From Turnera subulata (Eukaryota > Streptophyta > Magnoliopsida > Malpighiales > Passifloraceae), in assembly GCA_028386065.3 (NCBI GenBank), contig JAKUCV010001799.1, forward strand, positions 1 to 64,000: a stretch of 64,000 bases of DNA, written 5' to 3'. The notes below the pieces were generated by a model, which did not search any database, was not told the origin of the DNA, and was given only the letters and a program-made list of their open reading frames with translations. The translations under genes and the position numbers were made by a program. Numbering within the stretch: position 1 is the stretch's first letter; each line of letters opens with the position of its first letter. Positions 1 to 64,000 of the stretch are shown here, piece by piece.

Positions 1-199
1 GAAGCTTAACGGTAGATAGTGAACTCTTCAAGTGTATCTTGAAGGACTGGATTAGCCACAAATTAGTTGTGTGTGAACCAGTATAAAAATCTCTTGTGTC
101 CTTCTATTTTTCAATTCCGCACTTATTTCCTGCAAAGTTTTTAATTTCCGATCATAAGCTATTCACCCCCCCTCTAGCTTAAGTCTATTGTTCCTAACA
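1..199 (+). mobile_element. 3' end of a Ty1/copia LTR (partial)
   Basis: The stretch contains a run of C followed by CTCTAGCTTAAG and ends TTCCTAACA, the usual look of the last bases of a plant copia LTR (U5 end with terminal CA). No primer-binding site follows, so this is either a 3' LTR end or a solo LTR whose beginning lies left of the window. Assignment is by motif only. Confidence 0.5.
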
Positions 200-836
200 C
201 TTTACACAATTTATTATAATACTACTTAATAGACGTGATATTGCTACCTCACTAGAAAGATATTTGCTGGTCAGCGTTTCAGCAATTCATTTTACTCTTC
301 AATCTATATCTATATCTATTATATATATTTAAAACTGTATCCCTCACTAGGTTTTGACATATAGGATTTTTGAAGTCTTACTTTATTGCCATGTGTAGGC
401 TTTGAGTTCTTCTTTATTGCCATGTGGAAGGTTATAGGTGTAGTTTGATTGGCTATAATGACAATCATAATTATCCCAAAGAAACCTGCTCTATTATACT
501 GTTTTAGCAAGATTAGTATTATATATATTTATATCTCGGTTTTGTACTTTATCAAATCATCAAATAATTTTTTTATACAATGAAGTACCCTAATGAAGTA
601 TACAAAATCATCAGTTTCCTTCACCATTTATTCTTCTCTCTTTTCTTTCTTTTTTAAAACAACCTCCATCAAATCAGTATTAAGAAAAATAATAAACCCT
701 CCATGAGATCAGTATCGATTTTTCCTAATAAAGTATACAAAATCATCACGTTTAAAAGATACACTCCTAATTATACTTTTACTAAATCCAAAAAACCAAC
801 CTCCATCGAATCAAAAAAAAAAAAACTTTAACCTAT
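200..836. other. AT-rich stretch with no gene
   Basis: No coding signal found. An AT microsatellite-like run lies near 300-335. A degenerate direct repeat with a period of about 135 bp is present: TAATGAAGTATACAAAATCA at 591 and TAATAAAGTATACAAAATCA at 726, followed by AACCTCCATCAAATCA / AACCTCCATCGAATCA. Origin not recognised. Confidence 0.4.
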
Positions 837-1139
837 TGTAACAGCCCGGGTAAAATTTTTGATTTTTACCGGGACTGTAAAAGTCTTTTTACCGTGATTT
901 ACTGTTGAATTAATGTTGGGTAATTAATTCAAGGTAAATCGAGCGTCGTTTTTCGAAACCGAGAGTTTTCCCACGCTCGTGATTTTCCCGTGAATTTTTC
1001 GAGCCTAAGTTGGTATTTTTCGGGTTTCAGAATTTCTCGAAAAATCACATCGGAAAATAACTAAGGGTGTATCAGTTATTTTCTAGTCCGGATCGGACAA
1101 GCTGCATTATTAAGGATTCACATGTTGAATAGTAAAATC

Positions 1140-1558
<419 letters not shown>

Positions 1559-2729
1559 AACAGGGTGTCAACCCAGAGCCTCCCTTCGTTACTGTACACG
1601 AGGAAGCAATCGACGCCGAGTCTCGATGCACCGACGCCACCCCCGTGCTCGCCGACTTGTCCCCGTCGCCCCTGTCGCCTTCCGCCGCTCGACCGCCGCT
1701 GCTAGGTAAGAACCCGTTTTCCCTGGGCGGGTCGCGCCCTCCATGGGTTGCAATCCGGATTTGTTTTTTTTAATTATATATGTATATAATTACTTTCTGT
1801 TAATTAATTTCTGGAAAAAAAATGGTGAATATTATTTTGGAAAATTATATGCAATATTCTGGGTTGGGGTTTAGAAAAATATATATACCTTGATCCTTCA
1901 AATTAAGATAATTATATTTTGTTTGTAAATTATTATTATGGTTAGTTTGAAAAATATATATATACCTTGAAAATACTTTCTGGAAAATATAATTATATGT
2001 TATTATTTCTCTGGAATACAGTATGTATATATTATATTTTTGGAAAATATATATTGGTATATTTCTGAAATATATCTATTTATGTTGAATTATAATTGTT
2101 GGGAAATATTTTGTCTTAGGAAATAAAAATGTATATATATTAAATTGTATTTATTTTCAGAGTAAGTTTTTATGATTATATATTTTCAGGGAAATAACAT
2201 ATAGCATATGATTAACATATATATATATATTTGGTAAATGACAATATTTGGTAATTATATTATGGTAAATAGTTTTATTAAAAATGTAATATTTTAGAAA
2301 ATAAATGTATACATATGTTATTTTTTCAAAAAATTATGGTGATTATAATTTTGGAAAATTATAATTATTTTATGAAAATATTTTTAAAAGAGTTTTAATT
2401 AAAGTATGGTACCGAAATTATATTCGAAAATACGTTCGGTAAATATTTTCGGTAAAGGGAAATAAATAAAAGATGTGTAACCGGGATGGGTAATTTCGCA
2501 GTTTGGGCATCATAGCATACCGATTATGTGTATTTATGTGTATATGTTGTTGTGTTGGATAGGTTTGGATATCGGGCAGTTTCCCGAGGAGCCGGCGTCG
2601 GACCGGTCATTATTTCCGGAGTTGAGTAATCGGCCAAGGTGAGGATGGATTTCCTTCAATAAGAGCCTGTATTACTCGGTTATTATGTTTTGTTGATTAT
2701 TGCATGTTGCATTTGCTGTGGTTTGGTTC

Positions 2730-3127
2730 GGGATGTTTATCCCATTGTCTTAATTGTGGTCGGGATGTTTATCCCATGTTGGTTTTTGGGATGTTTATCC
2801 CCGTGTTGATTTTATGTGTCTTTTGGATTAAGTATAAAGGATTAAATAATAAATTGTGACAAGGATGTCGATCCTTGGTATTTTGGATGGGATGTCTATC
2901 CCGGTATTTTGGTTAGGGATGTCGATCCTGTGATTTGATTTTAATAACGGTAATATAATTGTCACGTGGTAAGTAGAGGTACGACCGGATGGTTTGAGAC
3001 TGTTTTGTGGTGCCATGATCTGGGTTACTTGTGATGGGCATGTTGATGCCGGTTTGATTGGGATGTTGATCCCTGAGTTTGTTATTGGGATGTTGATCCC
3101 TGAGTTTGTTATTGGGATGTTGATCCC
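2730..3127. repeat. Array of ten GGGAT-N4-ATCCC dyads (LTR 1)
   Basis: Units start at 2730, 2762, 2788, 2861, 2889, 2916, 3037, 3060, 3087 and 3114, in three clusters with a local period of about 27 bp. The arm pair is usually GGGAT/ATCCC around a GTTT, GTCT, GTCG or GTTG centre. Variant units keep complementarity (AAGGAT/ATCCTT at 2861, GGCAT/ATGCC at 3037). Equivalent arrays lie at 7947-8318, 20677-21095 and 25835-26249. Confidence 0.85.
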
Positions 3128-3681
3128 GGGTTCTTTTTGATCTGGCACCAGGAACAGGTTGATAACCTGGTACGACCCTAGCTTATCCGTGACGGGGCCC
3201 GGAAAAGATAAAATTGGAAATTGGATTTTATTTGAGTCTTTTGATTTATTTTGGCGGTTTTTGCTTGTTTTTGGACTTGAGTAATTTTAGTGTTCATATT
3301 GATGGTCTTTCCTTCTTCGGTGAGCACTTCGGACTCACCCCTCACCTGCGGGCTTTCATCCCGTAGGATGAGTTATTTTTGGTACAGGTTCGATGCATAC
3401 CAGACAGGCTACAACGTTATCCCTTGGACAAGGCTCGGATTCATAGTTTGCATTAGTATCGCATACAGTGTTTATGTGAGTTATTAAGTCTTCCGCTGTG
3501 CATACTTTTATTATTATTGGGCCATTGGGTCGGTTGAGTTATTTATGATGTTTTCTTTTTTGGGCTGTTGAGCCCGTGTTCCTGTTATATACACTGTATG
3601 CTGGTCTTATTTTGGTTGGGTCGTCACAGTTCCGGCACGTGTTTACTGTGTACGGTAAATACGGGTCGAGGCGTTTCATTT

Positions 3682-3693
3682 TGGTAGCGGAGC
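3682..3693 (+). other. Primer-binding site of E1
   Basis: TGGTAGCGGAGC lies four bases after the LTR end. It resembles the common plant initiator-Met site TGGTATCAGAGC but differs at two positions. The same variant follows the LTRs of E2, F and copia element C. Confidence 0.6.
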
Positions 3694-3811
3694 GAGCATT
3701 AGGTCTTGTTGGGCAGTCCTTGTGTGTCTGTTGTCCTTGTTTGCATAGTTCGCTCCATTTGTTTATTATAACACTTTTTTTGATATTTTTTTTATAAAAA
3801 AAAAAATACAT

Positions 3812-4495
3812 TTAACGCCTGGGAACGACATTGACCCTGAAGCTGGTTGGGTCGTTGTTAATGTTGACTTGGATGGTGTCGCTCCACGAGAACCACAAGC
3901 CGCCTCTGCCGTCCTGACCAGGAAGCTCGAACCGGTTTGCTTGAGGGAACTAGAGTGGGATGAGACCGTGATCGTCTTGAGGTTGCCACTGGGTCTCCGT
4001 CAGAAGAACCATGTTTGGTTTGTATTGGTTCTTCAAGTCCCTCAGAGTACGCGAGAACTCCTGGGAACGCCTTGCGACTCCTCTGCAGTTCCACACCAGC
4101 TGTCGGGCCTTTGGCCAAGTTACGGGCAGACGAGTGACTCTGGGCATGCTCTGGGCTGTCATCGAGAGCTGGTAGTAGGTACCTTGCTCCAGGAAGTGGC
4201 AAGTGGACTCTAGGTTGAACTCCTGAAGCCTTTCAGAGATGAAGAACATGATGGAGTTCGCCGAGCCGTAGTAGGAGGTCCTCAGAGTGCCGCGGTCCTC
4301 TAGGAAGAACACCTCTTCCATTGGAGTGACGAAGAACCGCGATGAGTATAGTTTGCTGACGAAGACTAGAGGTGGCATCCTGCCGAGTTCGTTCGGTAGC
4401 TCTTCAGCACGCTCGTTGACCATGCTGTAGGCCAGTCGGTTCCTTCTGCCAAGATTGGCACCTTCGACGAAGAAGACTGATGAGGGAGCAGGCAT
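3812..4495 (-). pseudogene. Antisense accessory ORF, 227-codon family, copy 1 (one nonsense codon)
   Basis: Same 228-codon frame as the intact copy at 9140-9823, starting MPAPSSVFFVEG. Codon 182 is TAG instead of CAG, so the product would stop after 181 residues; the remaining frame stays open to the family stop at 3812. It lies antisense to the E1 element, downstream (in its own direction) of the 125-aa ORF at 5363-5740. An upstream TATA-like element lies near 4605. The C-terminal half carries the WNCRG and TET motifs of an EEP (LINE endonuclease-like) fold. Function unknown. Confidence 0.75.
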
Positions 4496-4602
4496 CTTGT
4501 TTTGGACGGGTGGGGTTTTGTTTTACGAACATTGTGTGTTATTTGTCTGAGCGGTTTGTTTGCTTTTAAAATGCTTTTGATGATTTACACATCACCGCTC
4601 CT

Positions 4603-4612
4603 TCTTTTATAC
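4603..4612 (-). promoter_or_regulatory. TATA-like box for antisense ORF copy 1
   Basis: On the minus strand the sequence reads AGTATAAAAGAAGGAG, about 110 bp before the ATG at 4495. The same box precedes the copy at 9823, and close variants precede the copia-hosted copies, which argues that it is a genuine core promoter. Confidence 0.5.
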
Positions 4613-5362
4613 TCTTATGGGGAGCGTGATTACCGTTTTTTGATTTTCAAGATTTTGCTTTTTGAAATTTTCCGTTGCTTTCATTTATTGCCTTGTTACT
4701 TTACGCGTTTCTCGGACTACCGTGCCAAAGTTTTTCAGCCTTTTTCCATCTCTTGATTTTCTTTCGCTCTGGCTACTTTGTCTTTTCTTTCCATGGTCTT
4801 TCTATATTTTTCTTGCATCTTTTATCACATGCATTCGTGACCGTTGAGGCTAGACTGATGGGATCACACCTCGAGTAGAGCGCAAGCGCGACAAGTTTAC
4901 AGCTGTTCGGACATCGTGGAGAGATACAAGACGAGACAGACGTTTTTGGCTCATGCAGAATTTGTGAACAAGTGGGTAACGTTTCTTTTGAGGGACACAG
5001 TACGTGCTCGTGATCGTCACCGTGCGAGTTAACGGTCGTCTTTTCCCTGAGGGAGACAGACGACACCGTTAGTTGCACGTGTTACGTTTCTTGGGTTCGA
5101 GGGTGTTTACGTCCGATACGAGCACCGATCATGAAAACGTGTTTTTGGTTTTAATTTCTTTTGTTTTTGTTTTGTTTAACGAATTTTGTTTTTAATTCCT
5201 TTATATATTTGATTTAATATTCTTATTGTTGATTTTTGTTTTGTTTTGAGATGTTTTATTTTTCTATTTAACATAAGACTTTGTAATATAAGGATTTGGA
5301 TTTAAAAAGGGAAATTTATTTTATTTATTTCATAAGGTTTTACAAACAGGAGAAGAAGTACT

Positions 5363-5740
5363 CTATTGAGTTACATGCTTCTCTAGGTCTTTTACAAGTT
5401 TTTGCACGGTTTTCATGTGAGGAAAGAGTTCCGCGCACGCTAGTTCGATTTGCGCCACCGCCGAGCTGATCTTCTTCAGCGAGACGTTCAGCTGCGTCAG
5501 TGTCTGCTGTGAAGTGCTACTTTCAGCAGTAGCCTTGCCCTTCCGATCTTCAGCTTTCTTGATGGCACGCTTCTTCCGCCGTTTTGGGGAGACGACCATG
5601 TGCTCCTTCAGGCCTACAATGTTTGTCTTGAAGCGTTTCTTCGGAGGTTCTTCATCGGAGCTTGTCGGGAAAGCAGTGCCGCCGATGTAGCTGTTGTTCT
5701 CGGAGTCTGAGGTAGTCCTTGATCTCAGTGGAGAGTCCAT
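5363..5740 (-). CDS. Antisense 125-aa protein: nuclear-type basic clusters and coiled coil (copy 1)
   Basis: Starts MDSPLRSRTTSDSENNSY. N-terminal third is Ser/acidic; basic clusters PPKKRFK (residues 32-38) and PKRRKKR (52-58) look like nuclear localisation signals; residues 81-123 are amphipathic with regularly spaced Leu/Ile/Val, a predicted coiled coil. A TATAAATA box lies about 40 bp upstream of the ATG on the minus strand. A second copy at 23481-23858 in E2 has exactly the same length with only scattered substitutions, mostly in the basic region. No family recognised; possibly a nuclear nucleic-acid-associated or dimerising protein (inference). It is the first of two ORFs running antisense to the element. 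Confidence 0.65.
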   Translation of the reverse strand: MDSPLRSRTTSDSENNSYIGGTAFPTSSDEEPPKKRFKTNIVGLKEHMVVSPKRRKKRAIKKAEDRKGKATAESSTSQQTLTQLNVSLKKISSAVAQIELACAELFPHMKTVQKLVKDLEKHVTQ

Positions 5741-5774
5741 GATTGTGTGTGAGTGTGCCAGTCATGAGGCATGG

Positions 5775-5782
5775 TATTTATA
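5775..5782 (-). promoter_or_regulatory. TATA box of the 125-aa ORF (copy 1)
   Basis: TATAAATA on the minus strand, about 35-42 bp before the ATG at 5740. The E2 copy has TATATAAA at the matching place (23893-23900). Confidence 0.5.
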
Positions 5783-5907
5783 AGCGGACGAGATGTCGCT
5801 TAAGGGTAAAAGCGGTATCTCGGGATGAGTTTGGACACCTGGCAGAGTGTGCCAGAAGCGTATTGTGGTAGGACCCACGGATAAGACGGGATTTCGGGGA
5901 CGAAATT

Positions 5908-5926
5908 CTTTTTAAGGTGGGTAGAC
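5908..5926 (+). other. Polypurine tract of E1
   Basis: TTTAAGGTGGGTAGAC immediately precedes the TG of LTR 2 at 5927. The same sequence precedes LTR 4 at 24045. This fixes the element orientation as plus and therefore the two ORFs as antisense. Confidence 0.6.
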
Positions 5927-8869
5927 TGTAACAGCCCGGGTAAAATTTTTAATTTTTACCGGGACTGTAAAAGTCTTTTTACCGTGATTTACTGTTGAAT
6001 TAATCTTGGGTAATTAATTCAAGGTAAATCGAGCGTCGTTTTTCGAAACCGAGAGTTTTCCCACGCTCGTGATTTTCCCGTGGATTTTTTGAGCCTAATT
6101 TGGTATTTTTCAGGTTTCGGAATTTCACGGAAAATCACACCGGAAAATAACTAAGGGGGTATCAGTTATTTTTTGGTCCGGATCGGACTCGCTTAATAAT
6201 GCAGACAGGATTCACATGTTGAATAGTAAAATCACAGTTATAAAAAGAGGAAGAACGCAGAAGAGGGGAAGAGGAGAAGAAAAAGAAAAAGAGAGGAGAA
6301 GAAGAAAGAAAAGAGAGAAAAAGAAAAGAAAAAAAAAAGAAAGAAGAGAAAAAAAGAAAAGAAAAAGGAAAAAAAGAAGAGAAACGAAATTAAAAAAAAA
6401 CAACAGAAAAAAAAAGAAAAAATTGAAACAGAAAAAAAAAGAAGAAAGAAAATCAGTGAAAAAGAAAAAAAAAGAAGGAAAATCGGAAAAATGGAAAAAA
6501 AAAGAAAGGAAAAGAAAATAAAATAAAAAATTCATAAAAAAGAACAAAATAGGGAATGAACAGTGTGTCAACCCGGAGCCTCCCTTCGTTACTGTACTCG
6601 AGGAAGCGATCGGCGCCGAGTCTCGACGCACCGACGCCACCCCCGTGCTCGCCGTCCTGTCGCCGACTTGTCCCCGTCGCCCCTGTCGCCTTCCGCCGCT
6701 CGACGCGCCGTCAGTGGCCTTTGACCCGCGGCGAAACCCGTGGATCTTGCTCCCAGCGCCGCTGACGACGAACCCGTCAGCCTTCCGCCTCCTTTCCGCC
6801 GCCCGTGGAGTCGCCCCGATGTCGCCGACTCCGCGCTAGCCATCCCTCGCGCTGCCGCGCCGTCGACCGCCGCTGCTAGGTAAGAACCCGTTTTCCCTGG
6901 GCGGGTCGCGGCCGGGTCGCGCCCTCCATGGGTTGCAATCCGGATTTGTTCTTTTTTTTTTAATAATATATATATATAGATATATATATATATTTATATA
7001 TATATATAATTACTTTCTGTAAATTAATTTCTGGAAAAAAATGGTGAATATTATTTTGGAAAATTATATGCAATATTCTGGGTTGGGGTTTAGAAAAATA
7101 TATATACCTTGATCCTTCAAATTAAGATAATTATATTTTGCTTTAAATTATTATTATGGTTAGTTTGAAAAATATATATATACCTTGAAAATACTTTCTG
7201 GAAATTATAATTATATGTTATTATTTCTCTGGAATACAGTATGTATATATTATTATTCTTGGACAATATATATAGGTATATTTCTGAAATATATATATTT
7301 ATTTCGAATTATAAATTTTGGGAAATATTTTGTCTTAGGAAATAAAAATGTATATATATTAAATTGTACTTATTTTCAGAGTAAGTTTTTATGATTATAT
7401 ATTTTCTGGGAAATAACATATAGCATATGATTAATATATATATATTTTTGGTAAATGACAATATTTGGTAATTATATTATGGTAAATAGTTTTATTAAAA
7501 ATGTAATATTTTAGAAAATAAATGTATACACATGTTATTTTTTCAGAAAATTATGGTGATTATAATTTTGGAAAATTATAATTATTTTATGAAAAATATT
7601 TTTAAAAGAGTTTTAATTAAAGTATGGTACCGAAATTATATTCGGAAATACGTTCTGTAAATATTTTCGGTAAAGGGAAATAAATAAAAGATGTGTAACC
7701 GGATGGTTAATTTCGCAGTTTGGGCATCATAGCATACAGATTATGTGCATTTATGTGTATATGTTGTTGTGTTGGATAGGTTTGGATATCGGGCAGTTTC
7801 CCGAGGAGCTGGCGTCGGACCGGTCATTATTTCCGGAGTTGAGTAATCGGCCAAGGTGAGGATGGATTTCCTTCAATATGTGCCTGTATTACTCGATTAT
7901 TATGTTTTGTTGATTATTGCATGTTGCATTTGCTGTGGTTTGGTTCGGGATGTTTATCCCATTGTCTTGATTGTGGTCGGGATGTTTATCCCATGTTGGT
8001 TTTTGGGATGTTTATCCCCGTGTTGATTTTCTGTGTCTTTTGGATTAAGCATAAAGGATTAAATAATAAATTGTGACAAGGATGTCGATCCTTGGTATTT
8101 TGGATGGGATGTCTATCCCGGTATTTTGGTTAGGGATGTCGATCCCTGTGATTTGATTTTAATAACGGTAATATAATTGTCACGTGGTAAGTAGAGGTAC
8201 GACCGGATGGTTTGAGACTGTTTTGTGGTGCCATGATCTGGGTTACTTGTGATGGGCATGTTGATGACGGTTTGATTGGGATGTTGATCCCCGAGTTTGT
8301 TATTGGGATGTTGATCCCGGGTTCTTTTTGATCTGGCACCAGGAACAGGTTGATAACCTGGTACGACCCTAGCTTATCCGTGACGGGGCCCGGAAAAGAT
8401 AAAATTGGAAATTGGATTTTATTTGAGTCTTTTGATTTATTTTGGCGGTTTTTGCCTGTTTTTGGACTTGAGTAATTTTAGTGTTCATATTGATGGTCTT
8501 TCCTTCTTCGGTGAGCACTTCGGACTCACCCCTCACCTGCGGGCTTTCATCCCGTAGGATGAGTTATTTTTGGTACAGGTTCGATGCATACCAAACAGGC
8601 TACAGCGTTATCCCTTGGACATGGCTCGGATCCATAGTTTGCATTAGTATCGCATACAGTGTTTATGTGAGTTATTAAGTCTTCCGCTGTGCATACTTTT
8701 ATTATTATTGGGCCATTGGGTCGGTTGAGTTATTTATGATGTTTTCTTTTTTGGGCTGTTGAGCCCGTGTTCCTGTTATATACACTGTATGCTGGTCTTA
8801 TTTTTGTTGGGTCGTCACAGTTCCAGCACGTGTTTACTATGTACGGTAAATACGGGTCGGGGCGTTTCA
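5927..8869 (+). repeat. E1 LTR 2
   Basis: TG...CA bounded, 2943 bp, co-linear with LTR 1 except for the homopolymer region and a longer GC-rich block (about 6560-6880). Contains the splice-donor-like AG|GTAAG at 6880 and the dyad array at 7947-8318. A primer-binding site follows at 8873. Confidence 0.8.
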
Positions 8870-9139
8870 TTTTGGTAGCGAAGCGGGCATCAGGTCTTGT
8901 TGGGCAGTCCTTGTGTGTCTGTTGTCCTTGTTTGCATAGTTCGCTCCATTTGTTTATTATTTTATATCATTTAGTTAGTGCATTATGGATCCAGTCAAGG
9001 GACGCCAGCTGTCGCAGAACATACACAAGAGGTAATGATGCCATAAGTAAGCGGAAATATAAATATTATTAATACTAATATTTTGATTACAAAGGGAAAT
9101 ATTACATTGATATTTTTTTATAAAAAAAAAGAAATACAG

Positions 9140-9823
9140 TTAACGCCTTGGAACGACATTGACCTTGAAGCTGGTTGGGTCGTTGTTAATGTTGACTTGG
9201 ATGGTGTCGCTCCACGAGAACCACATGCCGCCTCTGTCGTCCTGACCAGGAAGCTCGAACCGGTTTTTTTGAGGGAACTGAAGTGGGATGAGACCGTGAT
9301 CGTCTTGAGGTTGCCACTGGGTCTCCGTCAGAAGAACCATGTTTGGTTTGTATTGGTTCTTCAAGTCCCTCAGAGTACGCGAGAACTCTTGGGAACGCCT
9401 TGCGACTCCTCTGCAGTTCCACACCAGCAGTCGGGCCTTTGGCCAAGTTACGGGCAGACGAGTGACTCTGGGCATGCTCTGGGCTGTCATCGAGAGCTGG
9501 TAGTAGGTACCTTGCTCCAGGAAGTGGCAAGTGGACTCTAGGTTGAACTCCTGAAGCCTTTCGGAGATGAAGAACATGATGGAGTTCGCCGAGCCGTAGT
9601 AGGAGTCCCTGAGAGTGCCGCGGTCCTCTAGGAAGAACACCTCTTCCGTTGGAGTGACGAAGAACCGCGATGAGTAGAGTTCGTCGACGAGGACTAGACG
9701 TGGCATCCTGCCGAGTTCGTTCGGTAGCTCTTCAGCACGCTCGTTGACCAAGCTGTAGGCCAGTCGGTTCCTTCTGCCAAGATTGGCACCTTCGATGAAG
9801 AAGACTGATGAGGGAGCAGGCAT
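9140..9823 (-). CDS. Antisense accessory protein, 227 aa, intact copy (half-EEP domain)
   Basis: Complete frame of 227 residues. Residues 1-120 match nothing I recognise (motifs EGANLGRRNR, VDELYSSRFFV). Residues 130-227 resemble the N-terminal half of the endonuclease/exonuclease/phosphatase domain of plant LINEs: WNCRG at 135-139 (Asn136 matching the metal-site Asn), TET at 166-168 (Glu167 matching the catalytic Glu), and GGMWFSW at 198-204. The frame ends before the Asp/Asn/His catalytic residues of the complete fold, so nuclease activity is unlikely. A TATA box (TATAAAAGAAGG, near 9931-9940) lies about 110 bp upstream. It is carried antisense in the truncated second internal copy of E1. 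Homologues: 3812, 21680, 45581 and 52808. Possible roles are RNA/DNA binding or antisense regulation; not determined. Confidence 0.75.
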   Translation of the reverse strand: MPAPSSVFFIEGANLGRRNRLAYSLVNERAEELPNELGRMPRLVLVDELYSSRFFVTPTEEVFFLEDRGTLRDSYYGSANSIMFFISERLQEFNLESTCHFLEQGTYYQLSMTAQSMPRVTRLPVTWPKARLLVWNCRGVARRSQEFSRTLRDLKNQYKPNMVLLTETQWQPQDDHGLIPLQFPQKNRFELPGQDDRGGMWFSWSDTIQVNINNDPTSFKVNVVPRR

Positions 9824-9930
9824 CTTGTTTTGGACGTGTGGGGTTTTGTTTTACGAACGTTGTGTGTTATTTGTCTGAACGGTTTGTTTGCTTTTAAAAT
9901 GCTTTTGATGACTTACACATCACCGCTCCT

Positions 9931-9940
9931 TCTTTTATAC
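9931..9940 (-). promoter_or_regulatory. TATA box of the intact 227-aa ORF
   Basis: Minus strand reads AGTATAAAAGAAGGAGCGG. The core TATAARAAGG recurs before the copies at 4495, 45581 and 53490, although the host elements are otherwise unrelated. Confidence 0.5.
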
Positions 9941-9998
9941 TCTTATGGGGAGCGTGATTACCGTTTTTTATTTTCAAGATTTTGCTTTTTGAAATTTT

Positions 9999-10914
9999 AT
10001 TATTTAATATATTATTTTTCATTTTTTCATTTTTATTGCAATTGTGTATTTTAATTTTTGTAATAGATTATTTTTTTCAGGAAAATGAAAATTAATACTT
10101 TGGATGAGTTGACCCTTGACAGTGATTTATGGACAATTCAAGTTAGGGTTTCAAGATTTTGGGAGTTCTTGAATACAAAAGTAAAGAATCTCCTCATTAG
10201 TTTAGATTTGATTTTAATTGATGCAAAGGTATGTTTAAATTTTTCATGCCTTTTATTTTAACTCATTTTTAATTTTTTTTTCCATTTTCCATAATTATTT
10301 TATATTATTATGTTTTAATATTTATTTATTTCTATATTATTTCATTTTTATAGTATTATTTTTTTAATTATTTTTTTTTTGTAATGTCCTAGAATTATAT
10401 ATTATTTTCATTTTTTTGGCATTGTGTTTGTATTTCTAACTTTCCAGAATTATATATTTTCCTATTTTTATTTTTTTAGCTTTCTGTTTTATAAAAAAAA
10501 ACTTCTTGTTACATTAGAATTTCCTCATCCATTCACAAAATCATATTTATCTAAAACATTTAAATTTTATTTTTGAATAGGAAAAATAATATTTCTCGTC
10601 ATTAATTTTTTAATTATTTTTTTGTAATATTATTTTTATAAAAATTAAAATTTTGTCAACAGTAAATTTTATATTGTGATTTATTTAATTCATTTGAATT
10701 CTTAAACTTAAAAGTTTTATATACAAAACTCATAAGATTAATTTTTATTAATTTTCTATAAAGACATTATTCTTTCAAAATTTATATTCATAGGACAACA
10801 AATAATCTATTTAATTTTTTACGTAGAGTTTAGAATTTAGATAATTATTTTATGTAATATTATTTTATTACAGAGTTATATTTTCATAATTCATTTGCTG
10901 CCTTTACCTCGTTC
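9999..10914. other. AT-rich unique sequence between E1 and E2
   Basis: This sequence continued directly into 26849 before E2 inserted (5-bp duplication CGTTC). Apart from the RPA-like exon it is AT-rich intron-like sequence. About 50 bp at 10492-10544 recur inverted at 27951-28003. Confidence 0.5.
10085..10228 (+). pseudogene. RPA70-like OB-fold first exon (fragment)
   Basis: A 48-codon open stretch beginning with ATG and ending at a consensus-like donor (AAG|GTATGT). It contains WTIQVRVSRFWEF and LDLILIDAK, matching the start of plant RPA1/RPA70 DNA-binding domain A (WTIKVRV..W.....F..I..VLIDEKG). No following exon could be found. Plant Helitrons and multicopy RPA1-like genes both carry such exons, and either origin is possible. 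Treated as a gene fragment. Confidence 0.55.
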
Positions 10915-11834
10915 TGTAACAGCCCGGGTAAAAATTTGGATTTTTACCGGGACTGTAAAAGTCTTTCTACAGTGATTTACCGGAAGAATTAATCTTGGGT
11001 AATTAATTCAAGGTAAATCGGGCGTCGTTTTTCGAAACCGAGGGTTTTCCCGCGCTCGAGATTTTTTCGTGGATTTTACGGACCAAAGTTGGTATTTTTC
11101 AGGTCCCGGAATCCTCAGAAAAATCACACTGGAAAATAGCTAAGTGGGTGTATTAGTTATTTTCTGGTCCGGATCGGACCCGCCTCATATGCAGCCAAAC
11201 CTGCATAATTGAAGCAACTATGCAGGCGGCTGATGTGCAGTGTTTTCATCGGTTAAAAAGCAGCTGGGAAGAGGAAGAAAGGGAGAGGAGAGGAAAAAGA
11301 AAAAGAGAGAAAAAGAAAAGGAGAGGAAAAGAGAAAAAAGAAAGAAACAAAAAAAGAGAGAAAAGAAAGAAGAAAAAGAAGAAACAAAAAAGAAACAAAA
11401 AAGAAATAGGAATCGGAAAAAAGAGAAGAAAAAAATAATAAAATAATAAATACAGAAAATAGAAAGAAAATAGAAAAAAGGAAACAAAAAAGGAAAACCC
11501 GGGTGAACAGTTCGTCACCTGGATCCTCTCCCCGGTTACTGTACACGAGATGGAGTTCCAGGTCGAGTCTCGCTGCACCGCCGCCACCATCGTCCTCGCC
11601 GAGCCGACGCGACCTCGAAGCCGTCGCCCCCGTTGCCTTCCGCCACGAGACGCGCAGCCGGCGAGCGTTGACCTGCGAGCAGACCCGCGGATCTGCTTTT
11701 CGTCCGCTCTGCTCAGCCGCCATGACGCCTTCCTCGCGGTTTCCTTCTCTTCGCGTCAGCCGCGCCGCCGCCGTCATCAAGGTGAGAAACCCGTTTTCAC
11801 GGGCGGGTCGCGGCTGGGTCGCGCCTGGGTTGGG
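10915..11834 (+). repeat. E2 5' LTR, first part
   Basis: Includes the purine tract (about 11265-11500), the GC-rich block (about 11505-11781) and the donor-like AAG|GTGAG at 11782. Broken at 11834 by the Athila insertion. It continues at 19833, as shown by co-linearity with the 3' LTR 24045-26843. Confidence 0.8.
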
Positions 11835-13611
11835 TGATCGCTTCCTGCAAGTATACAGGGTTGTTGTAGCACACAAGGTCGTCTCACAGGGATCTTTGTT
11901 AAGTACTATTCAACTAAGCAACTTACGATTTTCTAGAGAAATAAATAATGTTGAGGATTGATGTTTGAATTGGAAAACGAAAGCGATTAAAATTCAATAA
12001 TATTAAATATCTAGGACTTCGGGGAAAAACCTTGCCAAAATTTCCATGCAATTAAGCTCAGCATAAGCAAACCATGTTCTGTCACTACATAGCTAGCCTA
12101 TGTAAAATCTATGAATTAATTCTGAAAATAAACTCTCTTAAAAGCAACGGTAAATCTAAGCTAGATCGATAACCTACTCTCGTAGTGCCGTAAAATCCCT
12201 ACCTAGTTTACGTCCACTATCCATTTGCCAGTGATGAAATAAACTAAGAGCATTAAGAAATTTACCTACTTAATCTCCAATAAAAAGCACGCCTCCCTCG
12301 AGATTGGTTTTTATAGCCCGGTTAATGTTTTTCTATAGGCAAACGATGCTGTCACTTAACGTTTCCCTATTATGGATTTATGCTAAACGATGGCCAATTA
12401 ATTAACTTAGTGAAGTTTCATTACCGGATTAAAAGAGAATAATTTCAGAAATAAAACTCTAATTAAATATGCATGGAAACATTAACAAGTTCAACCCCCT
12501 AATCCTAGACAAGAATTCTAGCAAGACATAACTTTAAAGAAAATAATAAATACTTGGAAATAGACCATCATAATTAATTCAAGAGTGAACTTACAAGAAA
12601 TGGGAGCCAACCTTGAACCAAAAGGGACAAATCTCCAAGACTAGAATTTTTCCAAAAGCTAAAGCCAAACTAGAATTACAAAGTAAAAATGAGAGTACAA
12701 GTTCCCTAACTAATTGTGTTTGCCGAATGAACTCTGGGTGTGGAACTTGATTCCTTGTCTTCTTGTGAGCAGCCCTTTTATAGTGTAGGGGAGAGCAAAT
12801 TGGATGGCTGGAAATGAAGTGAAGTGGCGCCAAAAGTGCCAATGGACCACTTCCTCTTTGCGCCAAAAATAGAAACCAATTTACCAGCTTCCCAAACTGT
12901 AGCATAGTACAAGGTAGTTGTTGGAAGTTTGTTGCTCCCTCCATGCAGATGCAGCCACATGTCCCTTGACCAAGCCTCCCTCCTTGGATGATGTAAGTAG
13001 CAAGTCAAAATTGGAGGGTGGTGAAAAGAAGGTCACGTGAATGGCTTCCAACTCCTTTTCTTTTACTTCTTTTCTTGTACTTGCCACCTCTCATGCTCCC
13101 ACATACATGCAAAAATATAATCCATATCCTCTTTTCTCTTCTCCCCACGTTGAACAAGGGACAAGTGGTCAAGAGGACCACTTCTTCTTCCTATTTAAAT
13201 GCATGCATGCTTCCAAAATAAGTGGAATTGGGGTACAATTGTAAAACTACCCAAACCACCTCCAAATTTAGCATGTGTACCACCAAAATTCTTAAAATAA
13301 TACTAGGATTATTTCTGGAAATTCTGGGCAAAAATCAAGGCCGAAAATTCTGGGCTTGACACGTGACCATGGGCTGCCTATGCCGCACAGGCTGCATAGG
13401 CTGCTTATGCGAAAACTGCAAAACTGCCCCGAAAACCGGCTTTTAGTCCTCATTTCTGCACAAGAGCACTAAGACACTAGGACAAAAAGGTGTTATTAAA
13501 ATAAAGGAAAAAATTGAAAGAAAATGAAAGAAAATAAATAAAATAAATAATATTTGTAAGTTAAAAACCGTAAAAAGGACCCGTAAATGAGTGTAAAATG
13601 CACACTCATCA
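11835..13611 (-). repeat. Athila 3' LTR
   Basis: 1777 bp, closely similar to 18060-19827. Contains short CAGGCTGCATAGGCTGC repeats near 13385-13420. Preceded in element direction by the tract AGTATGGGGTGG (13612-13623), the polypurine tract. Confidence 0.8.
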
Positions 13612-15286
13612 CCACCCCATACTTAGAATTTTGCTTGTCCGCAAGCAATTATTGTGAAAAACTCGAATTAAAACCTCTTACCCATTGGAATCAACGAGAC
13701 CCAATCAACCAAAGTTACAAGGTAGGTCCCTAAATGTCACAAAAGAAGCCCCAACATCAAACCTACAAAAATCCTGAGAAAAAGTACCAAGATGATCCGA
13801 ATATGCACTTGGTTAGGTAATTTGTCTCGTCAATTCAATTCACAGACTCCCTCTTTGTTTTGCTAAAATAATGAATTTGGCATTTTTTTAAAAAAACTAA
13901 AAATAGGGTCAAATATGCAGGTCGAGTTCCCTCTCTCCACTAATGGCAAGGATCGAATTTCAGGGATCAAAAGGTCTTTATTCGGGTTATAATGGGGCTT
14001 AGGTTGAGGTTAAGAAAGAAAGGGGAAAGGTAAGCAAAAGATGCAATTTGCTTAAAGGGAATGGTCTTACCGTAACAAAGCCAAGCAAGGTGGAGTGGTT
14101 CTAAATTGAGTGTGCGGTGGAGAGCCTTCGGTTGCCTTCTCTTCTTTTTTTTTGCGAGATACCTCAATTTTGTGTGTCGTTTCTTTTCTTTTCTGTGAAG
14201 TATCTCTCTCTTTTCTTTTTCTCTTTTTTGGTGAAGGCATAGCAGACAAATAAATACCATCCTCCACAATCAGCACAAGCTGCTTATGGTGAGCCCGTAG
14301 CACAGGCTGCTTATGCTGAGCCTGTGTAGTGATGAACTACCACTGACCTTGTTGTTAGGCAAATGTTAGGGGAAAGACAAAACCGAGCAAAATGCATAAG
14401 GGTGTGTGCGTATAAAACAAAATAAATGGTAGCCATAGGTTCAAAAGGTGAAGGTGGTGAATATGGGATTAACAACTAAAAATGGCTACCCGATAAAGCT
14501 CAAAGTGGGTTACAAGGGTGAATATATACACATGGGTAGGTTGTGTGGTTGATGTGGCTTGTGAAAAAGAATACCTTAATCCTATCCGAGAAAACAAACC
14601 TTGTAAAAATTTCGCTTTGATCGGGTTGTGAACCTGTTCTAAGACGCAGTATGTAATGCCAAATATACTTTGAAAAGGTTAAACATGCAAAGAGGTTAGA
14701 AGCAAATTGAAACAACTTGAAAGATTTACCCAACAAGCATAACTCGGCCATTTGGGAACTCATCCCCAATTTTCATGCAAGCGGACACGAGACTCGATCG
14801 TGGAAACTCAGAGAAATCCTTGTACCTGTGTCGGATTTGGCCCAATTAAGCCCAACGGGTTCATCTGTTACTTGCAAAAAATTATTCAAACAAAAGAAAA
14901 ACGAAAAGAAAAAAAAAACTAAAAAAATTACTTATTATCACGCTAAGAAAGCTAAAAAGAAAAAAAAAAAGCCGCAGCCACTATGCTGAAAGTATAGCCA
15001 CCCTAAACTTAAAACTTGCAGTGTCCTCATTGCATAAAAATAGGCTAGAAAAATCCAGAAAACAAAACAAGGGCAGCAATTATATTTAGCAGAAGAGCTT
15101 GCGGACCAAAATGTTTAAAAGAAAATAAATTGAAACAGCAAAAGAACTAAAGGAACCTGAACTTGCTGCTTTTTTTATTTGCGGAAAAAAAAGGAAAGAA
15201 TCGTGGGTTGCCTCCCACACAGCGCTTCTTTAACGTCTTGTAGCTGGACTCGGAGCTCCTCATGTTGAAGGTGGGTTGGAGAACGA
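13612..15286 (-). other. Athila 3' internal region without clear coding
   Basis: Holds the polypurine tract, an A/G-rich stretch (about 14880-14970) and, near 15195-15245, the sequence GACGTTAAAGAAGCGC followed by GGGAGGCAACCCAC on the minus strand, which is typical just after pol in Athila elements. A hairpin CACAGGCT...AGCCTGTG lies near 14310-14335. No env-like ORF is visible. Confidence 0.5.
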
Positions 15287-15508
15287 TTACACTACCTCTT
15301 GTCCTGTAGGCTCTCTAGGATCATAAAGCTTTGGCAACAAGACTCGGTTTCCAATTCTGAGGTCTTGTTTTTGGATGATACTCCCATGCCAGTGTTTGGA
15401 TCCTTTTCTGCCAGCTTCATGAGTATAAACTGAGGGATTAATCCTTATAAGATCATCGGTAGAATACTCAATTGTTTTCTGGTGAGATCTCAACTCTTTC
15501 AACAGCAT
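15287..15508 (-). pseudogene. Athila integrase C-terminal remnant
   Basis: About 73 residues ending the deleted pol. KHWHGSIIQK.DLRIGNRVLL matches the segment (KxWHD...R.F..G..VLL) that follows the integrase core in Athila. Everything between protease and this piece is missing. Confidence 0.5.
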
Positions 15509-15580
15509 ATCTTCCTCTCCCTCAGTTAAACTCGCATTTATGTAATTTGGGTGTATGGAGTTTGTTCCCAGTAATGAACA

Positions 15581-16297
15581 TTAGAGCTCAGGAGGTAAAG
15601 GTTTCATCTTAACCTTCGGAGCATTTTCTTTTGCCATGTCTTCTCCCGTCTTATCTAACTTCTCAAATCTCATGTCTTCTTCATCAGAAGCCAGAGATAA
15701 AACCTCAAGCTGGCGTGCATAATCTGCTATCGCTGGATCTGGATCCCGAGTGCCTTTACTAAGAGCGATACACGGCAACAGAGGATCTGCACAGCCTGCC
15801 TGTGCAAGGATTTTGTCAACTGCTATCTCTGCTAAGTCAAGTCGGTAGCATGAATCGTCTGGTACTCCTTTGCGAATTACTTTGTCAACATCGAAGCAAA
15901 TCTTTTCAGAGCCGACTTGAAGTGAGAGCTTTCCGCGCTTGACATCAATGATGGCACCAGCAGTTGCCAAAAAGGGTCGTCCCAGGATGATGGGTACGTG
16001 GTGATCTACCTCCATGTCCAAGACCACGAAATCATATGGGATGAAGAAGTTCCCAATTTTGATAGGAACATCTTCCAAAATTCCCACTAGATACTTGACC
16101 GACCTATCTGCTAGGTGGAGTGACATAGCAGTAGGTTTCAAATCTCCTAGTTTAAGTTGCTTGCTGATTGACAAAGGGATCACACTAACACTTGCGCCAA
16201 GATCGCAAAGTTCTCTTTCGATGTGAACCTTCCCTATGTCACAGGGGGTAGTGAATGTTTCGGGATCTGAAAGCTTATTCTGAATGATTGCGCTACA
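15581..16297 (-). pseudogene. Athila aspartic protease region
   Basis: Open frame downstream of gag in the same reading frame. It contains ELCDLGASVSVIPLS, the Athila version of the protease active site (D-L-G in place of DSG/DTG), and VPIILGRPFLATAGAIIDV, the conserved ILGRPFL motif. It is separated from gag by an in-frame TAA at about 16298. The frame ends at 15581 where pol is deleted. Confidence 0.75.
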
Positions 16298-17953
16298 TTA
16301 ACCCGTCAAGGCCACTGTCCCGTAGTCAATCAATTTATTCTTATTGGACAAGATGTCCTTTAAGAATTTGGCATAGGTGGGCATTTGGGACACAGCCTCA
16401 ATAAACGGAATGTTTATATAGAGCTTCTTCATGATCTCTAGGAAGCGTCCAAACTTCTTGTCGTGGACCAATGGGTTAAGTCTTTGAGGAAAAGGAATGG
16501 GTGGAACATAGGCTTTTACTTCGTCTTCCTTTTCCTTCCCTTTCTCGGTTGACCCAGTCTGCTCGTGCTTTGCGGACTTGTCTTTTTGCACAGCCTGGCC
16601 ATGCTCTGCTTCTTTTACCGGGACAGAAGGTGGTTGACGCTCCGGATACTGGGTTCTACTCCTAAGAGTGATCGCATTGCATTGAGCGTTCGGGTTTACC
16701 TCCGGTTTACCCGGTAATCTGCCAGGATTGCCCTGTCTAGAACTTGCTTGTGCCATTTAACCCTTGAGATTATTGATCTCGTCAGATAGGCCTTTTATGA
16801 CCTGCCGTTGTTCTTCAATAAATGACCTAAGTAGTGACTGCAAGTCATATTTAGGAGCCTGCTGATACGCTTGTTGATATGCCTGTGCAGGTTCTTTTGG
16901 AGGAAATCCGGGAGGACCCCTCCCGGTTTGATTCTGAGCGGGCTGTTGAGGTTTCCAGGAGAAGTTAGGGTGCTCCCTCCAACCTGGGTTGTAGGTGTTC
17001 GAGTAAGGGTCTTTTTGGACCCTCTGGTTGATGTAACTAACTTGCTCTTGGCATGCTTGCTCATAGCCTCCTTCTGCTGGACACTCCGAATAACCTCCTT
17101 CGCATCTAGCACAGGAATGGGATTGTCCTTTCCCATTCAACTTCAAGAGGGCATCCAACTTGGCATTCACCAGGCTCATTGCGTCAAGTTCTAGAACTCC
17201 GATTGTTCTTGTGAGCTTGCCTTGCCATTCGAATTTATTGCTGGCGATGTGTTCGAACAATTCGTATACATCCTCAGCATCTTTGGCTAAGGCTACTCCT
17301 CCGGCCGCAGCATCAACATGTGCGCGGAGGGATTCTTTCAGGCCCGCATAGAACTTCTCCACGATCAGCCAATCGGGAAGGCCATGCTGTGGACATCTTC
17401 TCAAAGCTTCCTTGAATCTTTCCCATGCATCGTAGAAAGATTCACTGGACTTCTGTTTGAATTCCATGATGCCGTTCCTCAATGTCATGGCCTTGTTGGG
17501 TGGAAAGAATTTCTTCAGAAAGGCCCGACACAGGGCAACCCATGTATCAAACGTCCTAGGAGGTTGTGCGGTCAACCACGCCTTCGCCTTATCCTTGAGT
17601 GAGAAAGGAAAAAGGCGCAGCTTGATAGCGTCCTCGGAGACTCCATTTACCTTGATGGTATCGCAAATTTCTAAGAAATCTTGCAAATGCTGATTTGGGT
17701 CTTCCGAGGAGGAACCTCTGAAAGGTTCGTTTCGGACCATTTTGATCAGGGTCGGCTTAAGCTCAAAGTTATTAGCTTGCACAGCTGGGCAGACCACACT
17801 GGACTGTGCAAGGGTTGCATCGGGGATGGAGAAATCCCGGACTGGTCTACGCCGAGGTCCATATTGGACTCCCTCGATCTCCTCGATGACGCGTCTTACG
17901 TGTCCCTCCATCTCTCCTCTAGTAAAGCTTGAAGAAACCTGAAGAAGAAACAT
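16298..17953 (-). pseudogene. Athila Gag (one in-frame stop)
   Basis: Starts MFLLQVSSSFTRGEMEGH. Residues about 60-230 carry the Athila Gag signature: FELKPTLIKMV, SEDPNQHLQDFLEICDT, LRLFPFSLKDKAKAWL, KKFFPPNKAMTLRNGI, ESFYDAWERFKE and CPQHGLPDWLIVEKFY. The frame is broken by TAA at 16757-16759, directly followed by ATG, and then continues to a second TAA at 16298 before protease. With only two stops in an otherwise open gag-protease frame, the element is a relatively young relic. Confidence 0.8.
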
Positions 17954-18030
17954 AACAAAAACTACCCAAACGGGTGAAAAAGGAAAAAAAAATCTAGAAT
18001 AACCTAATCACTAAGTTAAATAATATTAAC

Positions 18031-18053
18031 GCCGATCCCCGGCAACGGCGCCA
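18031..18053 (-). other. Athila primer-binding site (tRNA-Asp type)
   Basis: Minus strand TGGCGCCGTTGCCGGGGATC, six bases from the LTR end at 18060. Established signature of the Athila/Tat lineages. Confidence 0.8.
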
Positions 18054-18059
18054 AAAACT

Positions 18060-19827
18060 TGATCGCTTCCTGCAAGTATACAGGGTTGTTGTAGCACACA
18101 AGGTCGTCTCACAGGGATCTTTGTTAAGTACTATTCAACTAAGCAACTTATGATTATCTAGAGAAATAAATAATGTTAAGGATTGATGTTTGAATTGGAA
18201 AACGAAAGCGATTAAAATTCAATAATATTAAATATCTAGGACTTCGGGGAAAAACCTTGCCAAAATTTCCATGCAATTAAGCTCAGCATAAGCAGACCAT
18301 GTTCTGTCACTACATAGCTAGCCTATGTAAAATCTATGAATTAATTCTGAAAATAAACTCTCTTAAAAGAAATGGTAAATCTAAGCTAGATCGATAACCT
18401 ACTCTCGTAGTGCCGTAAAATCCCTTCCTAGTTTATGTCCACTATCCATTTGCCAGTGATGAAATAAACTAAGAGCATTAAGAAATTTACCTACTTAATC
18501 TCCAATAAAAAGCACGCCTCCTTCGAGGTCGGTTTTTATAGCCCGGTTAATGTTTTTCTATAGGCAAATGATGTTGTCACTTAACGTTTCCCTATTATGG
18601 ATTTATGCTAAACGATGGCCAGTCAATTAACATAGTGAAGTTTCATTACCGGATTAAAAGAGAATAAATTCAGAAATAAAACTCTAATTAAATATGCATG
18701 GAAACATTAACAAGTTCAACCCCTAATCCTAGACAAGAATTCTAGCAAGACATAACTTTAAAGAAAATAATAAATACTTGGAAATAGACCATCATAATTA
18801 ATTCAAGAGTGAACTTACAAGAAATAGGAGCCAACCTTGAACCAAAAGGGACAAATCTCCAAGACTAGAATTTTTTCAAAAGCTAAAGCCAAACTAGAAT
18901 TACAAAGTAAAAATGAGAGTACAAGTTCCCTAACTAATTGTGTTTGCCGAATGAACTCTGGGTGTGGAACTTAATTCCTCGTCTTCTTGTGAGCAGCCCT
19001 TTTATAGTGTAGGGGAGAGCAAATTGGATGGCTGGAAATGAAGTGAAGTGGCGCCAAAAGTGCCAATGGACCACTTCCTCTTTGCGCCAAAAATAGAAAC
19101 CAATTTACCAGCTTCCCAAACTGTAGCATAGTACAAGGTAGTTGTTAGAAGTTTGTTGCTCCCTCCATGCAGATGCAGCCACATGTCCCTTGACCAAGCC
19201 TCCCTCCTTGGATGATGTAAGTAACAAGTCAAAATTGGAGGGTGGTGAAAAGAAGGTCACGTGAATGGCTTCCAACTCCTTTTCTTTTTCTTCTTTTCTT
19301 GTACTTGCCACCTGTCATGCTCCCACATGCATGCAAAAATATAATCCATATCCTCTTTTCTCTTCTCCCCAGGTTGAACAAGGGACAAGTGGTCAAGAGG
19401 ACCACTTCTTCTTCCTATATAAATGCATGCATGCTTCCAAAATAGGTGGAATTGGGGTACAATTGTAAAACTACCCAAACCACCTCCAAATTTAGCATGT
19501 GGACCACCAAAATTCTTAAAATAATACTTGTATTATTTCTGGAAATTCTGGGCAAAAATCAAGGCCGAAAATTCTGGGCTTGACACGTGGCCATGGGCTC
19601 TGCACAGGCTGCATAGGCTGCTTGTGTGGATGCTGCAAAACTGCCCCGAAAACCGGCTTTTAGTCCTCATTTCTGCACAAGAGCACTAAGACACTAGGAC
19701 AAAAAGGTGTTATTAAAATAAAGGAAAAAAATGAAAGAAAATGAAAGAAAATAAATAAAAAAATAATATTTGCAAATTAAAAACCGTAAAAAGGACCCGT
19801 AAATGAGTGTAAAATGCACACTCATCA
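18060..19827 (-). repeat. Athila 5' LTR
   Basis: 1768 bp, TG...CA in the minus orientation. Near-identical to the 3' LTR with a few small indels, so the insertion is more recent than that of its host E2. Confidence 0.8.
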
Positions 19828-19832
19828 TTGGA

Positions 19833-21404
19833 TCCTGGGTAGTTCGATTTAATTTAAAAAAAAAACAAAATATATATAAGTATTTATTTATTTTACTGGT
19901 ATTAATTTCTTTAAAAAATATACATATGTTCTGAAAAATATAGTAAGTTTAGATTATGGTATATATATGTGTATACTTTTATTCTTTGCAAATAAAATAA
20001 CTATGTTTTATTTTTTTAGAAATTGTTATTTGGAAAAAGATATATATATGTAAATATATTTATTTCTGCTGGAATATAACTCTTGGAAGATATATATTTT
20101 GAGAAAATCTGTTAGTATGGATTTTGGTATTTTGGAAAATATATATATATGTATATATACTTTGATTCTTGGAATTAAAGATAATTATATTATTGTTTTG
20201 AAAATTATTATTATGTTTATAACATGATATGTACATTCTGGAAATTATATATATGTTATTATTTTTCTAAAAAATTATGGTGATTATAATTTGGGAAGTA
20301 TAATTAATTTATGAATATATTTTTTAAAAAAGGTTTTATTTAAAGTGTGATACCGAAATTATATTCGAATATACGTACGGTATAATATTTTCGGTAGAAG
20401 ATGATAATAAAGTATATGAACCGGGATGGGTTTATTTCGCGGTATTGGCATCATAGCATACCTATTATGTGCGTTTATGTGAGCATATTGTTTTGTCGTG
20501 TAGGTTTGATATTGGGCAGTTTCCCGAGGAGCCGGCTTCGGACCGGACATTGTCTTCGGAGTTGAGTAATCGGCCAAGGTGAGGATGGATTTCCTTCAAT
20601 ATGTGCCTGTATTACTCAGTCATTGTGTTTGATGATTATTGCATTGTTGGATGTTGCATTTGCTGTGTTTTGATTCGGGATGTTTATCCCATTGTCTTGA
20701 TTGTTGTCGGGATGTTTATCCTAGTATTTTGATTTGGTTTTTGGGATGTTTATCCCCGTGCATCGGGTTTTGGATATTTATTTTCGTGTCTTTGGCCATA
20801 AGAATAATGAAATAAATAATAAATTATGATAAGGATGTCGATCCTTGATTTTGGAGTGGGATGTCTATCCCGGTGTTTTGGTTAGTGATGTTGATCCTTG
20901 TGATCTGATTTTGATGATGATAATATAATTGTCACGTGGTAAGTAGTGGTACGACTCGATGGTTTAAGACTATTTTGTGGTGGCCTTGACCTAGGTTACT
21001 TGTGATAAGCATGTCTATGCTTGGGATGTCTATCCCTTGGTTCGTATTTTTAGGATGTCTATCCCTGGGTTCGTATTTTTGGGATGTCGATCCTTGGGTT
21101 CTTTTGCATTTGGTCTGGCACCCGAGATATGTTGATAACCAGGTCTGACCCCTAGCTTATCCCGGATCCATAGTTTACATCAGTGTCGCCTACAGTGTCT
21201 TGTGAGTTATTATGTCTTCCGCTGTGCATTATTTTTACTATTGTTGGGCCATTGGGCCGGATATGATGTTATCATTGTTTTATTTTTGGGTTGTTGAGCC
21301 AGAGTTTCTGTTGTATACACTGTATGCTGGGCTTGGTTTGGTTGGGTCGTCACAGTTCCGGCACGTGTTTACTGTGTACGGTAAATACGGGTCGGGGCGT
21401 TTCA
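19833..21404 (+). repeat. E2 5' LTR, second part
   Basis: Continuation of the split LTR, beginning ATCCTGGG after the target duplication. Contains the dyad array (20677-21095). Relative to LTR 4 it lacks about 290 bp at 21161 (the interval equivalent to about 26313-26604, which holds the conserved CACTTCGGACTCACC block). Ends GGGGCGTTTCA; the primer-binding site TGGTAGCGGAGC follows at 21408. Confidence 0.8.
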
Positions 21405-21679
21405 TTTTGGTAGCGGAGCGGGCGTTAGGTCTTGTTGGGAAGTCTTTGTGTGTTTGTTGTTCTTGTTTGCATAGTTCGCTCCATTTGTTTATTATTTTAT
21501 ATCATTTTAGTTAGTGCATTATGGATCCAGTCAAGGGACGCCAGCTATCGCAGAACATTCACATACGAGGTAAATGATGCCATAAATAAGCAGAAATATA
21601 AATATTATTAATAATACTAATAATTTCATTACAAAGATAAATATTACATTAATATTTTATAAAAAAAATAAAAATACAT

Positions 21680-22363
21680 TCATCTTCTCGGAACGACGTT
21701 GACCCTGAAGCTGTTGGGGTCATTGTTGATGTTGACCGTGATCCTGTTGCTCCACGAGAACCACATGCCGCCCGCGTTATTCTGGCCAAGGAGCTCCAAC
21801 CGGTTTGCTGCAGGGAACCGGAGAGGGATGAGACCGTGATCGTCTTCAGGCTGCCATTGGGTCTTCGTGACAAGAACCATGTTTGGCTTGCACTGGTTCT
21901 TCAGGCCCCTCAGGGTACACGAGAACTCCTGGGAACGCCTAGCGACTCCTCTGCAGTTCCACACCAGTAGTCGGGCCTTTGGCCAAGTTGGAGGTAGACG
22001 ACTTACTCTGGGCATGCTCTGGGCAGTCATCGAGAGCTGGTAGTAGGAACCTTGCTCTGGGAAATGACAAGTGGACTCAAGGTTGAACTCCTGAAGTCTT
22101 TTGGAGATGAAGAACATGACAGAGTTTGCCGAGCCGTAGGAGGAGGTCCTCATGGTGCCATGGTCCTCTAGGAAGAACGTCTCTTCCACGGGAGTGACGA
22201 AGAATCTGGACGAGTAGAGTTCGTCGACAAAGACCAGAAGGGGCATCCTACCGAGTTCATTCGGTAGTTCCTCTGGACGCTCGTTGATCATGCTATAGGC
22301 CAGCCGGTTTCTTCTGCCTAGGTTGGCACCTTTGACGAAGAAGACGGATGATGGAGCAGGCAT
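21680..22363 (-). CDS. Antisense accessory protein, 227 aa, E2 copy
   Basis: Uninterrupted frame with the same length and boundaries as 9140-9823. It keeps LVWNCRGVARRSQEF and GGMWFSW, but the position matching the catalytic Glu is Lys (VTKTQ instead of LTETQ), which argues against a metal-dependent nuclease role for this copy. A TATA-like CTATAAAAGGC lies at about 22475-22481 on the minus strand. It follows the 125-aa ORF (23481-23858) in the same direction. Confidence 0.75.
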   Translation of the reverse strand: MPAPSSVFFVKGANLGRRNRLAYSMINERPEELPNELGRMPLLVFVDELYSSRFFVTPVEETFFLEDHGTMRTSSYGSANSVMFFISKRLQEFNLESTCHFPEQGSYYQLSMTAQSMPRVSRLPPTWPKARLLVWNCRGVARRSQEFSCTLRGLKNQCKPNMVLVTKTQWQPEDDHGLIPLRFPAANRLELLGQNNAGGMWFSWSNRITVNINNDPNSFRVNVVPRR

Positions 22364-22474
22364 CGTGTTTTGGACGCGTTGGTGTTTTGTTTTTCCGAGA
22401 ATTGTGGTTTTGTTTGCCTTCGCGTTTTGTTTGCTTTAAGATGCGTTGTGGTTTTTTCCATCCGCTGTTTTGCC

Positions 22475-22482
22475 TTTTATAG
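22475..22482 (-). promoter_or_regulatory. TATA-like box, E2 227-aa ORF
   Basis: CTATAAAAGGCAAAAC on the minus strand, about 112 bp before the ATG; the same spacing as in E1. Confidence 0.45.
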
Positions 22483-22519
22483 AAAAATGTTTACCAGTTT
22501 TTCAAAGTACAGACCCCAC

Positions 22520-22720
22520 CTGTCCCCGTTTAAAAAAAAAGAAAAAAAAAAGAAGAAGAAGGAAATAGAAAAGAAAAGAGAAAAAAAAGAGAGATAAAGT
22601 AGCAGAAAAGAAAAGAAAAAAAAAAAAGAAAAAAAAAGGGGAAAGAAGAAAAAAAGGTAAAAGAAGGAAAAAAAAAAGAGGAAGGCAAGAAAAAAAAAGA
22701 TGAAATAGAGATAAAAAATT
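22520..22720. repeat. Purine-rich insertion upstream of the E2 antisense ORF
   Basis: About 200 bp of GA/A-rich sequence on the plus strand, absent from the matching position in E1 (about 4630). The reading frames across it are low complexity. Confidence 0.6.
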
Positions 22721-23480
22721 TTTCGGGGATAAGAAAAATAGATTCTTTTCACAAAACTCCAAACTGTTTTCGGTCTTCAAGATTTTGCCTTTTGAAAATT
22801 TTGTTGTTGCCTCATTTATTGCTTCGTTAATTTATACGTTTTTCGGGCTACAAATCCCAGTGTTTTTTTAGCTCCTTCCCATCTTATGATTTTCTATCTC
22901 CTTGGCTACTTTGTTTTATTGTCTTTAAAACTTTTTCCTGCACCTTTTATCTCATGCATCCGTGACCGTTGAGGCTAGACTGATGGGACCATACCTCGAG
23001 TAGAGCGCATGTGCGACAAGCTTACACCTGTTCGGGCATCGTGGAGAGAACGAGACTTGACAAACGTTTTTGGCTCATGCGGAATTTGTGAACAAGTGGG
23101 TATGTTTCTTTCAAGGGTCACAGGATGCTCTCGTGATCGTCACCGTGCGAGTTAACGGTCGTCTTTTTCACGAGGGAAACCGACGTCACCGTTAGCTCCA
23201 TATGTCACGTTTCTCGGGATCGAGGATGGTTACGATCGATCTAGAGCGCCGAGCATGAAAATATGTTTTTGCTTTAATTTCTTTATGTTTTGATCTGTTA
23301 AACGAGTTTTGTTTTTAATGTCCTTATGTTTGGTTTATATTCTTATTGTTAAGTTTTGTTTTGCCTTGAGATGTTTTGATTTTCCATTTAACATAAGATT
23401 TTGTAACATAAGAATTTTGATTTAAAGAGAAAACTTATTTTATTTATTCATAACGGTTTTACAACAGGAGAAGAAGTACT

Positions 23481-23858
23481 CTATGAAGTTACTTGCTTTT
23501 CAAGATCTTTTACAAGCTTTTGTATGTTTTTCATGTGAGGAAAGAGCTCCGCGCACGCCAATTCTATCTGCATCACCGCCGAGCTGATCTTCTTCAGTGA
23601 GACGTTCAGCTGCGTCAGTGTTTGCTGCGGAGAGCTGCTTTCAGCAGTTGCCTTGCCCTTCCTATCCTCAGCTTCTTTGGGAGCACGCTTCATTTGCCGT
23701 CTGTTGGAGACGACCATGTGCTCTTTCAGGCCGATGATGTTCGTCTTGAAGCGCTTCTTTGGCGGTTCTTCATCGGAGCTTGTCGGAAAGGCAGTGCCAC
23801 CGATATAGCTGTTGTTCTCGGAGTCTGAGGTAGTTCGAGAACGGATTGGAGAGTCCAT
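23481..23858 (-). CDS. Antisense 125-aa coiled-coil protein, E2 copy
   Basis: Same length and layout as 5363-5740: Ser-rich start, basic cluster PPKKRFK, a second basic stretch (here NRRQMKR) and a C-terminal coiled-coil region beginning LTQLNVSLKKISSAV. Differences from the E1 copy are scattered substitutions without gaps, concentrated around residues 52-62. A TATATAAA box lies at 23893-23900 on the minus strand, and the ATG context is the same. Conservation of frame in two diverged elements suggests selection on the protein. Confidence 0.65.
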   Translation of the reverse strand: MDSPIRSRTTSDSENNSYIGGTAFPTSSDEEPPKKRFKTNIIGLKEHMVVSNRRQMKRAPKEAEDRKGKATAESSSPQQTLTQLNVSLKKISSAVMQIELACAELFPHMKNIQKLVKDLEKQVTS

Positions 23859-24044
23859 GACTGCGTGTGAGTTTGCCAGTCATGAGGTTCGGTTTATATA
23901 AGAGGACGAGATGTCGCTTAAGGGTATAAGCGGTATCTCGCGTTGAGGTTGGACACCTGGTGGAGTATACCAGAAGCTTATCGTGGTAGGACCCACGGAT
24001 AAGACGGAATTTCGTGGACGAAATTCCTTTTAAGGTGGGTAGAC

Positions 24045-26843
24045 TGTAACAGCCCGGGTAAAAATTTGGATTTTTACCAGGACTGTAAAAGTCTTTCTAC
24101 AGTGATTTTCCAGAAGAATTAATCTTGGGTAATTAATTCAAGGTAAATCGGGCGTCGTTTTTCGAAACCGAGGGTTTTCCCGCGCTCGAGATTTTTTCGT
24201 GGATTTTCGGACCAAAGTTGGTATTTTTCAGGTCCCAGAATCCTTAGAAAAATCACACCGGAAAATAGCTAAGTGGGTGTATCAGTTATTTTCTAGTCCG
24301 GATCGGACCCGCCTCATATGTAGGCAAACCTGCATAATTGAAGCAACTATGCAGGCGGCTGATGTGCAGTGTTTTCATCGGTTAAAAAGCAGTTGGGAAG
24401 AGGAAGAAAGGGAGAGGAGAGGAAAAACAAAAAGAGAGAAAAAGAAAAAGAGAGGAAAAGAGAAAAAAGAGAGAAAGAAAAAAAGAGAGAAAAAGAAAGA
24501 AGAAAAAGAAGAAAAAAAAAAGAAATAGGAATCGGAAAAAAGAGAAGAAAAAAATAATAAAATAATAAATACAGAAAATAGAAAGAAAATAAAAAAAGGA
24601 AAAAAAAGGAAAACCCGGGTGAACAATTCGTCACCCGGATCCTCTCCTCGGTTACTGTACACGAGATGGAGTTCCAGGCCGTCTCTCGCTGCACCGCCGC
24701 CAACATCGTCCGAGCTGAGCCGACGCGACCTCGAAGCCGTCGCCCCCGTCGCCTTCCGCCGCGAGACGCGCAGCCGGCGAGCGTTGACCCGCGAGCAGAC
24801 CCGCGGATCTGCTTCTCCTCCGCTCTGCTCAGCCACCGTGACGCCTCGTGCCGCCTCTCCACCGCCCTTGGAGTCGCCTCGAGCTCGCCTTCCTCGCGGT
24901 TTCCTTCTCTTCGCGTCAGTCACGCCGCCGCCGTCATCAAGGTGAGAAACCCGTTTTCACGGGCGGGTCGCGGCCGGGTCGCGCCTGGGTTGGATCCTGG
25001 GCAGTCCGATTTAATTTAAAATATATATATATGTATTTATTTATTATACTGGTATTAATTTCTGAAAAAAAAATATACATATGTTCTAAAAATATAGTAA
25101 GTTTAGATTATGGTATATATATGTGTATACTTTTATTCTTTGCAAATAAAATAACTATGTTTTATTTTTTTTTAGAAATTGTTATTTGGAAAAAGATATG
25201 TATATGTAAATATATTTATTTCTGCTGGAATATAACTCTGGGAAGATATATATTTTGAGAAAATCTGTTAGTATGGATTTTGGTATTCTGGAAAATATAT
25301 ATATATATGTATATATACTTTGATTCTTGGAATTAAAGATAATTATATTATTGTTTTGAAAATTATTATTATGTTTATAACATGATATGTACATTCTGGA
25401 AATTATGTATATGTTATTATTTTTTAAAAAAATTATGGTGATTATAATTTGGGAAGTATAATTAATTTATGAATATATTTTTTAAAAAAGGTTTTATTTA
25501 AAGTGTGATACCGAAATTATATTCGAATATACGTACGGTATAATATTTTCGGTAGAAGATGATAATAAAGTATATGAACCGGGATGGGTTTATTTCGCGG
25601 TATTGGCATCATAGCATACCTATTATGTGCGTTTATGTGAGCATATTGTTTTGTCGTGTAGGTTTGATATCGGGCAGTTTCCCGAGGAGCCGGCTTCGGA
25701 CCGGACATTGTCTTCGGAGTTGAGTAATCGGCCAAGGTGAAGATGGATTTCCTTCAATATGTGCCTGTATTACTCAGTTATTGTGTTTGATGATTATTGC
25801 ATTGTTGGATGTTGCATTTGCTGTGGTTTGATTCGGGATGTTTATCCCATTGTCTTGATTGTTGTCGGGATGTTTATCCCAGTATTTTGATTTGGTTTTT
25901 GGGATGTTTATCCCCGTGCGTCGGGTTTTGGATATTTATTTTCGTGTCTTTGGCCATAAGAATAATGGAATAAATAATAAATTATGATAAGGATGTCGAT
26001 CCTTGATTTTAGAGTGGGATGTCTATCCCGGTGTTTTGGTTAGGGATGTTGATCCCTGTGATCTGATTTTGATGATGATAATATAATTGTCACGTGGTAA
26101 GTAGTGGTACGACTCGATGGTTTAAGACTATTTTGTGGTGGCCTTGACCTGGGTTACTTGTGATAAGCATGTCTATGCTTGGGATGTCTATCCCGTGAGT
26201 ATTTTTGGGATGTCAATCCCTGGGTTCGTATTTTTGGGATGTCGATCCCTGGGTTCTCTTGGATTTGGTCTGGCACCCGAGATATGTTGATAACCAGGTC
26301 TGACCCCTAGCTTATCCGTGACGGAGCCCGGAAAGATAAAATTTGAAAATGGATTTTTGATTTAGTCTTTAAGGTCTTAGACCGGTTTTGGGTCGAGTCG
26401 TTTGGTTTGGTATATTTTGGCGGTTTTTGCCTGTTTCGACTTTGAGTAATTTTTACGGTTGCATATTGATCGTCTATCCATGGTTGTGAGCACTTCGGAC
26501 TCACCCCTCACCTGCGGGCTTTCATCCCGTAGGATGAGTTATTTGTGGTACAGGTTTGGTGCATTCAAGAGAGGCTGCGGCGTTATCCCTTGGACAGGGC
26601 TCGGATCCATAGTTTGCATCAGTGTCGCATACAATGTCTTGTCAGTTATTAAGTCTTCCGCTGTGCATTATTTTTACTATTGATGGGCCATTGGGCCGGA
26701 TATGATGCTATCATTGTTTTATTTTTGGGCTGTTGAGCCCGAGTTTCTGTTGTATACACTGTATGCTGGGCTTGGTTTGGTTGGGTCGTCACAGTTCCGG
26801 CACGTGTTTACTGTGTACGGTAAATACGGGTCGGGGTGTTTCA
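24045..26843 (+). repeat. E2 3' LTR
   Basis: 2799 bp, TG...CA, preceded by the polypurine tract AAGGTGGGTAGAC and followed by the target duplication CGTTC. Contains the purine tract, the GC block with AAG|GTGAG donor (24942), an acceptor-like TAG (25661) and the dyad array 25835-26249, including AAGCAT/ATGCTT at 26165-26180. Confidence 0.85.
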
Positions 26844-26848
26844 CGTTC

Positions 26849-27367
26849 TATATATTTTATATTAATTCTAAATTTTTAAAGAAAAATAATTTATTTTAAA
26901 ATTTTTATATTAATTCTCAATTATTTATGTTTCTTACTCTTTTAATATTTGCTTAAATTTTAAAAAATATTGTAAGGATAATTATTCTATTCAATTTATT
27001 ATATATTTTTGCCATTTATATAGATATCAGTTCTGTAAATATCATTTTTTATTTAAAATATTCCCCAAAATTTGCATTTTCAAATTTGTAACTTTTTTAA
27101 TTACTTTTTTCTTTTTTTATGGCACATATTTCAGTTTAAATTTTATATTATTTCTCTATTTCTTTCTATTGAAATTTGGTTTACTATCATGTTCTAATTA
27201 GAAAAAAAAAATTGTATGTGGTTGTTGATACTCTTGCTAACTTCTTTTTGATGAGTGTCAGTTAATTTATATTCTTCAATGAGAAAAAAAATTAATTTCC
27301 CTATCTTCCTCTCTCAATTTAATTTAGATGATTAGTTTTTCCTTGTGAAATGTAATTTAGATTAACT
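26849..27367. other. AT-rich flank of E2, no gene seen
   Basis: Continuation of the sequence broken at 10914. Very AT-rich; no coding or RNA-gene signal recognised. Confidence 0.4.
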
Positions 27368-27762
27368 TTGCAGTATGTAAATATTACTGTTGAGTTTTCA
27401 GAGGAGGAAGTCCTCGCCATGCCTCATACCCACATTGCATCCCAATTTTTCATGGATTATGCAGAAGCAATGACCATTCTATTTGGTCACACTTTTGCAT
27501 CCTCTTCAGGTTCCTTGATGTGGATCTCGAATCTGACAACCTCACGATCATACATGCAATTAACAATGCACAAGCACTCTTGGGAATTTTGCTAATGAAA
27601 ATTCTATGCTTAGTTACCAACCTATACTCGTTTATGCATACCAAACGAAATGCAAACAGTGTACCACATGAAGCTGGTCAGTATGCCAAAATTTGTCTTA
27701 GTAGAATTTTTCTTAGAAGACTTTCCTATATTGATTGTGCAATCAATGATGTAATATCCTGA
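27368..27762 (+). pseudogene. RNase H-like (RVT_3) fragment
   Basis: Frame 1 gives YAEAMTILFGHTFASSS and, after a frame change near 27515, DLESDNLTIIHAINNAQ followed by NANSVPHEAGQYA. This order (AEA.AI, ESD...I.AIN, R..N..AH.A) is the plant non-LTR RNase H domain found in LINEs and LINE-derived genes. Frameshifted and without the preceding reverse transcriptase, so a fragment. Confidence 0.6.
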
Positions 27763-28891
27763 TTTTTACATCAATGAAAATTTCTCATTTTTAAAGAATG
27801 CTAATGTTGATTTATGTGCCAAAAAATTGTTAATGGTGAACCAATAATTATTTTTTAATTATAGTAATATTTTTGTTTTGAGGATTCTCCACATTCAAGG
27901 AGTTACTTTAGATGCTATAAAGCATTGGACGTAGACCTGGTAATCAAATTATGGTTTTGTGGATGGATGAGGAAATTCCAATATAACAAGAAGTTTTTTT
28001 TTATTTTAAATATTTTAGATAAATAAAACTTGGTTGGAAGGTTTTCTAACGGGCATCTGACGAGGTAAAACTACAAAGAAAAATTTTATAAGGTTAAAAC
28101 ATAAATACTATTTAAGTTTTTTAAGATATTAAAATTATTTTCTTAATTTTTAGATACGAAAAGATAATACTTAAATAATCTAATAACTTCTTGCCACCTA
28201 GGGTTTGTAAGCTTACACCCAAAACATGGGGTTGTACACTAGAAGCCACCTTATTTTGGGATTCCCGATCCCAAAATTGCCACCGACAGCATAGGCTATT
28301 CCACCTGAAACCACAATACTCATCTGACATGTCTGTCTGTACGCAAAAAGAGGTTGGCTGTACCTGAACTCTTTTCCCGCTCTGAAGAGAGCAGCTCGCA
28401 AGCATCCGTCGTCCTGCTCCATCAGGAAAGATGGAGAGGTGTCGTTTTGCACTGTGATAGGGGTTCGGTTGTGTGTGTATTTACATTTGCAAATGTCTAG
28501 TTCGGGCCAACTTCTTTCAGACCAAGTTTTCTCCTTGTGGGTTAAAAGGCCCCGAAGGGTCGTTTTGGGTTTCCAGGCTTGGGTTCTGCAAAAGGTAACC
28601 TATCTATGTTGGGTTGGGGTTTCTGGTGGAGTAAAATTAAACACAACGCAAGGCAGAGTAAGATGAACACAAAAGCCAAAGAAGCAGCGGACCATTCCCC
28701 ATGGTTCGCGGGTTTTGTTCTTCACCAGCCGATGGGTGAGGATGTGCGTCCACAATTTGACTGACGTGGATAGTTAACTTCCGCTGTTATGCAAAAGGCA
28801 GAAGCAGAATACTGAATGATAAAAAAAAGCCGAGTACAGAGGCATTGAAAAGTGTCCACTTGGGGCTTATGTTCTTCGCCAGCTGCTTCTG
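27763..28891. other. Intergenic sequence; its right part is the 5' flank of PPR pseudogene 1
   Basis: 27951-28003 is an inverted copy of 10492-10544. From about 28435 (GAGAGGTGTCGTTTT) to the PPR start the sequence is similar to 56350-56800 before PPR pseudogene 2, so the 5' flank was duplicated together with the gene. Confidence 0.5.
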
Positions 28892-28912
28892 ATGGGTAGG
28901 ATTAATATTATT

Positions 28913-30107
28913 ATGATGCTAAACCCATCTCCTTCAAGATCCCTTCTTTCCTCGCTCTTAGCCTTCACCTTCACCAGTAAGTCTTCTGCCTCCTGTCTCC
29001 GTGCTTACAGTAATTCCACCAATGGCAATAGCAGTGGCAGTGCCAGTAGACACAAACCCAAATCCAAACCCACTTATGCTAGTCTAGATGATGCTCTGTC
29101 TTCCTTCCATAGGATGCTTCATAAGAATCCTTTGCCTTCGATTGTACAATTCAATCAATTGTTGTCTTCTATAGTCCGAATGGGACATTATGAGACGGTG
29201 ATCTCATTGGCCAAACAAATGGAATTGCGATGTCTACACTCTCTCCATTTTGACCAATTGCTTTTGCCATTCGGGTCGAGTGGATTTGGGTTTCTCTGCT
29301 TTTGGCAAAATCATTAAACTGGGTTTGCAGCCTGATGTTGTTATGTTTACCACCTTGATTAATGGGCTTTGCAAGGCCGATAAAATCGCAGAGGCAGTGG
29401 TGTTGTTTGACGAAATGGTTGCCAATGGCTGCTAGCCCAATGTAAACACTTATACTACTATAGTACATGGCATGTGCAAGATTGGGAAAACCAATGTGGC
29501 TGTTGGTTTGCTACGAAGAATGGAAGAGGTAGGTTGCCATCCAAATGTACTGACCTACAGCACGGTCATAGATGGCCTCTGCAAGAATGGGCAAGTTGCT
29601 GAGGCTTTGGATCTCTTCTCCAAAATGACAAACAAAGGAATTTCACCGACCGTTGTCACTTACACCTCCTTGATTCAAGGCCTTTGCAATTCCAGGCAAT
29701 GGAAACAAGCTTCTACTTTGCTCTCTAAAATGTTGGCTTTGAATATTGCCCCTACAGTCTTCACCTTCAGTATATTGGTTGATGCTCTTTGCAAAGACGG
29801 CTTGGCTCCAGAGGCACATGCTTTGCTCGAAACAATGGCTCAGTGGGGTATACAGCCTGATGTCATCATGTACGATTCACTGATGGATGGATATTGTTTA
29901 CGGAAGGAAATGGATAAAGCTAGACAAGTGTTTGATTTTATGATGGAAAAAGATTGCAGACTAGATGTTTATAGTTACAGCATGTTGATTAACGGACTCT
30001 ACAAGATACGTAAGGTAGATGAGGCTAAACAGCTTTTTGATGAAATGTCTGATAAAGGTTTGGTTCCCGACGTAGTTACTTGCACTACTCTCTTAGGTGG
30101 CTTATCA
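28913..30107 (+). pseudogene. PPR pseudogene 1 (P-class, Rf-like, mitochondrial type)
   Basis: Begins MMLNPSPSRSLLSSLLAFTF, a Ser/Arg-rich transit-peptide-like start, then LDDALSSFHRMLHKNPLPSI and successive 35-residue P-type PPR motifs (TYSTVIDGLCKNGQVAEALDLF, then VFTFSILVDALCKDGLAPEA; later MLINGLYKIRKVDEA). Lesions: about 14 bp missing near 29231 (compare PPR pseudogene 2 at 57085), causing a frameshift; TAG at about 29432; and loss of everything after 30107, where a copia fragment is joined in the middle of a repeat. Family role: organellar RNA binding and processing; Rf-like members restore fertility. No longer functional. Confidence 0.8.
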
Positions 30108-30108
30108 C

Positions 30109-30980
30109 AAAAGATCCAAAAGGCTTCTCAGGCTAAGTCAGAGTACATATATTGACAAGGTGCTAAAGAGGTTTAGCATGCAAGATTCCAAGAAAGAATT
30201 CTTGCCCTTGTCACATGGCGTAGCTCTCTCAAAGAATCAATGTCCTAGTACGACTAAGGAGAGAGAGCAGATGAGTAAGATTCCTTATGCTTCTGCAATA
30301 GGATCTATCATGTATTCCATGCTATGTACTCGACCGGATGTCGCTTATGCTTTGAGTGTCACAAGAAGATACCAAGCTGATCCCGGTGAGAGTCACTGGA
30401 TAGCAGTTAAGAACATCCTTAAGTACTTGAGAAGGAATAAGGATGCATTCCTGGTTTACGGAAGCGTGGATGAGCTTGTTGTAAAGGGTTACACTGATGC
30501 TAGCTTCCAAACTGATAGGGATGATTTTAGATCGCAGTCAGGTTATGTGTTTTGTCTTGAAGGTGGTGTTGTATGCTAGAAGAGTTCAAAGCATGAGACA
30601 GTTGCCGATTCTACAACCGAGGCTGAGTATATTGCTGCCTCAGATGTAGCGAAAGAGGTTGTTTGGATCAAGAAGTTCGTAATTGAACTTGGGGTAGTTC
30701 CGAGCAATGAGAGTCTGATTGAGCTCTATTGTGATAACAATGGGACAATCGCTCAGGCTCAGGAACCTAGATACCACCAGAGATCCAAACATATTCTCCG
30801 ACGCTATCATCTTATTAGAGAGATCATAGATATAGGCGATGTTAGACTGTGCAGAGTTCCATCTGAGAACAATGTAGCAGATCTGTTGACTAAGCCACTC
30901 ACACAACAGAAGCATGATGGTCATGCTGCGTCCATTGGTATTAGATACATGTATGATTGGCTTTAGTGCAAGTGGGAGAT
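30109..30980 (+). pseudogene. Copia RT-end/RNase H fragment upstream of element C
   Basis: Closely similar to 37027-37897 of element C: STYIDKVLKRFSMQDSKKEF, YASAIGSIMYSMLCTRPDVAYA, YCDNNGTIAQ, YHQRSKHILRRYHLIREI and the polypurine tract AGTGGGAGAT just before the LTR. A TAG replaces Trp at about 30577. It joins the PPR pseudogene with a few bases of shared sequence (AGATCC), without a target duplication. Confidence 0.8.
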
Positions 30981-32495
30981 TGTTAGTGTAATATGCCCAA
31001 AAGCCAATCAATGGATGTTTATTTGTAATCATTTTTACACATTAAGGTTATTCCAATAAATATCGTTTATGAGATAAACGCTTGCACATATTTAGAACCC
31101 TAGAATATTTATATATTCTTCAATGTCCCTAGTCGATTATTATTATGGATGGGTTGTAATAATAAATTAAGACTAGTGTATGTTGAGAATTATATGAGAT
31201 ATGAATTCTACATACGGGTACAAGTTAGAGAACTTGTGGACTGGACCGACCCACATAAGAACGCTACATGGAACGTTATATGATTGTCATTAGCGGTTCT
31301 TATATGTTTTGTACTTAGACCTGTGATCATCAAGGTTCCCAACATATGAGTCGTATACTTTGATATTACTCTTGGCTATTTCGTAAATGAGTAGACTTAG
31401 TGTAATCATTGGGTATATGATAAATGTGTAGTGGGTTTTGTATGATCCAGAGGGGATTCGTCCAGCCCATATAACGGGTATATTATCGGATGGTTTCTTG
31501 ATAGAGTTGAACCGGAAATGCATGGCCATGCTCGGATTATGATATGGTGATATCATAGGTATCCGTTTTACGCGGTTAACTCGAGGATCAAGAAACCGAG
31601 ATTGAATGTATGCGAGATTGACATATTCCATGTCTCGTGTTTAATCTTGATGATGGGACGATGACATGTTTCCGAGGCATATTGAATCAGTACTGATCTT
31701 GTCGTTCGGATAGCAATGATGTGTTGCTAGACGCCGCTCTTTGCTTATAATTGTAAAATGAGATATTACAATTATTGCCGAACATTACAAGTGCCTACAG
31801 GGTCACACACATAGAATCGTTGATTCGAGCAGGTGGTTGAACCGTGGTTGGACCATGGTTCGATCGGTGTGGTTGGACCATGGTTGGACCAGGGTCGTTT
31901 TGGGCTGGTTTAGTTCAGTTATTGACAGAATTATTGGACCAAACTAGTGCTGTGATGAGTGTTTGTACATTAGTGGAGACATGGTTATGTGGAGACATAA
32001 TCATAAAAGATAATGGGCCAATATGTTGGCCATTATCCCATTGTCTCTTAGTACTAATTGGGGGTAGAGTAATCAGATTACTCTTGACACTTCTCACTCT
32101 CTCTTGTATTTTGAATTCTGGGTTTTTCAGAGCAAGAAACACACACACTTCTTCCTCTCTTCTTTGTGAAAGAAAGAGATACCATAAACACCACATATAG
32201 CTCCTGGAAATCCGTAGCTAGCACTACGGTTCGGGAGTGCTCGAGGGTTGGAAATCGTGAGACGATTCTGGCTTTTGATTAACGGTTCGTGTGGATACCG
32301 TAGAGGAGCAGGATATACTTCTGGCTCTAGCTGATTCGGTTCATCAGTTGGGTGAAAGACCTCAACCGTTTCAGGTATGTTCGTTTTTGTTATTCGGTTT
32401 AGCTACCCTTCACTTGGATCCTCCATGTGTATCCGGTTTTTCCGCTGCGTATGTTATTGCATTTGATTGTAAATTTGCATGCCCGAATACTTACA
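30981..32495 (+). repeat. Copia C 5' LTR
   Basis: 1515 bp, TG...CA. Paired with 37898-39421 with scattered substitutions and small indels. Confidence 0.85.
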
Positions 32496-32496
32496 G

Positions 32497-32509
32497 TGGT
32501 AGCGGAGCC
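32497..32509 (+). other. Copia C primer-binding site
   Basis: TGGTAGCGGAGCC starts two bases after the LTR. Same unusual variant of the initiator-Met site as in the gypsy-type elements E and F. Confidence 0.6.
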
Positions 32510-32797
32510 TCTTGTGAAGTTCTAAACCGAATTATGTGTTCATATGTTATATGTGATATAGTATGAACGTGCTAGTATTTGTGATATGCTGAATTCATTT
32601 CTATATGTGATGTGCTAAATGAGTTATTGAACATGTTGATGTTGTGTTTTTGTTAAAAATGTTTTAACAACAAGCACTTGATTGGTATGAGATATCAATC
32701 AAGATGTTCATGGCAGTAAGTCGAAGAGTTCGACTAAGAAAAATCGAGTGTCGGTTTTTGTATAGAACGATTGTCGTTCTAGTACAGCTAGGCCATA

Positions 32798-33358
32798 ACA
32801 TCGATGTTGGTGAGACCAACATCGATGTTGGTATGAAGTTTAGCCTTGGCCGAACCTTCACAACTTCGATGTTCTTTGACCAACATCGATGTTCTGATGA
32901 AGTTTAGCCTCGGTCGAACGTTCACAGCATCGATGTTGTGTGACCAACATCGATGTTCTCACGCAAAACTTTCAAATACATCGACGTTTAAGAGTTAAAC
33001 ATCGATGTTATTTGAGCTCGGCCAAATTGGTTTGAAGTTCCAAAACTCTCATAACATCGATGTTCAAGATTCCAACATCGATGTTCTTGAGTTCCACAAG
33101 TTCAAACATCGATGTTTAAAGTTCCAACATCGATGTTAAAATGCTACTGCCAAAATTTTGAACTTTCGGAATTCTCAAAACATCGATGTTGAAAAGTTGA
33201 ACATCGATGTTATTGAGCTACTGCCAAATAGTTTGGAGTTCAAGTTACTCAAAACATCGATGTTGAAGTGTTGAACATCGATGTTCTTGAGCCTCGGCCA
33301 AGTGGTTGGCGAGAATCAGATTCTCACAACATCGATGTTCATTGTTATACATCGATGT
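32798..33358. repeat. Nine pairs of the palindrome ACATCGATGT in the copia C leader
   Basis: Eighteen 10-bp sites, fifteen of them exact. Pair starts: 32798/32819, 32863/32883, 32927/32947, 32978/32999, 33054/33075, 33106/33127, 33180/33201, 33254/33275 and 33329/33349. Spacing within pairs is always 20 or 21 bp; pairs recur every 51-76 bp. Each pair could fold as a hairpin of 10-15 bp or offer two dyads two helical turns apart. The array lies between the primer-binding site and gag. Confidence 0.9.
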
Positions 33359-33930
33359 TCACTTGTAATTTTGGTTTCAAAATTTACAAACATCATTATA
33401 TGATTCATCAAGAACATACATGTAATGTATTGGAAAAATATGTTGATGAAAAATATTAAGTTCCTCTTGTGTTGCCTTCCATGATAAGCACTCATCATTG
33501 CTTAGATCAACACTTGGTAGGTTTTGCCAAAGCAAGGTGCCAATGTTTATCCTAGCAAGGTGCGATGCGATAATTGTAATATCGGAACTGCTTATTATGG
33601 TGTTGAACTTAACTAGGTCATCTTAATAAGATTAAGGACTTAGAGGCAAGGAGTTGAGCTAAGTCTATGAGATAGACAAGAACAAGTGTTGTTCACTCAA
33701 CTATCCAAGAGTTACATGAGATGTAATTGACAAGAGTTGTCTACCTAAATAACTATTAAGTAAGCGATCAACCAAAGCTGACTTATCTAGTAGTGAAATA
33801 TGGATCTTGGCCTACTTATATGATTGTCTTGATTTATATAGTAGGAGCATCATTTAATAGAATTTCTTGTTAAATGATTTTGTATGTATGACTCTTATTT
33901 GTGTGAGTTGATCATTGTTGAAGAATTTCC

Positions 33931-35331
33931 ATGGCACAAAACACTAGGACAATGTCACTGCGATCTGTCCTTGAGAAGGAAAAGTTGAATGGGAATAACT
34001 TCCTAAAATGGTATCGCAACTTGAGGATAGTCCTCAAACAAGAAAAGAAATTGTATGTCCTCGAAGGGCCTGTTCCGAATGAACCGGCGCCTAGTGCTCC
34101 AAGGGCAGAAAGGGATTCTTACAAGAAGCTGCTTGATGATGCATTAGATGCAGCATGCCTTATGCTTGTTAACATGGACTCTGAGCTTCAGAAGCAACAT
34201 GAGAACTTGGGTGCATTCGATATGATCAAACATCTAAAAATGCTTTTTGAAGAGCAAGCTAGGCATGAGAGGTATGAGACCTCTAAGGCATTGTTCCAAT
34301 GCAAGATGGCTGAGTCATCACCCGTGAGACCTCATGTGCTCAAAATGATTGGATACATTGAGAGCCTTGAGGGTCTTGGTTTTTCTTTGCAGAAGGAGTT
34401 GGTTGTTGATCTAGTCCTGCAATCGATGCCGGATAGTTACAGCCAATTTGTCATAAACTTCAATTTGAATCATCTTGACAAATCATTGTCTGAGTTGCTT
34501 AACATGTTGGGAACAGCTGAGCAACAAATGAGGGCAAACAAATCCAACAATATGATGATTGGAAAAGGCAAAGAAAAGGGTAAAGCAAAGTTTAACAAGA
34601 AGAAGAAATGTGCCAAAAAGTTTGGTGCATGTGCATCTTCTTGTGATCATGTGCTGAAACCCAAGGGTGGTATTACAAAGGAAGGACATTGTTTCCATTG
34701 CAATAAACCGGGCCATTGGAAGCGAAACTGCCCTGTTTACCTTGAAGAGGTGAAGAAGCACAAGGGAAGTAAGACTTCCACTTCAGGTATCTTCGTTATA
34801 GAAGCTAATATCTTTATCTCTGCATCATGGGTATTAGATACCGGGTGTGGTTCTCACATTTGTGTAAATGTGCAGGAACTGAGAAAGATTAGGAGATTGG
34901 CAAAGGGTGAGATAGACCTGCGCATGGGAAATGGAGCAAGAGTTGCTGCATTAGCCGTAGGAACTTACTATCTTACCTTACGGAGTGGTTTGGTTTTAGA
35001 ACTGGACAATTGTTATTATGTACCGACCATAAGTAGGAATTTGATTTCTGTGTCTTGTCTTGACAAGAAAGATTTTTTATTTGTAATAAAGGACAATAGT
35101 TGTTCTATTTATTTCAATGATGTTTATTATGGTGGTGTGTATTTAAGCAATGGTTTGTATGTTCTTAACCTAGAAACCGTAATCTATAACGTTAATACGA
35201 AGAAGGTTAGAATGAACGATTCTAATGAAACCAATCTTTGGCATTGTCGATTGGGCCATATAAACGAGACTCGTATATCTAAACTCCATAAAGATGGACT
35301 TCTAGACTTATTTGATTTTGAATCATTTTAG
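33931..35331 (+). CDS. Copia C Gag-protease-GAG_pre-integrase
   Basis: 466 residues. Gag core (residues 1-210), then zinc knuckle CFHCNKPGHWKRNC (about 257-270), protease active site WVLDTGCGSHIC (about 299-310), then LWHCRLGHINETRISKLHKDG, the conserved segment before integrase. The frame ends at a TAG (35329) that is premature: the next codons continue in frame as TCESCLLGKMTKAPF. Expected to be one piece of a longer polyprotein. Confidence 0.85.
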   Translation: MAQNTRTMSLRSVLEKEKLNGNNFLKWYRNLRIVLKQEKKLYVLEGPVPNEPAPSAPRAERDSYKKLLDDALDAACLMLVNMDSELQKQHENLGAFDMIKHLKMLFEEQARHERYETSKALFQCKMAESSPVRPHVLKMIGYIESLEGLGFSLQKELVVDLVLQSMPDSYSQFVINFNLNHLDKSLSELLNMLGTAEQQMRANKSNNMMIGKGKEKGKAKFNKKKKCAKKFGACASSCDHVLKPKGGITKEGHCFHCNKPGHWKRNCPVYLEEVKKHKGSKTSTSGIFVIEANIFISASWVLDTGCGSHICVNVQELRKIRRLAKGEIDLRMGNGARVAALAVGTYYLTLRSGLVLELDNCYYVPTISRNLISVSCLDKKDFLFVIKDNSCSIYFNDVYYGGVYLSNGLYVLNLETVIYNVNTKKVRMNDSNETNLWHCRLGHINETRISKLHKDGLLDLFDFESF

Positions 35332-35346
35332 ACATGTGAGTCATGT

Positions 35347-36390
35347 TTGTTAGGCAAGATGACGAAGGCTCCTTTTACCGGTAAAGGTGAAAGAGCTTCG
35401 GACTTGTTAGATCTTATACATAGTGATGTATGTGGATCGATGTCGACACAAGTTAGAGGTGGATTTCAATACTTCATTACATTTACTGACGATTTCAGTA
35501 GGTATGGCTATGTGTATCTAATGAGACACAAGTCAGAATCCATTGAAAAGTTCAAAGAATTCAAGAATGAAGTACAGAATCAACTCGGCAAGTGCATTAA
35601 AATGCTTCGATCAGATCGAGGAGGTGAATACTTAGGCCGAGAATTTCTTGATCATCTAAAGGAGTGTGGTATAGTATCACAGCCCATTCCACCGGGTACG
35701 CCTCAATGGAATGGTGTATCCGAAAGGAGGAATAGAATCTTGTTAGACATGGTTCGTTCGATGATGAGTCAAACTGACCTTCCTTCTTCATTTTGGGGAC
35801 ATGCATTATTGAGTGTTGCATTTAAACTTAACCGTGTTCCATCTAAATCCGTCGAAAAGACACCATATGAGATATGGACTGGGAGGCGTCCCAACTTTTC
35901 TTTTATGAGAATTTGGGGTTGTGAGGCTTACGTGAGACGTGAAGCATCAGATAAACTCGGCCCTAAATCCGACAAGTGCCTCTTTGTAGGATACCCTAAG
36001 GAAACTAAAGGGTATTATTTCTACAATCCCACCGAGCACAAAGTGTTTGTTGCTCGGACTGCTATTTTTCTAGAAAGAGAATTTATTTCTAGAAGAATCA
36101 GTGGGAGGAAAATAGAACTCGAAGAAGTTCGAGACATTGAGGCTGAGATGGAACAAGGACAGGAGCCACAAGATGTTGTGGATGAGAATCCTGTGCCTGT
36201 AACACATGGACCGCGTAGATCGGGTAGGACTCGGTACGAGCCTGAGAGATATGGATTTCTCATGACTCATACTGGGGGCGTGATGCTCATAGAAGAGGAT
36301 GAGCCCACTTCCTACCAGCAGGCCATCACGGGTCCGGACTCTATGAAGTGGCTGGAAGCTATGAATTCGGAAATGGAATCCATGTATTAA
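35347..36390 (+). pseudogene. Copia C integrase and start of RT
   Basis: Integrase core with LIHSDVCGSM, FITFTDDFSRYGYVYLM and NGVSERRNRILLDMVRSMM (the D,D,E set), then TPYEIWTGRRPNFSFMRIWG and KCLFVGYPKETKGYYFYNP. It ends at an in-frame TAA (36388) just before NKVWNLVDPP, the start of the RT domain. Part of the same polyprotein as the upstream frame, separated by the TAG at 35329. Confidence 0.85.
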
Positions 36391-37883
36391 AACAAGGTAT
36401 GGAACTTGGTTGATCCACCTGGAGGGGTAAAACCCACAGGGTGCAAGTGGGTCTTTAAGAAAAAGACCTACATGGATGGTAATGTGATTACCTATAAAGG
36501 GAGATTGGTGCGCGAATGGTTTCAAGCAAGTTCATGGTATTGACTATGATGAAACTTTCTCACCAGTTGCCATGGTTAAAATCCATCCGGATTCTATTGG
36601 CTATAGCGGCATACTATGATTATGAGAAATGGAAAATGGATGTCAAAATCGCTTTCCTTAACGGAATTCTTTTAGAGGATGTGTACATGACACAACCTGA
36701 AGGTTTTGTCGATCCAGAGAATGCCAATATGGTATGCAAGTTGCAGAGATCCATTTATGGATTGAAGCAAGCTTCTAGGAGTTGGAATCTTCGTTTTAAT
36801 GAAGTGATCAAAGAGTTCGGTTTCATTAAGAATGAAGATGAACCATGTGTTTACAAGAAGGTTAGTGGGAGCATTATTGTTTTCTTGTTGTTGTATGTTG
36901 ACGGCATCCTACTCATTGGGAATGACATTCCGACACTACAGTCTGTAAAGGCTTGGTTAGGGAAGAATTTCTCAATGAAGGACTTAGGAGAAGCAGCCTA
37001 TGTGTTAGCTATAAAGATCTATAGAGATAGATCCAAAAGGCTTCTTGGGCTAAGTCAGAGTACATATACTGACAAGGTGCTAAAGAGGTTTAGCATGCAA
37101 GATTCCAAGAAAGAATTCTTACCCTTGTCACATGGCGTAGCTCTCTCAAAGAATCAATGTCCTAGTACGACTAAGGAGAGAGAGCAGATGAGTAAGATTC
37201 CTTATGCTTCTGCAATAGGATCTATCATGTATGCCATGCTATGTACTCGACCGGATGTCGCTTATGCTTTGAGTGTCACAAGCAGATACCAAGCTGATCC
37301 CGGTGAGAGTCACTGGACAGCAGTTAAGAACATCCTTAAGTACTTGAGAAGGACTAAGGACGCATTCCTGGTTTACGGAAGTGTGGATGAGCTTGTTGTA
37401 AAGGGTTCAACAGATGCTAGCTTCCAAACTGATAGGGATGATTTTAGATCGCAGTCAGGTTATGTGTTTTGTCTTAGAGGTGGTGCGGTATGCTGGAAGA
37501 GTTCAAAGCAGGAGACAGTTGCCGATTCTACAACCGAGGCTGAGTATATTGTTACCTCAGATGCAGCGAAAGAGGCTGTTTGGATCAAGAAGTTCGTAAC
37601 TGAACTTGGGGTAGTTCAGAGCATTGAGAGTCCGATTGAGCTCTATTGTGATAACAATGGGACAATCGCACAGGCTCAGGAACCTAGATACCACCAGAGA
37701 TCCAAACATATTCTCCGACGCTATCATCTTATTAGAGAGGTCATAGATAGAGGCGATGTCAGACTGTGCAGAGTTCCATCTGAGAACAATGTATCAGATC
37801 CGTTGACTAAGCCACTCACACAACAGAAGCATGATGGTCATGCTGCGTCCATTGGTATTAGATACATGTATGATTGGCTTTAG
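36391..37883 (+). pseudogene. Copia C reverse transcriptase and RNase H
   Basis: Frame restored at about 36585 after two single-base insertions (about 36511 and 36582). Contains KMDVKIAFLNGILLEDVYM, SIYGLKQASRSWN, the active-site box YVDG where YVDD is expected (second Asp lost), then RNase H with GYVFCLRGGAVCWKSSKQET, YCDNNGTIAQ and RSKHILRRYHLIRE. Ends MYDWL with TAG just before the polypurine tract. The lost Asp makes this RT catalytically dead. Confidence 0.85.
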
Positions 37884-37897
37884 TGCAAGTGGGAGAT

Positions 37898-39421
37898 TGT
37901 TAGTGTAATATGCCCAAAAGCCAATCAATGGATGTTTATTTGTAATGATGTATACACATTAAGGTTATTCCAATAAATATCGTTTATGAGATAAACGCTT
38001 GCACATATTTATAACCCTAGAATATTTATATATTCTTAAATGTCCCTAGTCGATTATTATTATGGATGGGTTGTAATAATAAAATAAGACTAACGTATGT
38101 TAAGAATTATATGAGATATAAATTCTACATACGGGTACAAGTTAGAGAACTTGTCGACTGGACCGACCCACATAAGAACGCTACATGGAACATTATATGA
38201 TTGTCATTAGCGGTTCTTATACACATTGTCCTTAGACCTGTGAACATCAAGGTTTCCAACATATGAGTCGTATACTTTGATATTACTCTTGGTTATTTCG
38301 TAAATGAGTAGACTTAGTGTAATCATTGGGTATATGATAAATGTATAGTGGGTTTTGTATGATCCAGAGGGGATTCGTCCAACCCATATAACGGGTATAT
38401 TATCGGATGGTTTCTTGATAGAGTTGAACCGGAAATGCATGGCCATGCTCGGATTATGATATGGTGACATCATAGGTATCCGTTTTACGCGGTTAACTCG
38501 AGGATCAAGAAACCGAGATTGAACATATGCGAGATTGAGATATTTCATGTCTCGTGTTTAATCTTGATAATGGGACGAAGGGACGATGACATGTTTCCGA
38601 GGCATATTGAATCAGTACTGATCTTGTCGTTCGGGTAGCAATGATGTGTTGCTAGACGCCGCTCTTTGCTTATAATTGTAAAATGAGATTTTACAATTTT
38701 TGTCGAACATTACAAGTGCCTACAGGGTCATACACATAGAATCGTTGATTCGAGCAGGCGGTTGAACCGTGGTTGGATCATGGTTCGATCGGTGTGGTTG
38801 GACCGTGGTTGACCAGGGTCGTTTTGGGCTGGTTTGGTTCAGTTATTGACAAAATTATTGGACCAAACTAGTGCTGTGATGAGTGTTTATACATTAGTGG
38901 AGACATGGTTATGTGGAGACATAATCATAAAAGATAATGGGCTAATATGTTGGCCATTATCCCATTGTCTCTTAGCACTAATTGGGGGTAGAGTAATCAG
39001 ATTACTCTTGACCCTTCTCACTCTCTCTTGTATTCTGAATTCTGGGTTTTTCAGAGCAAGAAACACCCACACACTTCTTCCTCTCTTTTTTGTGAAAGAA
39101 AGAGATACCATAAACACCACATATAGCTCCCGGAAATCCGTAGCTAGCACTACGGTTCGGGAGTGCTCGGGGGTTGGAAATCGTGAGACGATTCCGGCTT
39201 TTTATTGACGGTTCGTGTGGATACCGTAGAGGAGCAGGATATCCTTCCGGCTCTAACTGATTCGATTCATCAGTTGGGTGAAAGACCTCAACCGTTTCAG
39301 GTATGTTCGTTTTTGTTATTCGGTTTAGCTACCATTCACTTGGATCCTCCATGTGTATCCGGTTTTTCCGCTGCGTATGTTATTGCATTTGATTGTCAAT
39401 TTATATGCCCGGATACTTACA
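37898..39421 (+). repeat. Copia C 3' LTR
   Basis: 1524 bp partner of 30981-32495; ends GGATACTTACA. Confidence 0.85.
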
Positions 39422-41848
39422 AACCCAAAGAGTGACTCACTCTCTGTGGATACAATTAAGCCCAAAGATATCCCAAAGGTACAAAACTCAAGAAGAAAGA
39501 ATTAAACCCCTCAACAAATTCAATAATCAAGCTTTAATCTCTCAATGGTATAAGCACTTAAGGAAGCTTCAAGAGGATATGAGATGGAATTGTAATGGCT
39601 TGCCTTAAACCTAATTTGATGAAGATAGAGGCTTTTTATACAAGCCTATTCTAGAATAAATGAAAAAAGCTCCTTTAATTCGAATCAAATAAATATTGGA
39701 GGTGGTTCTAGATGCTATAACAAAACTTCACAAAAAAATATCTCGAGAAATTTCTGAAGATCGAATATGTGTGAAAATAAAGTCGGGGAATCGTTAAATT
39801 GGCTCCGGATTTCGGTTGCTATGCCTTCGAAATCGATTTCGTATGAACAAGAAGACCGGCGATTTTGCTTGACAATTCATAATCCAATTCATTTTTCCCA
39901 AATCTTTGTGGTTGCTTTTTCCAATAAACGTTGGTTAGGGTATAACTCGAAATAGAGTCCGACTATTTTAAATGACTTTCTTTCACGGATTATGGGATCT
40001 AGAGGCTCATATATGGAACGTTTCGAAAGAATACCTGGGACAATTCATTTTTTTTCATTTTTTTTCTTTTATCAAAATAGAAGTCAAGATTCAAAAAACA
40101 ACTATCTAACCCTAATATCCTTGGTACTGTCCCTGCTGAGAAAGATCCGGATTTCGCAGTATTCTTCATGTCTCAACCACCCGGTCGATACTCATTTTTC
40201 TTCTCATGTGTGCAGGTTTGATTTAAAAAAGAAAAAAATTAACAGCAGACTTCTGATATTCAAAAACCCGTAAAGCGTGTCTAACGGTCACAATATTTGA
40301 CGGCCAATCCACTTGTGTTTTCTGGAAAATTTTTGTGTGACCAGACATACATAATTTTCCTTGCACCTCTTTTTGCAAAAGGACGTGGTACCTCTTTGTG
40401 GCTCCTTGTTGCGACTTTTGTCAAGACTCCTTGATCTACTGCAGGTGCTTCTAAGCCTTACTTCTTCTAGAGACTCCCATTGGAGAAGAGGACAACCCAA
40501 CGACTCCATGGTTTCTGAATAAAAGGCTTAATAAGACATCCACCTCCAAGCTCCTTAGCCTTTTACTTTTGTCTTGAGCTTTGTAAGAAGACAAAGCAAC
40601 ATTCATCAGCTTCCCTTCACATCCCAACGGCTAGATATCTATTTGACAAAAAAAAAAAAAAAAGACAAGACAAAGGAGAGGAAAACAAGTTGAAGAAGTG
40701 CCAAAGACTAAAGAGCACGCATGGTTCATCAAAAAAAAAAAAAAAAAGAGCACACATGGTACAGATATTTTGGAGAAGAGGATAAGCTCTCAAGTGCACT
40801 GCCCTTTTTATTCAATGAGCCAAAAATCTCATGCTTTTAAAATGAAACACACCGTTTCATATAACGTGTGTAAAATAGAATTCGTGGGCTGAAAAAGAAA
40901 ATGGGCTGTGTAGAGGAATAATATGGACTGCATGACTTTAGAAAATATTATTTTATATCATAAGCCCAAAGACCATTCTAAGATTAAGACACATCAAAAA
41001 ATCTATTAGCCCAACAAATATACCATAATATAAAAAAGTTTTATTACTGGTATGCTTTATTATTAAACCTGAAAAAAAAAATTATTATTTAATATTCATG
41101 AGATGTTAACCCAAAATCAACCCTGCTCTATCCGAACGACCCAAATCCTTATATTAATGATATGTTTTACTTTATTATTAATCAAAAAATTTAATTTATA
41201 TTAATCTTATTTATATTTATTTATTTTTCTATCCATCTCTTTCACAAAGAAAGAGGAAGAAATGACGCAGAGGAGACAATGGCCGGAACAACCGCCACGG
41301 GCTGCTGCGGCCATGAGGCCTGCTTGCACCGGCCGGAGCACACAGCAGCGACGAAGCCTACCTCGCTCCAACAGGCGCAGCTTCAACAATGACAGTACGT
41401 TACTAACAATAGGCTAGTAGTCAATTTTAAAAAATCGTAAATACTCCTATAATGGATATCTAAAATAGTTAAACTAACAGATATCAATATAAAAATTTTA
41501 CTGAATAATAATATTTATAAAACATACATTGATGTTACCCCCTGCTTTAATTATAAGCCTAAGTCATTTTTTAATTTCACACTTAACAATAATTCTTGAG
41601 AGACCTTTTTTTTCTTTTTTTATGAACTGTATTGTATGAGAGAAAATGGCGAAAATAAGAAAATAAAGTCAATACTAAGACTTAATCCCTGGTTCAAATC
41701 ATTATAATGCATTCAGCTATCCACCAAGCTAACTAGCAATTTTGAAGAATTATTACCATAAATAATTAAAAACGGATTCTAGGGCGGGCCTGGGCCCTTG
41801 CTCCCCCTATATCCGCCCCTGCTTTCCTTCTATCAATAATAATAACAC
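39422..41848. other. No recognisable gene
   Basis: A mix of AT-rich and simple-sequence DNA, with A runs at about 40648 and 40730. A short GC-rich piece after a GAAAGAGGAAG tract near 41240-41400 vaguely resembles the GC leader modules. The frames are short and without family signatures. The left part may be another decayed LTR element, which I could not prove. Confidence 0.3.
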
Positions 41849-41907
41849 ATCGATGTTGATTGAAGGAAAATGAAGAAGAAAGCTAGTTCCATACAAAATT
41901 TCCTCTT

Positions 41908-42195
41908 TTATTTCCAGTCGTCCACTTCTGAGGAGAATGAAGAGGAGGAAGAAAGAAGTGGTAGGCCACCGTTGTGCCCTGATTTGTGGGTATTACTGCC
42001 TACCAAGCTTGGGAAGTTAAGCTTAGCTTTGGCACCACGCATCTTGAAAGCAGCTAAATCATAAGCCAGAGCTGCTCCCTCTGGACCTGGAGTGTCATAC
42101 GTCCCCAGCCAAATCCTCGAACCTTTCTTCTTCGGGTTCCTAATCTCCGCCGCAAATGTCCCGTATGGTCTCTGCCAATCGCCTCCTGCCTTCAT
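41908..42195 (-). pseudogene. AP2/ERF transcription-factor fragment
   Basis: 95-residue frame with [40 protein letters not shown] and [16 protein letters not shown], the middle and end of an AP2/ERF DNA-binding domain close to group IX ERFs, followed by a short Ser/acidic tail. The first strand (YRGVR) is missing; upstream in frame is a stop, so this is truncated at its N-terminus. The insertion GPEG in place of the usual ED is also odd. Family role: GCC-box binding in ethylene/defence responses; this copy is probably non-functional. Confidence 0.7.
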
Positions 42196-42267
42196 TTTAG
42201 AACTTCAAAAGGGTCTTTGTTTTGAATAATTCCAAAGGTTACCATTGCTTCTCTTCCAGATCTGCAT

Positions 42268-42411
42268 CTATTGTTCATCTTCAATACCAAAAGTAGCATT
42301 TCCATTGCGCAAAAATCTTGTTTTAATATGGAAAAAAGTTGTATTTTTATCTCCCAAAGCCAAACCGTCAACGATAGACTTTTGACTCCAATAATGTTCT
42401 TTCTTTAGACA
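42268..42411 (-). pseudogene. LINE reverse-transcriptase linker fragment
   Basis: Contains KKEHYWSQKSIVDGLALGDK followed by NTTFFHIKTRFLRNGN, matching the plant LINE motif (E..W.Q.SR..WL..GDKNT.FFH...R.R.N.I) between endonuclease and RT. It ends where the LTR of copia A begins (42412), so A inserted into or beside a LINE relic. Confidence 0.6.
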
Positions 42412-42497
42412 TGTTATAAATCTTTTGTTTAATGAAGAAAAATGGAGAAGAAAGGAATAAGAAATGGAGAAGGAGAGGAAGAACACAAATATTTAAT

Positions 42498-42531
<34 letters not shown>

Positions 42532-42714
42532 GCTGGTAGGTAGGTGTACACGTGGAGCACATGACATTCATTCTTTTATAACACTTCCCCTTGAATGTCA
42601 TTGTGTATTGGGTAGAATACGCTTAGGAAGAACTGCCTCATTAAAAACCTTATCAAGAAAAACCCAGTGGGATAAAAACTTGGTGAAGGAAAAAAGAGTA
42701 CAATGCGTATTCTA
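42412..42714 (-). repeat. Copia A 3' LTR (approximate)
   Basis: Bounded on the left by TGTTATAAATC. The inner edge is estimated from the purine stretch GAGGAGGAG on the minus strand. Contains a 31-G homopolymer (42500-42530) and the block TTAAAAACCTTATCAAGAAA, familiar from plant copia LTRs. Confidence 0.5.
42500..42530. repeat. 31-base G homopolymer
   Basis: Uninterrupted G run inside the A LTR. The opposite LTR breaks at the ambiguous base 48277, followed by a short G run, so assembly trouble at this tract is likely. Confidence 0.9.
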
Positions 42715-42959
42715 CTCCTCCTCATTTTGGCCTCTCTTAATTTCTTGATGTCGTTGTATGCCAATCATCCTTGCTGGTGACGTATGCTTTGTCCGATCAC
42801 TTTTCATAAATCACTACTTTAATTGGACAATGTAGGCACCATTATCTTCAAATTTTGTTGTTGGTGTATCTTTCTCGCCATCTTGCTTCTGTGGTCTGAT
42901 GATATAGCAATTTCATATGTAAAGTTGTAGCAGATGTCCGTCTATACTTTATGTGGATC

Positions 42960-45050
42960 AAATAAAGGACCTGCATCTACAAAAACCCACTATATTTTCT
43001 TCGGGCTTACAGGGTTAATATAATGCCTCATCTTACTATATCCCGAAGATAAGAGCATAGCCATATCTTGCCAATAGGCTTATGGCAAAAACTACAAGCT
43101 CCACGTTACTAGTACTTTGACAGGGTACTCCAGGACCAATCTAATTCTTTCATGATATTTTTCATCTTAAATTATTTCTTAAAATATTGCACGGCATTTG
43201 AAAGCTTCTTCAGGAGTTCCAATAATGTTTAAAACACAATCATAAACATAAGCAACAGTTATAGTACATGCGAATACATAAAACATATATGCAAGAATAA
43301 TCATACTTCACATAATCATATTTAGTTTAAAACATATAAAGATTAATTTTAACAATATATTCCTGGGAATTAGTTGCTTCAAGCAACTTGAATCCTTCAG
43401 GGATTCTCATGCATATGTCATGACTTATGGATCCGTAAAAATAGGCTGTAATAGCATCCATTTGATGCATATCAAAAATAATTGCATCCACCACAGGGGA
43501 GTATATCTCCTCACAATTAATACCAAATCATTTGGATAAAACCTTGTGCGATAAGCCGTGCTTTGTATTTCTCTATTATAATTTCCTTTTCGCACAAATA
43601 CCCAATTTTCAATCGACTGGTTCTACACCATCAGGACTACAGGTCCAGAAAATTTCTCGCTTCACAAGCGAGTCTAACACAGCCTTATGTCTTCTCTATT
43701 TTGGCCAATCATACTGCTCCTACATTCACCAATGTAAGTTCATGATCCTCATTTTATTTAGCGCTATATTATAAACAAATATTCCGTCGACGGTTATTTC
43801 ACATCGGTTCCCTCTTATTCTTGACACTATAATTGAGGTCTCATCATACTCATTTATTTTAAGTACCTGAGTTACTTCTGGAACTTTATCAATTGTGTCA
43901 GAAAATCTCTTCTGGAGGATTTTCCTCTTCTTGAGGACTTTTAATATGAACCTCTACTGTAGGTCTTATTTTCTTACTGGGCCATTTTATCTCTTTGCTC
44001 CTTTTTCTCTATCGAGAATTTTGTTTTCTTTTGGAACCGAGTATATTCTACGCTTCTGGCGTACTTTAGATTCATTTGCATACTATATTTGTTCTTTCGG
44101 AACATCAATTTGAACAGGAACATTTGCAACTGGTATATAAGATTTGGTCACTTTATGTGTCTGAAAATTTCATATCAATTTTTCTGCAAATGAATCATCT
44201 TTTGAACTTCAGATTCATACTAATTTATTTGAGGATCAATAACTATATATTGATAATATCTTTTAATAATATCTTGATCCAGCTGCTAACTTTCTCCCCC
44301 TGATGTTGGGTAAACTCTATCGTCAAATTAACAAATCTCCAATCGTTAGTCAATGGTTTCAATTACTTTGTAATTGATGGAGATTTTTTTTTTTATACCC
44401 AACATCTATTCCCAACCTTCTTTAAGGACCATCTTTACTATGCTGTGGTGGAGCATTATATACTGCAAAACCAACGGTCCGAAGATGGGAGTTACTAGGT
44501 TCGTGACCATGAACGAATTAAATGGGGAGACCTTATGATAACTTGTTGGCTTGATGCACACAAGTGTTGCTGCATATAAAATACCATTTTCGCAAACAGT
44601 AATATTTCATTAACAGTGGTCCTGCAATCAATTGTCAATATTCCCCCAGATCTATTTGGATTTATTTCCAATGATATACATTTATCTATTGAAGAAATAT
44701 ACCAACATTATCTAGACATATAGTCTAATAACATATGTAGGGATATGTACCCGCAAGTGGCTTAATCATTAAAATAAGTGCGCACAATGCCAACTTGCGT
44801 CACACAATAGACCATCTAGTCGATGCATCGTAAAATTTACCTAGATGGTCAACACGGCGGATTTATTAGTCCGCGTACATGTCCCTGAATTATTTCCAAA
44901 CTTGCTGGTGATTCTAGGCCAATCTCATCTTAGGAAGGCCGTATAATTAATTTCACAGCAAACAAACACGTGGAAATTTATTGATTGTAAAACTTCTGGT
45001 TTTTCAATGGATGACCAAATATATTTCGTGCATCATTATTGACCTGGGAT
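42960..45050 (-). pseudogene. Decayed copia pol in element A
   Basis: On the minus strand this matches element B 54000-55930 in order, but stops and frameshifts break it everywhere. Recognisable bits include the ATAACCGTCGACGG region and CCAGAAGTAACTCAGG. No usable frame remains. Confidence 0.55.
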
Positions 45051-45079
45051 GGCCCAACCGGTCATGCCAAATAATAAGT

Positions 45080-45320
45080 CCATGTACCAACTTCAAGTTG
45101 GTGCCAGTTTCAGGCTGCTATTTATGTGCCAGCTTCAAGCTGGATATGATAACTTAGGAAAATTATTTACCAGCTTTTGGCTGGTGCATAGAAGCTATAA
45201 ATCACATATCTATCTGCCAACTTCTAGTTGGTCTCAGCTTCGGGCTGTGCAAACTGTGTATTTAAACACTTAAAATTGCTAGCTTCAGGCCAGTGTATTC
45301 CAGCTTCTGGCTGGATATGG
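45080..45320. repeat. Cluster of palindromic CCAGC-loop-GCTGG hairpins (element A)
   Basis: Hairpins with a TTCNN loop: ACCAAC/GTTGGT at 45086, CCAGC/GCTGG at 45129, ACCAGC/GCTGGT at 45169, CCAAC/GTTGG at 45217, CAGC/GCTG at 45235 and CCAGC/GCTGG at 45300. They lie 260-500 bp upstream of the antisense ORF start at 45581. A matching cluster lies upstream of the element B ORF at 53800-53940. Confidence 0.8.
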
Positions 45321-45524
45321 TAAGTTTTAGTTACTCAATTGCTAGCTTCAGGTTGCAATACGTGTGTCAGTTTTAGGCTTATTTCTACCACTCATGTCGA
45401 AAAAGATCAGAATTATTGAGCAATAATTAATGTAGTGGCATGCCTTTTTCAAAAGCAAATCCTTTTGGATCTTTCTAGGGGTCCATGTTTGGAAAAACTG
45501 ACACCTTGCTGTCTAGTCTCAGAC

Positions 45525-45535
45525 TATAAGAAGGG
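45525..45535 (+). promoter_or_regulatory. TATA box of the element A antisense ORF
   Basis: ACTATAAGAAGGGGAGG, about 50 bp before the ATG. The element B copy has GGTATAAGAAGGGGG and the gypsy-hosted copies AGTATAAAAGAAGGAG. Confidence 0.5.
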
Positions 45536-45580
45536 GAGGAAAAAAATGTGTAGGTGTAGAAAAACACAAAGAAATAAAAC

Positions 45581-46265
45581 ATGCCTTCCCCAGCTATTGT
45601 CTTCTTTGTTGAGGGTGCCTCACTAGGAAGAAGGAATAGACTACCTTATAGTATGGTGAATAAACAGCAAGAGGAATTACCGAGTGACCTCGCAAGAGTC
45701 CCTCGTTTAGTTTTTGTTGATGAACTATATTCATCTAGGTTCTTTGTAACTCCTATGGAAGAAACATTTTTCCTAGAGGACCAAAGCAATCTAAGGGCTT
45801 CCATTTATGGCTCGACTAACTCTATTATGTTTTTTCATATCTGATAGACTGCAGGAATTTCAGCTAGAGCCTTCATGTCAAATTTTGAATCAAAGCAGTT
45901 ATTACCAAGTTTCTATGATGGCTCGGAGTGTCCCGAGGGTGTCTGGGTTACCGCCTTAATGGCCTAAGGTACGACTGTTACTATGGAATTGTAGGGGTGT
46001 AGCCAGAAGATCCCAAGATTTTGTGCGTACCTTAAGGGATTTGAAGAATCAGTACAAGCCCAACATGGTACTGATTACTGAGACTTTGTGGCAAGCAGGA
46101 GAAAATCATGGTGTAATCCCACTCCGTTTTCCTGCAACGAATCGGTTTGAGATACCTGGAGAAAACAACATGGGTGGTGTATGGTTTTCTTGGAACGACA
46201 GCATTAGGGTCAACATTAACTGTGAGGCTCAAAGTTTTAGGGTTAATGTTGTGCCTAACAGATAA
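45581..46265 (+). pseudogene. Antisense accessory ORF, 227-codon family, copia A copy
   Basis: Starts MPSPAIVFFVEGASLGRRNR. One inserted base near 45838 shifts the frame, and one TAA lies at about 45957; otherwise the 227-codon frame is open to the same stop. The total length is 685 nt, exactly one more than the intact copies. It keeps LLLWNCRGVARRSQDF, LITETLW and GGVWFSW. The surrounding copia pol is far more decayed. Antisense to the host element. Confidence 0.75.
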
Positions 46266-46839
46266 ATATTCTTCAGAAACATATTCAAACTTATGCTCTT
46301 CTGGCGCGTGTTAATCCTTTTCACATTACGAGATTGTACTATCACATGTTATGTGAAATAGTTGACATCCACACATATAACTCTCCCCCTTGGATGTCAA
46401 TTTGCATTGTCTTCAGGACTAATGCCTGAGGCATTATTCTAGAAATGATTATAAAATGTTGTAAAGTACATAAAATAAAATTAAATAATACTGAACATAA
46501 AATAAAATTATTCAATATATATTGGCTTGCACCTTTAGGGTAAGCAAGATAAGAACAGTATCTATCTTTTGATGGTCATACAATATCCACCTTCTGGTGG
46601 CCATACAACATCCATCTTCTGGTGGTCATATCTTTCTTCAATTTTCCTCAAAGATCTGCGGGATATTTTGGCAGTAAGACATCCAGTCTTTACTTTATTT
46701 TCCTCTTTTTTTTTTTATTACGTCTTCCAAACGATTTGCATTTAAATACATTCAATGCCCATAACAAATTTATTCCGAAAATTCTAAAGGGCCTCCAATT
46801 CAAGTTTTGTGATAAATTAAATAAATAAAGACTTAAATA

Positions 46840-47180
46840 AAATAAATAAACATGGGCCTTTTATTAATTAGCCTAGTAAAATTGAATAAACAAAAATTAA
46901 ATGCAATGGGCCTTGTACGAGCCCAATAAAAATGTATATTAAAGCAAGAAAATAAATATAATGGACCTTTTCATAGCCCAATAAATAACCGAAAATTAAA
47001 GGCAATGGGCTTTTTATGAGCTCATTTGTAATTTAAATGAAAACATAAAATATGCTTACCCGATAAAAGGCGGCTTAGCCAGCCAACAAATGAAACAAGG
47101 CGGCTTTCCCGGCCAACAAATGAAACAAGGAGGCTTTGCCAGCCAACAAAGAGCTAAGGCGGCTTAACCGGCCAATATTG
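46840..47180. repeat. GGGC/GCCC dyads and 30-bp tandem repeats in copia A
   Basis: Repeated TGGGC...GCCCA inverted pairs (46850-47020), then about four 30-bp units GGCGGCTTAGCCAGCCAAC at 47068-47176. Element B has the equivalent dyads at 51664-51910 and GGCCGGCTAAGCCGCC at about 51565 and 51700. Confidence 0.7.
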
Positions 47181-47599
47181 AATACTAAATAAAGCATAAT
47201 AATAGAGGGTATATAATATACGCTTAGTCGATAAATCTTTCAGCAGTAATAAATAACATAATAATATAGAATATATAATATATGCTTACTCGATAATTTT
47301 TTTTAGCAGTACTAATATATAATACCAAATTATTATTCAAAAAATATAATTATTTTTATTATATATATATATTTTTACTTATTGATTATTATGATTATTA
47401 TTATTATTCATTTTTTTTAAAATTTTCAGACTGGCTAAATAGTACCAGTCTGGACCTTGCACAGGGCCAAACCCAGGCCAAACAACAACCCAGGCGCAGC
47501 CCACACTTAAGGCCCAGACGACCAGCCCAATCCCCAGCCCGCGACCCAAGTTCCTCCAGCCCATCCACACGCGGGTCAACACCCGACCCGAATACAACC

Positions 47600-48240
47600 C
47601 ATCCGGGTCGTCTTCAACCCGTGGCGGGTTTGCTCTCTTGCAACGGCGGGCGTGGCGCGAGGACGGCGACTGGAAGGAGCGATGACAGAGGCACGGTGCA
47701 GGAGAGGTGAGTGGCGCGGCGTGAAGGCGGTGGCAGGAGGCGGAGCGGGCAGCTGCTTGTGACGCGACCCGACGAGGAAGACGAACTGCGGCGCGGCGTG
47801 AAGGCGGTGGCAGGAGGCGGAGCGGGCAGCTGCTTGTGACGCGACCCGACGAGGAAGATGAACGGCGGCGCTGCTTCTTGCCTCCACGGGGCGACGACGG
47901 CGGTGGCAGGGTCCAGCAGCGGAGACAGCGAGGTGGAGGAGAAGAGTGGTGGCGGCAGCAGTGGTGGTTGGTGGTGCTCGGCGTGAGCGAGAGGAAGGAA
48001 ATGGGTCGGGTTCCGCCGTCGGGTCGTCGAGCCTAGGCGGCACGTCAGGCGGCGAAAATGGGAGGAAAAGGGGCCGTTCAGTCGGCGTCGGCGAGGGGAA
48101 CACGCCGGAGGTGGCGGTGGCATAAGAGGTGGCTTAGAACTCATACGCGTGGAGGTGGCAAACTGTTCATGGTTTCGCTGTGTTTTTTTTTCTTCTCTTT
48201 GCCGGTTTTCTTCATGCTCAGGCAGAGGCATTATCGTGCT
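47600..48240 (-). other. GC-rich leader of element A with a 77-bp tandem duplication
   Basis: Just inside the 5' LTR. In element direction: purine-rich stretch, GAACAGTTTGCCACC, then GC-rich Pro/Arg/Ser-encoding sequence. A 77-bp unit is duplicated at 47714-47790 and 47791-47867. Open frames here reflect GC content. The same module is present in element B and in the gypsy-type LTRs. Confidence 0.6.
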
Positions 48241-48276
48241 GATAACGTGTTATAAATCTTTTGTTTAATGAAGAAA

Positions 48277-48277
48277 N
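48277..48277. other. Ambiguous base (n)
   Basis: The only ambiguous base in the window. It sits where the A 5' LTR stops matching its partner. Likely a collapsed or unresolved join around the G homopolymer. Confidence 0.9.
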
Positions 48278-49294
48278 GGGGGAGGGATTTACTTTGACCA
48301 GTTAACATTACGTTACTGTAAAAAAAACATTACGCTACAGTATTTAGTTTAGTTCAGCTCGTTGCTAACCAAACGCACAATAGTCCCATCTAATGTACAT
48401 CATTTTAAATACTATATTGGACAGACAGTTTTCTAATCCGGTCCAGTTCAGTCTAGTCTAATTTGACCTGTCCCTCGAAGCAAATGCACCCTTGCTACCT
48501 TTGAGCTTCGAATGCAATTTGAACGTCACTGATCCTTGGCGATCCTTGGACCATGCTTCCTCAACCACTAACTTTGCCTCATTATTAGACGTTCACCCTC
48601 TATCAAAATGGAAGAGCTTCAATGTTCGAGGTAAGAGAATCTGTTGTTGATCAGAACCTAATTCATGATCCAAATGGAGGACTTTAGGTGAGTCATAGGC
48701 ATTTTTTCCAATTCACCTTTGCAAAAAAAAATCTATCAAGTCTCTCCTATATTCCCATCACCATCCCATACGTTGTTCCACAAAAAAGGGGTGGGCGCCC
48801 AATGAATTCCAAGTCAATCGAAGTCATTCTGTCACCAAAAAAAAAAATATAAAAAGCTCTAATTTTGTGTTGCTTCGTCGTAAGGATTGCTGCCCTTCTT
48901 TTCCTTCTTCATTCTCGGCAAAACCTTCAAATCACCACACAACAAAAGAGCTCCACCAAGATTCCATTGTTCACAAAAAGGAATAAGAAAGAGGTGTTAA
49001 GCTCCCAGCCACGGTACGAATAGTACATAGGATGAAAAATTCACTGCTACAAATAATATTAACCGAAATATTATTTATGACCCAACATGCAACCAGGTTG
49101 GAGAAATTTTATAGTTCACAATTGATTAGGGACTCCCTATAATAAAATTTTACAATTAGGTATTGCCTAATAGTCTCATCTCATCCAATATGTACTCTAT
49201 CAAACAGTTTAATTGGCCTAATAGATATTTGTCTTGCCTATTCCAGTCTAGTCCAATTTAGATCCGAAAACCAAAAGCAACTGTTATAAAACAA
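48278..49294. other. Spacer between copia A and B, no gene
   Basis: Low-copy-looking sequence with an A run at 48838. No coding or RNA-gene signal. It may contain a small non-autonomous DNA element (phrases such as CTAACCAAACGCAC), but I could not define ends. Confidence 0.3.
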
Positions 49295-49546
49295 TGTATA
49301 AATACATGTATGTATGTCATTGTGCCACTGCGACATCCATTTCATTAGGAATTGATGATCTTTTAACAGTCTTACATACACTATACGGTATTCCCACTTA
49401 TTATAAATATGTGTAAATCAGAAATGGAATGTTGAATGAAAAATGGAAAACGGGGTAATGAAACCCGTGACCGGAGCTTCGCCGGAGTTCACCGGAAAAA
49501 CCATTTCCTCCTCAAGTTTCTCCTTCTTCCTCTTTTATTTATAACA
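49295..49546 (+). repeat. Copia B 5' LTR (start approximate)
   Basis: Shares ACATGTATGTATGTCATTGTG and the final 150 bp (AACCCGTGACCGGAGCTTCG onward) with 56119-56334. Confidence 0.6.
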
Positions 49547-49559
49547 CGTTATCAGCACG

Positions 49560-50215
49560 ACTTGTTCTCTACCCGAGCATGGTTTTTCGGAGCAGAAGAC
49601 AAAGAAAAAAAAAACATAAAAAGGGAAGGAAGAAGGAAGATGAACAGTGCGCCACCTCAGGGTTACTGTTCATGGCGAAGAGCTCCGGGCCACCTCTCGT
49701 CTCACCACCACCACCGTCAGCATCCTCACGCCGTCGCCGACCTGACGGCACCTCTCTCGCCCGCATCCGCCGCTCGACGCGCCGCTAAAGGCCACAGACC
49801 CGCCGCGATGCCCGCTGACCCGCATGGCAAGACGGGTCTACCTCACGCGACGAGCCGCCATCCTCACTGCCCACCGCGACGTCACCGCTCTGCTCCAGCC
49901 CGCCTCGCCGTCTCGCCCGTCACCTCCACCTCTTCAGGCGTGCCCATGCTGCCGCCGTTTCCTCCCGCGATCGGCGACCCGACTGGGTCGGATCCATTTT
50001 TGCCGCCCCTCGCTGCAGCTGCTGCCGGCCACGTCTCTACCTTCCCGCCTTCTCGCGCCGTGCCGCACCTCCTCTTCGTGTCGCTTGCTCGCCTCGCCGG
50101 CCCGACGAGCCCCGTCTCAGCCTTGCCGATGTGCAGCCCAACGAAGGAGATGACCCGATTTAACAGTTTAGTCCCTGACGTTTTGTTTTATGCAGGTAAG
50201 TCCCTGCAATTCAGT
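49560..50215 (+). other. Purine tract and GC-rich leader of element B
   Basis: Order: GA-rich tract, GAACAGTGCGCCACC, GGTTACTGTTCATGG, about 500 bp of GC-rich sequence, ending at a consensus donor-like CAG|GTAAGT (50196). The long open frame (49436-50221) follows composition and crosses the LTR boundary, so I do not call it a gene. The module parallels those in the E LTRs (1555-1706 and 11500-11782). Confidence 0.6.
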
Positions 50216-50368
50216 ACTTAAGTAATTTATGTTCTCAATTTTGTCCTAAACGAATATATTAATGTTTAATTAATGATGTTATTGTGTGATTGAATGTTTA
50301 ATTAATGTTGATCTTGGATGATTAAATGTATGGTGAGCTCACGGTGAGTCCCGGAACTTAGTTTTTGG

Positions 50369-51217
50369 GGGATAATGGCTGCAAAAGTCCTAAAATTTAG
50401 GCCAGATATCGTTTGAGTCCTAAAATTCGTTATTAGGCTAAATAAGTCCCAAGTTTTTAATTACGAAGTCTATTGAGTCCTAAAACTTTAATTTAGATCT
50501 CGTTTGAGTCCTAAAATTCATTACTTGGCCAAACAAGTCCTAATCTTTGATGATAAGTCTATTTGAGTCCTAAGTTAAATTTCCGTTAGTTAGAGCCGTC
50601 AACTTAGAAAAAAATTGATATGCATCATAAAAACCAACGTATGTTACTAACAAAAACATAAGTAGGAGGGATATTTTATAGTATTTGGTCAAATATTTTG
50701 GGTACTGAATTTATTTTTAGTTAACCCACAAGAAAACTATAAATTTATTTTATTTTTACATGATAGTCTTTAAGTAAGTTTAATTTATAAAAAAAATAAT
50801 TATAATTTTTCTTAATTGCAAGTTTTAAAATTTATCATAATTATGCAATATAGCCATAAGTTTGATATGATTTAAAATAAAAAAAATTGTTAGGTGCGAA
50901 AAAATTTTATAGAGAATTTAGCAAATGCAGTGTAGTGTAAATAATCAGTATCTATATGGGTCCATAGCCATTATGGTCATTATGACCACATGTCAATAAT
51001 TTTTTTTCAAATTAACGGTTTTAAATAATAGAAATTTAACTTAGGACTCAAATAGATTTCATAATTAAAGATTTAGGACTTATTTGGCCAAATAACAAAA
51101 ATTAGGACTCAAATGAGATCAGGCCTAAAGTTTTAGGACTTGTTTGGTCAAATAATAAATTTTAGGACTTAAATGAGAACAGGCCTAAAATTTTAGGACT
51201 TTTGCAGCCATTATCCC
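50369..51217. mobile_element. MULE-like TIR element, 849 bp
   Basis: Long terminal inverted repeats beginning GGGATAATGGCTGCAAAAGT on both ends, flanked by a perfect 10-bp duplication TAGTTTTTGG (50359-50368 and 51218-51227). The interior repeats AGTCCTAAAATT motifs in both orientations and has no ORF. Long TIRs with a 9-10 bp duplication are typical of Mutator-like MITEs. Confidence 0.8.
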
Positions 51218-51663
51218 TAGTTTTTGGCCTATGAATAGTGTTTGGCCGGAATCCGGCGATGAATAGTAAATCCGACCTCGTGAACACTAATTTTGGCCAT
51301 GTGAATAGTAATTTCCGGTTACCGTGCATAATGATTTTGGTCGGAATCCGGCAAACCCAAAAATGTTTGGCCGGCATTTGATGCCTCGGCAAAATAATCC
51401 GGCACGGTGGGTAGAAATTTCCGACGACCGTGAATAGAAATTTCCGGCGACCGTGAATAGTGATTTTGGCCGAAATTTGAAACCTCAAATTTTTCCCCGG
51501 CAAAGCCCGGAAGACCGTTATATAAGCCCGGAAGGCCGTTATATTTATTATATTCTTATTTATTGGCCGGCTAAGCCGCCTTTATCATATAAGCGTATTA
51601 TATATGTTATTGCTGAAAGATTTATCGAGTAAGCATATTTTCTGTTTTTATTTAAATTCCGAT

Positions 51664-51912
51664 TGGGCTATTAAAAAGGCCCATTATTCATTTAATGGCC
51701 GGCTAAGCCGCCTATTTCTTTACGTTTTAATTGGGCTCGTGTAAGGCCCATCACATTTAATTTTCAGTAATTTAATTTTTATTGGGCTACTTAATAAAAG
51801 ACCCATTGCATTTAATTTCCAGCCATTTATTTTTAATTGGGCTATAATAGGGCCCATTGTATTTAATTTTCTCGTCTTTAATTTTACTTATGGGCACGTA
51901 CTAGGCCCATTA
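51664..51912. repeat. Array of TGGGC...GCCCA dyads in copia B
   Basis: Five units starting at 51664, 51732, 51783, 51838 and 51891 (period about 51-68 bp), each TGGGC, 8-14 bases, then GCCCAT or ACCCAT. The same array is inverted in element A. Confidence 0.7.
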
Positions 51913-52090
51913 TTTTAATTTCCTGTCATTTACTTTCCTTGGAGTAATTAATATAATGCCCCTTGCTTATTTATTTTAATTAAGCATTTATATATTTTTT
52001 TCAATTATATTATTTGAATTTGTGGCACTTAAAATTTCCGGAAGAAATTTATAATGGGCATTAAATGCGAAAATGCATTTAAATGTGAAT

Positions 52091-52540
52091 AGTCTGAAAG
52101 ACTAAATGTACGAGTCCAGAAGACTCGGGAAAAGAAAAAATACAACGAAGACTGGAAGTCTTACCGTTCAAAAGATCCTGAACATCCTTCAACGAAAAAT
52201 AAAAAATAAACATTATTACCACCAGAAGATGGCAATTATATGACCACCAGAAGGTGGATATTATACTTGCTTAACAATTCATTTTCTATTCAATTTATTT
52301 TTATGTTCATTTTAAATTATTACGCATTGCAATTTATTTTTATTTACTTTTCAGTACTTTATAACTGTTTCTTAGAATAATGCCTGAAGCATTAGTCTCG
52401 AAGACAATGCAAAATTGACATCCACAGGGGGAGAATTATATGTGTGGATGTCAATATAACATATTATGACATCTCGAAATAAAAAAATGATTAACACGCT
52501 CCAGAAGAGCATAAATTCAAATATGTTCCTGAAGAACGCA
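52091..52540. repeat. Hairpin series with CWGAA-type loops, 5' part of copia B
   Basis: AGTCT/AGACT at 52091; CGAGTC/GACTCG around CAGAA at 52111; AAGACT/AGTCTT at 52148; CCACC/GGTGG around AGAA at 52244; AATGC/GCATT around CTGAA at 52379; GCTC/GAGC around CAGAA at 52498; GTTC/GAAC around CTGAA at 52525. Stems differ from hairpin to hairpin while the centre stays close to CCWGAAG. Confidence 0.8.
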
Positions 52541-52807
52541 TGTTTTAATATGATCTAGAAGAACGTATATTTACGCAAGTACAGACACCCCCAGTAATAA
52601 AATGAATTATTATGGATCCCAAATAAATTGACTCAGATTTATTCCCTGAAGCAAATAAGACAGTATAGTTATTTGTGCCTGTGGGCGTAAATGAGAAAAT
52701 AAATGGAAATGGCTCAAAGTAAACATGCATATTATTGCAAAAGCAGATCCATAACTAGAGAGCATTCAAAGAAGAATGGTCTTTATACATATGTTTAAAC
52801 AAGTAAT

Positions 52808-53490
52808 CTATCTGTTGGGTTCAACATTAACCCTGAAACTCTGAGCCTCACCATTAATGTTGACCCTCACACTGTCGTTCCAGGAGAACCACATACCACC
52901 CCTGTTGTTTTCTCCAGGTATCTCAAACCGATTCGTTGGAGGAAAACGAAGTGGAATCACACCATGATTCTCTCCTGCTTGCCACAAAGTCTCAGTAATC
53001 AGTACCATGTTAGGCTTGTACTGATTCTTCAGATCCCTTAAGGTATGCACAAAGTCTTGAGACCTTCTTGCTATACCCCTGCAATTCCACAATAAAAGTC
53101 GTACCTTAGGCCATGTAGGTGGTAACCCAGTCACCCTTGGGACGCTCTGAGCCATCATGGAAACCTGATAATAATTGCTTTGATTTAAAATTTGACATGA
53201 AGGCTCTAGTTGAAATTCCTGCATCCTAGCAGATATAAAAAACATTATAGAGTTAGCTGAGCCATAAAAATTTGTCCTGAGATTGCCTTGGTCGTCCAGG
53301 AAGAAAGTTTCTTCCATTAGAGTCACAAAGAACCTAGATGAGTATAGCTCATCTATAAAAACCAAACATAGATTCTTGCTAGCTCATTAGGCAGTTCCTC
53401 TTGTTGTTCATTTACCATGCTATAGGCCAATCTATTTCTTCTGCCTAGTGAGGCACCCTCAACAAAGAAAACAGTAGCTGGGGATGGCAT
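52808..53490 (-). pseudogene. Antisense accessory ORF, 227-codon family, copia B copy
   Basis: Starts MPSPATVFFVEGASLGRRNR. A single-base deletion near 53375 shifts the frame, after which VFIDELYSSRFFV to the stop at 52808 is continuous. The total length of 683 nt is one less than the intact copies. It keeps LLLWNCRGIARRSQDF, LITETLW and GGMWFSW. Antisense to element B, with a TATA box near 53591. One lesion only, against a pol region that is beyond use. Confidence 0.75.
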
Positions 53491-53589
53491 TTTTGTCTTG
53501 GTTGAGTTTTTTTTTCTGTTTCTTTGCTTTGATGAATTTTTCTATATCAATGAGTTTTCCTGTATCTTCCCATGTAATCCTTCCCCCTT

Positions 53590-53600
53590 CTTATACCCTG
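53590..53600 (-). promoter_or_regulatory. TATA box of the element B antisense ORF
   Basis: Minus strand GGTATAAGAAGGGGGAAGG, about 100 bp before the ATG at 53490. Confidence 0.5.
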
Positions 53601-53801
53601 AGCATAGATAGCCAGGTGTCCCTGAAAAGATCCAGAAGATTTTTCGGTGGATTATATTATTACTCAGAAAATTCCAAAGCTTTACAATCCTCGAGGATTT
53701 GCTTTTGGAAATGTCTGCCACTACTTTAATTATTGTCCAATAATTATGATCTTTTCCGACATGAGTGGCAGGAATAAGCCTAATATTGACACATGTATTG
53801 C

Positions 53802-53940
53802 AGCCTGAAGCTAGCAGTTGAGTAATTGAAACTTAACATATCCAGCCAGAAGTTGGAATGCACTAGCCTGAAGCTAGCAATTTTAAGTGTTTAGATACAC
53901 AGCTTGTGCAGCCTGAAGCTGGCACCAACTTGAAGATGGT
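53802..53940. repeat. Hairpin cluster upstream of the B antisense ORF
   Basis: TCCAGC/GTTGGA around CAGAA (53841, including one G-T pair), CTAGC/GCTAG around CTGAA (53863), CAGC/GCTG around CTGAA (53909), ACCAAC/GATGGT around TTGAA (53924, one mismatch). Counterpart of 45080-45320 in element A. Confidence 0.75.
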
Positions 53941-53999
53941 TCATGGATTTATTGTTTGGCATGACCGGATGGGTCATCCCGGGTTAATAATGATGCCCG

Positions 54000-56050
54000 A
54001 AATTTATTGGATCATTCATTGAAAAACCAGAAGTTTTACAATCAATGAATTTCTATGAGTTTGTTTGCTGCGAAAGTTATTATACGGCCTTCCTAAGATG
54101 AGAATGGCCTAGTATCACCAGCAAATTTGAGAATAGTTCAGAGACATAAAACGTGGACTGATAAATCCACGGTGTTAACCATCTAGGTAATTTTTACGAT
54201 GCATCGACTAGATGGTTTATTATGTGACGCAAGTTGGCATTGTGCGCACTGATTTAATAATTAAGCCACTTGCGGTATATGTCCCTACTTATGTTATTAG
54301 ACTACATTTCTAGATAATGCTGGTATGTTTCTTCAATGGAGAATGTATATCATTGGAAATAAACCCAAAGAGATCTGGGCCATATTGACAATTGATTGCA
54401 GGATCATTGATGAAATATGACTATGGTATTTTATACGCAGTAAATGTGCATCAAGCCAATAAGATATTATAAGATCATAAGATCTCCCCATTGGTTCTTG
54501 GTCACAAAATATCTCCCATCTTCGGACCATCGATTATATAGTATAAAAATGCATCCACCACAGGATTGTTTTGTTGGTCCTTAAAGAAGATTGGGAATAT
54601 ATGTTGTGTATGTTGGGTATGTTAATTTTATGATAGAGTTTACCCAACATAAGGGGGAGGAAAGATGCAGCTGGCTGGATCAAGATTCAAGATTGTTGAA
54701 ATGCATTATATATATGAATGATGATCCTCATATAATTAAAAGAAGATGATTCATTTACAGAAAAATTGATATGCAATTGCCAGACACATTTAAATTAAGT
54801 GTGACCATATACCAGCTGCAAATGCTCCTGTTTCAATTGATGTTCCTGAAGAACAATATAAGTATACAAATGAATCTATAGATTATACTCGGTTCCAAAA
54901 AAAAAAATTCTCGATTTAGAATAAAGGAGCAAAAGTGATAAGATGGCCCAAGTAAGGAAATAAGGCCTCCAGTAGAGGTTTGAATTAAAAGTCCTCTAGA
55001 AGAGGTTGATTCTCTAACACAATTGATAAATTTCCAGAAGTAACTCAGGTACCTGAAATAAATGAGTATGATGAGATCTCAATTACAGTGTCAGGGATAA
55101 GATGGAACCGACAAGAAATAACCGTCGACAGAATACAATTTTAATTAATAGCGCTAAATATTAAAAATGAGAATCATGAACCTACTAATGAAAGTAGTCG
55201 TTGTATGATTGGCCAAAATAAAGAGATATAATTAAAGGCTGTGTTAGACTCGCTTATGAAGCGAGATATTTTTCGGACGTGTAATCCGTACACCAGAGGG
55301 TGTAAAATTGATTAGTCGTAGAAACAGGTATTTGTGCGGAAAATATAAATGAGATATAAAGCACGGTTGCACTAGGTTTTACCCGAACAACCTGATTTTA
55401 ATTATGAGGAGATTTACTCTCCTGTGGTGGATGCAATTATGTTTATAAGTCTGGCATCATATGAAAAGAATCTGAAATGCATCTAGTGAATGCTATTACA
55501 GCCTATTTATTAATATGGATCCATAAGTCATGATATATACATGAAGATCTCTGAAGGATCCAAGTTGCCTGAAGCAACTAATTCCCAGGAAATTACAAAA
55601 ATTGAACCGAATTTAAATCATTCTGAGTATGGATAAATTTATATGTTTAGTGATTGGAACTCCAGAAAAAGTTTCCAAATACCGTGCTATTAGACTGGTC
55701 ATGGAGTACTCTGTCTAAATGCAATATGTATTGTCTGTAACATAAAGCCTGAAGCTTTTGTTTTAAGCCTATCGGCATTATATGTATTTGCTCTTATCTT
55801 CGGGGAATAACAAATGTGTAATCATGTAAACCCGAAAGAGAGTAAAGTTGTTTTTGCAGAAGTAGATCTCTTTCTTAGTCCACATAAAGCACAGACGGAC
55901 ATCAGCTGTAACTTTGCATATAATATTGCAATATCATCGGGACTACAAAAGCAAGATGGGAAGATAGACGCTCCAACGAAAAAATTATGAAGATTATCCT
56001 GCCAACTCTGTCCAATTGAAGTTATGATGTAACAAAAATGATCAGACAAA
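54000..56050 (+). pseudogene. Decayed copia integrase-RT region of element B
   Basis: Recognisable pieces: MHYIYE near 54705 (compare MHIISMNDP), HIPAANAPVSIDVPEEQ near 54805, and GGATGCAATTATG near 55430 (from PVVDAI). Stops and frameshifts are frequent. Further constant-core hairpins sit here: TGTTC/GAACA at 54841, CCTC/GAGG at 54966 and 54993, AGTTGC/GCAACT at 55563, AAAGC/GCTTT at 55744. Confidence 0.55.
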
Positions 56051-56118
56051 ACACATGTCACCAGAAGCTGACAAGGACGATTGGCATGCAACAACATCAA
56101 GCAATCAATGGAGGCCAA

Positions 56119-56334
56119 TATATAAATACATGTATGTATGTCATTGTGATACATACAAAATACATACACTATACAGTATTCCCACTTATTATAAATATGT
56201 GTAAATCAGAAATGGAATGTTGAATGAAAAATGGAAAACCGGGTAATGAAACCCGTGACCGGAGCTTCGCCGGAGTTCACCGGAAAAACCATTTCCTCCT
56301 CAAATTTCTCCTTCTTCCTCTTTTATTTATAACA
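56119..56334 (+). repeat. Copia B 3' LTR
   Basis: 216 bp partner of 49295-49546, ending ATAACA and followed directly by the PPR 5' flank. Confidence 0.6.
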
Positions 56335-56800
56335 ACAACCAAAATTTAGAGTAGAGGTGTCGTTTTCCACTCTGATAGAGGGGTTCGGTTGTGTTTTCGC
56401 AAATGTCTGGTCCGGGCAAACTTTTTTCAAAGTCGTCTCCTTGTGGGTTCAAAGGCCCCGAAGGGTAGTTTTGGGTCCTGCAAAAGGTAAAGCTATCTTG
56501 GGTTAGGCTTTCTGGGTTGAGCTCTAGTGGAGTAAAATTAAACACCAACACAAGGCAGATTATTAGACTAGGATCAACAAAAAAAAAAAAAGCCGAAAGA
56601 AGCAGCGAACCATTCCCCTTTTGGTTGGGGGGTTTTGTTCTTCACCAGCTGAATTGTAATTGTAATTTCGCTGTTGTGCAAAGAGCAGAAGCAGAATACT
56701 GAATGATCACAAAAAGCCTGAGTACAGCAGAGTCATTGAAAAGCGTCCACTTGGGGTTCTGTTCTTCGCCAGCTGCTGCTGATGGGTAGGATTAATACTA

Positions 56801-57924
56801 TTATGATGATGCTAAACCCATTTCCTTCTCCTTCACCTTCACCGGTAAGTCTTCTGCCCCTGTCTCCGTGGTTACAGTAATTCGACGACTAGTGGCAGTA
56901 GACACAAACCCAAATCCAAACCCACATTATTTCTTAACCTACATGATGCTCTGGCTTCCTTCCATAGAATGCTTCATAAGAATCCTTCCCCTTCCATTAT
57001 GCAATTCGGTCAATTGTTGTCTTCTCTTGTCCGAATGGGACATTATAAAGCGGTGATCTCTCTGTCCAAACAAATGGAATTGCGAGGTATCACTCACGAT
57101 GTTTACACTCTCTCCATTTTGGCTAATTGCTTTTGCCATTTGCGTCGCGTGGATTTTGGGTTCTCTGTTTTCACCAAAATCATTAAACTGGGTTTGCAAC
57201 TTGATGTTGTTACGTTTAGCACCTTAATTAATGGGCTTTGCAAGGCCGATAAAATCCCGCAGGCAGTGGACTTGTTTGACGAAATGGTTGCCAACCCGAT
57301 GCAATAACTTATACTACTATAGTACATGGCATGTGCAAGATTGGGAAAACCAATGTGGCTGTTGGTTTGCTACGAAGAATGGAAGAAGTAGGTTGCCATC
57401 CGGATGTACTGACCTACAGCACAGTCACTGATGGCCTTTCCAAGGATGGGCAAGTTGCCGAGGCGTTGGATCTCTTCTCCAAAATGACCAGCAAAGGAAT
57501 TTCACCCGATGTTGTTGCTTACAGCTCCTTGATTCGTGGTCTTTGCAATTCGGGGCAATGGAACCAAGCTTCCACTTTGCTCTCTGAAATGTTGGCTTTG
57601 AACATTGCACCTGATATGATCACCTTCAGTATATTGGTTGATGCTCTTTGCAAAGACGGCTTTGCTCCAGAAGCTCATGCTTTGCTCGAAACAATGGCTC
57701 AATGAGGTATGCAGCCTAATGTCATCACGTACAGTTCACTGATAGATGGATATTGTTTGCGAAAGGAAATGGATAAAGCTAGAGAAGTGTTTGATGTGAT
57801 GATGGAAAAAGGTTGCAGACCTAATGTTTACAGTTACAACATGTTGATTAACGGATTCTGCAAGATACGTAAGGTAGATGAGGCTAAACAGCTTTTTGAT
57901 GAAATGCCTGATAAAGGTTTGGTT
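56801..57924 (+). pseudogene. PPR pseudogene 2 (P-class, Rf-like)
   Basis: Paralogue of 28913-30107. The transit-peptide region is shortened and out of frame. From 56969 (MLHKNPSPSIMQFGQLLSSL) the P-type PPR motifs are good: VYTLSILANCFCHLRRVDFG, TFSTLINGLCKADKIPQA, TYSTVTDGLSKDGQVAEA, TFSILVDALCKDGFAPEA. Lesions: frameshift at about 57297 (DEMVANPMQ then stop), TGA at 57703, and truncation after DKGLV at 57924 where a CGAGCT repeat begins. The 5' flank is also duplicated (56350-56800 like 28435-28890). Non-functional. Confidence 0.8.
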
Positions 57925-58140
57925 AGGGGTGTAAACGAGCCGAGTCGAGCCGAGTAGTGCCTTGCTCGACTCGAGCTCGTTAAGGAATCCCAAGCTCGAG
58001 CTCGAGCTCGAGCTCGTTAGATTTTTTCATTACTCGAGCTCGGCTCGTTAAGGCTCGTTAAGTAGTGGTTTGCTTAGCTAACTAGATCTCCGCTCGTTAA
58101 CGCTCGCTCGTTTAAGCTCGTTTAAGCTCGATTAATGTCA
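57925..58140. repeat. CGAGCT-rich repeat interrupting PPR pseudogene 2
   Basis: Starts GGGGTGTAAACGAGCCGAG and consists of repeated CGAGCTCG and GCTCGTTAAG motifs. This beginning is typical of dispersed non-autonomous plant repeats, perhaps hAT-type. The right end and any target duplication were not found. Confidence 0.5.
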
Positions 58141-58199
58141 AAGTCCAAGTATAACTAAATTGTTTCTACTCAACGAATAAATAGTTACAGAACCAAATG

Positions 58200-59067
58200 C
58201 ATCTTACAACAATGATATGCATGAGTTAAACAAAGAGAAAAGAAATAAAAAAAACGAAAAAAAGAAGAAACTGAAACAGAAAAAAAAAGAGAAGAAAGAA
58301 AATGAGTGAAAAAAAGAAAAAAAAGAAAAGTAAAACAAGAAAAGGAATTACTAAAAAATCGGGAAAAAGAAGTGGAAAAAAAAGAAGAAAAATGGAAAAA
58401 TAGGGGCACTGTTCATCGTCACCCCCAGCGCCCTCGGATACTGTGCACGCCGTGACGATCCGTGCTGCCTCTCGTGCCACCGCTGCCACCACCGTGCTCA
58501 CCGTCTCGTCGCCGACCTGTTGTCGTCGCCCCCGTCGTATTCCGCCGCCTGAAGACCCGCGACGCGCCGTTGACCCGCGTAAGACCCGACGGTTCTTGCT
58601 TCCTCCGCGCCTGCTCTGCCGCCTGTCGTCGCCGCGCCTCCTTTCCGCCGCTCTCGCGCCGCACTAAGCCACCTGATATGCCGCTGCTGTGCTCGGTCGA
58701 CCTTCCCTCGAGCTGTCGTCGCGCCGCCGCCTCTGTACCCGCTGGTAAGGTTGGGTGACCCGCTGTGTTGTCCGGGTCGCGCCTGGGTCTGGATACGGGT
58801 TGCGACCAGTTTCTATTTTTTTTTATTAAAAAAAAAAACAATATACATATATTTATTTATTTATTTATTTGCTGCTATTTAATTTTGCAAAAAAATATAT
58901 ATTTATTTTGAGAAAATCATGTTCAGTTTAATACTGTTATTTTGAGAAAAATATAAATATATATACTTTGATAAATAATTAAGTTATGATTTGAAGAAAA
59001 ACTAATATTATTTGGAAAAATATAAATATTATGAAATTAATTTCTGGAAAATTAATATATGTATTAT
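58200..59067 (+). repeat. Partial gypsy-type LTR (purine tract, GC block, AT-rich)
   Basis: GA-rich tract (58226-58400), then CACTGTTCATCGTCACC, a GC-rich block, donor-like G|GTAAGG (58745), GGGTCGCGCCTGGGT and an AT-rich stretch: the same order as in the E LTRs. Both ends are missing; the right end is cut by element F at 59068. Confidence 0.55.
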
Positions 59068-59899
59068 TGAAGCGCGCCGACCCGTATTTACCGTAACACA
59101 GTAAACACGTGCCGAAACTATTCATAATGATAGAACAGACAGTACAACGTGCAAATATTATACAATAGCAACTATCAATACAACTGTCACCCACACTCGG
59201 GGACCATTATTCAATCCAAACACAGTGCTCTCAGCAGCAGCAGATAGTATCAGTACAAGGAAAGGCGGGTCCGGCGGTGGCTTCGTGACCTCCCTGCAGT
59301 GCGTGAGGAGGACGGCGACGACGGCGGAGGAAGAAGCAGGTGGTGATGGCGACGAGCTGAATGGCGACGGAGGGAGGCGCGGGAGGTGGTGTTCTCGGGT
59401 GGAGGTGGTCGGCCGGTGTGGCGGAAGAAGAAAAGAAAAAAAAGAAAAGGATGGGGAAGGGCTGCTCAAAACGACACAGTAGCGGCGTGTGTCTTTGTGT
59501 GTTTAATTTTTTAAATTTAATTTTTTTTCTGATTAAGTTGGTTGCAGAAGAAAACTGGGCAGAGGAGGAGAAATGAAGAAGAATATGGTGATGTGCAGGT
59601 AGTGGCGTAGGGTGAGGCTGAAGAAGAATAATTTAAAGGCAGCAAAATCACTGGTAAATCATAGGTGTAATAGGTAGTTCACAGGTTGAATAGGAATTGG
59701 CGGCTGAATAATTGAACTTCAATTATGCAGTTACTATGCTGCATGTGAAGTGTGACCCACCTGGACCAGAAAATATCCGGTATACCCACTTATCTTATTT
59801 CTGGTCCGATAATTCGAGGATAAACCCGGCTTTTCCGAAGATTCCCGGACCCGGAAAAATCCCGGTCGTAGGACTAGGCTCCTCAAAACTGTGCTGACA
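59068..59899 (-). repeat. Element F 3' LTR, internally deleted
   Basis: 59068-59257 matches 61469-61657, and 59258 onward matches 63480 onward, so about 1.8 kb is missing. On the minus strand the LTR begins TGTCAGCACAG at 59899, abutting the interrupted RT frame. Confidence 0.75.
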
Positions 59900-60738
59900 T
59901 TCCGGCTCCAAACAAATGCCTGTTCTTTCCTTAATAGCTTGGTCATGGGACTAGCTATCAAAGAAAAACCTTCGATCAACCTCCGATAGTATCCTGCAAG
60001 TCCAAGAAAACTTTTGACTCCGGATACATTCTTAGGTGGTTCCCACTCCAACACGGCCTTTACTTTAGCAGGATCAACCTTAATCCCTTCTCTTGATACA
60101 ACATGTCCAAGGAATGCGACTTCTTCAAGCCAAAACTCGCACTTACTGAACTTAGCATGCAACTCTTTCTCTCGTAGTCTCTGCAGTACCTCCCTTAAGT
60201 GCTCTTCATGTTCTTCCCTATTCTTGGAGTATATCAGGATATCGTCGATGAAGACTACCACGAACTTATCCAAAAACTCGTTCAGGACCAAGTGCATCAA
60301 GCACATGAAAACTGCTGGTGCATTGGTCAAACCAAAAGGAACCACTGTGAACTCAAAGTGACCATACCGAGTGCGGAAGGCTGTCTTCGGTATGTCCTTC
60401 TCTGCAATCTTGACCTGATGGTAGCCAGATCGAAGATCAATCTTAGAAAATACAGTAGCTCCCTGTAACTGATCAAAAAGATCATCAATCCTGGGAAGCA
60501 GATACTTGTTCTTCACCGTCACTTTGTTCCACTGGCGGTAGTCCACACACATCCGCAAACTACCATCCTTCTTCTTCACAAAGAGGACTGGTGATCCCCA
60601 AGGTGAAGTACTGGGTCTGATGAAACCCTTCTCTAACAGCTCATCCAACTGTTTCTTCAACTCCTGGAGTTCTGTTGGTACCATCCAATATGGTGCCATC
60701 GAGATAGGTGTCACTCCTGGCATCAAATTGATGGTCTA
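59900..60738 (-). pseudogene. Element F reverse transcriptase (truncated)
   Basis: Gypsy [86 protein letters not shown], active site [12 protein letters not shown] and [19 protein letters not shown]. Ends at KEQAFVW, where the frame runs into the LTR, so RNase H and integrase are gone. Separated from protease by an in-frame TAG at 60736-60738. Confidence 0.85.
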
Positions 60739-61389
60739 CTCAACTTCTCTGTCAGGTGGCAATCCTGGCAAATCCTCCGGAAACACATCTGGAAACTCTC
60801 TAACAACTATGATGTCTCCCAAAGCCGAAGTCTGAACTTCTTCACCCTTGACATGGGTCAACAAGGCATCTGGACCATGTGGCTTCATTCCCACATCCTG
60901 ATTAGCAGAGATACTACATGTGGTAGCAGCTCTCCCAATACCTGCCATCAAAATCTTATGTCCACCTTCAAAAGTCAACAACACTTCCTTGGTTTGACAG
61001 TTTACCATAGCACCGTACTTGGACAACCAATCCATCCCTAATATGATATCGAAACCTCCCATGTTCATCACAACCAACCGAGCAAGAAAAACCTCACTAT
61101 CGTACGAAAGAGAAACGTCTCTGCACACATGGGTTAACCTGACCACTATACTCGCAGGTAACCTAACCCTCATCGGACAAGTTAAGTTTTCTTCCGTACA
61201 GTTATGTTGTGTTGCAAAACTTTGCGCGACAAATGAATGTTTAGCACCAGGATCAATCAAAGTATATGCAGTACTACCAAAGACTGTAAAAGTACCTGCT
61301 ATGACATCGACATCTAGGTGACCTCCAGCATGCTGATTCTCTCCAACCGGATCCATTCGTACCTTATATGAGAATGTATGTGTATGCAT
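60736..61389 (-). pseudogene. Element F retropepsin-type protease
   Basis: 217 residues with TLIDPGAKHSFVAQSFA (DPG instead of the usual DSG/DTG, probably an inactivating change) and FDIILGMDWLSKYGAMVNC. Ends with EFPDVFPEDLPGLPPDREVE, the normal linker into RT, then TAG. Gag is missing upstream; the frame starts about 80 bp from the primer-binding site. Confidence 0.8.
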
Positions 61390-61468
61390 ATTATACTAAC
61401 TCATGACAGACTATGCACAAATGATCACAACAACACCCAAGGACCTACTGCCCGCTCCGCTACCAAAC

Positions 61469-64000
61469 TGAAGCGTCCCGACCCGTATTTACTGTAACAC
61501 AGTAAACACGTGCCGAAACTATTCATAATGATAGAACAGACAGTACAACGTGCAAATATTATACAATAGCAACTATCAATACAACTGTCACCCACACTCG
61601 GGGACCATTATTCAATCCAAACACAGTGCTCTCAGCAGCAGCAGATAGTATCAGTAATATACATATCGTAAGAAATCAGCAGTACAGCAATATATATCAC
61701 ACAGCAGCGGAAATGTAGTACAACATCATAAGCAATAGAATAGCAGCGGAAGACTTATGCACATGCAACGGTGGTATGGATCCGGAGTCAGGTGGAGAAG
61801 AAAGCAGCAGCCATCGCACGTCGTACCTAAACTACGGAAACAACTTAACCTACGGGATGAAACCCCGCAGGCGAGGGGTGAGTCCGAAGTGCTCACCGAC
61901 GAAGGATAAACAGTGATATACAGGCAACCGTAATACTTAAAAGCAATCACAGACAAGCAACAACATATCTTAACAACTGAGCCAAGGCCAAAAGAATATT
62001 TATTATTATTACCAATTTTATCTTCCGGGCCCCCGTCACTGGACAAGCTAGGGTCGTACCTGGTTATCAATTATTTCCGGATGCTAGGTCAAGAACCAAT
62101 CCACATATCAGAACAACCGGATATTTGGCATATCCGAGCCACTGCGGATATTCGGCATATCCGAGCCACTGGGTATTTGGTATACCCCAACCTCAGGCAA
62201 CGTCATGCCAACCAGATATTCGGCATATCTGAGCCCCTGCGGATATTCGGCATATCCGAGCCACTACGGATATTCGGCATATCAGAGCCACTGGGTATCG
62301 GTATACCCCAACCTCAGGCATGACGGGCCAATCAAACCAAGTAACCGACCATAGCATCCCAAAATTAATTTTCAAACCAACGGGTCGTACCACTACTTCC
62401 ACATGACAATTATATCACCATCTCAATCATTTCCAATTTCCAATTTCCAGTTTCCATTTCTCAATTTTCCACAGTCAACAGTTCAACATCAACCTCAGCA
62501 TAATATCCACAGAATCGATATCACAGTCCAAAAGCAACAATAACATCCACAGCAGATACTTAACCAACAATCAACAATTCAGCAATTCAATCGAACAACA
62601 AAGCACACAAAGTATTACAGCCAACATAACAAGGGTTATCCATCCTCACCTTAGCCGAGATTCAATTATGGAATTGTCCAGCAAGTTCCAAGTCCGGTTC
62701 CTCAGCAAATTGTTCGTTATCAACTCCTATATCAATCAAATAATATGCACACATAAGATGGTATGCAAATGCCATGTTAATACTGTATACCGTAAATTAA
62801 ACTCGGCTCGGTTACTCTCCCGGATTGATTCCATTATTATCATCATTCACCATTTATTTCAAGTGTCAAAAATACCCTTCTATACTTTTTCCTATACCCG
62901 GGTACTATTCCGGTATTTTATACTTTGATAATACCCTTTCCATAATTATTTCTTAAGTATGTACTTTCCAAAATATTACTTCTTTAAATTATTATTTTCT
63001 TCCCATATGTTATATACCTTATATTTTTTTCCAAAATTAATTTTCCTCTTCATTATATTTTTTTCCCAGATTCCATCTTCTTTCTATTTTTTTAAAAATT
63101 CGGACTGGGCTAAGCCCAATCCCCAAACCATCGATTTATTAAGTTAACCCAATTCTCAAACCCAGCCCACTAGCTAACCCAAAAGCCACAGCCCACAACC
63201 TAAATCCAAAGCCCAAAACCCAACTAGTTCAAACCCACACCATGGCAGCCCACCCTGACCCCGACCCGTCACGCGGAAACGGGTCGAGCTTGACCCATCC
63301 ATGACCCATCCGGGTCTGCTCACCTTCAACGACGGGACGGCGTGAGGAGGCGACACCGGGGCGAGGCGGACGCTGCGAGGGAGTGCGACGCAAGGGCGCG
63401 ACGGCAGGTGGTGCTTGGCAGCGGCGGCCGCGTCGGTTGCAGCGACAAGGAGGAGCGAGGCGGCGCGACCCACGGCAGAAGGAAAGGCGGGTCCGGCGGT
63501 GGCTTCGTGACCTCCCTGCAGTGCGTGAGGAGGACGGCGACGACGGCGGAGGAAGAAGCAGGTGGTGATGGCGACGAGCTGAACGGCGACGGAGGGAGGC
63601 GCGGGAGGTGGTGTTCTCGGGTGGAGGTGGTCGGCCGGTGTGGTGGAAGAAGAAAAGAAAAAAAAGAAAAGGATGGGGAAGGGCTGCTCAAAACGACACA
63701 GTAGCGGCGTGTGTCTTTGGGTGTTTAATTTTTTTAATTTAATTTTTTTTTCTGATTAAGTTGGTTGCAGAAGAAAACTGGGCAGAGGAGGAGAAATGAA
63801 GAAGAATATGGTGATGTGCAGGTAGTGGCGTAGGGTGAGGCTGAAGAAGAATAATTTAAAGGCAGCAAAATCACTGGTAAATCACAGGTGTAATAGGTAG
63901 TTCACAGGTTGAATAGGAATTGGCGGCTGAATAATTGAACTTCAATTATGCAGTTACTATGCTGCATGTGAAGTGTGACCCACCTGGACCAGAAAATATC
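61469..64000 (-). repeat. Element F 5' LTR (continues beyond the window)
   Basis: Begins TGAAGCGTCCCG on the plus strand. Contains the block shared with the E LTRs (about 61860-61905, TGAGTCCGAAGTGCTCACC), the GGATAT/ATATCC hairpin array (62118-62308), the conserved donor-like GGTGAGGATGG on the minus strand (about 62640-62659) and a GC-rich module (about 63310-63690). Confidence 0.75.
62118..62308. repeat. Seven hairpins of the GGATAT-loop-ATATCC type (F LTR)
   Basis: Units at 62118, 62145, 62171, 62213, 62240, 62267 and 62293. Most are CGGATAT/ATATCCG around TCGGC. Variants with matching changes in both arms: GGGTAT/ATACCC (62171 and 62293) and CAGATAT/ATATCTG (62213). 62267 has one mismatch. 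Confidence 0.85.

Follow-up and report, generated by a model that had tools for sequence, protein, structure and literature searches.

An open reading frame of 227 codons, here called ORF1, is probably an accessory gene that lies antisense within two non-autonomous families of LTR retrotransposon, one gypsy-type and one copia-type, having been passed by an old transfer and thereafter kept by selection. The window, i.e. the whole 64-kb stretch of DNA that was analysed, holds five homologous copies, each antisense to its host element: E1a (3812..4495, minus strand, 684 nt), E1b (9140..9823, minus, 684 nt) and E2 (21680..22363, minus, 684 nt) in gypsy-type hosts, and A (45581..46265, plus, 685 nt) and B (52808..53490, minus, 683 nt) in copia-type hosts. 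These positions and lengths, and the homology of starts and stops, agree with a first-pass annotation of the window, but the 227-codon frame it read in all five copies is open only in E1b and E2 (227 aa each), as in E1a the frame is interrupted by a TAG after codon 181, A has one inserted base (a frameshift) and one TAA, and B has a frameshift from one missing base. The open frames of E1b and E2 do not appear to be due to chance, since few Markov-1 resamples kept 227 codons open (7/5000 for E1b and 4/5000 for E2) and changes between copies fall mostly at third codon positions. A sixth copy was not found in the window by tblastn at E 1e-3.

The E elements are classed as gypsy-type by an LTR end and PBS that they have in common with gypsy copies whose pol is open. 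E1 has a 5' LTR at 837..3678 (plus strand; TGTAACAG...GTTTCA), a primer binding site (PBS) and leader at 3679..3700 (plus; starting TTTTGGTAGCGGAGC), a purine-rich tract at 5914..5926 (plus) ahead of the 3' LTR and a second LTR at 5927..8869 (plus), beyond which lies a second, truncated internal region that reaches to about 9998 and carries E1b. ORF1 of E1 lies about 130 bp past the PBS, on the gag/protease side. E2 (10915..26843, plus) is flanked by the target-site duplication (TSD) CGTTC at 10910-10914 and 26844-26848, a nested element at 11835-19827 interrupts its 5' LTR, and its internal region (21405..24044, plus) consists of the PBS, antisense ORF1 and a second antisense frame, ORF2. The latter encodes 125 aa in both E1 (5363..5740, minus; basic clusters PPKKRFK and SPKRRKKR) and E2 (23481..23858, minus; 88% identity, with a less basic second cluster), and has at least 150 scored matches in the source genome; its top match in Pfam, at E 0.0011, scored 18.9 bits where the cut-off is 27, and was not used. 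No gag-pol was detected in E1 or E2 by comparison with the window's own gypsy, Athila-like or copia proteins, and the gypsy assignment is drawn from the termini, neither element showing a gypsy pol of its own with RT before integrase. The LTR 3' end, PBS and leader are common to E1/E2, to element X in the window (59734..61468, minus; gypsy protease PF08284 and RT PF00078) and to the genomic copy L105, which matches E1/E2 at 86-90% identity over 79 bp spanning the LTR end, PBS and leader. In L105 a gag-like ORF follows the leader and shares its frame with an RT 1.6 kb further on, which lies within a 1545-aa open frame; ORF1 is absent from the 901 bp read, a span that excludes the part between pol and the 3' LTR.

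The hosts of A and B are copia-derived. Element A (42408..48250, minus, ends approximate) has a dead pol, with remnants in copia order of the GAG-pre-integrase domain (45007..45117, minus; PF13976, E 0.0084), the integrase SH3 domain (44425..44517, minus; PF25597, E 0.15) and copia RT (43330..43630, minus; PF07727, E 0.0048 and 0.057). Element B (49282..56334, plus) has LTRs at 49282-49546 and about 56120-56334 (K2P 0.08), the PBS CGTTATCAGCACGA at 49547 and a GAG-pre-integrase remnant at 53867..54019 (plus; PF13976, E 0.0078); no exact TSD was seen on B, and the Pfam scan of its open pol pieces gave no RT match. Across the pol regions of A and B, 15 open pieces yielded five copia-type Pfam matches, all weak (E 0.0048 to 0.15, under cut-offs), two weak matches to unrelated families and eight without any match. 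The two pol regions are 73-83% identical, both elements have a copia-type PBS, and ORF1 sits upstream of the GAG-pre-integrase remnant. Two relatives elsewhere in the genome, L042 (LTRs 99.5% identical, TSD CCATT) and L041 (97.8%, TSD GGTTT), are complete copia-type elements with the same PBS, which we take to be a marker of the Ale lineage. Of the four copies of copia type retrieved with 9 kb of sequence, L039 and L040 showed no clear LTR pair with a TSD, and ORF1 is the longest open frame in L042, L041 and L039. These pol remnants and PBS for A/B, and the LTR end, PBS and leader for E1/E2, bear out the earlier division of the hosts between the two superfamilies.

ORF1 is 68-71% identical in amino acids between the gypsy and copia families, whereas copia and gypsy RTs gave no cross-match at E 1e-3. 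Given this difference, ORF1 must have moved between the superfamilies. In a sensitive search of the E internal region against A and B, strong similarity was confined to ORF1 and some tens of bases beside it; the next match is 48 bp in B at E 0.002. In 999/1000 distance bootstraps the five copies cluster according to their host family, and dS is about 0.5-0.6 within each family, suggesting that each has long been a carrier. For this grouping and long carriage a single ancient transfer would suffice, as would a pair of captures from a common source, so that the repeated capture suggested earlier is not upheld; the mobile module of the same suggestion may hold. The literature searched offered no precedent for gene exchange between copia and gypsy elements in plants, the nearest case being in rotifers.

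ORF1 is abundant in the source genome (519 Mb), with at least 150 scored matches per type and, among the best 150 of each, identities of 90-100% (gypsy) and 93-99% (copia). The 37 loci whose host context was classified, which are best-scoring matches to element copies used as queries and include B itself (L009), were antisense in the expected family in 7/7 gypsy-type (L002-L008) and 30/30 copia-type (L009-L038) cases, extending to the genome the antisense orientation and the sharing between Ty1/copia- and Ty3/gypsy-type hosts that had been reported for the five window copies. The copia-type ORF1 (185 codons) lacked an in-frame stop in 132/150 best matches, and a copia RT piece (66 codons) in 11/150, with stops in the other 139, these lists coming from different queries and differing in age; both favour intact copies, as they are the best by score. 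The copia-family pol has decayed. ORF1 is fully open in 4/17 copia copies chosen by their flanks, and was undetected by tblastn in 3/20 flank-chosen and 4/12 pol-chosen copia copies; in one copy without it, L065, other sequence takes its place between B coordinates 52660 and 53909.

Purifying selection keeps ORF1 in both families. The comparison of dN/dS proposed in the first-pass annotation gave 0.188 for E1b-E2 and 0.095 for A-B, but 0.786 for the recent pair E1a-E1b, and changes at codon positions 1/2/3 number 28/21/58 in E1b-E2 and 21/11/60 in A-B. Values of 0.09-0.26 were obtained across the 15 pairs formed by B and five copia copies found via pol rather than ORF1; ratios of 0.08-0.14 in five of six bins of best-scoring genome copies were set aside, as that selection of copies is biased. 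In both families the bias towards third codon positions and the low dN/dS show that selection acts on the amino-acid sequence. In the flank-chosen copia copies pN/pS is 0.75 for private and 0.09 for shared changes (Fisher p 0.008; stops were treated as non-synonymous, there were eight shared changes, and 8/17 copies with gaps or frameshifts were left out), and in gypsy copies 0.21 and 0.11 (p 0.04). With private changes near neutral and shared changes conservative, copia copies seem to decay after insertion while those that replicate keep ORF1.

Each family has a TATA box upstream of ORF1, at 4606..4611 (minus) in E1a and at the same offset of 116 nt in E1b (9934-9939), 118 nt upstream in E2 (22476..22481, minus), 56 nt in A (45525..45530, plus) and 105 nt in B (53590..53595, minus). 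In the genomic loci L002-L042 (41 rows, four being second reads) a start was recognised in 32 rows, representing 28 distinct copies (4 gypsy, 24 copia), and 27 of these have TATAA no more than 150 nt upstream. A longer motif, TATAA(AA)?GAAGG, was considered as a promoter common to both families: the window contains exactly four instances, against an expectation of about 0.15 per strand, and each lies upstream of ORF1. Among the genomic loci L002-L042, however, this form is found only in B, L016 and L027, so a TATA box per family is claimed and promoter homology is not.

From remote homology, ORF1 is predicted to consist of a new N-terminal domain of about 128 residues joined to the first 95 or so residues of a LINE-type endonuclease. 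Residues 128-222 align with the first ~94 residues of that endonuclease (hhalign P 1.7e-4, probability 50%), all five copies score above all 1000 shuffles in this alignment, and Pfam gives a weak Exo_endo_phos match (PF03372, E 0.0062) in one of four ORF1 sequences, the sole match at E 1. Only the first ~40% of the endonuclease is present, short of a complete catalytic domain, and as the conserved YGP, GGDFN and SDH blocks lie beyond the point where ORF1 stops, its product cannot be a working nuclease of LINE type. A search of about 5.8 billion proteins, plant proteins included, which depends on common 5-residue words and similar length, produced 59 candidates in one run, none of them reaching E 1e-3, and 6849 in another, none reaching E 1; viral contigs contained no ORF1, a PDB search gave one match at E 0.42, and the AlphaFold model has a mean pLDDT of 30.

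The most probable explanation for these observations is an old inter-element transfer, by which the gene would have passed between the families or into both from one common source. In E1/E2, ORF1 and ORF2 occupy the place of gag-pol, and in the copia family gag-pol has decayed; since both families are without a working gag-pol, these proteins would have to come in trans. Selection would retain ORF1 through the copies that replicate, and this makes it most likely, judging from the substitution pattern, that the protein strongly favours its own encoding copy. The retention suggests that ORF1 helps its host elements multiply. With a new domain joined to a non-catalytic half of an endonuclease, it would be expected to bind rather than cut, the target perhaps being nucleic acid of the element, or else a protein of the host or of a partner. 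More tentatively, ORF1 might be a transferable cis-acting helper, built of the new domain and half a LINE endonuclease, that non-autonomous gypsy and copia elements must encode themselves in order to amplify while gag-pol is supplied in trans; having moved between superfamilies, it would have a target found in both, for instance host silencing or a shared step of replication. Plant LTR elements are known to have conserved antisense ORFs. One such gene under selection in two unrelated superfamilies, in hosts that both lack a working pol, separates self-supplied from borrowable functions, and its two hosts form a natural replicate for finding function; it also shows that genes can be exchanged between copia and gypsy elements in plants.

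Separate capture of a plant host gene by each family is an unlikely source of this pattern: plant LTR elements are described as capturing host genes (PMC7264820), and a host gene with introns, or one outside the best 150 matches, would escape the genome searches, but the protein search returned no relative, both captures would need the antisense orientation, and all 37 classified loci lie within the two families, albeit as best matches to element copies. About as unlikely is a relic of nesting, in which a gypsy element of E type landed within a copia element and then lost everything except ORF1 to erosion. Nesting happens here, as in E2, and L065 is without ORF1 at the corresponding site; against this, A and B contain no match to an E-type LTR at E 1e-10 or to ORF2 at E 1e-3, and similarity to the E internal region is strong only over ORF1 and its immediate edges. 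Nesting would at most supply the route of transfer, leaving the later selection on ORF1 unexplained.

A function of the antisense transcript instead of the protein, e.g. in double-stranded RNA control of the element, is improbable; an RNA role has been proposed for antisense ORFs generally (PMC7264820), but the codon-position bias and low dN/dS point to the amino-acid level in both families, to which an RNA role could be added. Vertical inheritance from a copia-gypsy ancestor was rejected as next to impossible: it would account for the antisense position in both families, but not for a gene this similar beside RTs with no detectable match, and in L105, a gypsy relative, what follows the PBS leader is a gag-like ORF, with no ORF1 in the 901 bp read. 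The preferred reading remains an old transfer followed by selection on the protein.

Among known systems, E1 and E2 resemble what we take to be LARD-like elements (large retrotransposon derivatives, non-autonomous LTR elements) in having long LTRs (in E1, 2.8-2.9 kb), a PBS and a purine tract, in the TSD that flanks E2 and in lacking detectable gag-pol, but differ in that their internal region holds two conserved antisense genes. The C-terminal part of ORF1 aligns with the start of the LINE (L1-type) apurinic endonuclease PF03372; unlike that enzyme, it lacks the later catalytic blocks and is fused to an unrelated N-terminal domain. Additional antisense ORFs are known from the plant gypsy elements Grande (gene23), RIRE2, Retand (TRP28) and PvRetro (ORF2), where they lie between pol and the 3' LTR; in common bean the RT-bearing families fall in one gypsy clade, and for Grande gene23 an own promoter and a nuclear product are reported (PMC7264820, PMC11963269, PMC4093653). 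ORF1 is likewise an extra protein gene antisense to its element, but it occurs in both gypsy and copia hosts, on the gag/protease side rather than between pol and the 3' LTR, and, unlike the Retand and Grande ORFs, is without a TRP28 domain (PF04195, no Pfam match at E 1 in ORF1 or ORF2). The closest parallel may be the ORF3s of rotifer LTR elements (GDSL and DEDDy), which are also present in Penelope-like Athena elements, belong to known enzyme types and are reported to be expressed from spliced messages (PMC5408684). In both cases the same type of extra ORF is found in unrelated classes of retroelement, consistent with modular exchange, but in contrast to these animal genes ORF1 is carried by a plant, in antisense, by non-autonomous hosts, and includes half an endonuclease.

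The antisense open reading frame ORF1 is present in the window as five homologous stretches, all antisense to their elements: E1a (3812-4495) and E1b (9140-9823) in gypsy-type element E1, E2 (21680-22363) in its relative of the same name, and one each in the copia-derived elements A (45581-46265) and B (52808-53490), with no sixth copy at E 1e-3. All five were where the first-pass annotation had placed them, and its claim of one shared 227-codon ORF held for homology and orientation in all five, but not for open reading in three, as E1a carries one stop, A one frameshift and one stop, and B one frameshift, leaving two open over 227 codons. When the 518.7-Mb assembly containing the window was searched with E1b, the best 150 by score of 8130 candidates had identities of 90-100% (106/150 without an in-frame stop), and with a piece of B, the best 150 of 7704 had identities of 93-99% (132/150 without a stop); these totals are not copy numbers, since the two sets probably overlap. 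Among 37 loci fetched from the top of these lists, the ORF1 context was gypsy-type in 7 of 7 and copia-type in 30 of 30 (one being B itself), and ORF1 was antisense in every one, bearing out its proposed occurrence in both host classes. One locus, L015, contained an additional 3% stretch resembling the gypsy reference.

The copia assignment of A (42408-48250) and B (49282-56334), on which that proposal depended, was also upheld. Both have the primer-binding site (PBS) CGTTATCAGCACGA. A Pfam scan of 15 open pieces from the two pol regions gave copia-type domains for five (E 0.0048, 0.0078, 0.0084, 0.057 and 0.15; four in A, in copia order, and one in B), weak matches to unrelated families for two and no match for eight; the pol region of B is 73-83% identical to that of A. 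Both may belong to the Ale lineage. Four copia-type copies were retrieved as 9-kb stretches. Two of them, L042 and L041, are complete elements with target site duplications (TSDs) and LTR identities of 99.5% and 97.8%, respectively; L039 shows just one pair of 115-bp repeats and no clear TSD, and L040 shows no pair. In L042, L041 and L039, no open frame is longer than that of ORF1. In L065, a copia-family copy lacking ORF1, similarity to B ends at 52660 and restarts at 53909, the interval being filled by other sequence with many CTCTAGAAGAGCA-like repeats; this copy may represent either an ancestral state lacking ORF1 or a replacement. A run of 31 G (42500-42530) and a single N (48278), inside or at the edge of A, are possible assembly artefacts. 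Elsewhere, direct repeats at 30112-32495 and 37029-39421 (96% identical, including the end of a copia RT) are a partial tandem duplication of a copia element other than A or B; a copia RT piece starts at 30103, directly after the first of two related PPR genes or fragments (28435-30065 and 56353-57924, 80% DNA identity).

The E1 and E2 LTRs are long, starting with TGTAACAG and ending with GTTTCA, and E2 is flanked by the 5-bp TSD CGTTC. Their internal regions of about 2.2 and 2.6 kb each contain ORF1 and a second antisense ORF, ORF2, and no gag-pol match using the window's own retroelement proteins as queries. The LTR end, PBS and leader match those of X, an element with gypsy-type protease and RT (59734-61468), presumably Tekay-like, and those of L105, a gypsy copy covered over 901 bp, in which the leader is followed by a gag-like ORF, with RT 1.6 kb further on in the same frame inside a 1545-aa open frame; ORF1 is not present in the 901 bp covered, the pol-to-3' LTR part lying outside it. 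LTR divergence is low (K2P 0.022 in E1; 0.029 and 0.053 in two parts of E2) which, with the LTR identity of L042, shows that both families have been recently active. ORF2 (125 aa with basic clusters; minus strand, 5340-5800 in E1 and 23470-23900 in E2) has no match in A or B at E 1e-3, an E1-E2 dN/dS of 0.127, and no stop in 131 of 150 scored genome matches. A GTGGGTCCTACCAC palindrome lies upstream of its TATA box (5800-5926 in E1, 23960-24044 in E2). A purine-rich GA tract is repeated in E-type LTRs (1175-1560, 6270-6550, 11290-11490, 24420-24610) and occurs also at 58230-58400, within the LTR-like fragment at 58228. The E2 5' LTR contains a nested element (11835-19827), which we assume to be Athila-like, with LTR-like repeats 97% identical and gag and protease on the minus strand.

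No relative of ORF1 residues 1 to about 128 was detected in Pfam, protein database or PDB searches, and residues 128-222 align to the N-terminal ~94 residues of plant LINE endonucleases. The Pfam match (E 0.0062) was obtained for E1b only among four ORF1 sequences, a profile-profile comparison gave P 1.7e-4 (probability 50%), and all five copies scored above 1000 shuffled controls. A profile from 16 ORF1 proteins, gypsy-type only as copia proteins fall outside the start pattern used, gave a shorter profile-profile match (38 columns, P 3.9e-4, probability 35%) and matched plant endonucleases down to E 7.8e-6. Taken together, these alignments point to remote but consistent homology; DNA cutting by the protein would not be expected, because the later conserved blocks of the domain are missing. 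The structure prediction did not give a usable model. Among 28 distinct copies with an identifiable start (none could be recognised in nine loci), 27 have a TATA box upstream, at 94-121 nt in most, 68 in two and 56 in element A. The base at -3 relative to the start codon is an A in each of the five copies in the window. A longer promoter motif that seemed to be shared in the window failed among the fetched loci.

The dN/dS comparison that the annotation had proposed gave values well below 1 for E1b-E2 (0.188, bootstrap 0.11-0.32) and A-B (0.095, 0.05-0.15), and 0.786 (0.27-2.92) for the recent pair E1a-E1b, one copy of which is broken. Copies were also picked via an RT remnant or flanking DNA, and thus not by ORF1 itself. 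By the RT route, 8 of the 12 best non-window matches contained ORF1 sequence, all antisense (22 residues only in L066), and five with a long ungapped ORF1 gave, together with B, pairwise dN/dS of 0.09-0.26. By the copia flank route, 20 of 39 scored non-window copies were read and 17 contained ORF1, four without stop or shift; in nine of these 17 (ungapped 185-codon part, eight gapped or shifted copies left out) plus B, private changes had a pN/pS of 0.75, plus four stops, whereas shared changes had 0.09 (six synonymous, two non-synonymous; Fisher p 0.008, stops counted as non-synonymous). By the gypsy flank route, ORF1 was present in all 10 copies read of 39 non-window matches. Seven of these were free of stops and frameshifts, one of the seven carrying a 12-nt deletion; in a set of seven ungapped copies of full length, one of which contains two stops, pN/pS was 0.21 for private and 0.11 for shared changes (p 0.04). 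Stops were found in 139 of 150 scored matches to a 66-codon RT piece of A, a strong contrast with ORF1 between lists that are unlike in query and age and not matched copy by copy.

These results indicate that new copies decay almost freely, yet the lineage producing them retains ORF1. The simplest reading of the substitution pattern is that ORF1 would act preferentially for its own copy, since a freely shared protein, as the dead pol illustrates, need not be encoded by the copy that replicates. Between families, ORF1 proteins are 68-71% identical, synonymous sites are saturated and dN is about 0.19-0.20, while copia and gypsy RT queries from the window had no mutual match at E 1e-3; distance bootstraps separated the copies by host family in 999 of 1000 replicates, and third-position GC differs between families (0.68 versus 0.38-0.42). 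These comparisons imply a transfer of ORF1 between the families, old relative to divergence within either. Among the papers listed by literature searches that covered few subscription papers, there was no plant precedent for one antisense ORF in both copia and gypsy hosts. In the sources consulted, which also include PMC9289625, antisense ORFs are already known in plant gypsy elements (PMC7264820, PMC4093653, PMC11963269), and extra ORFs common to different retroelement classes are known in rotifers (PMC5408684).
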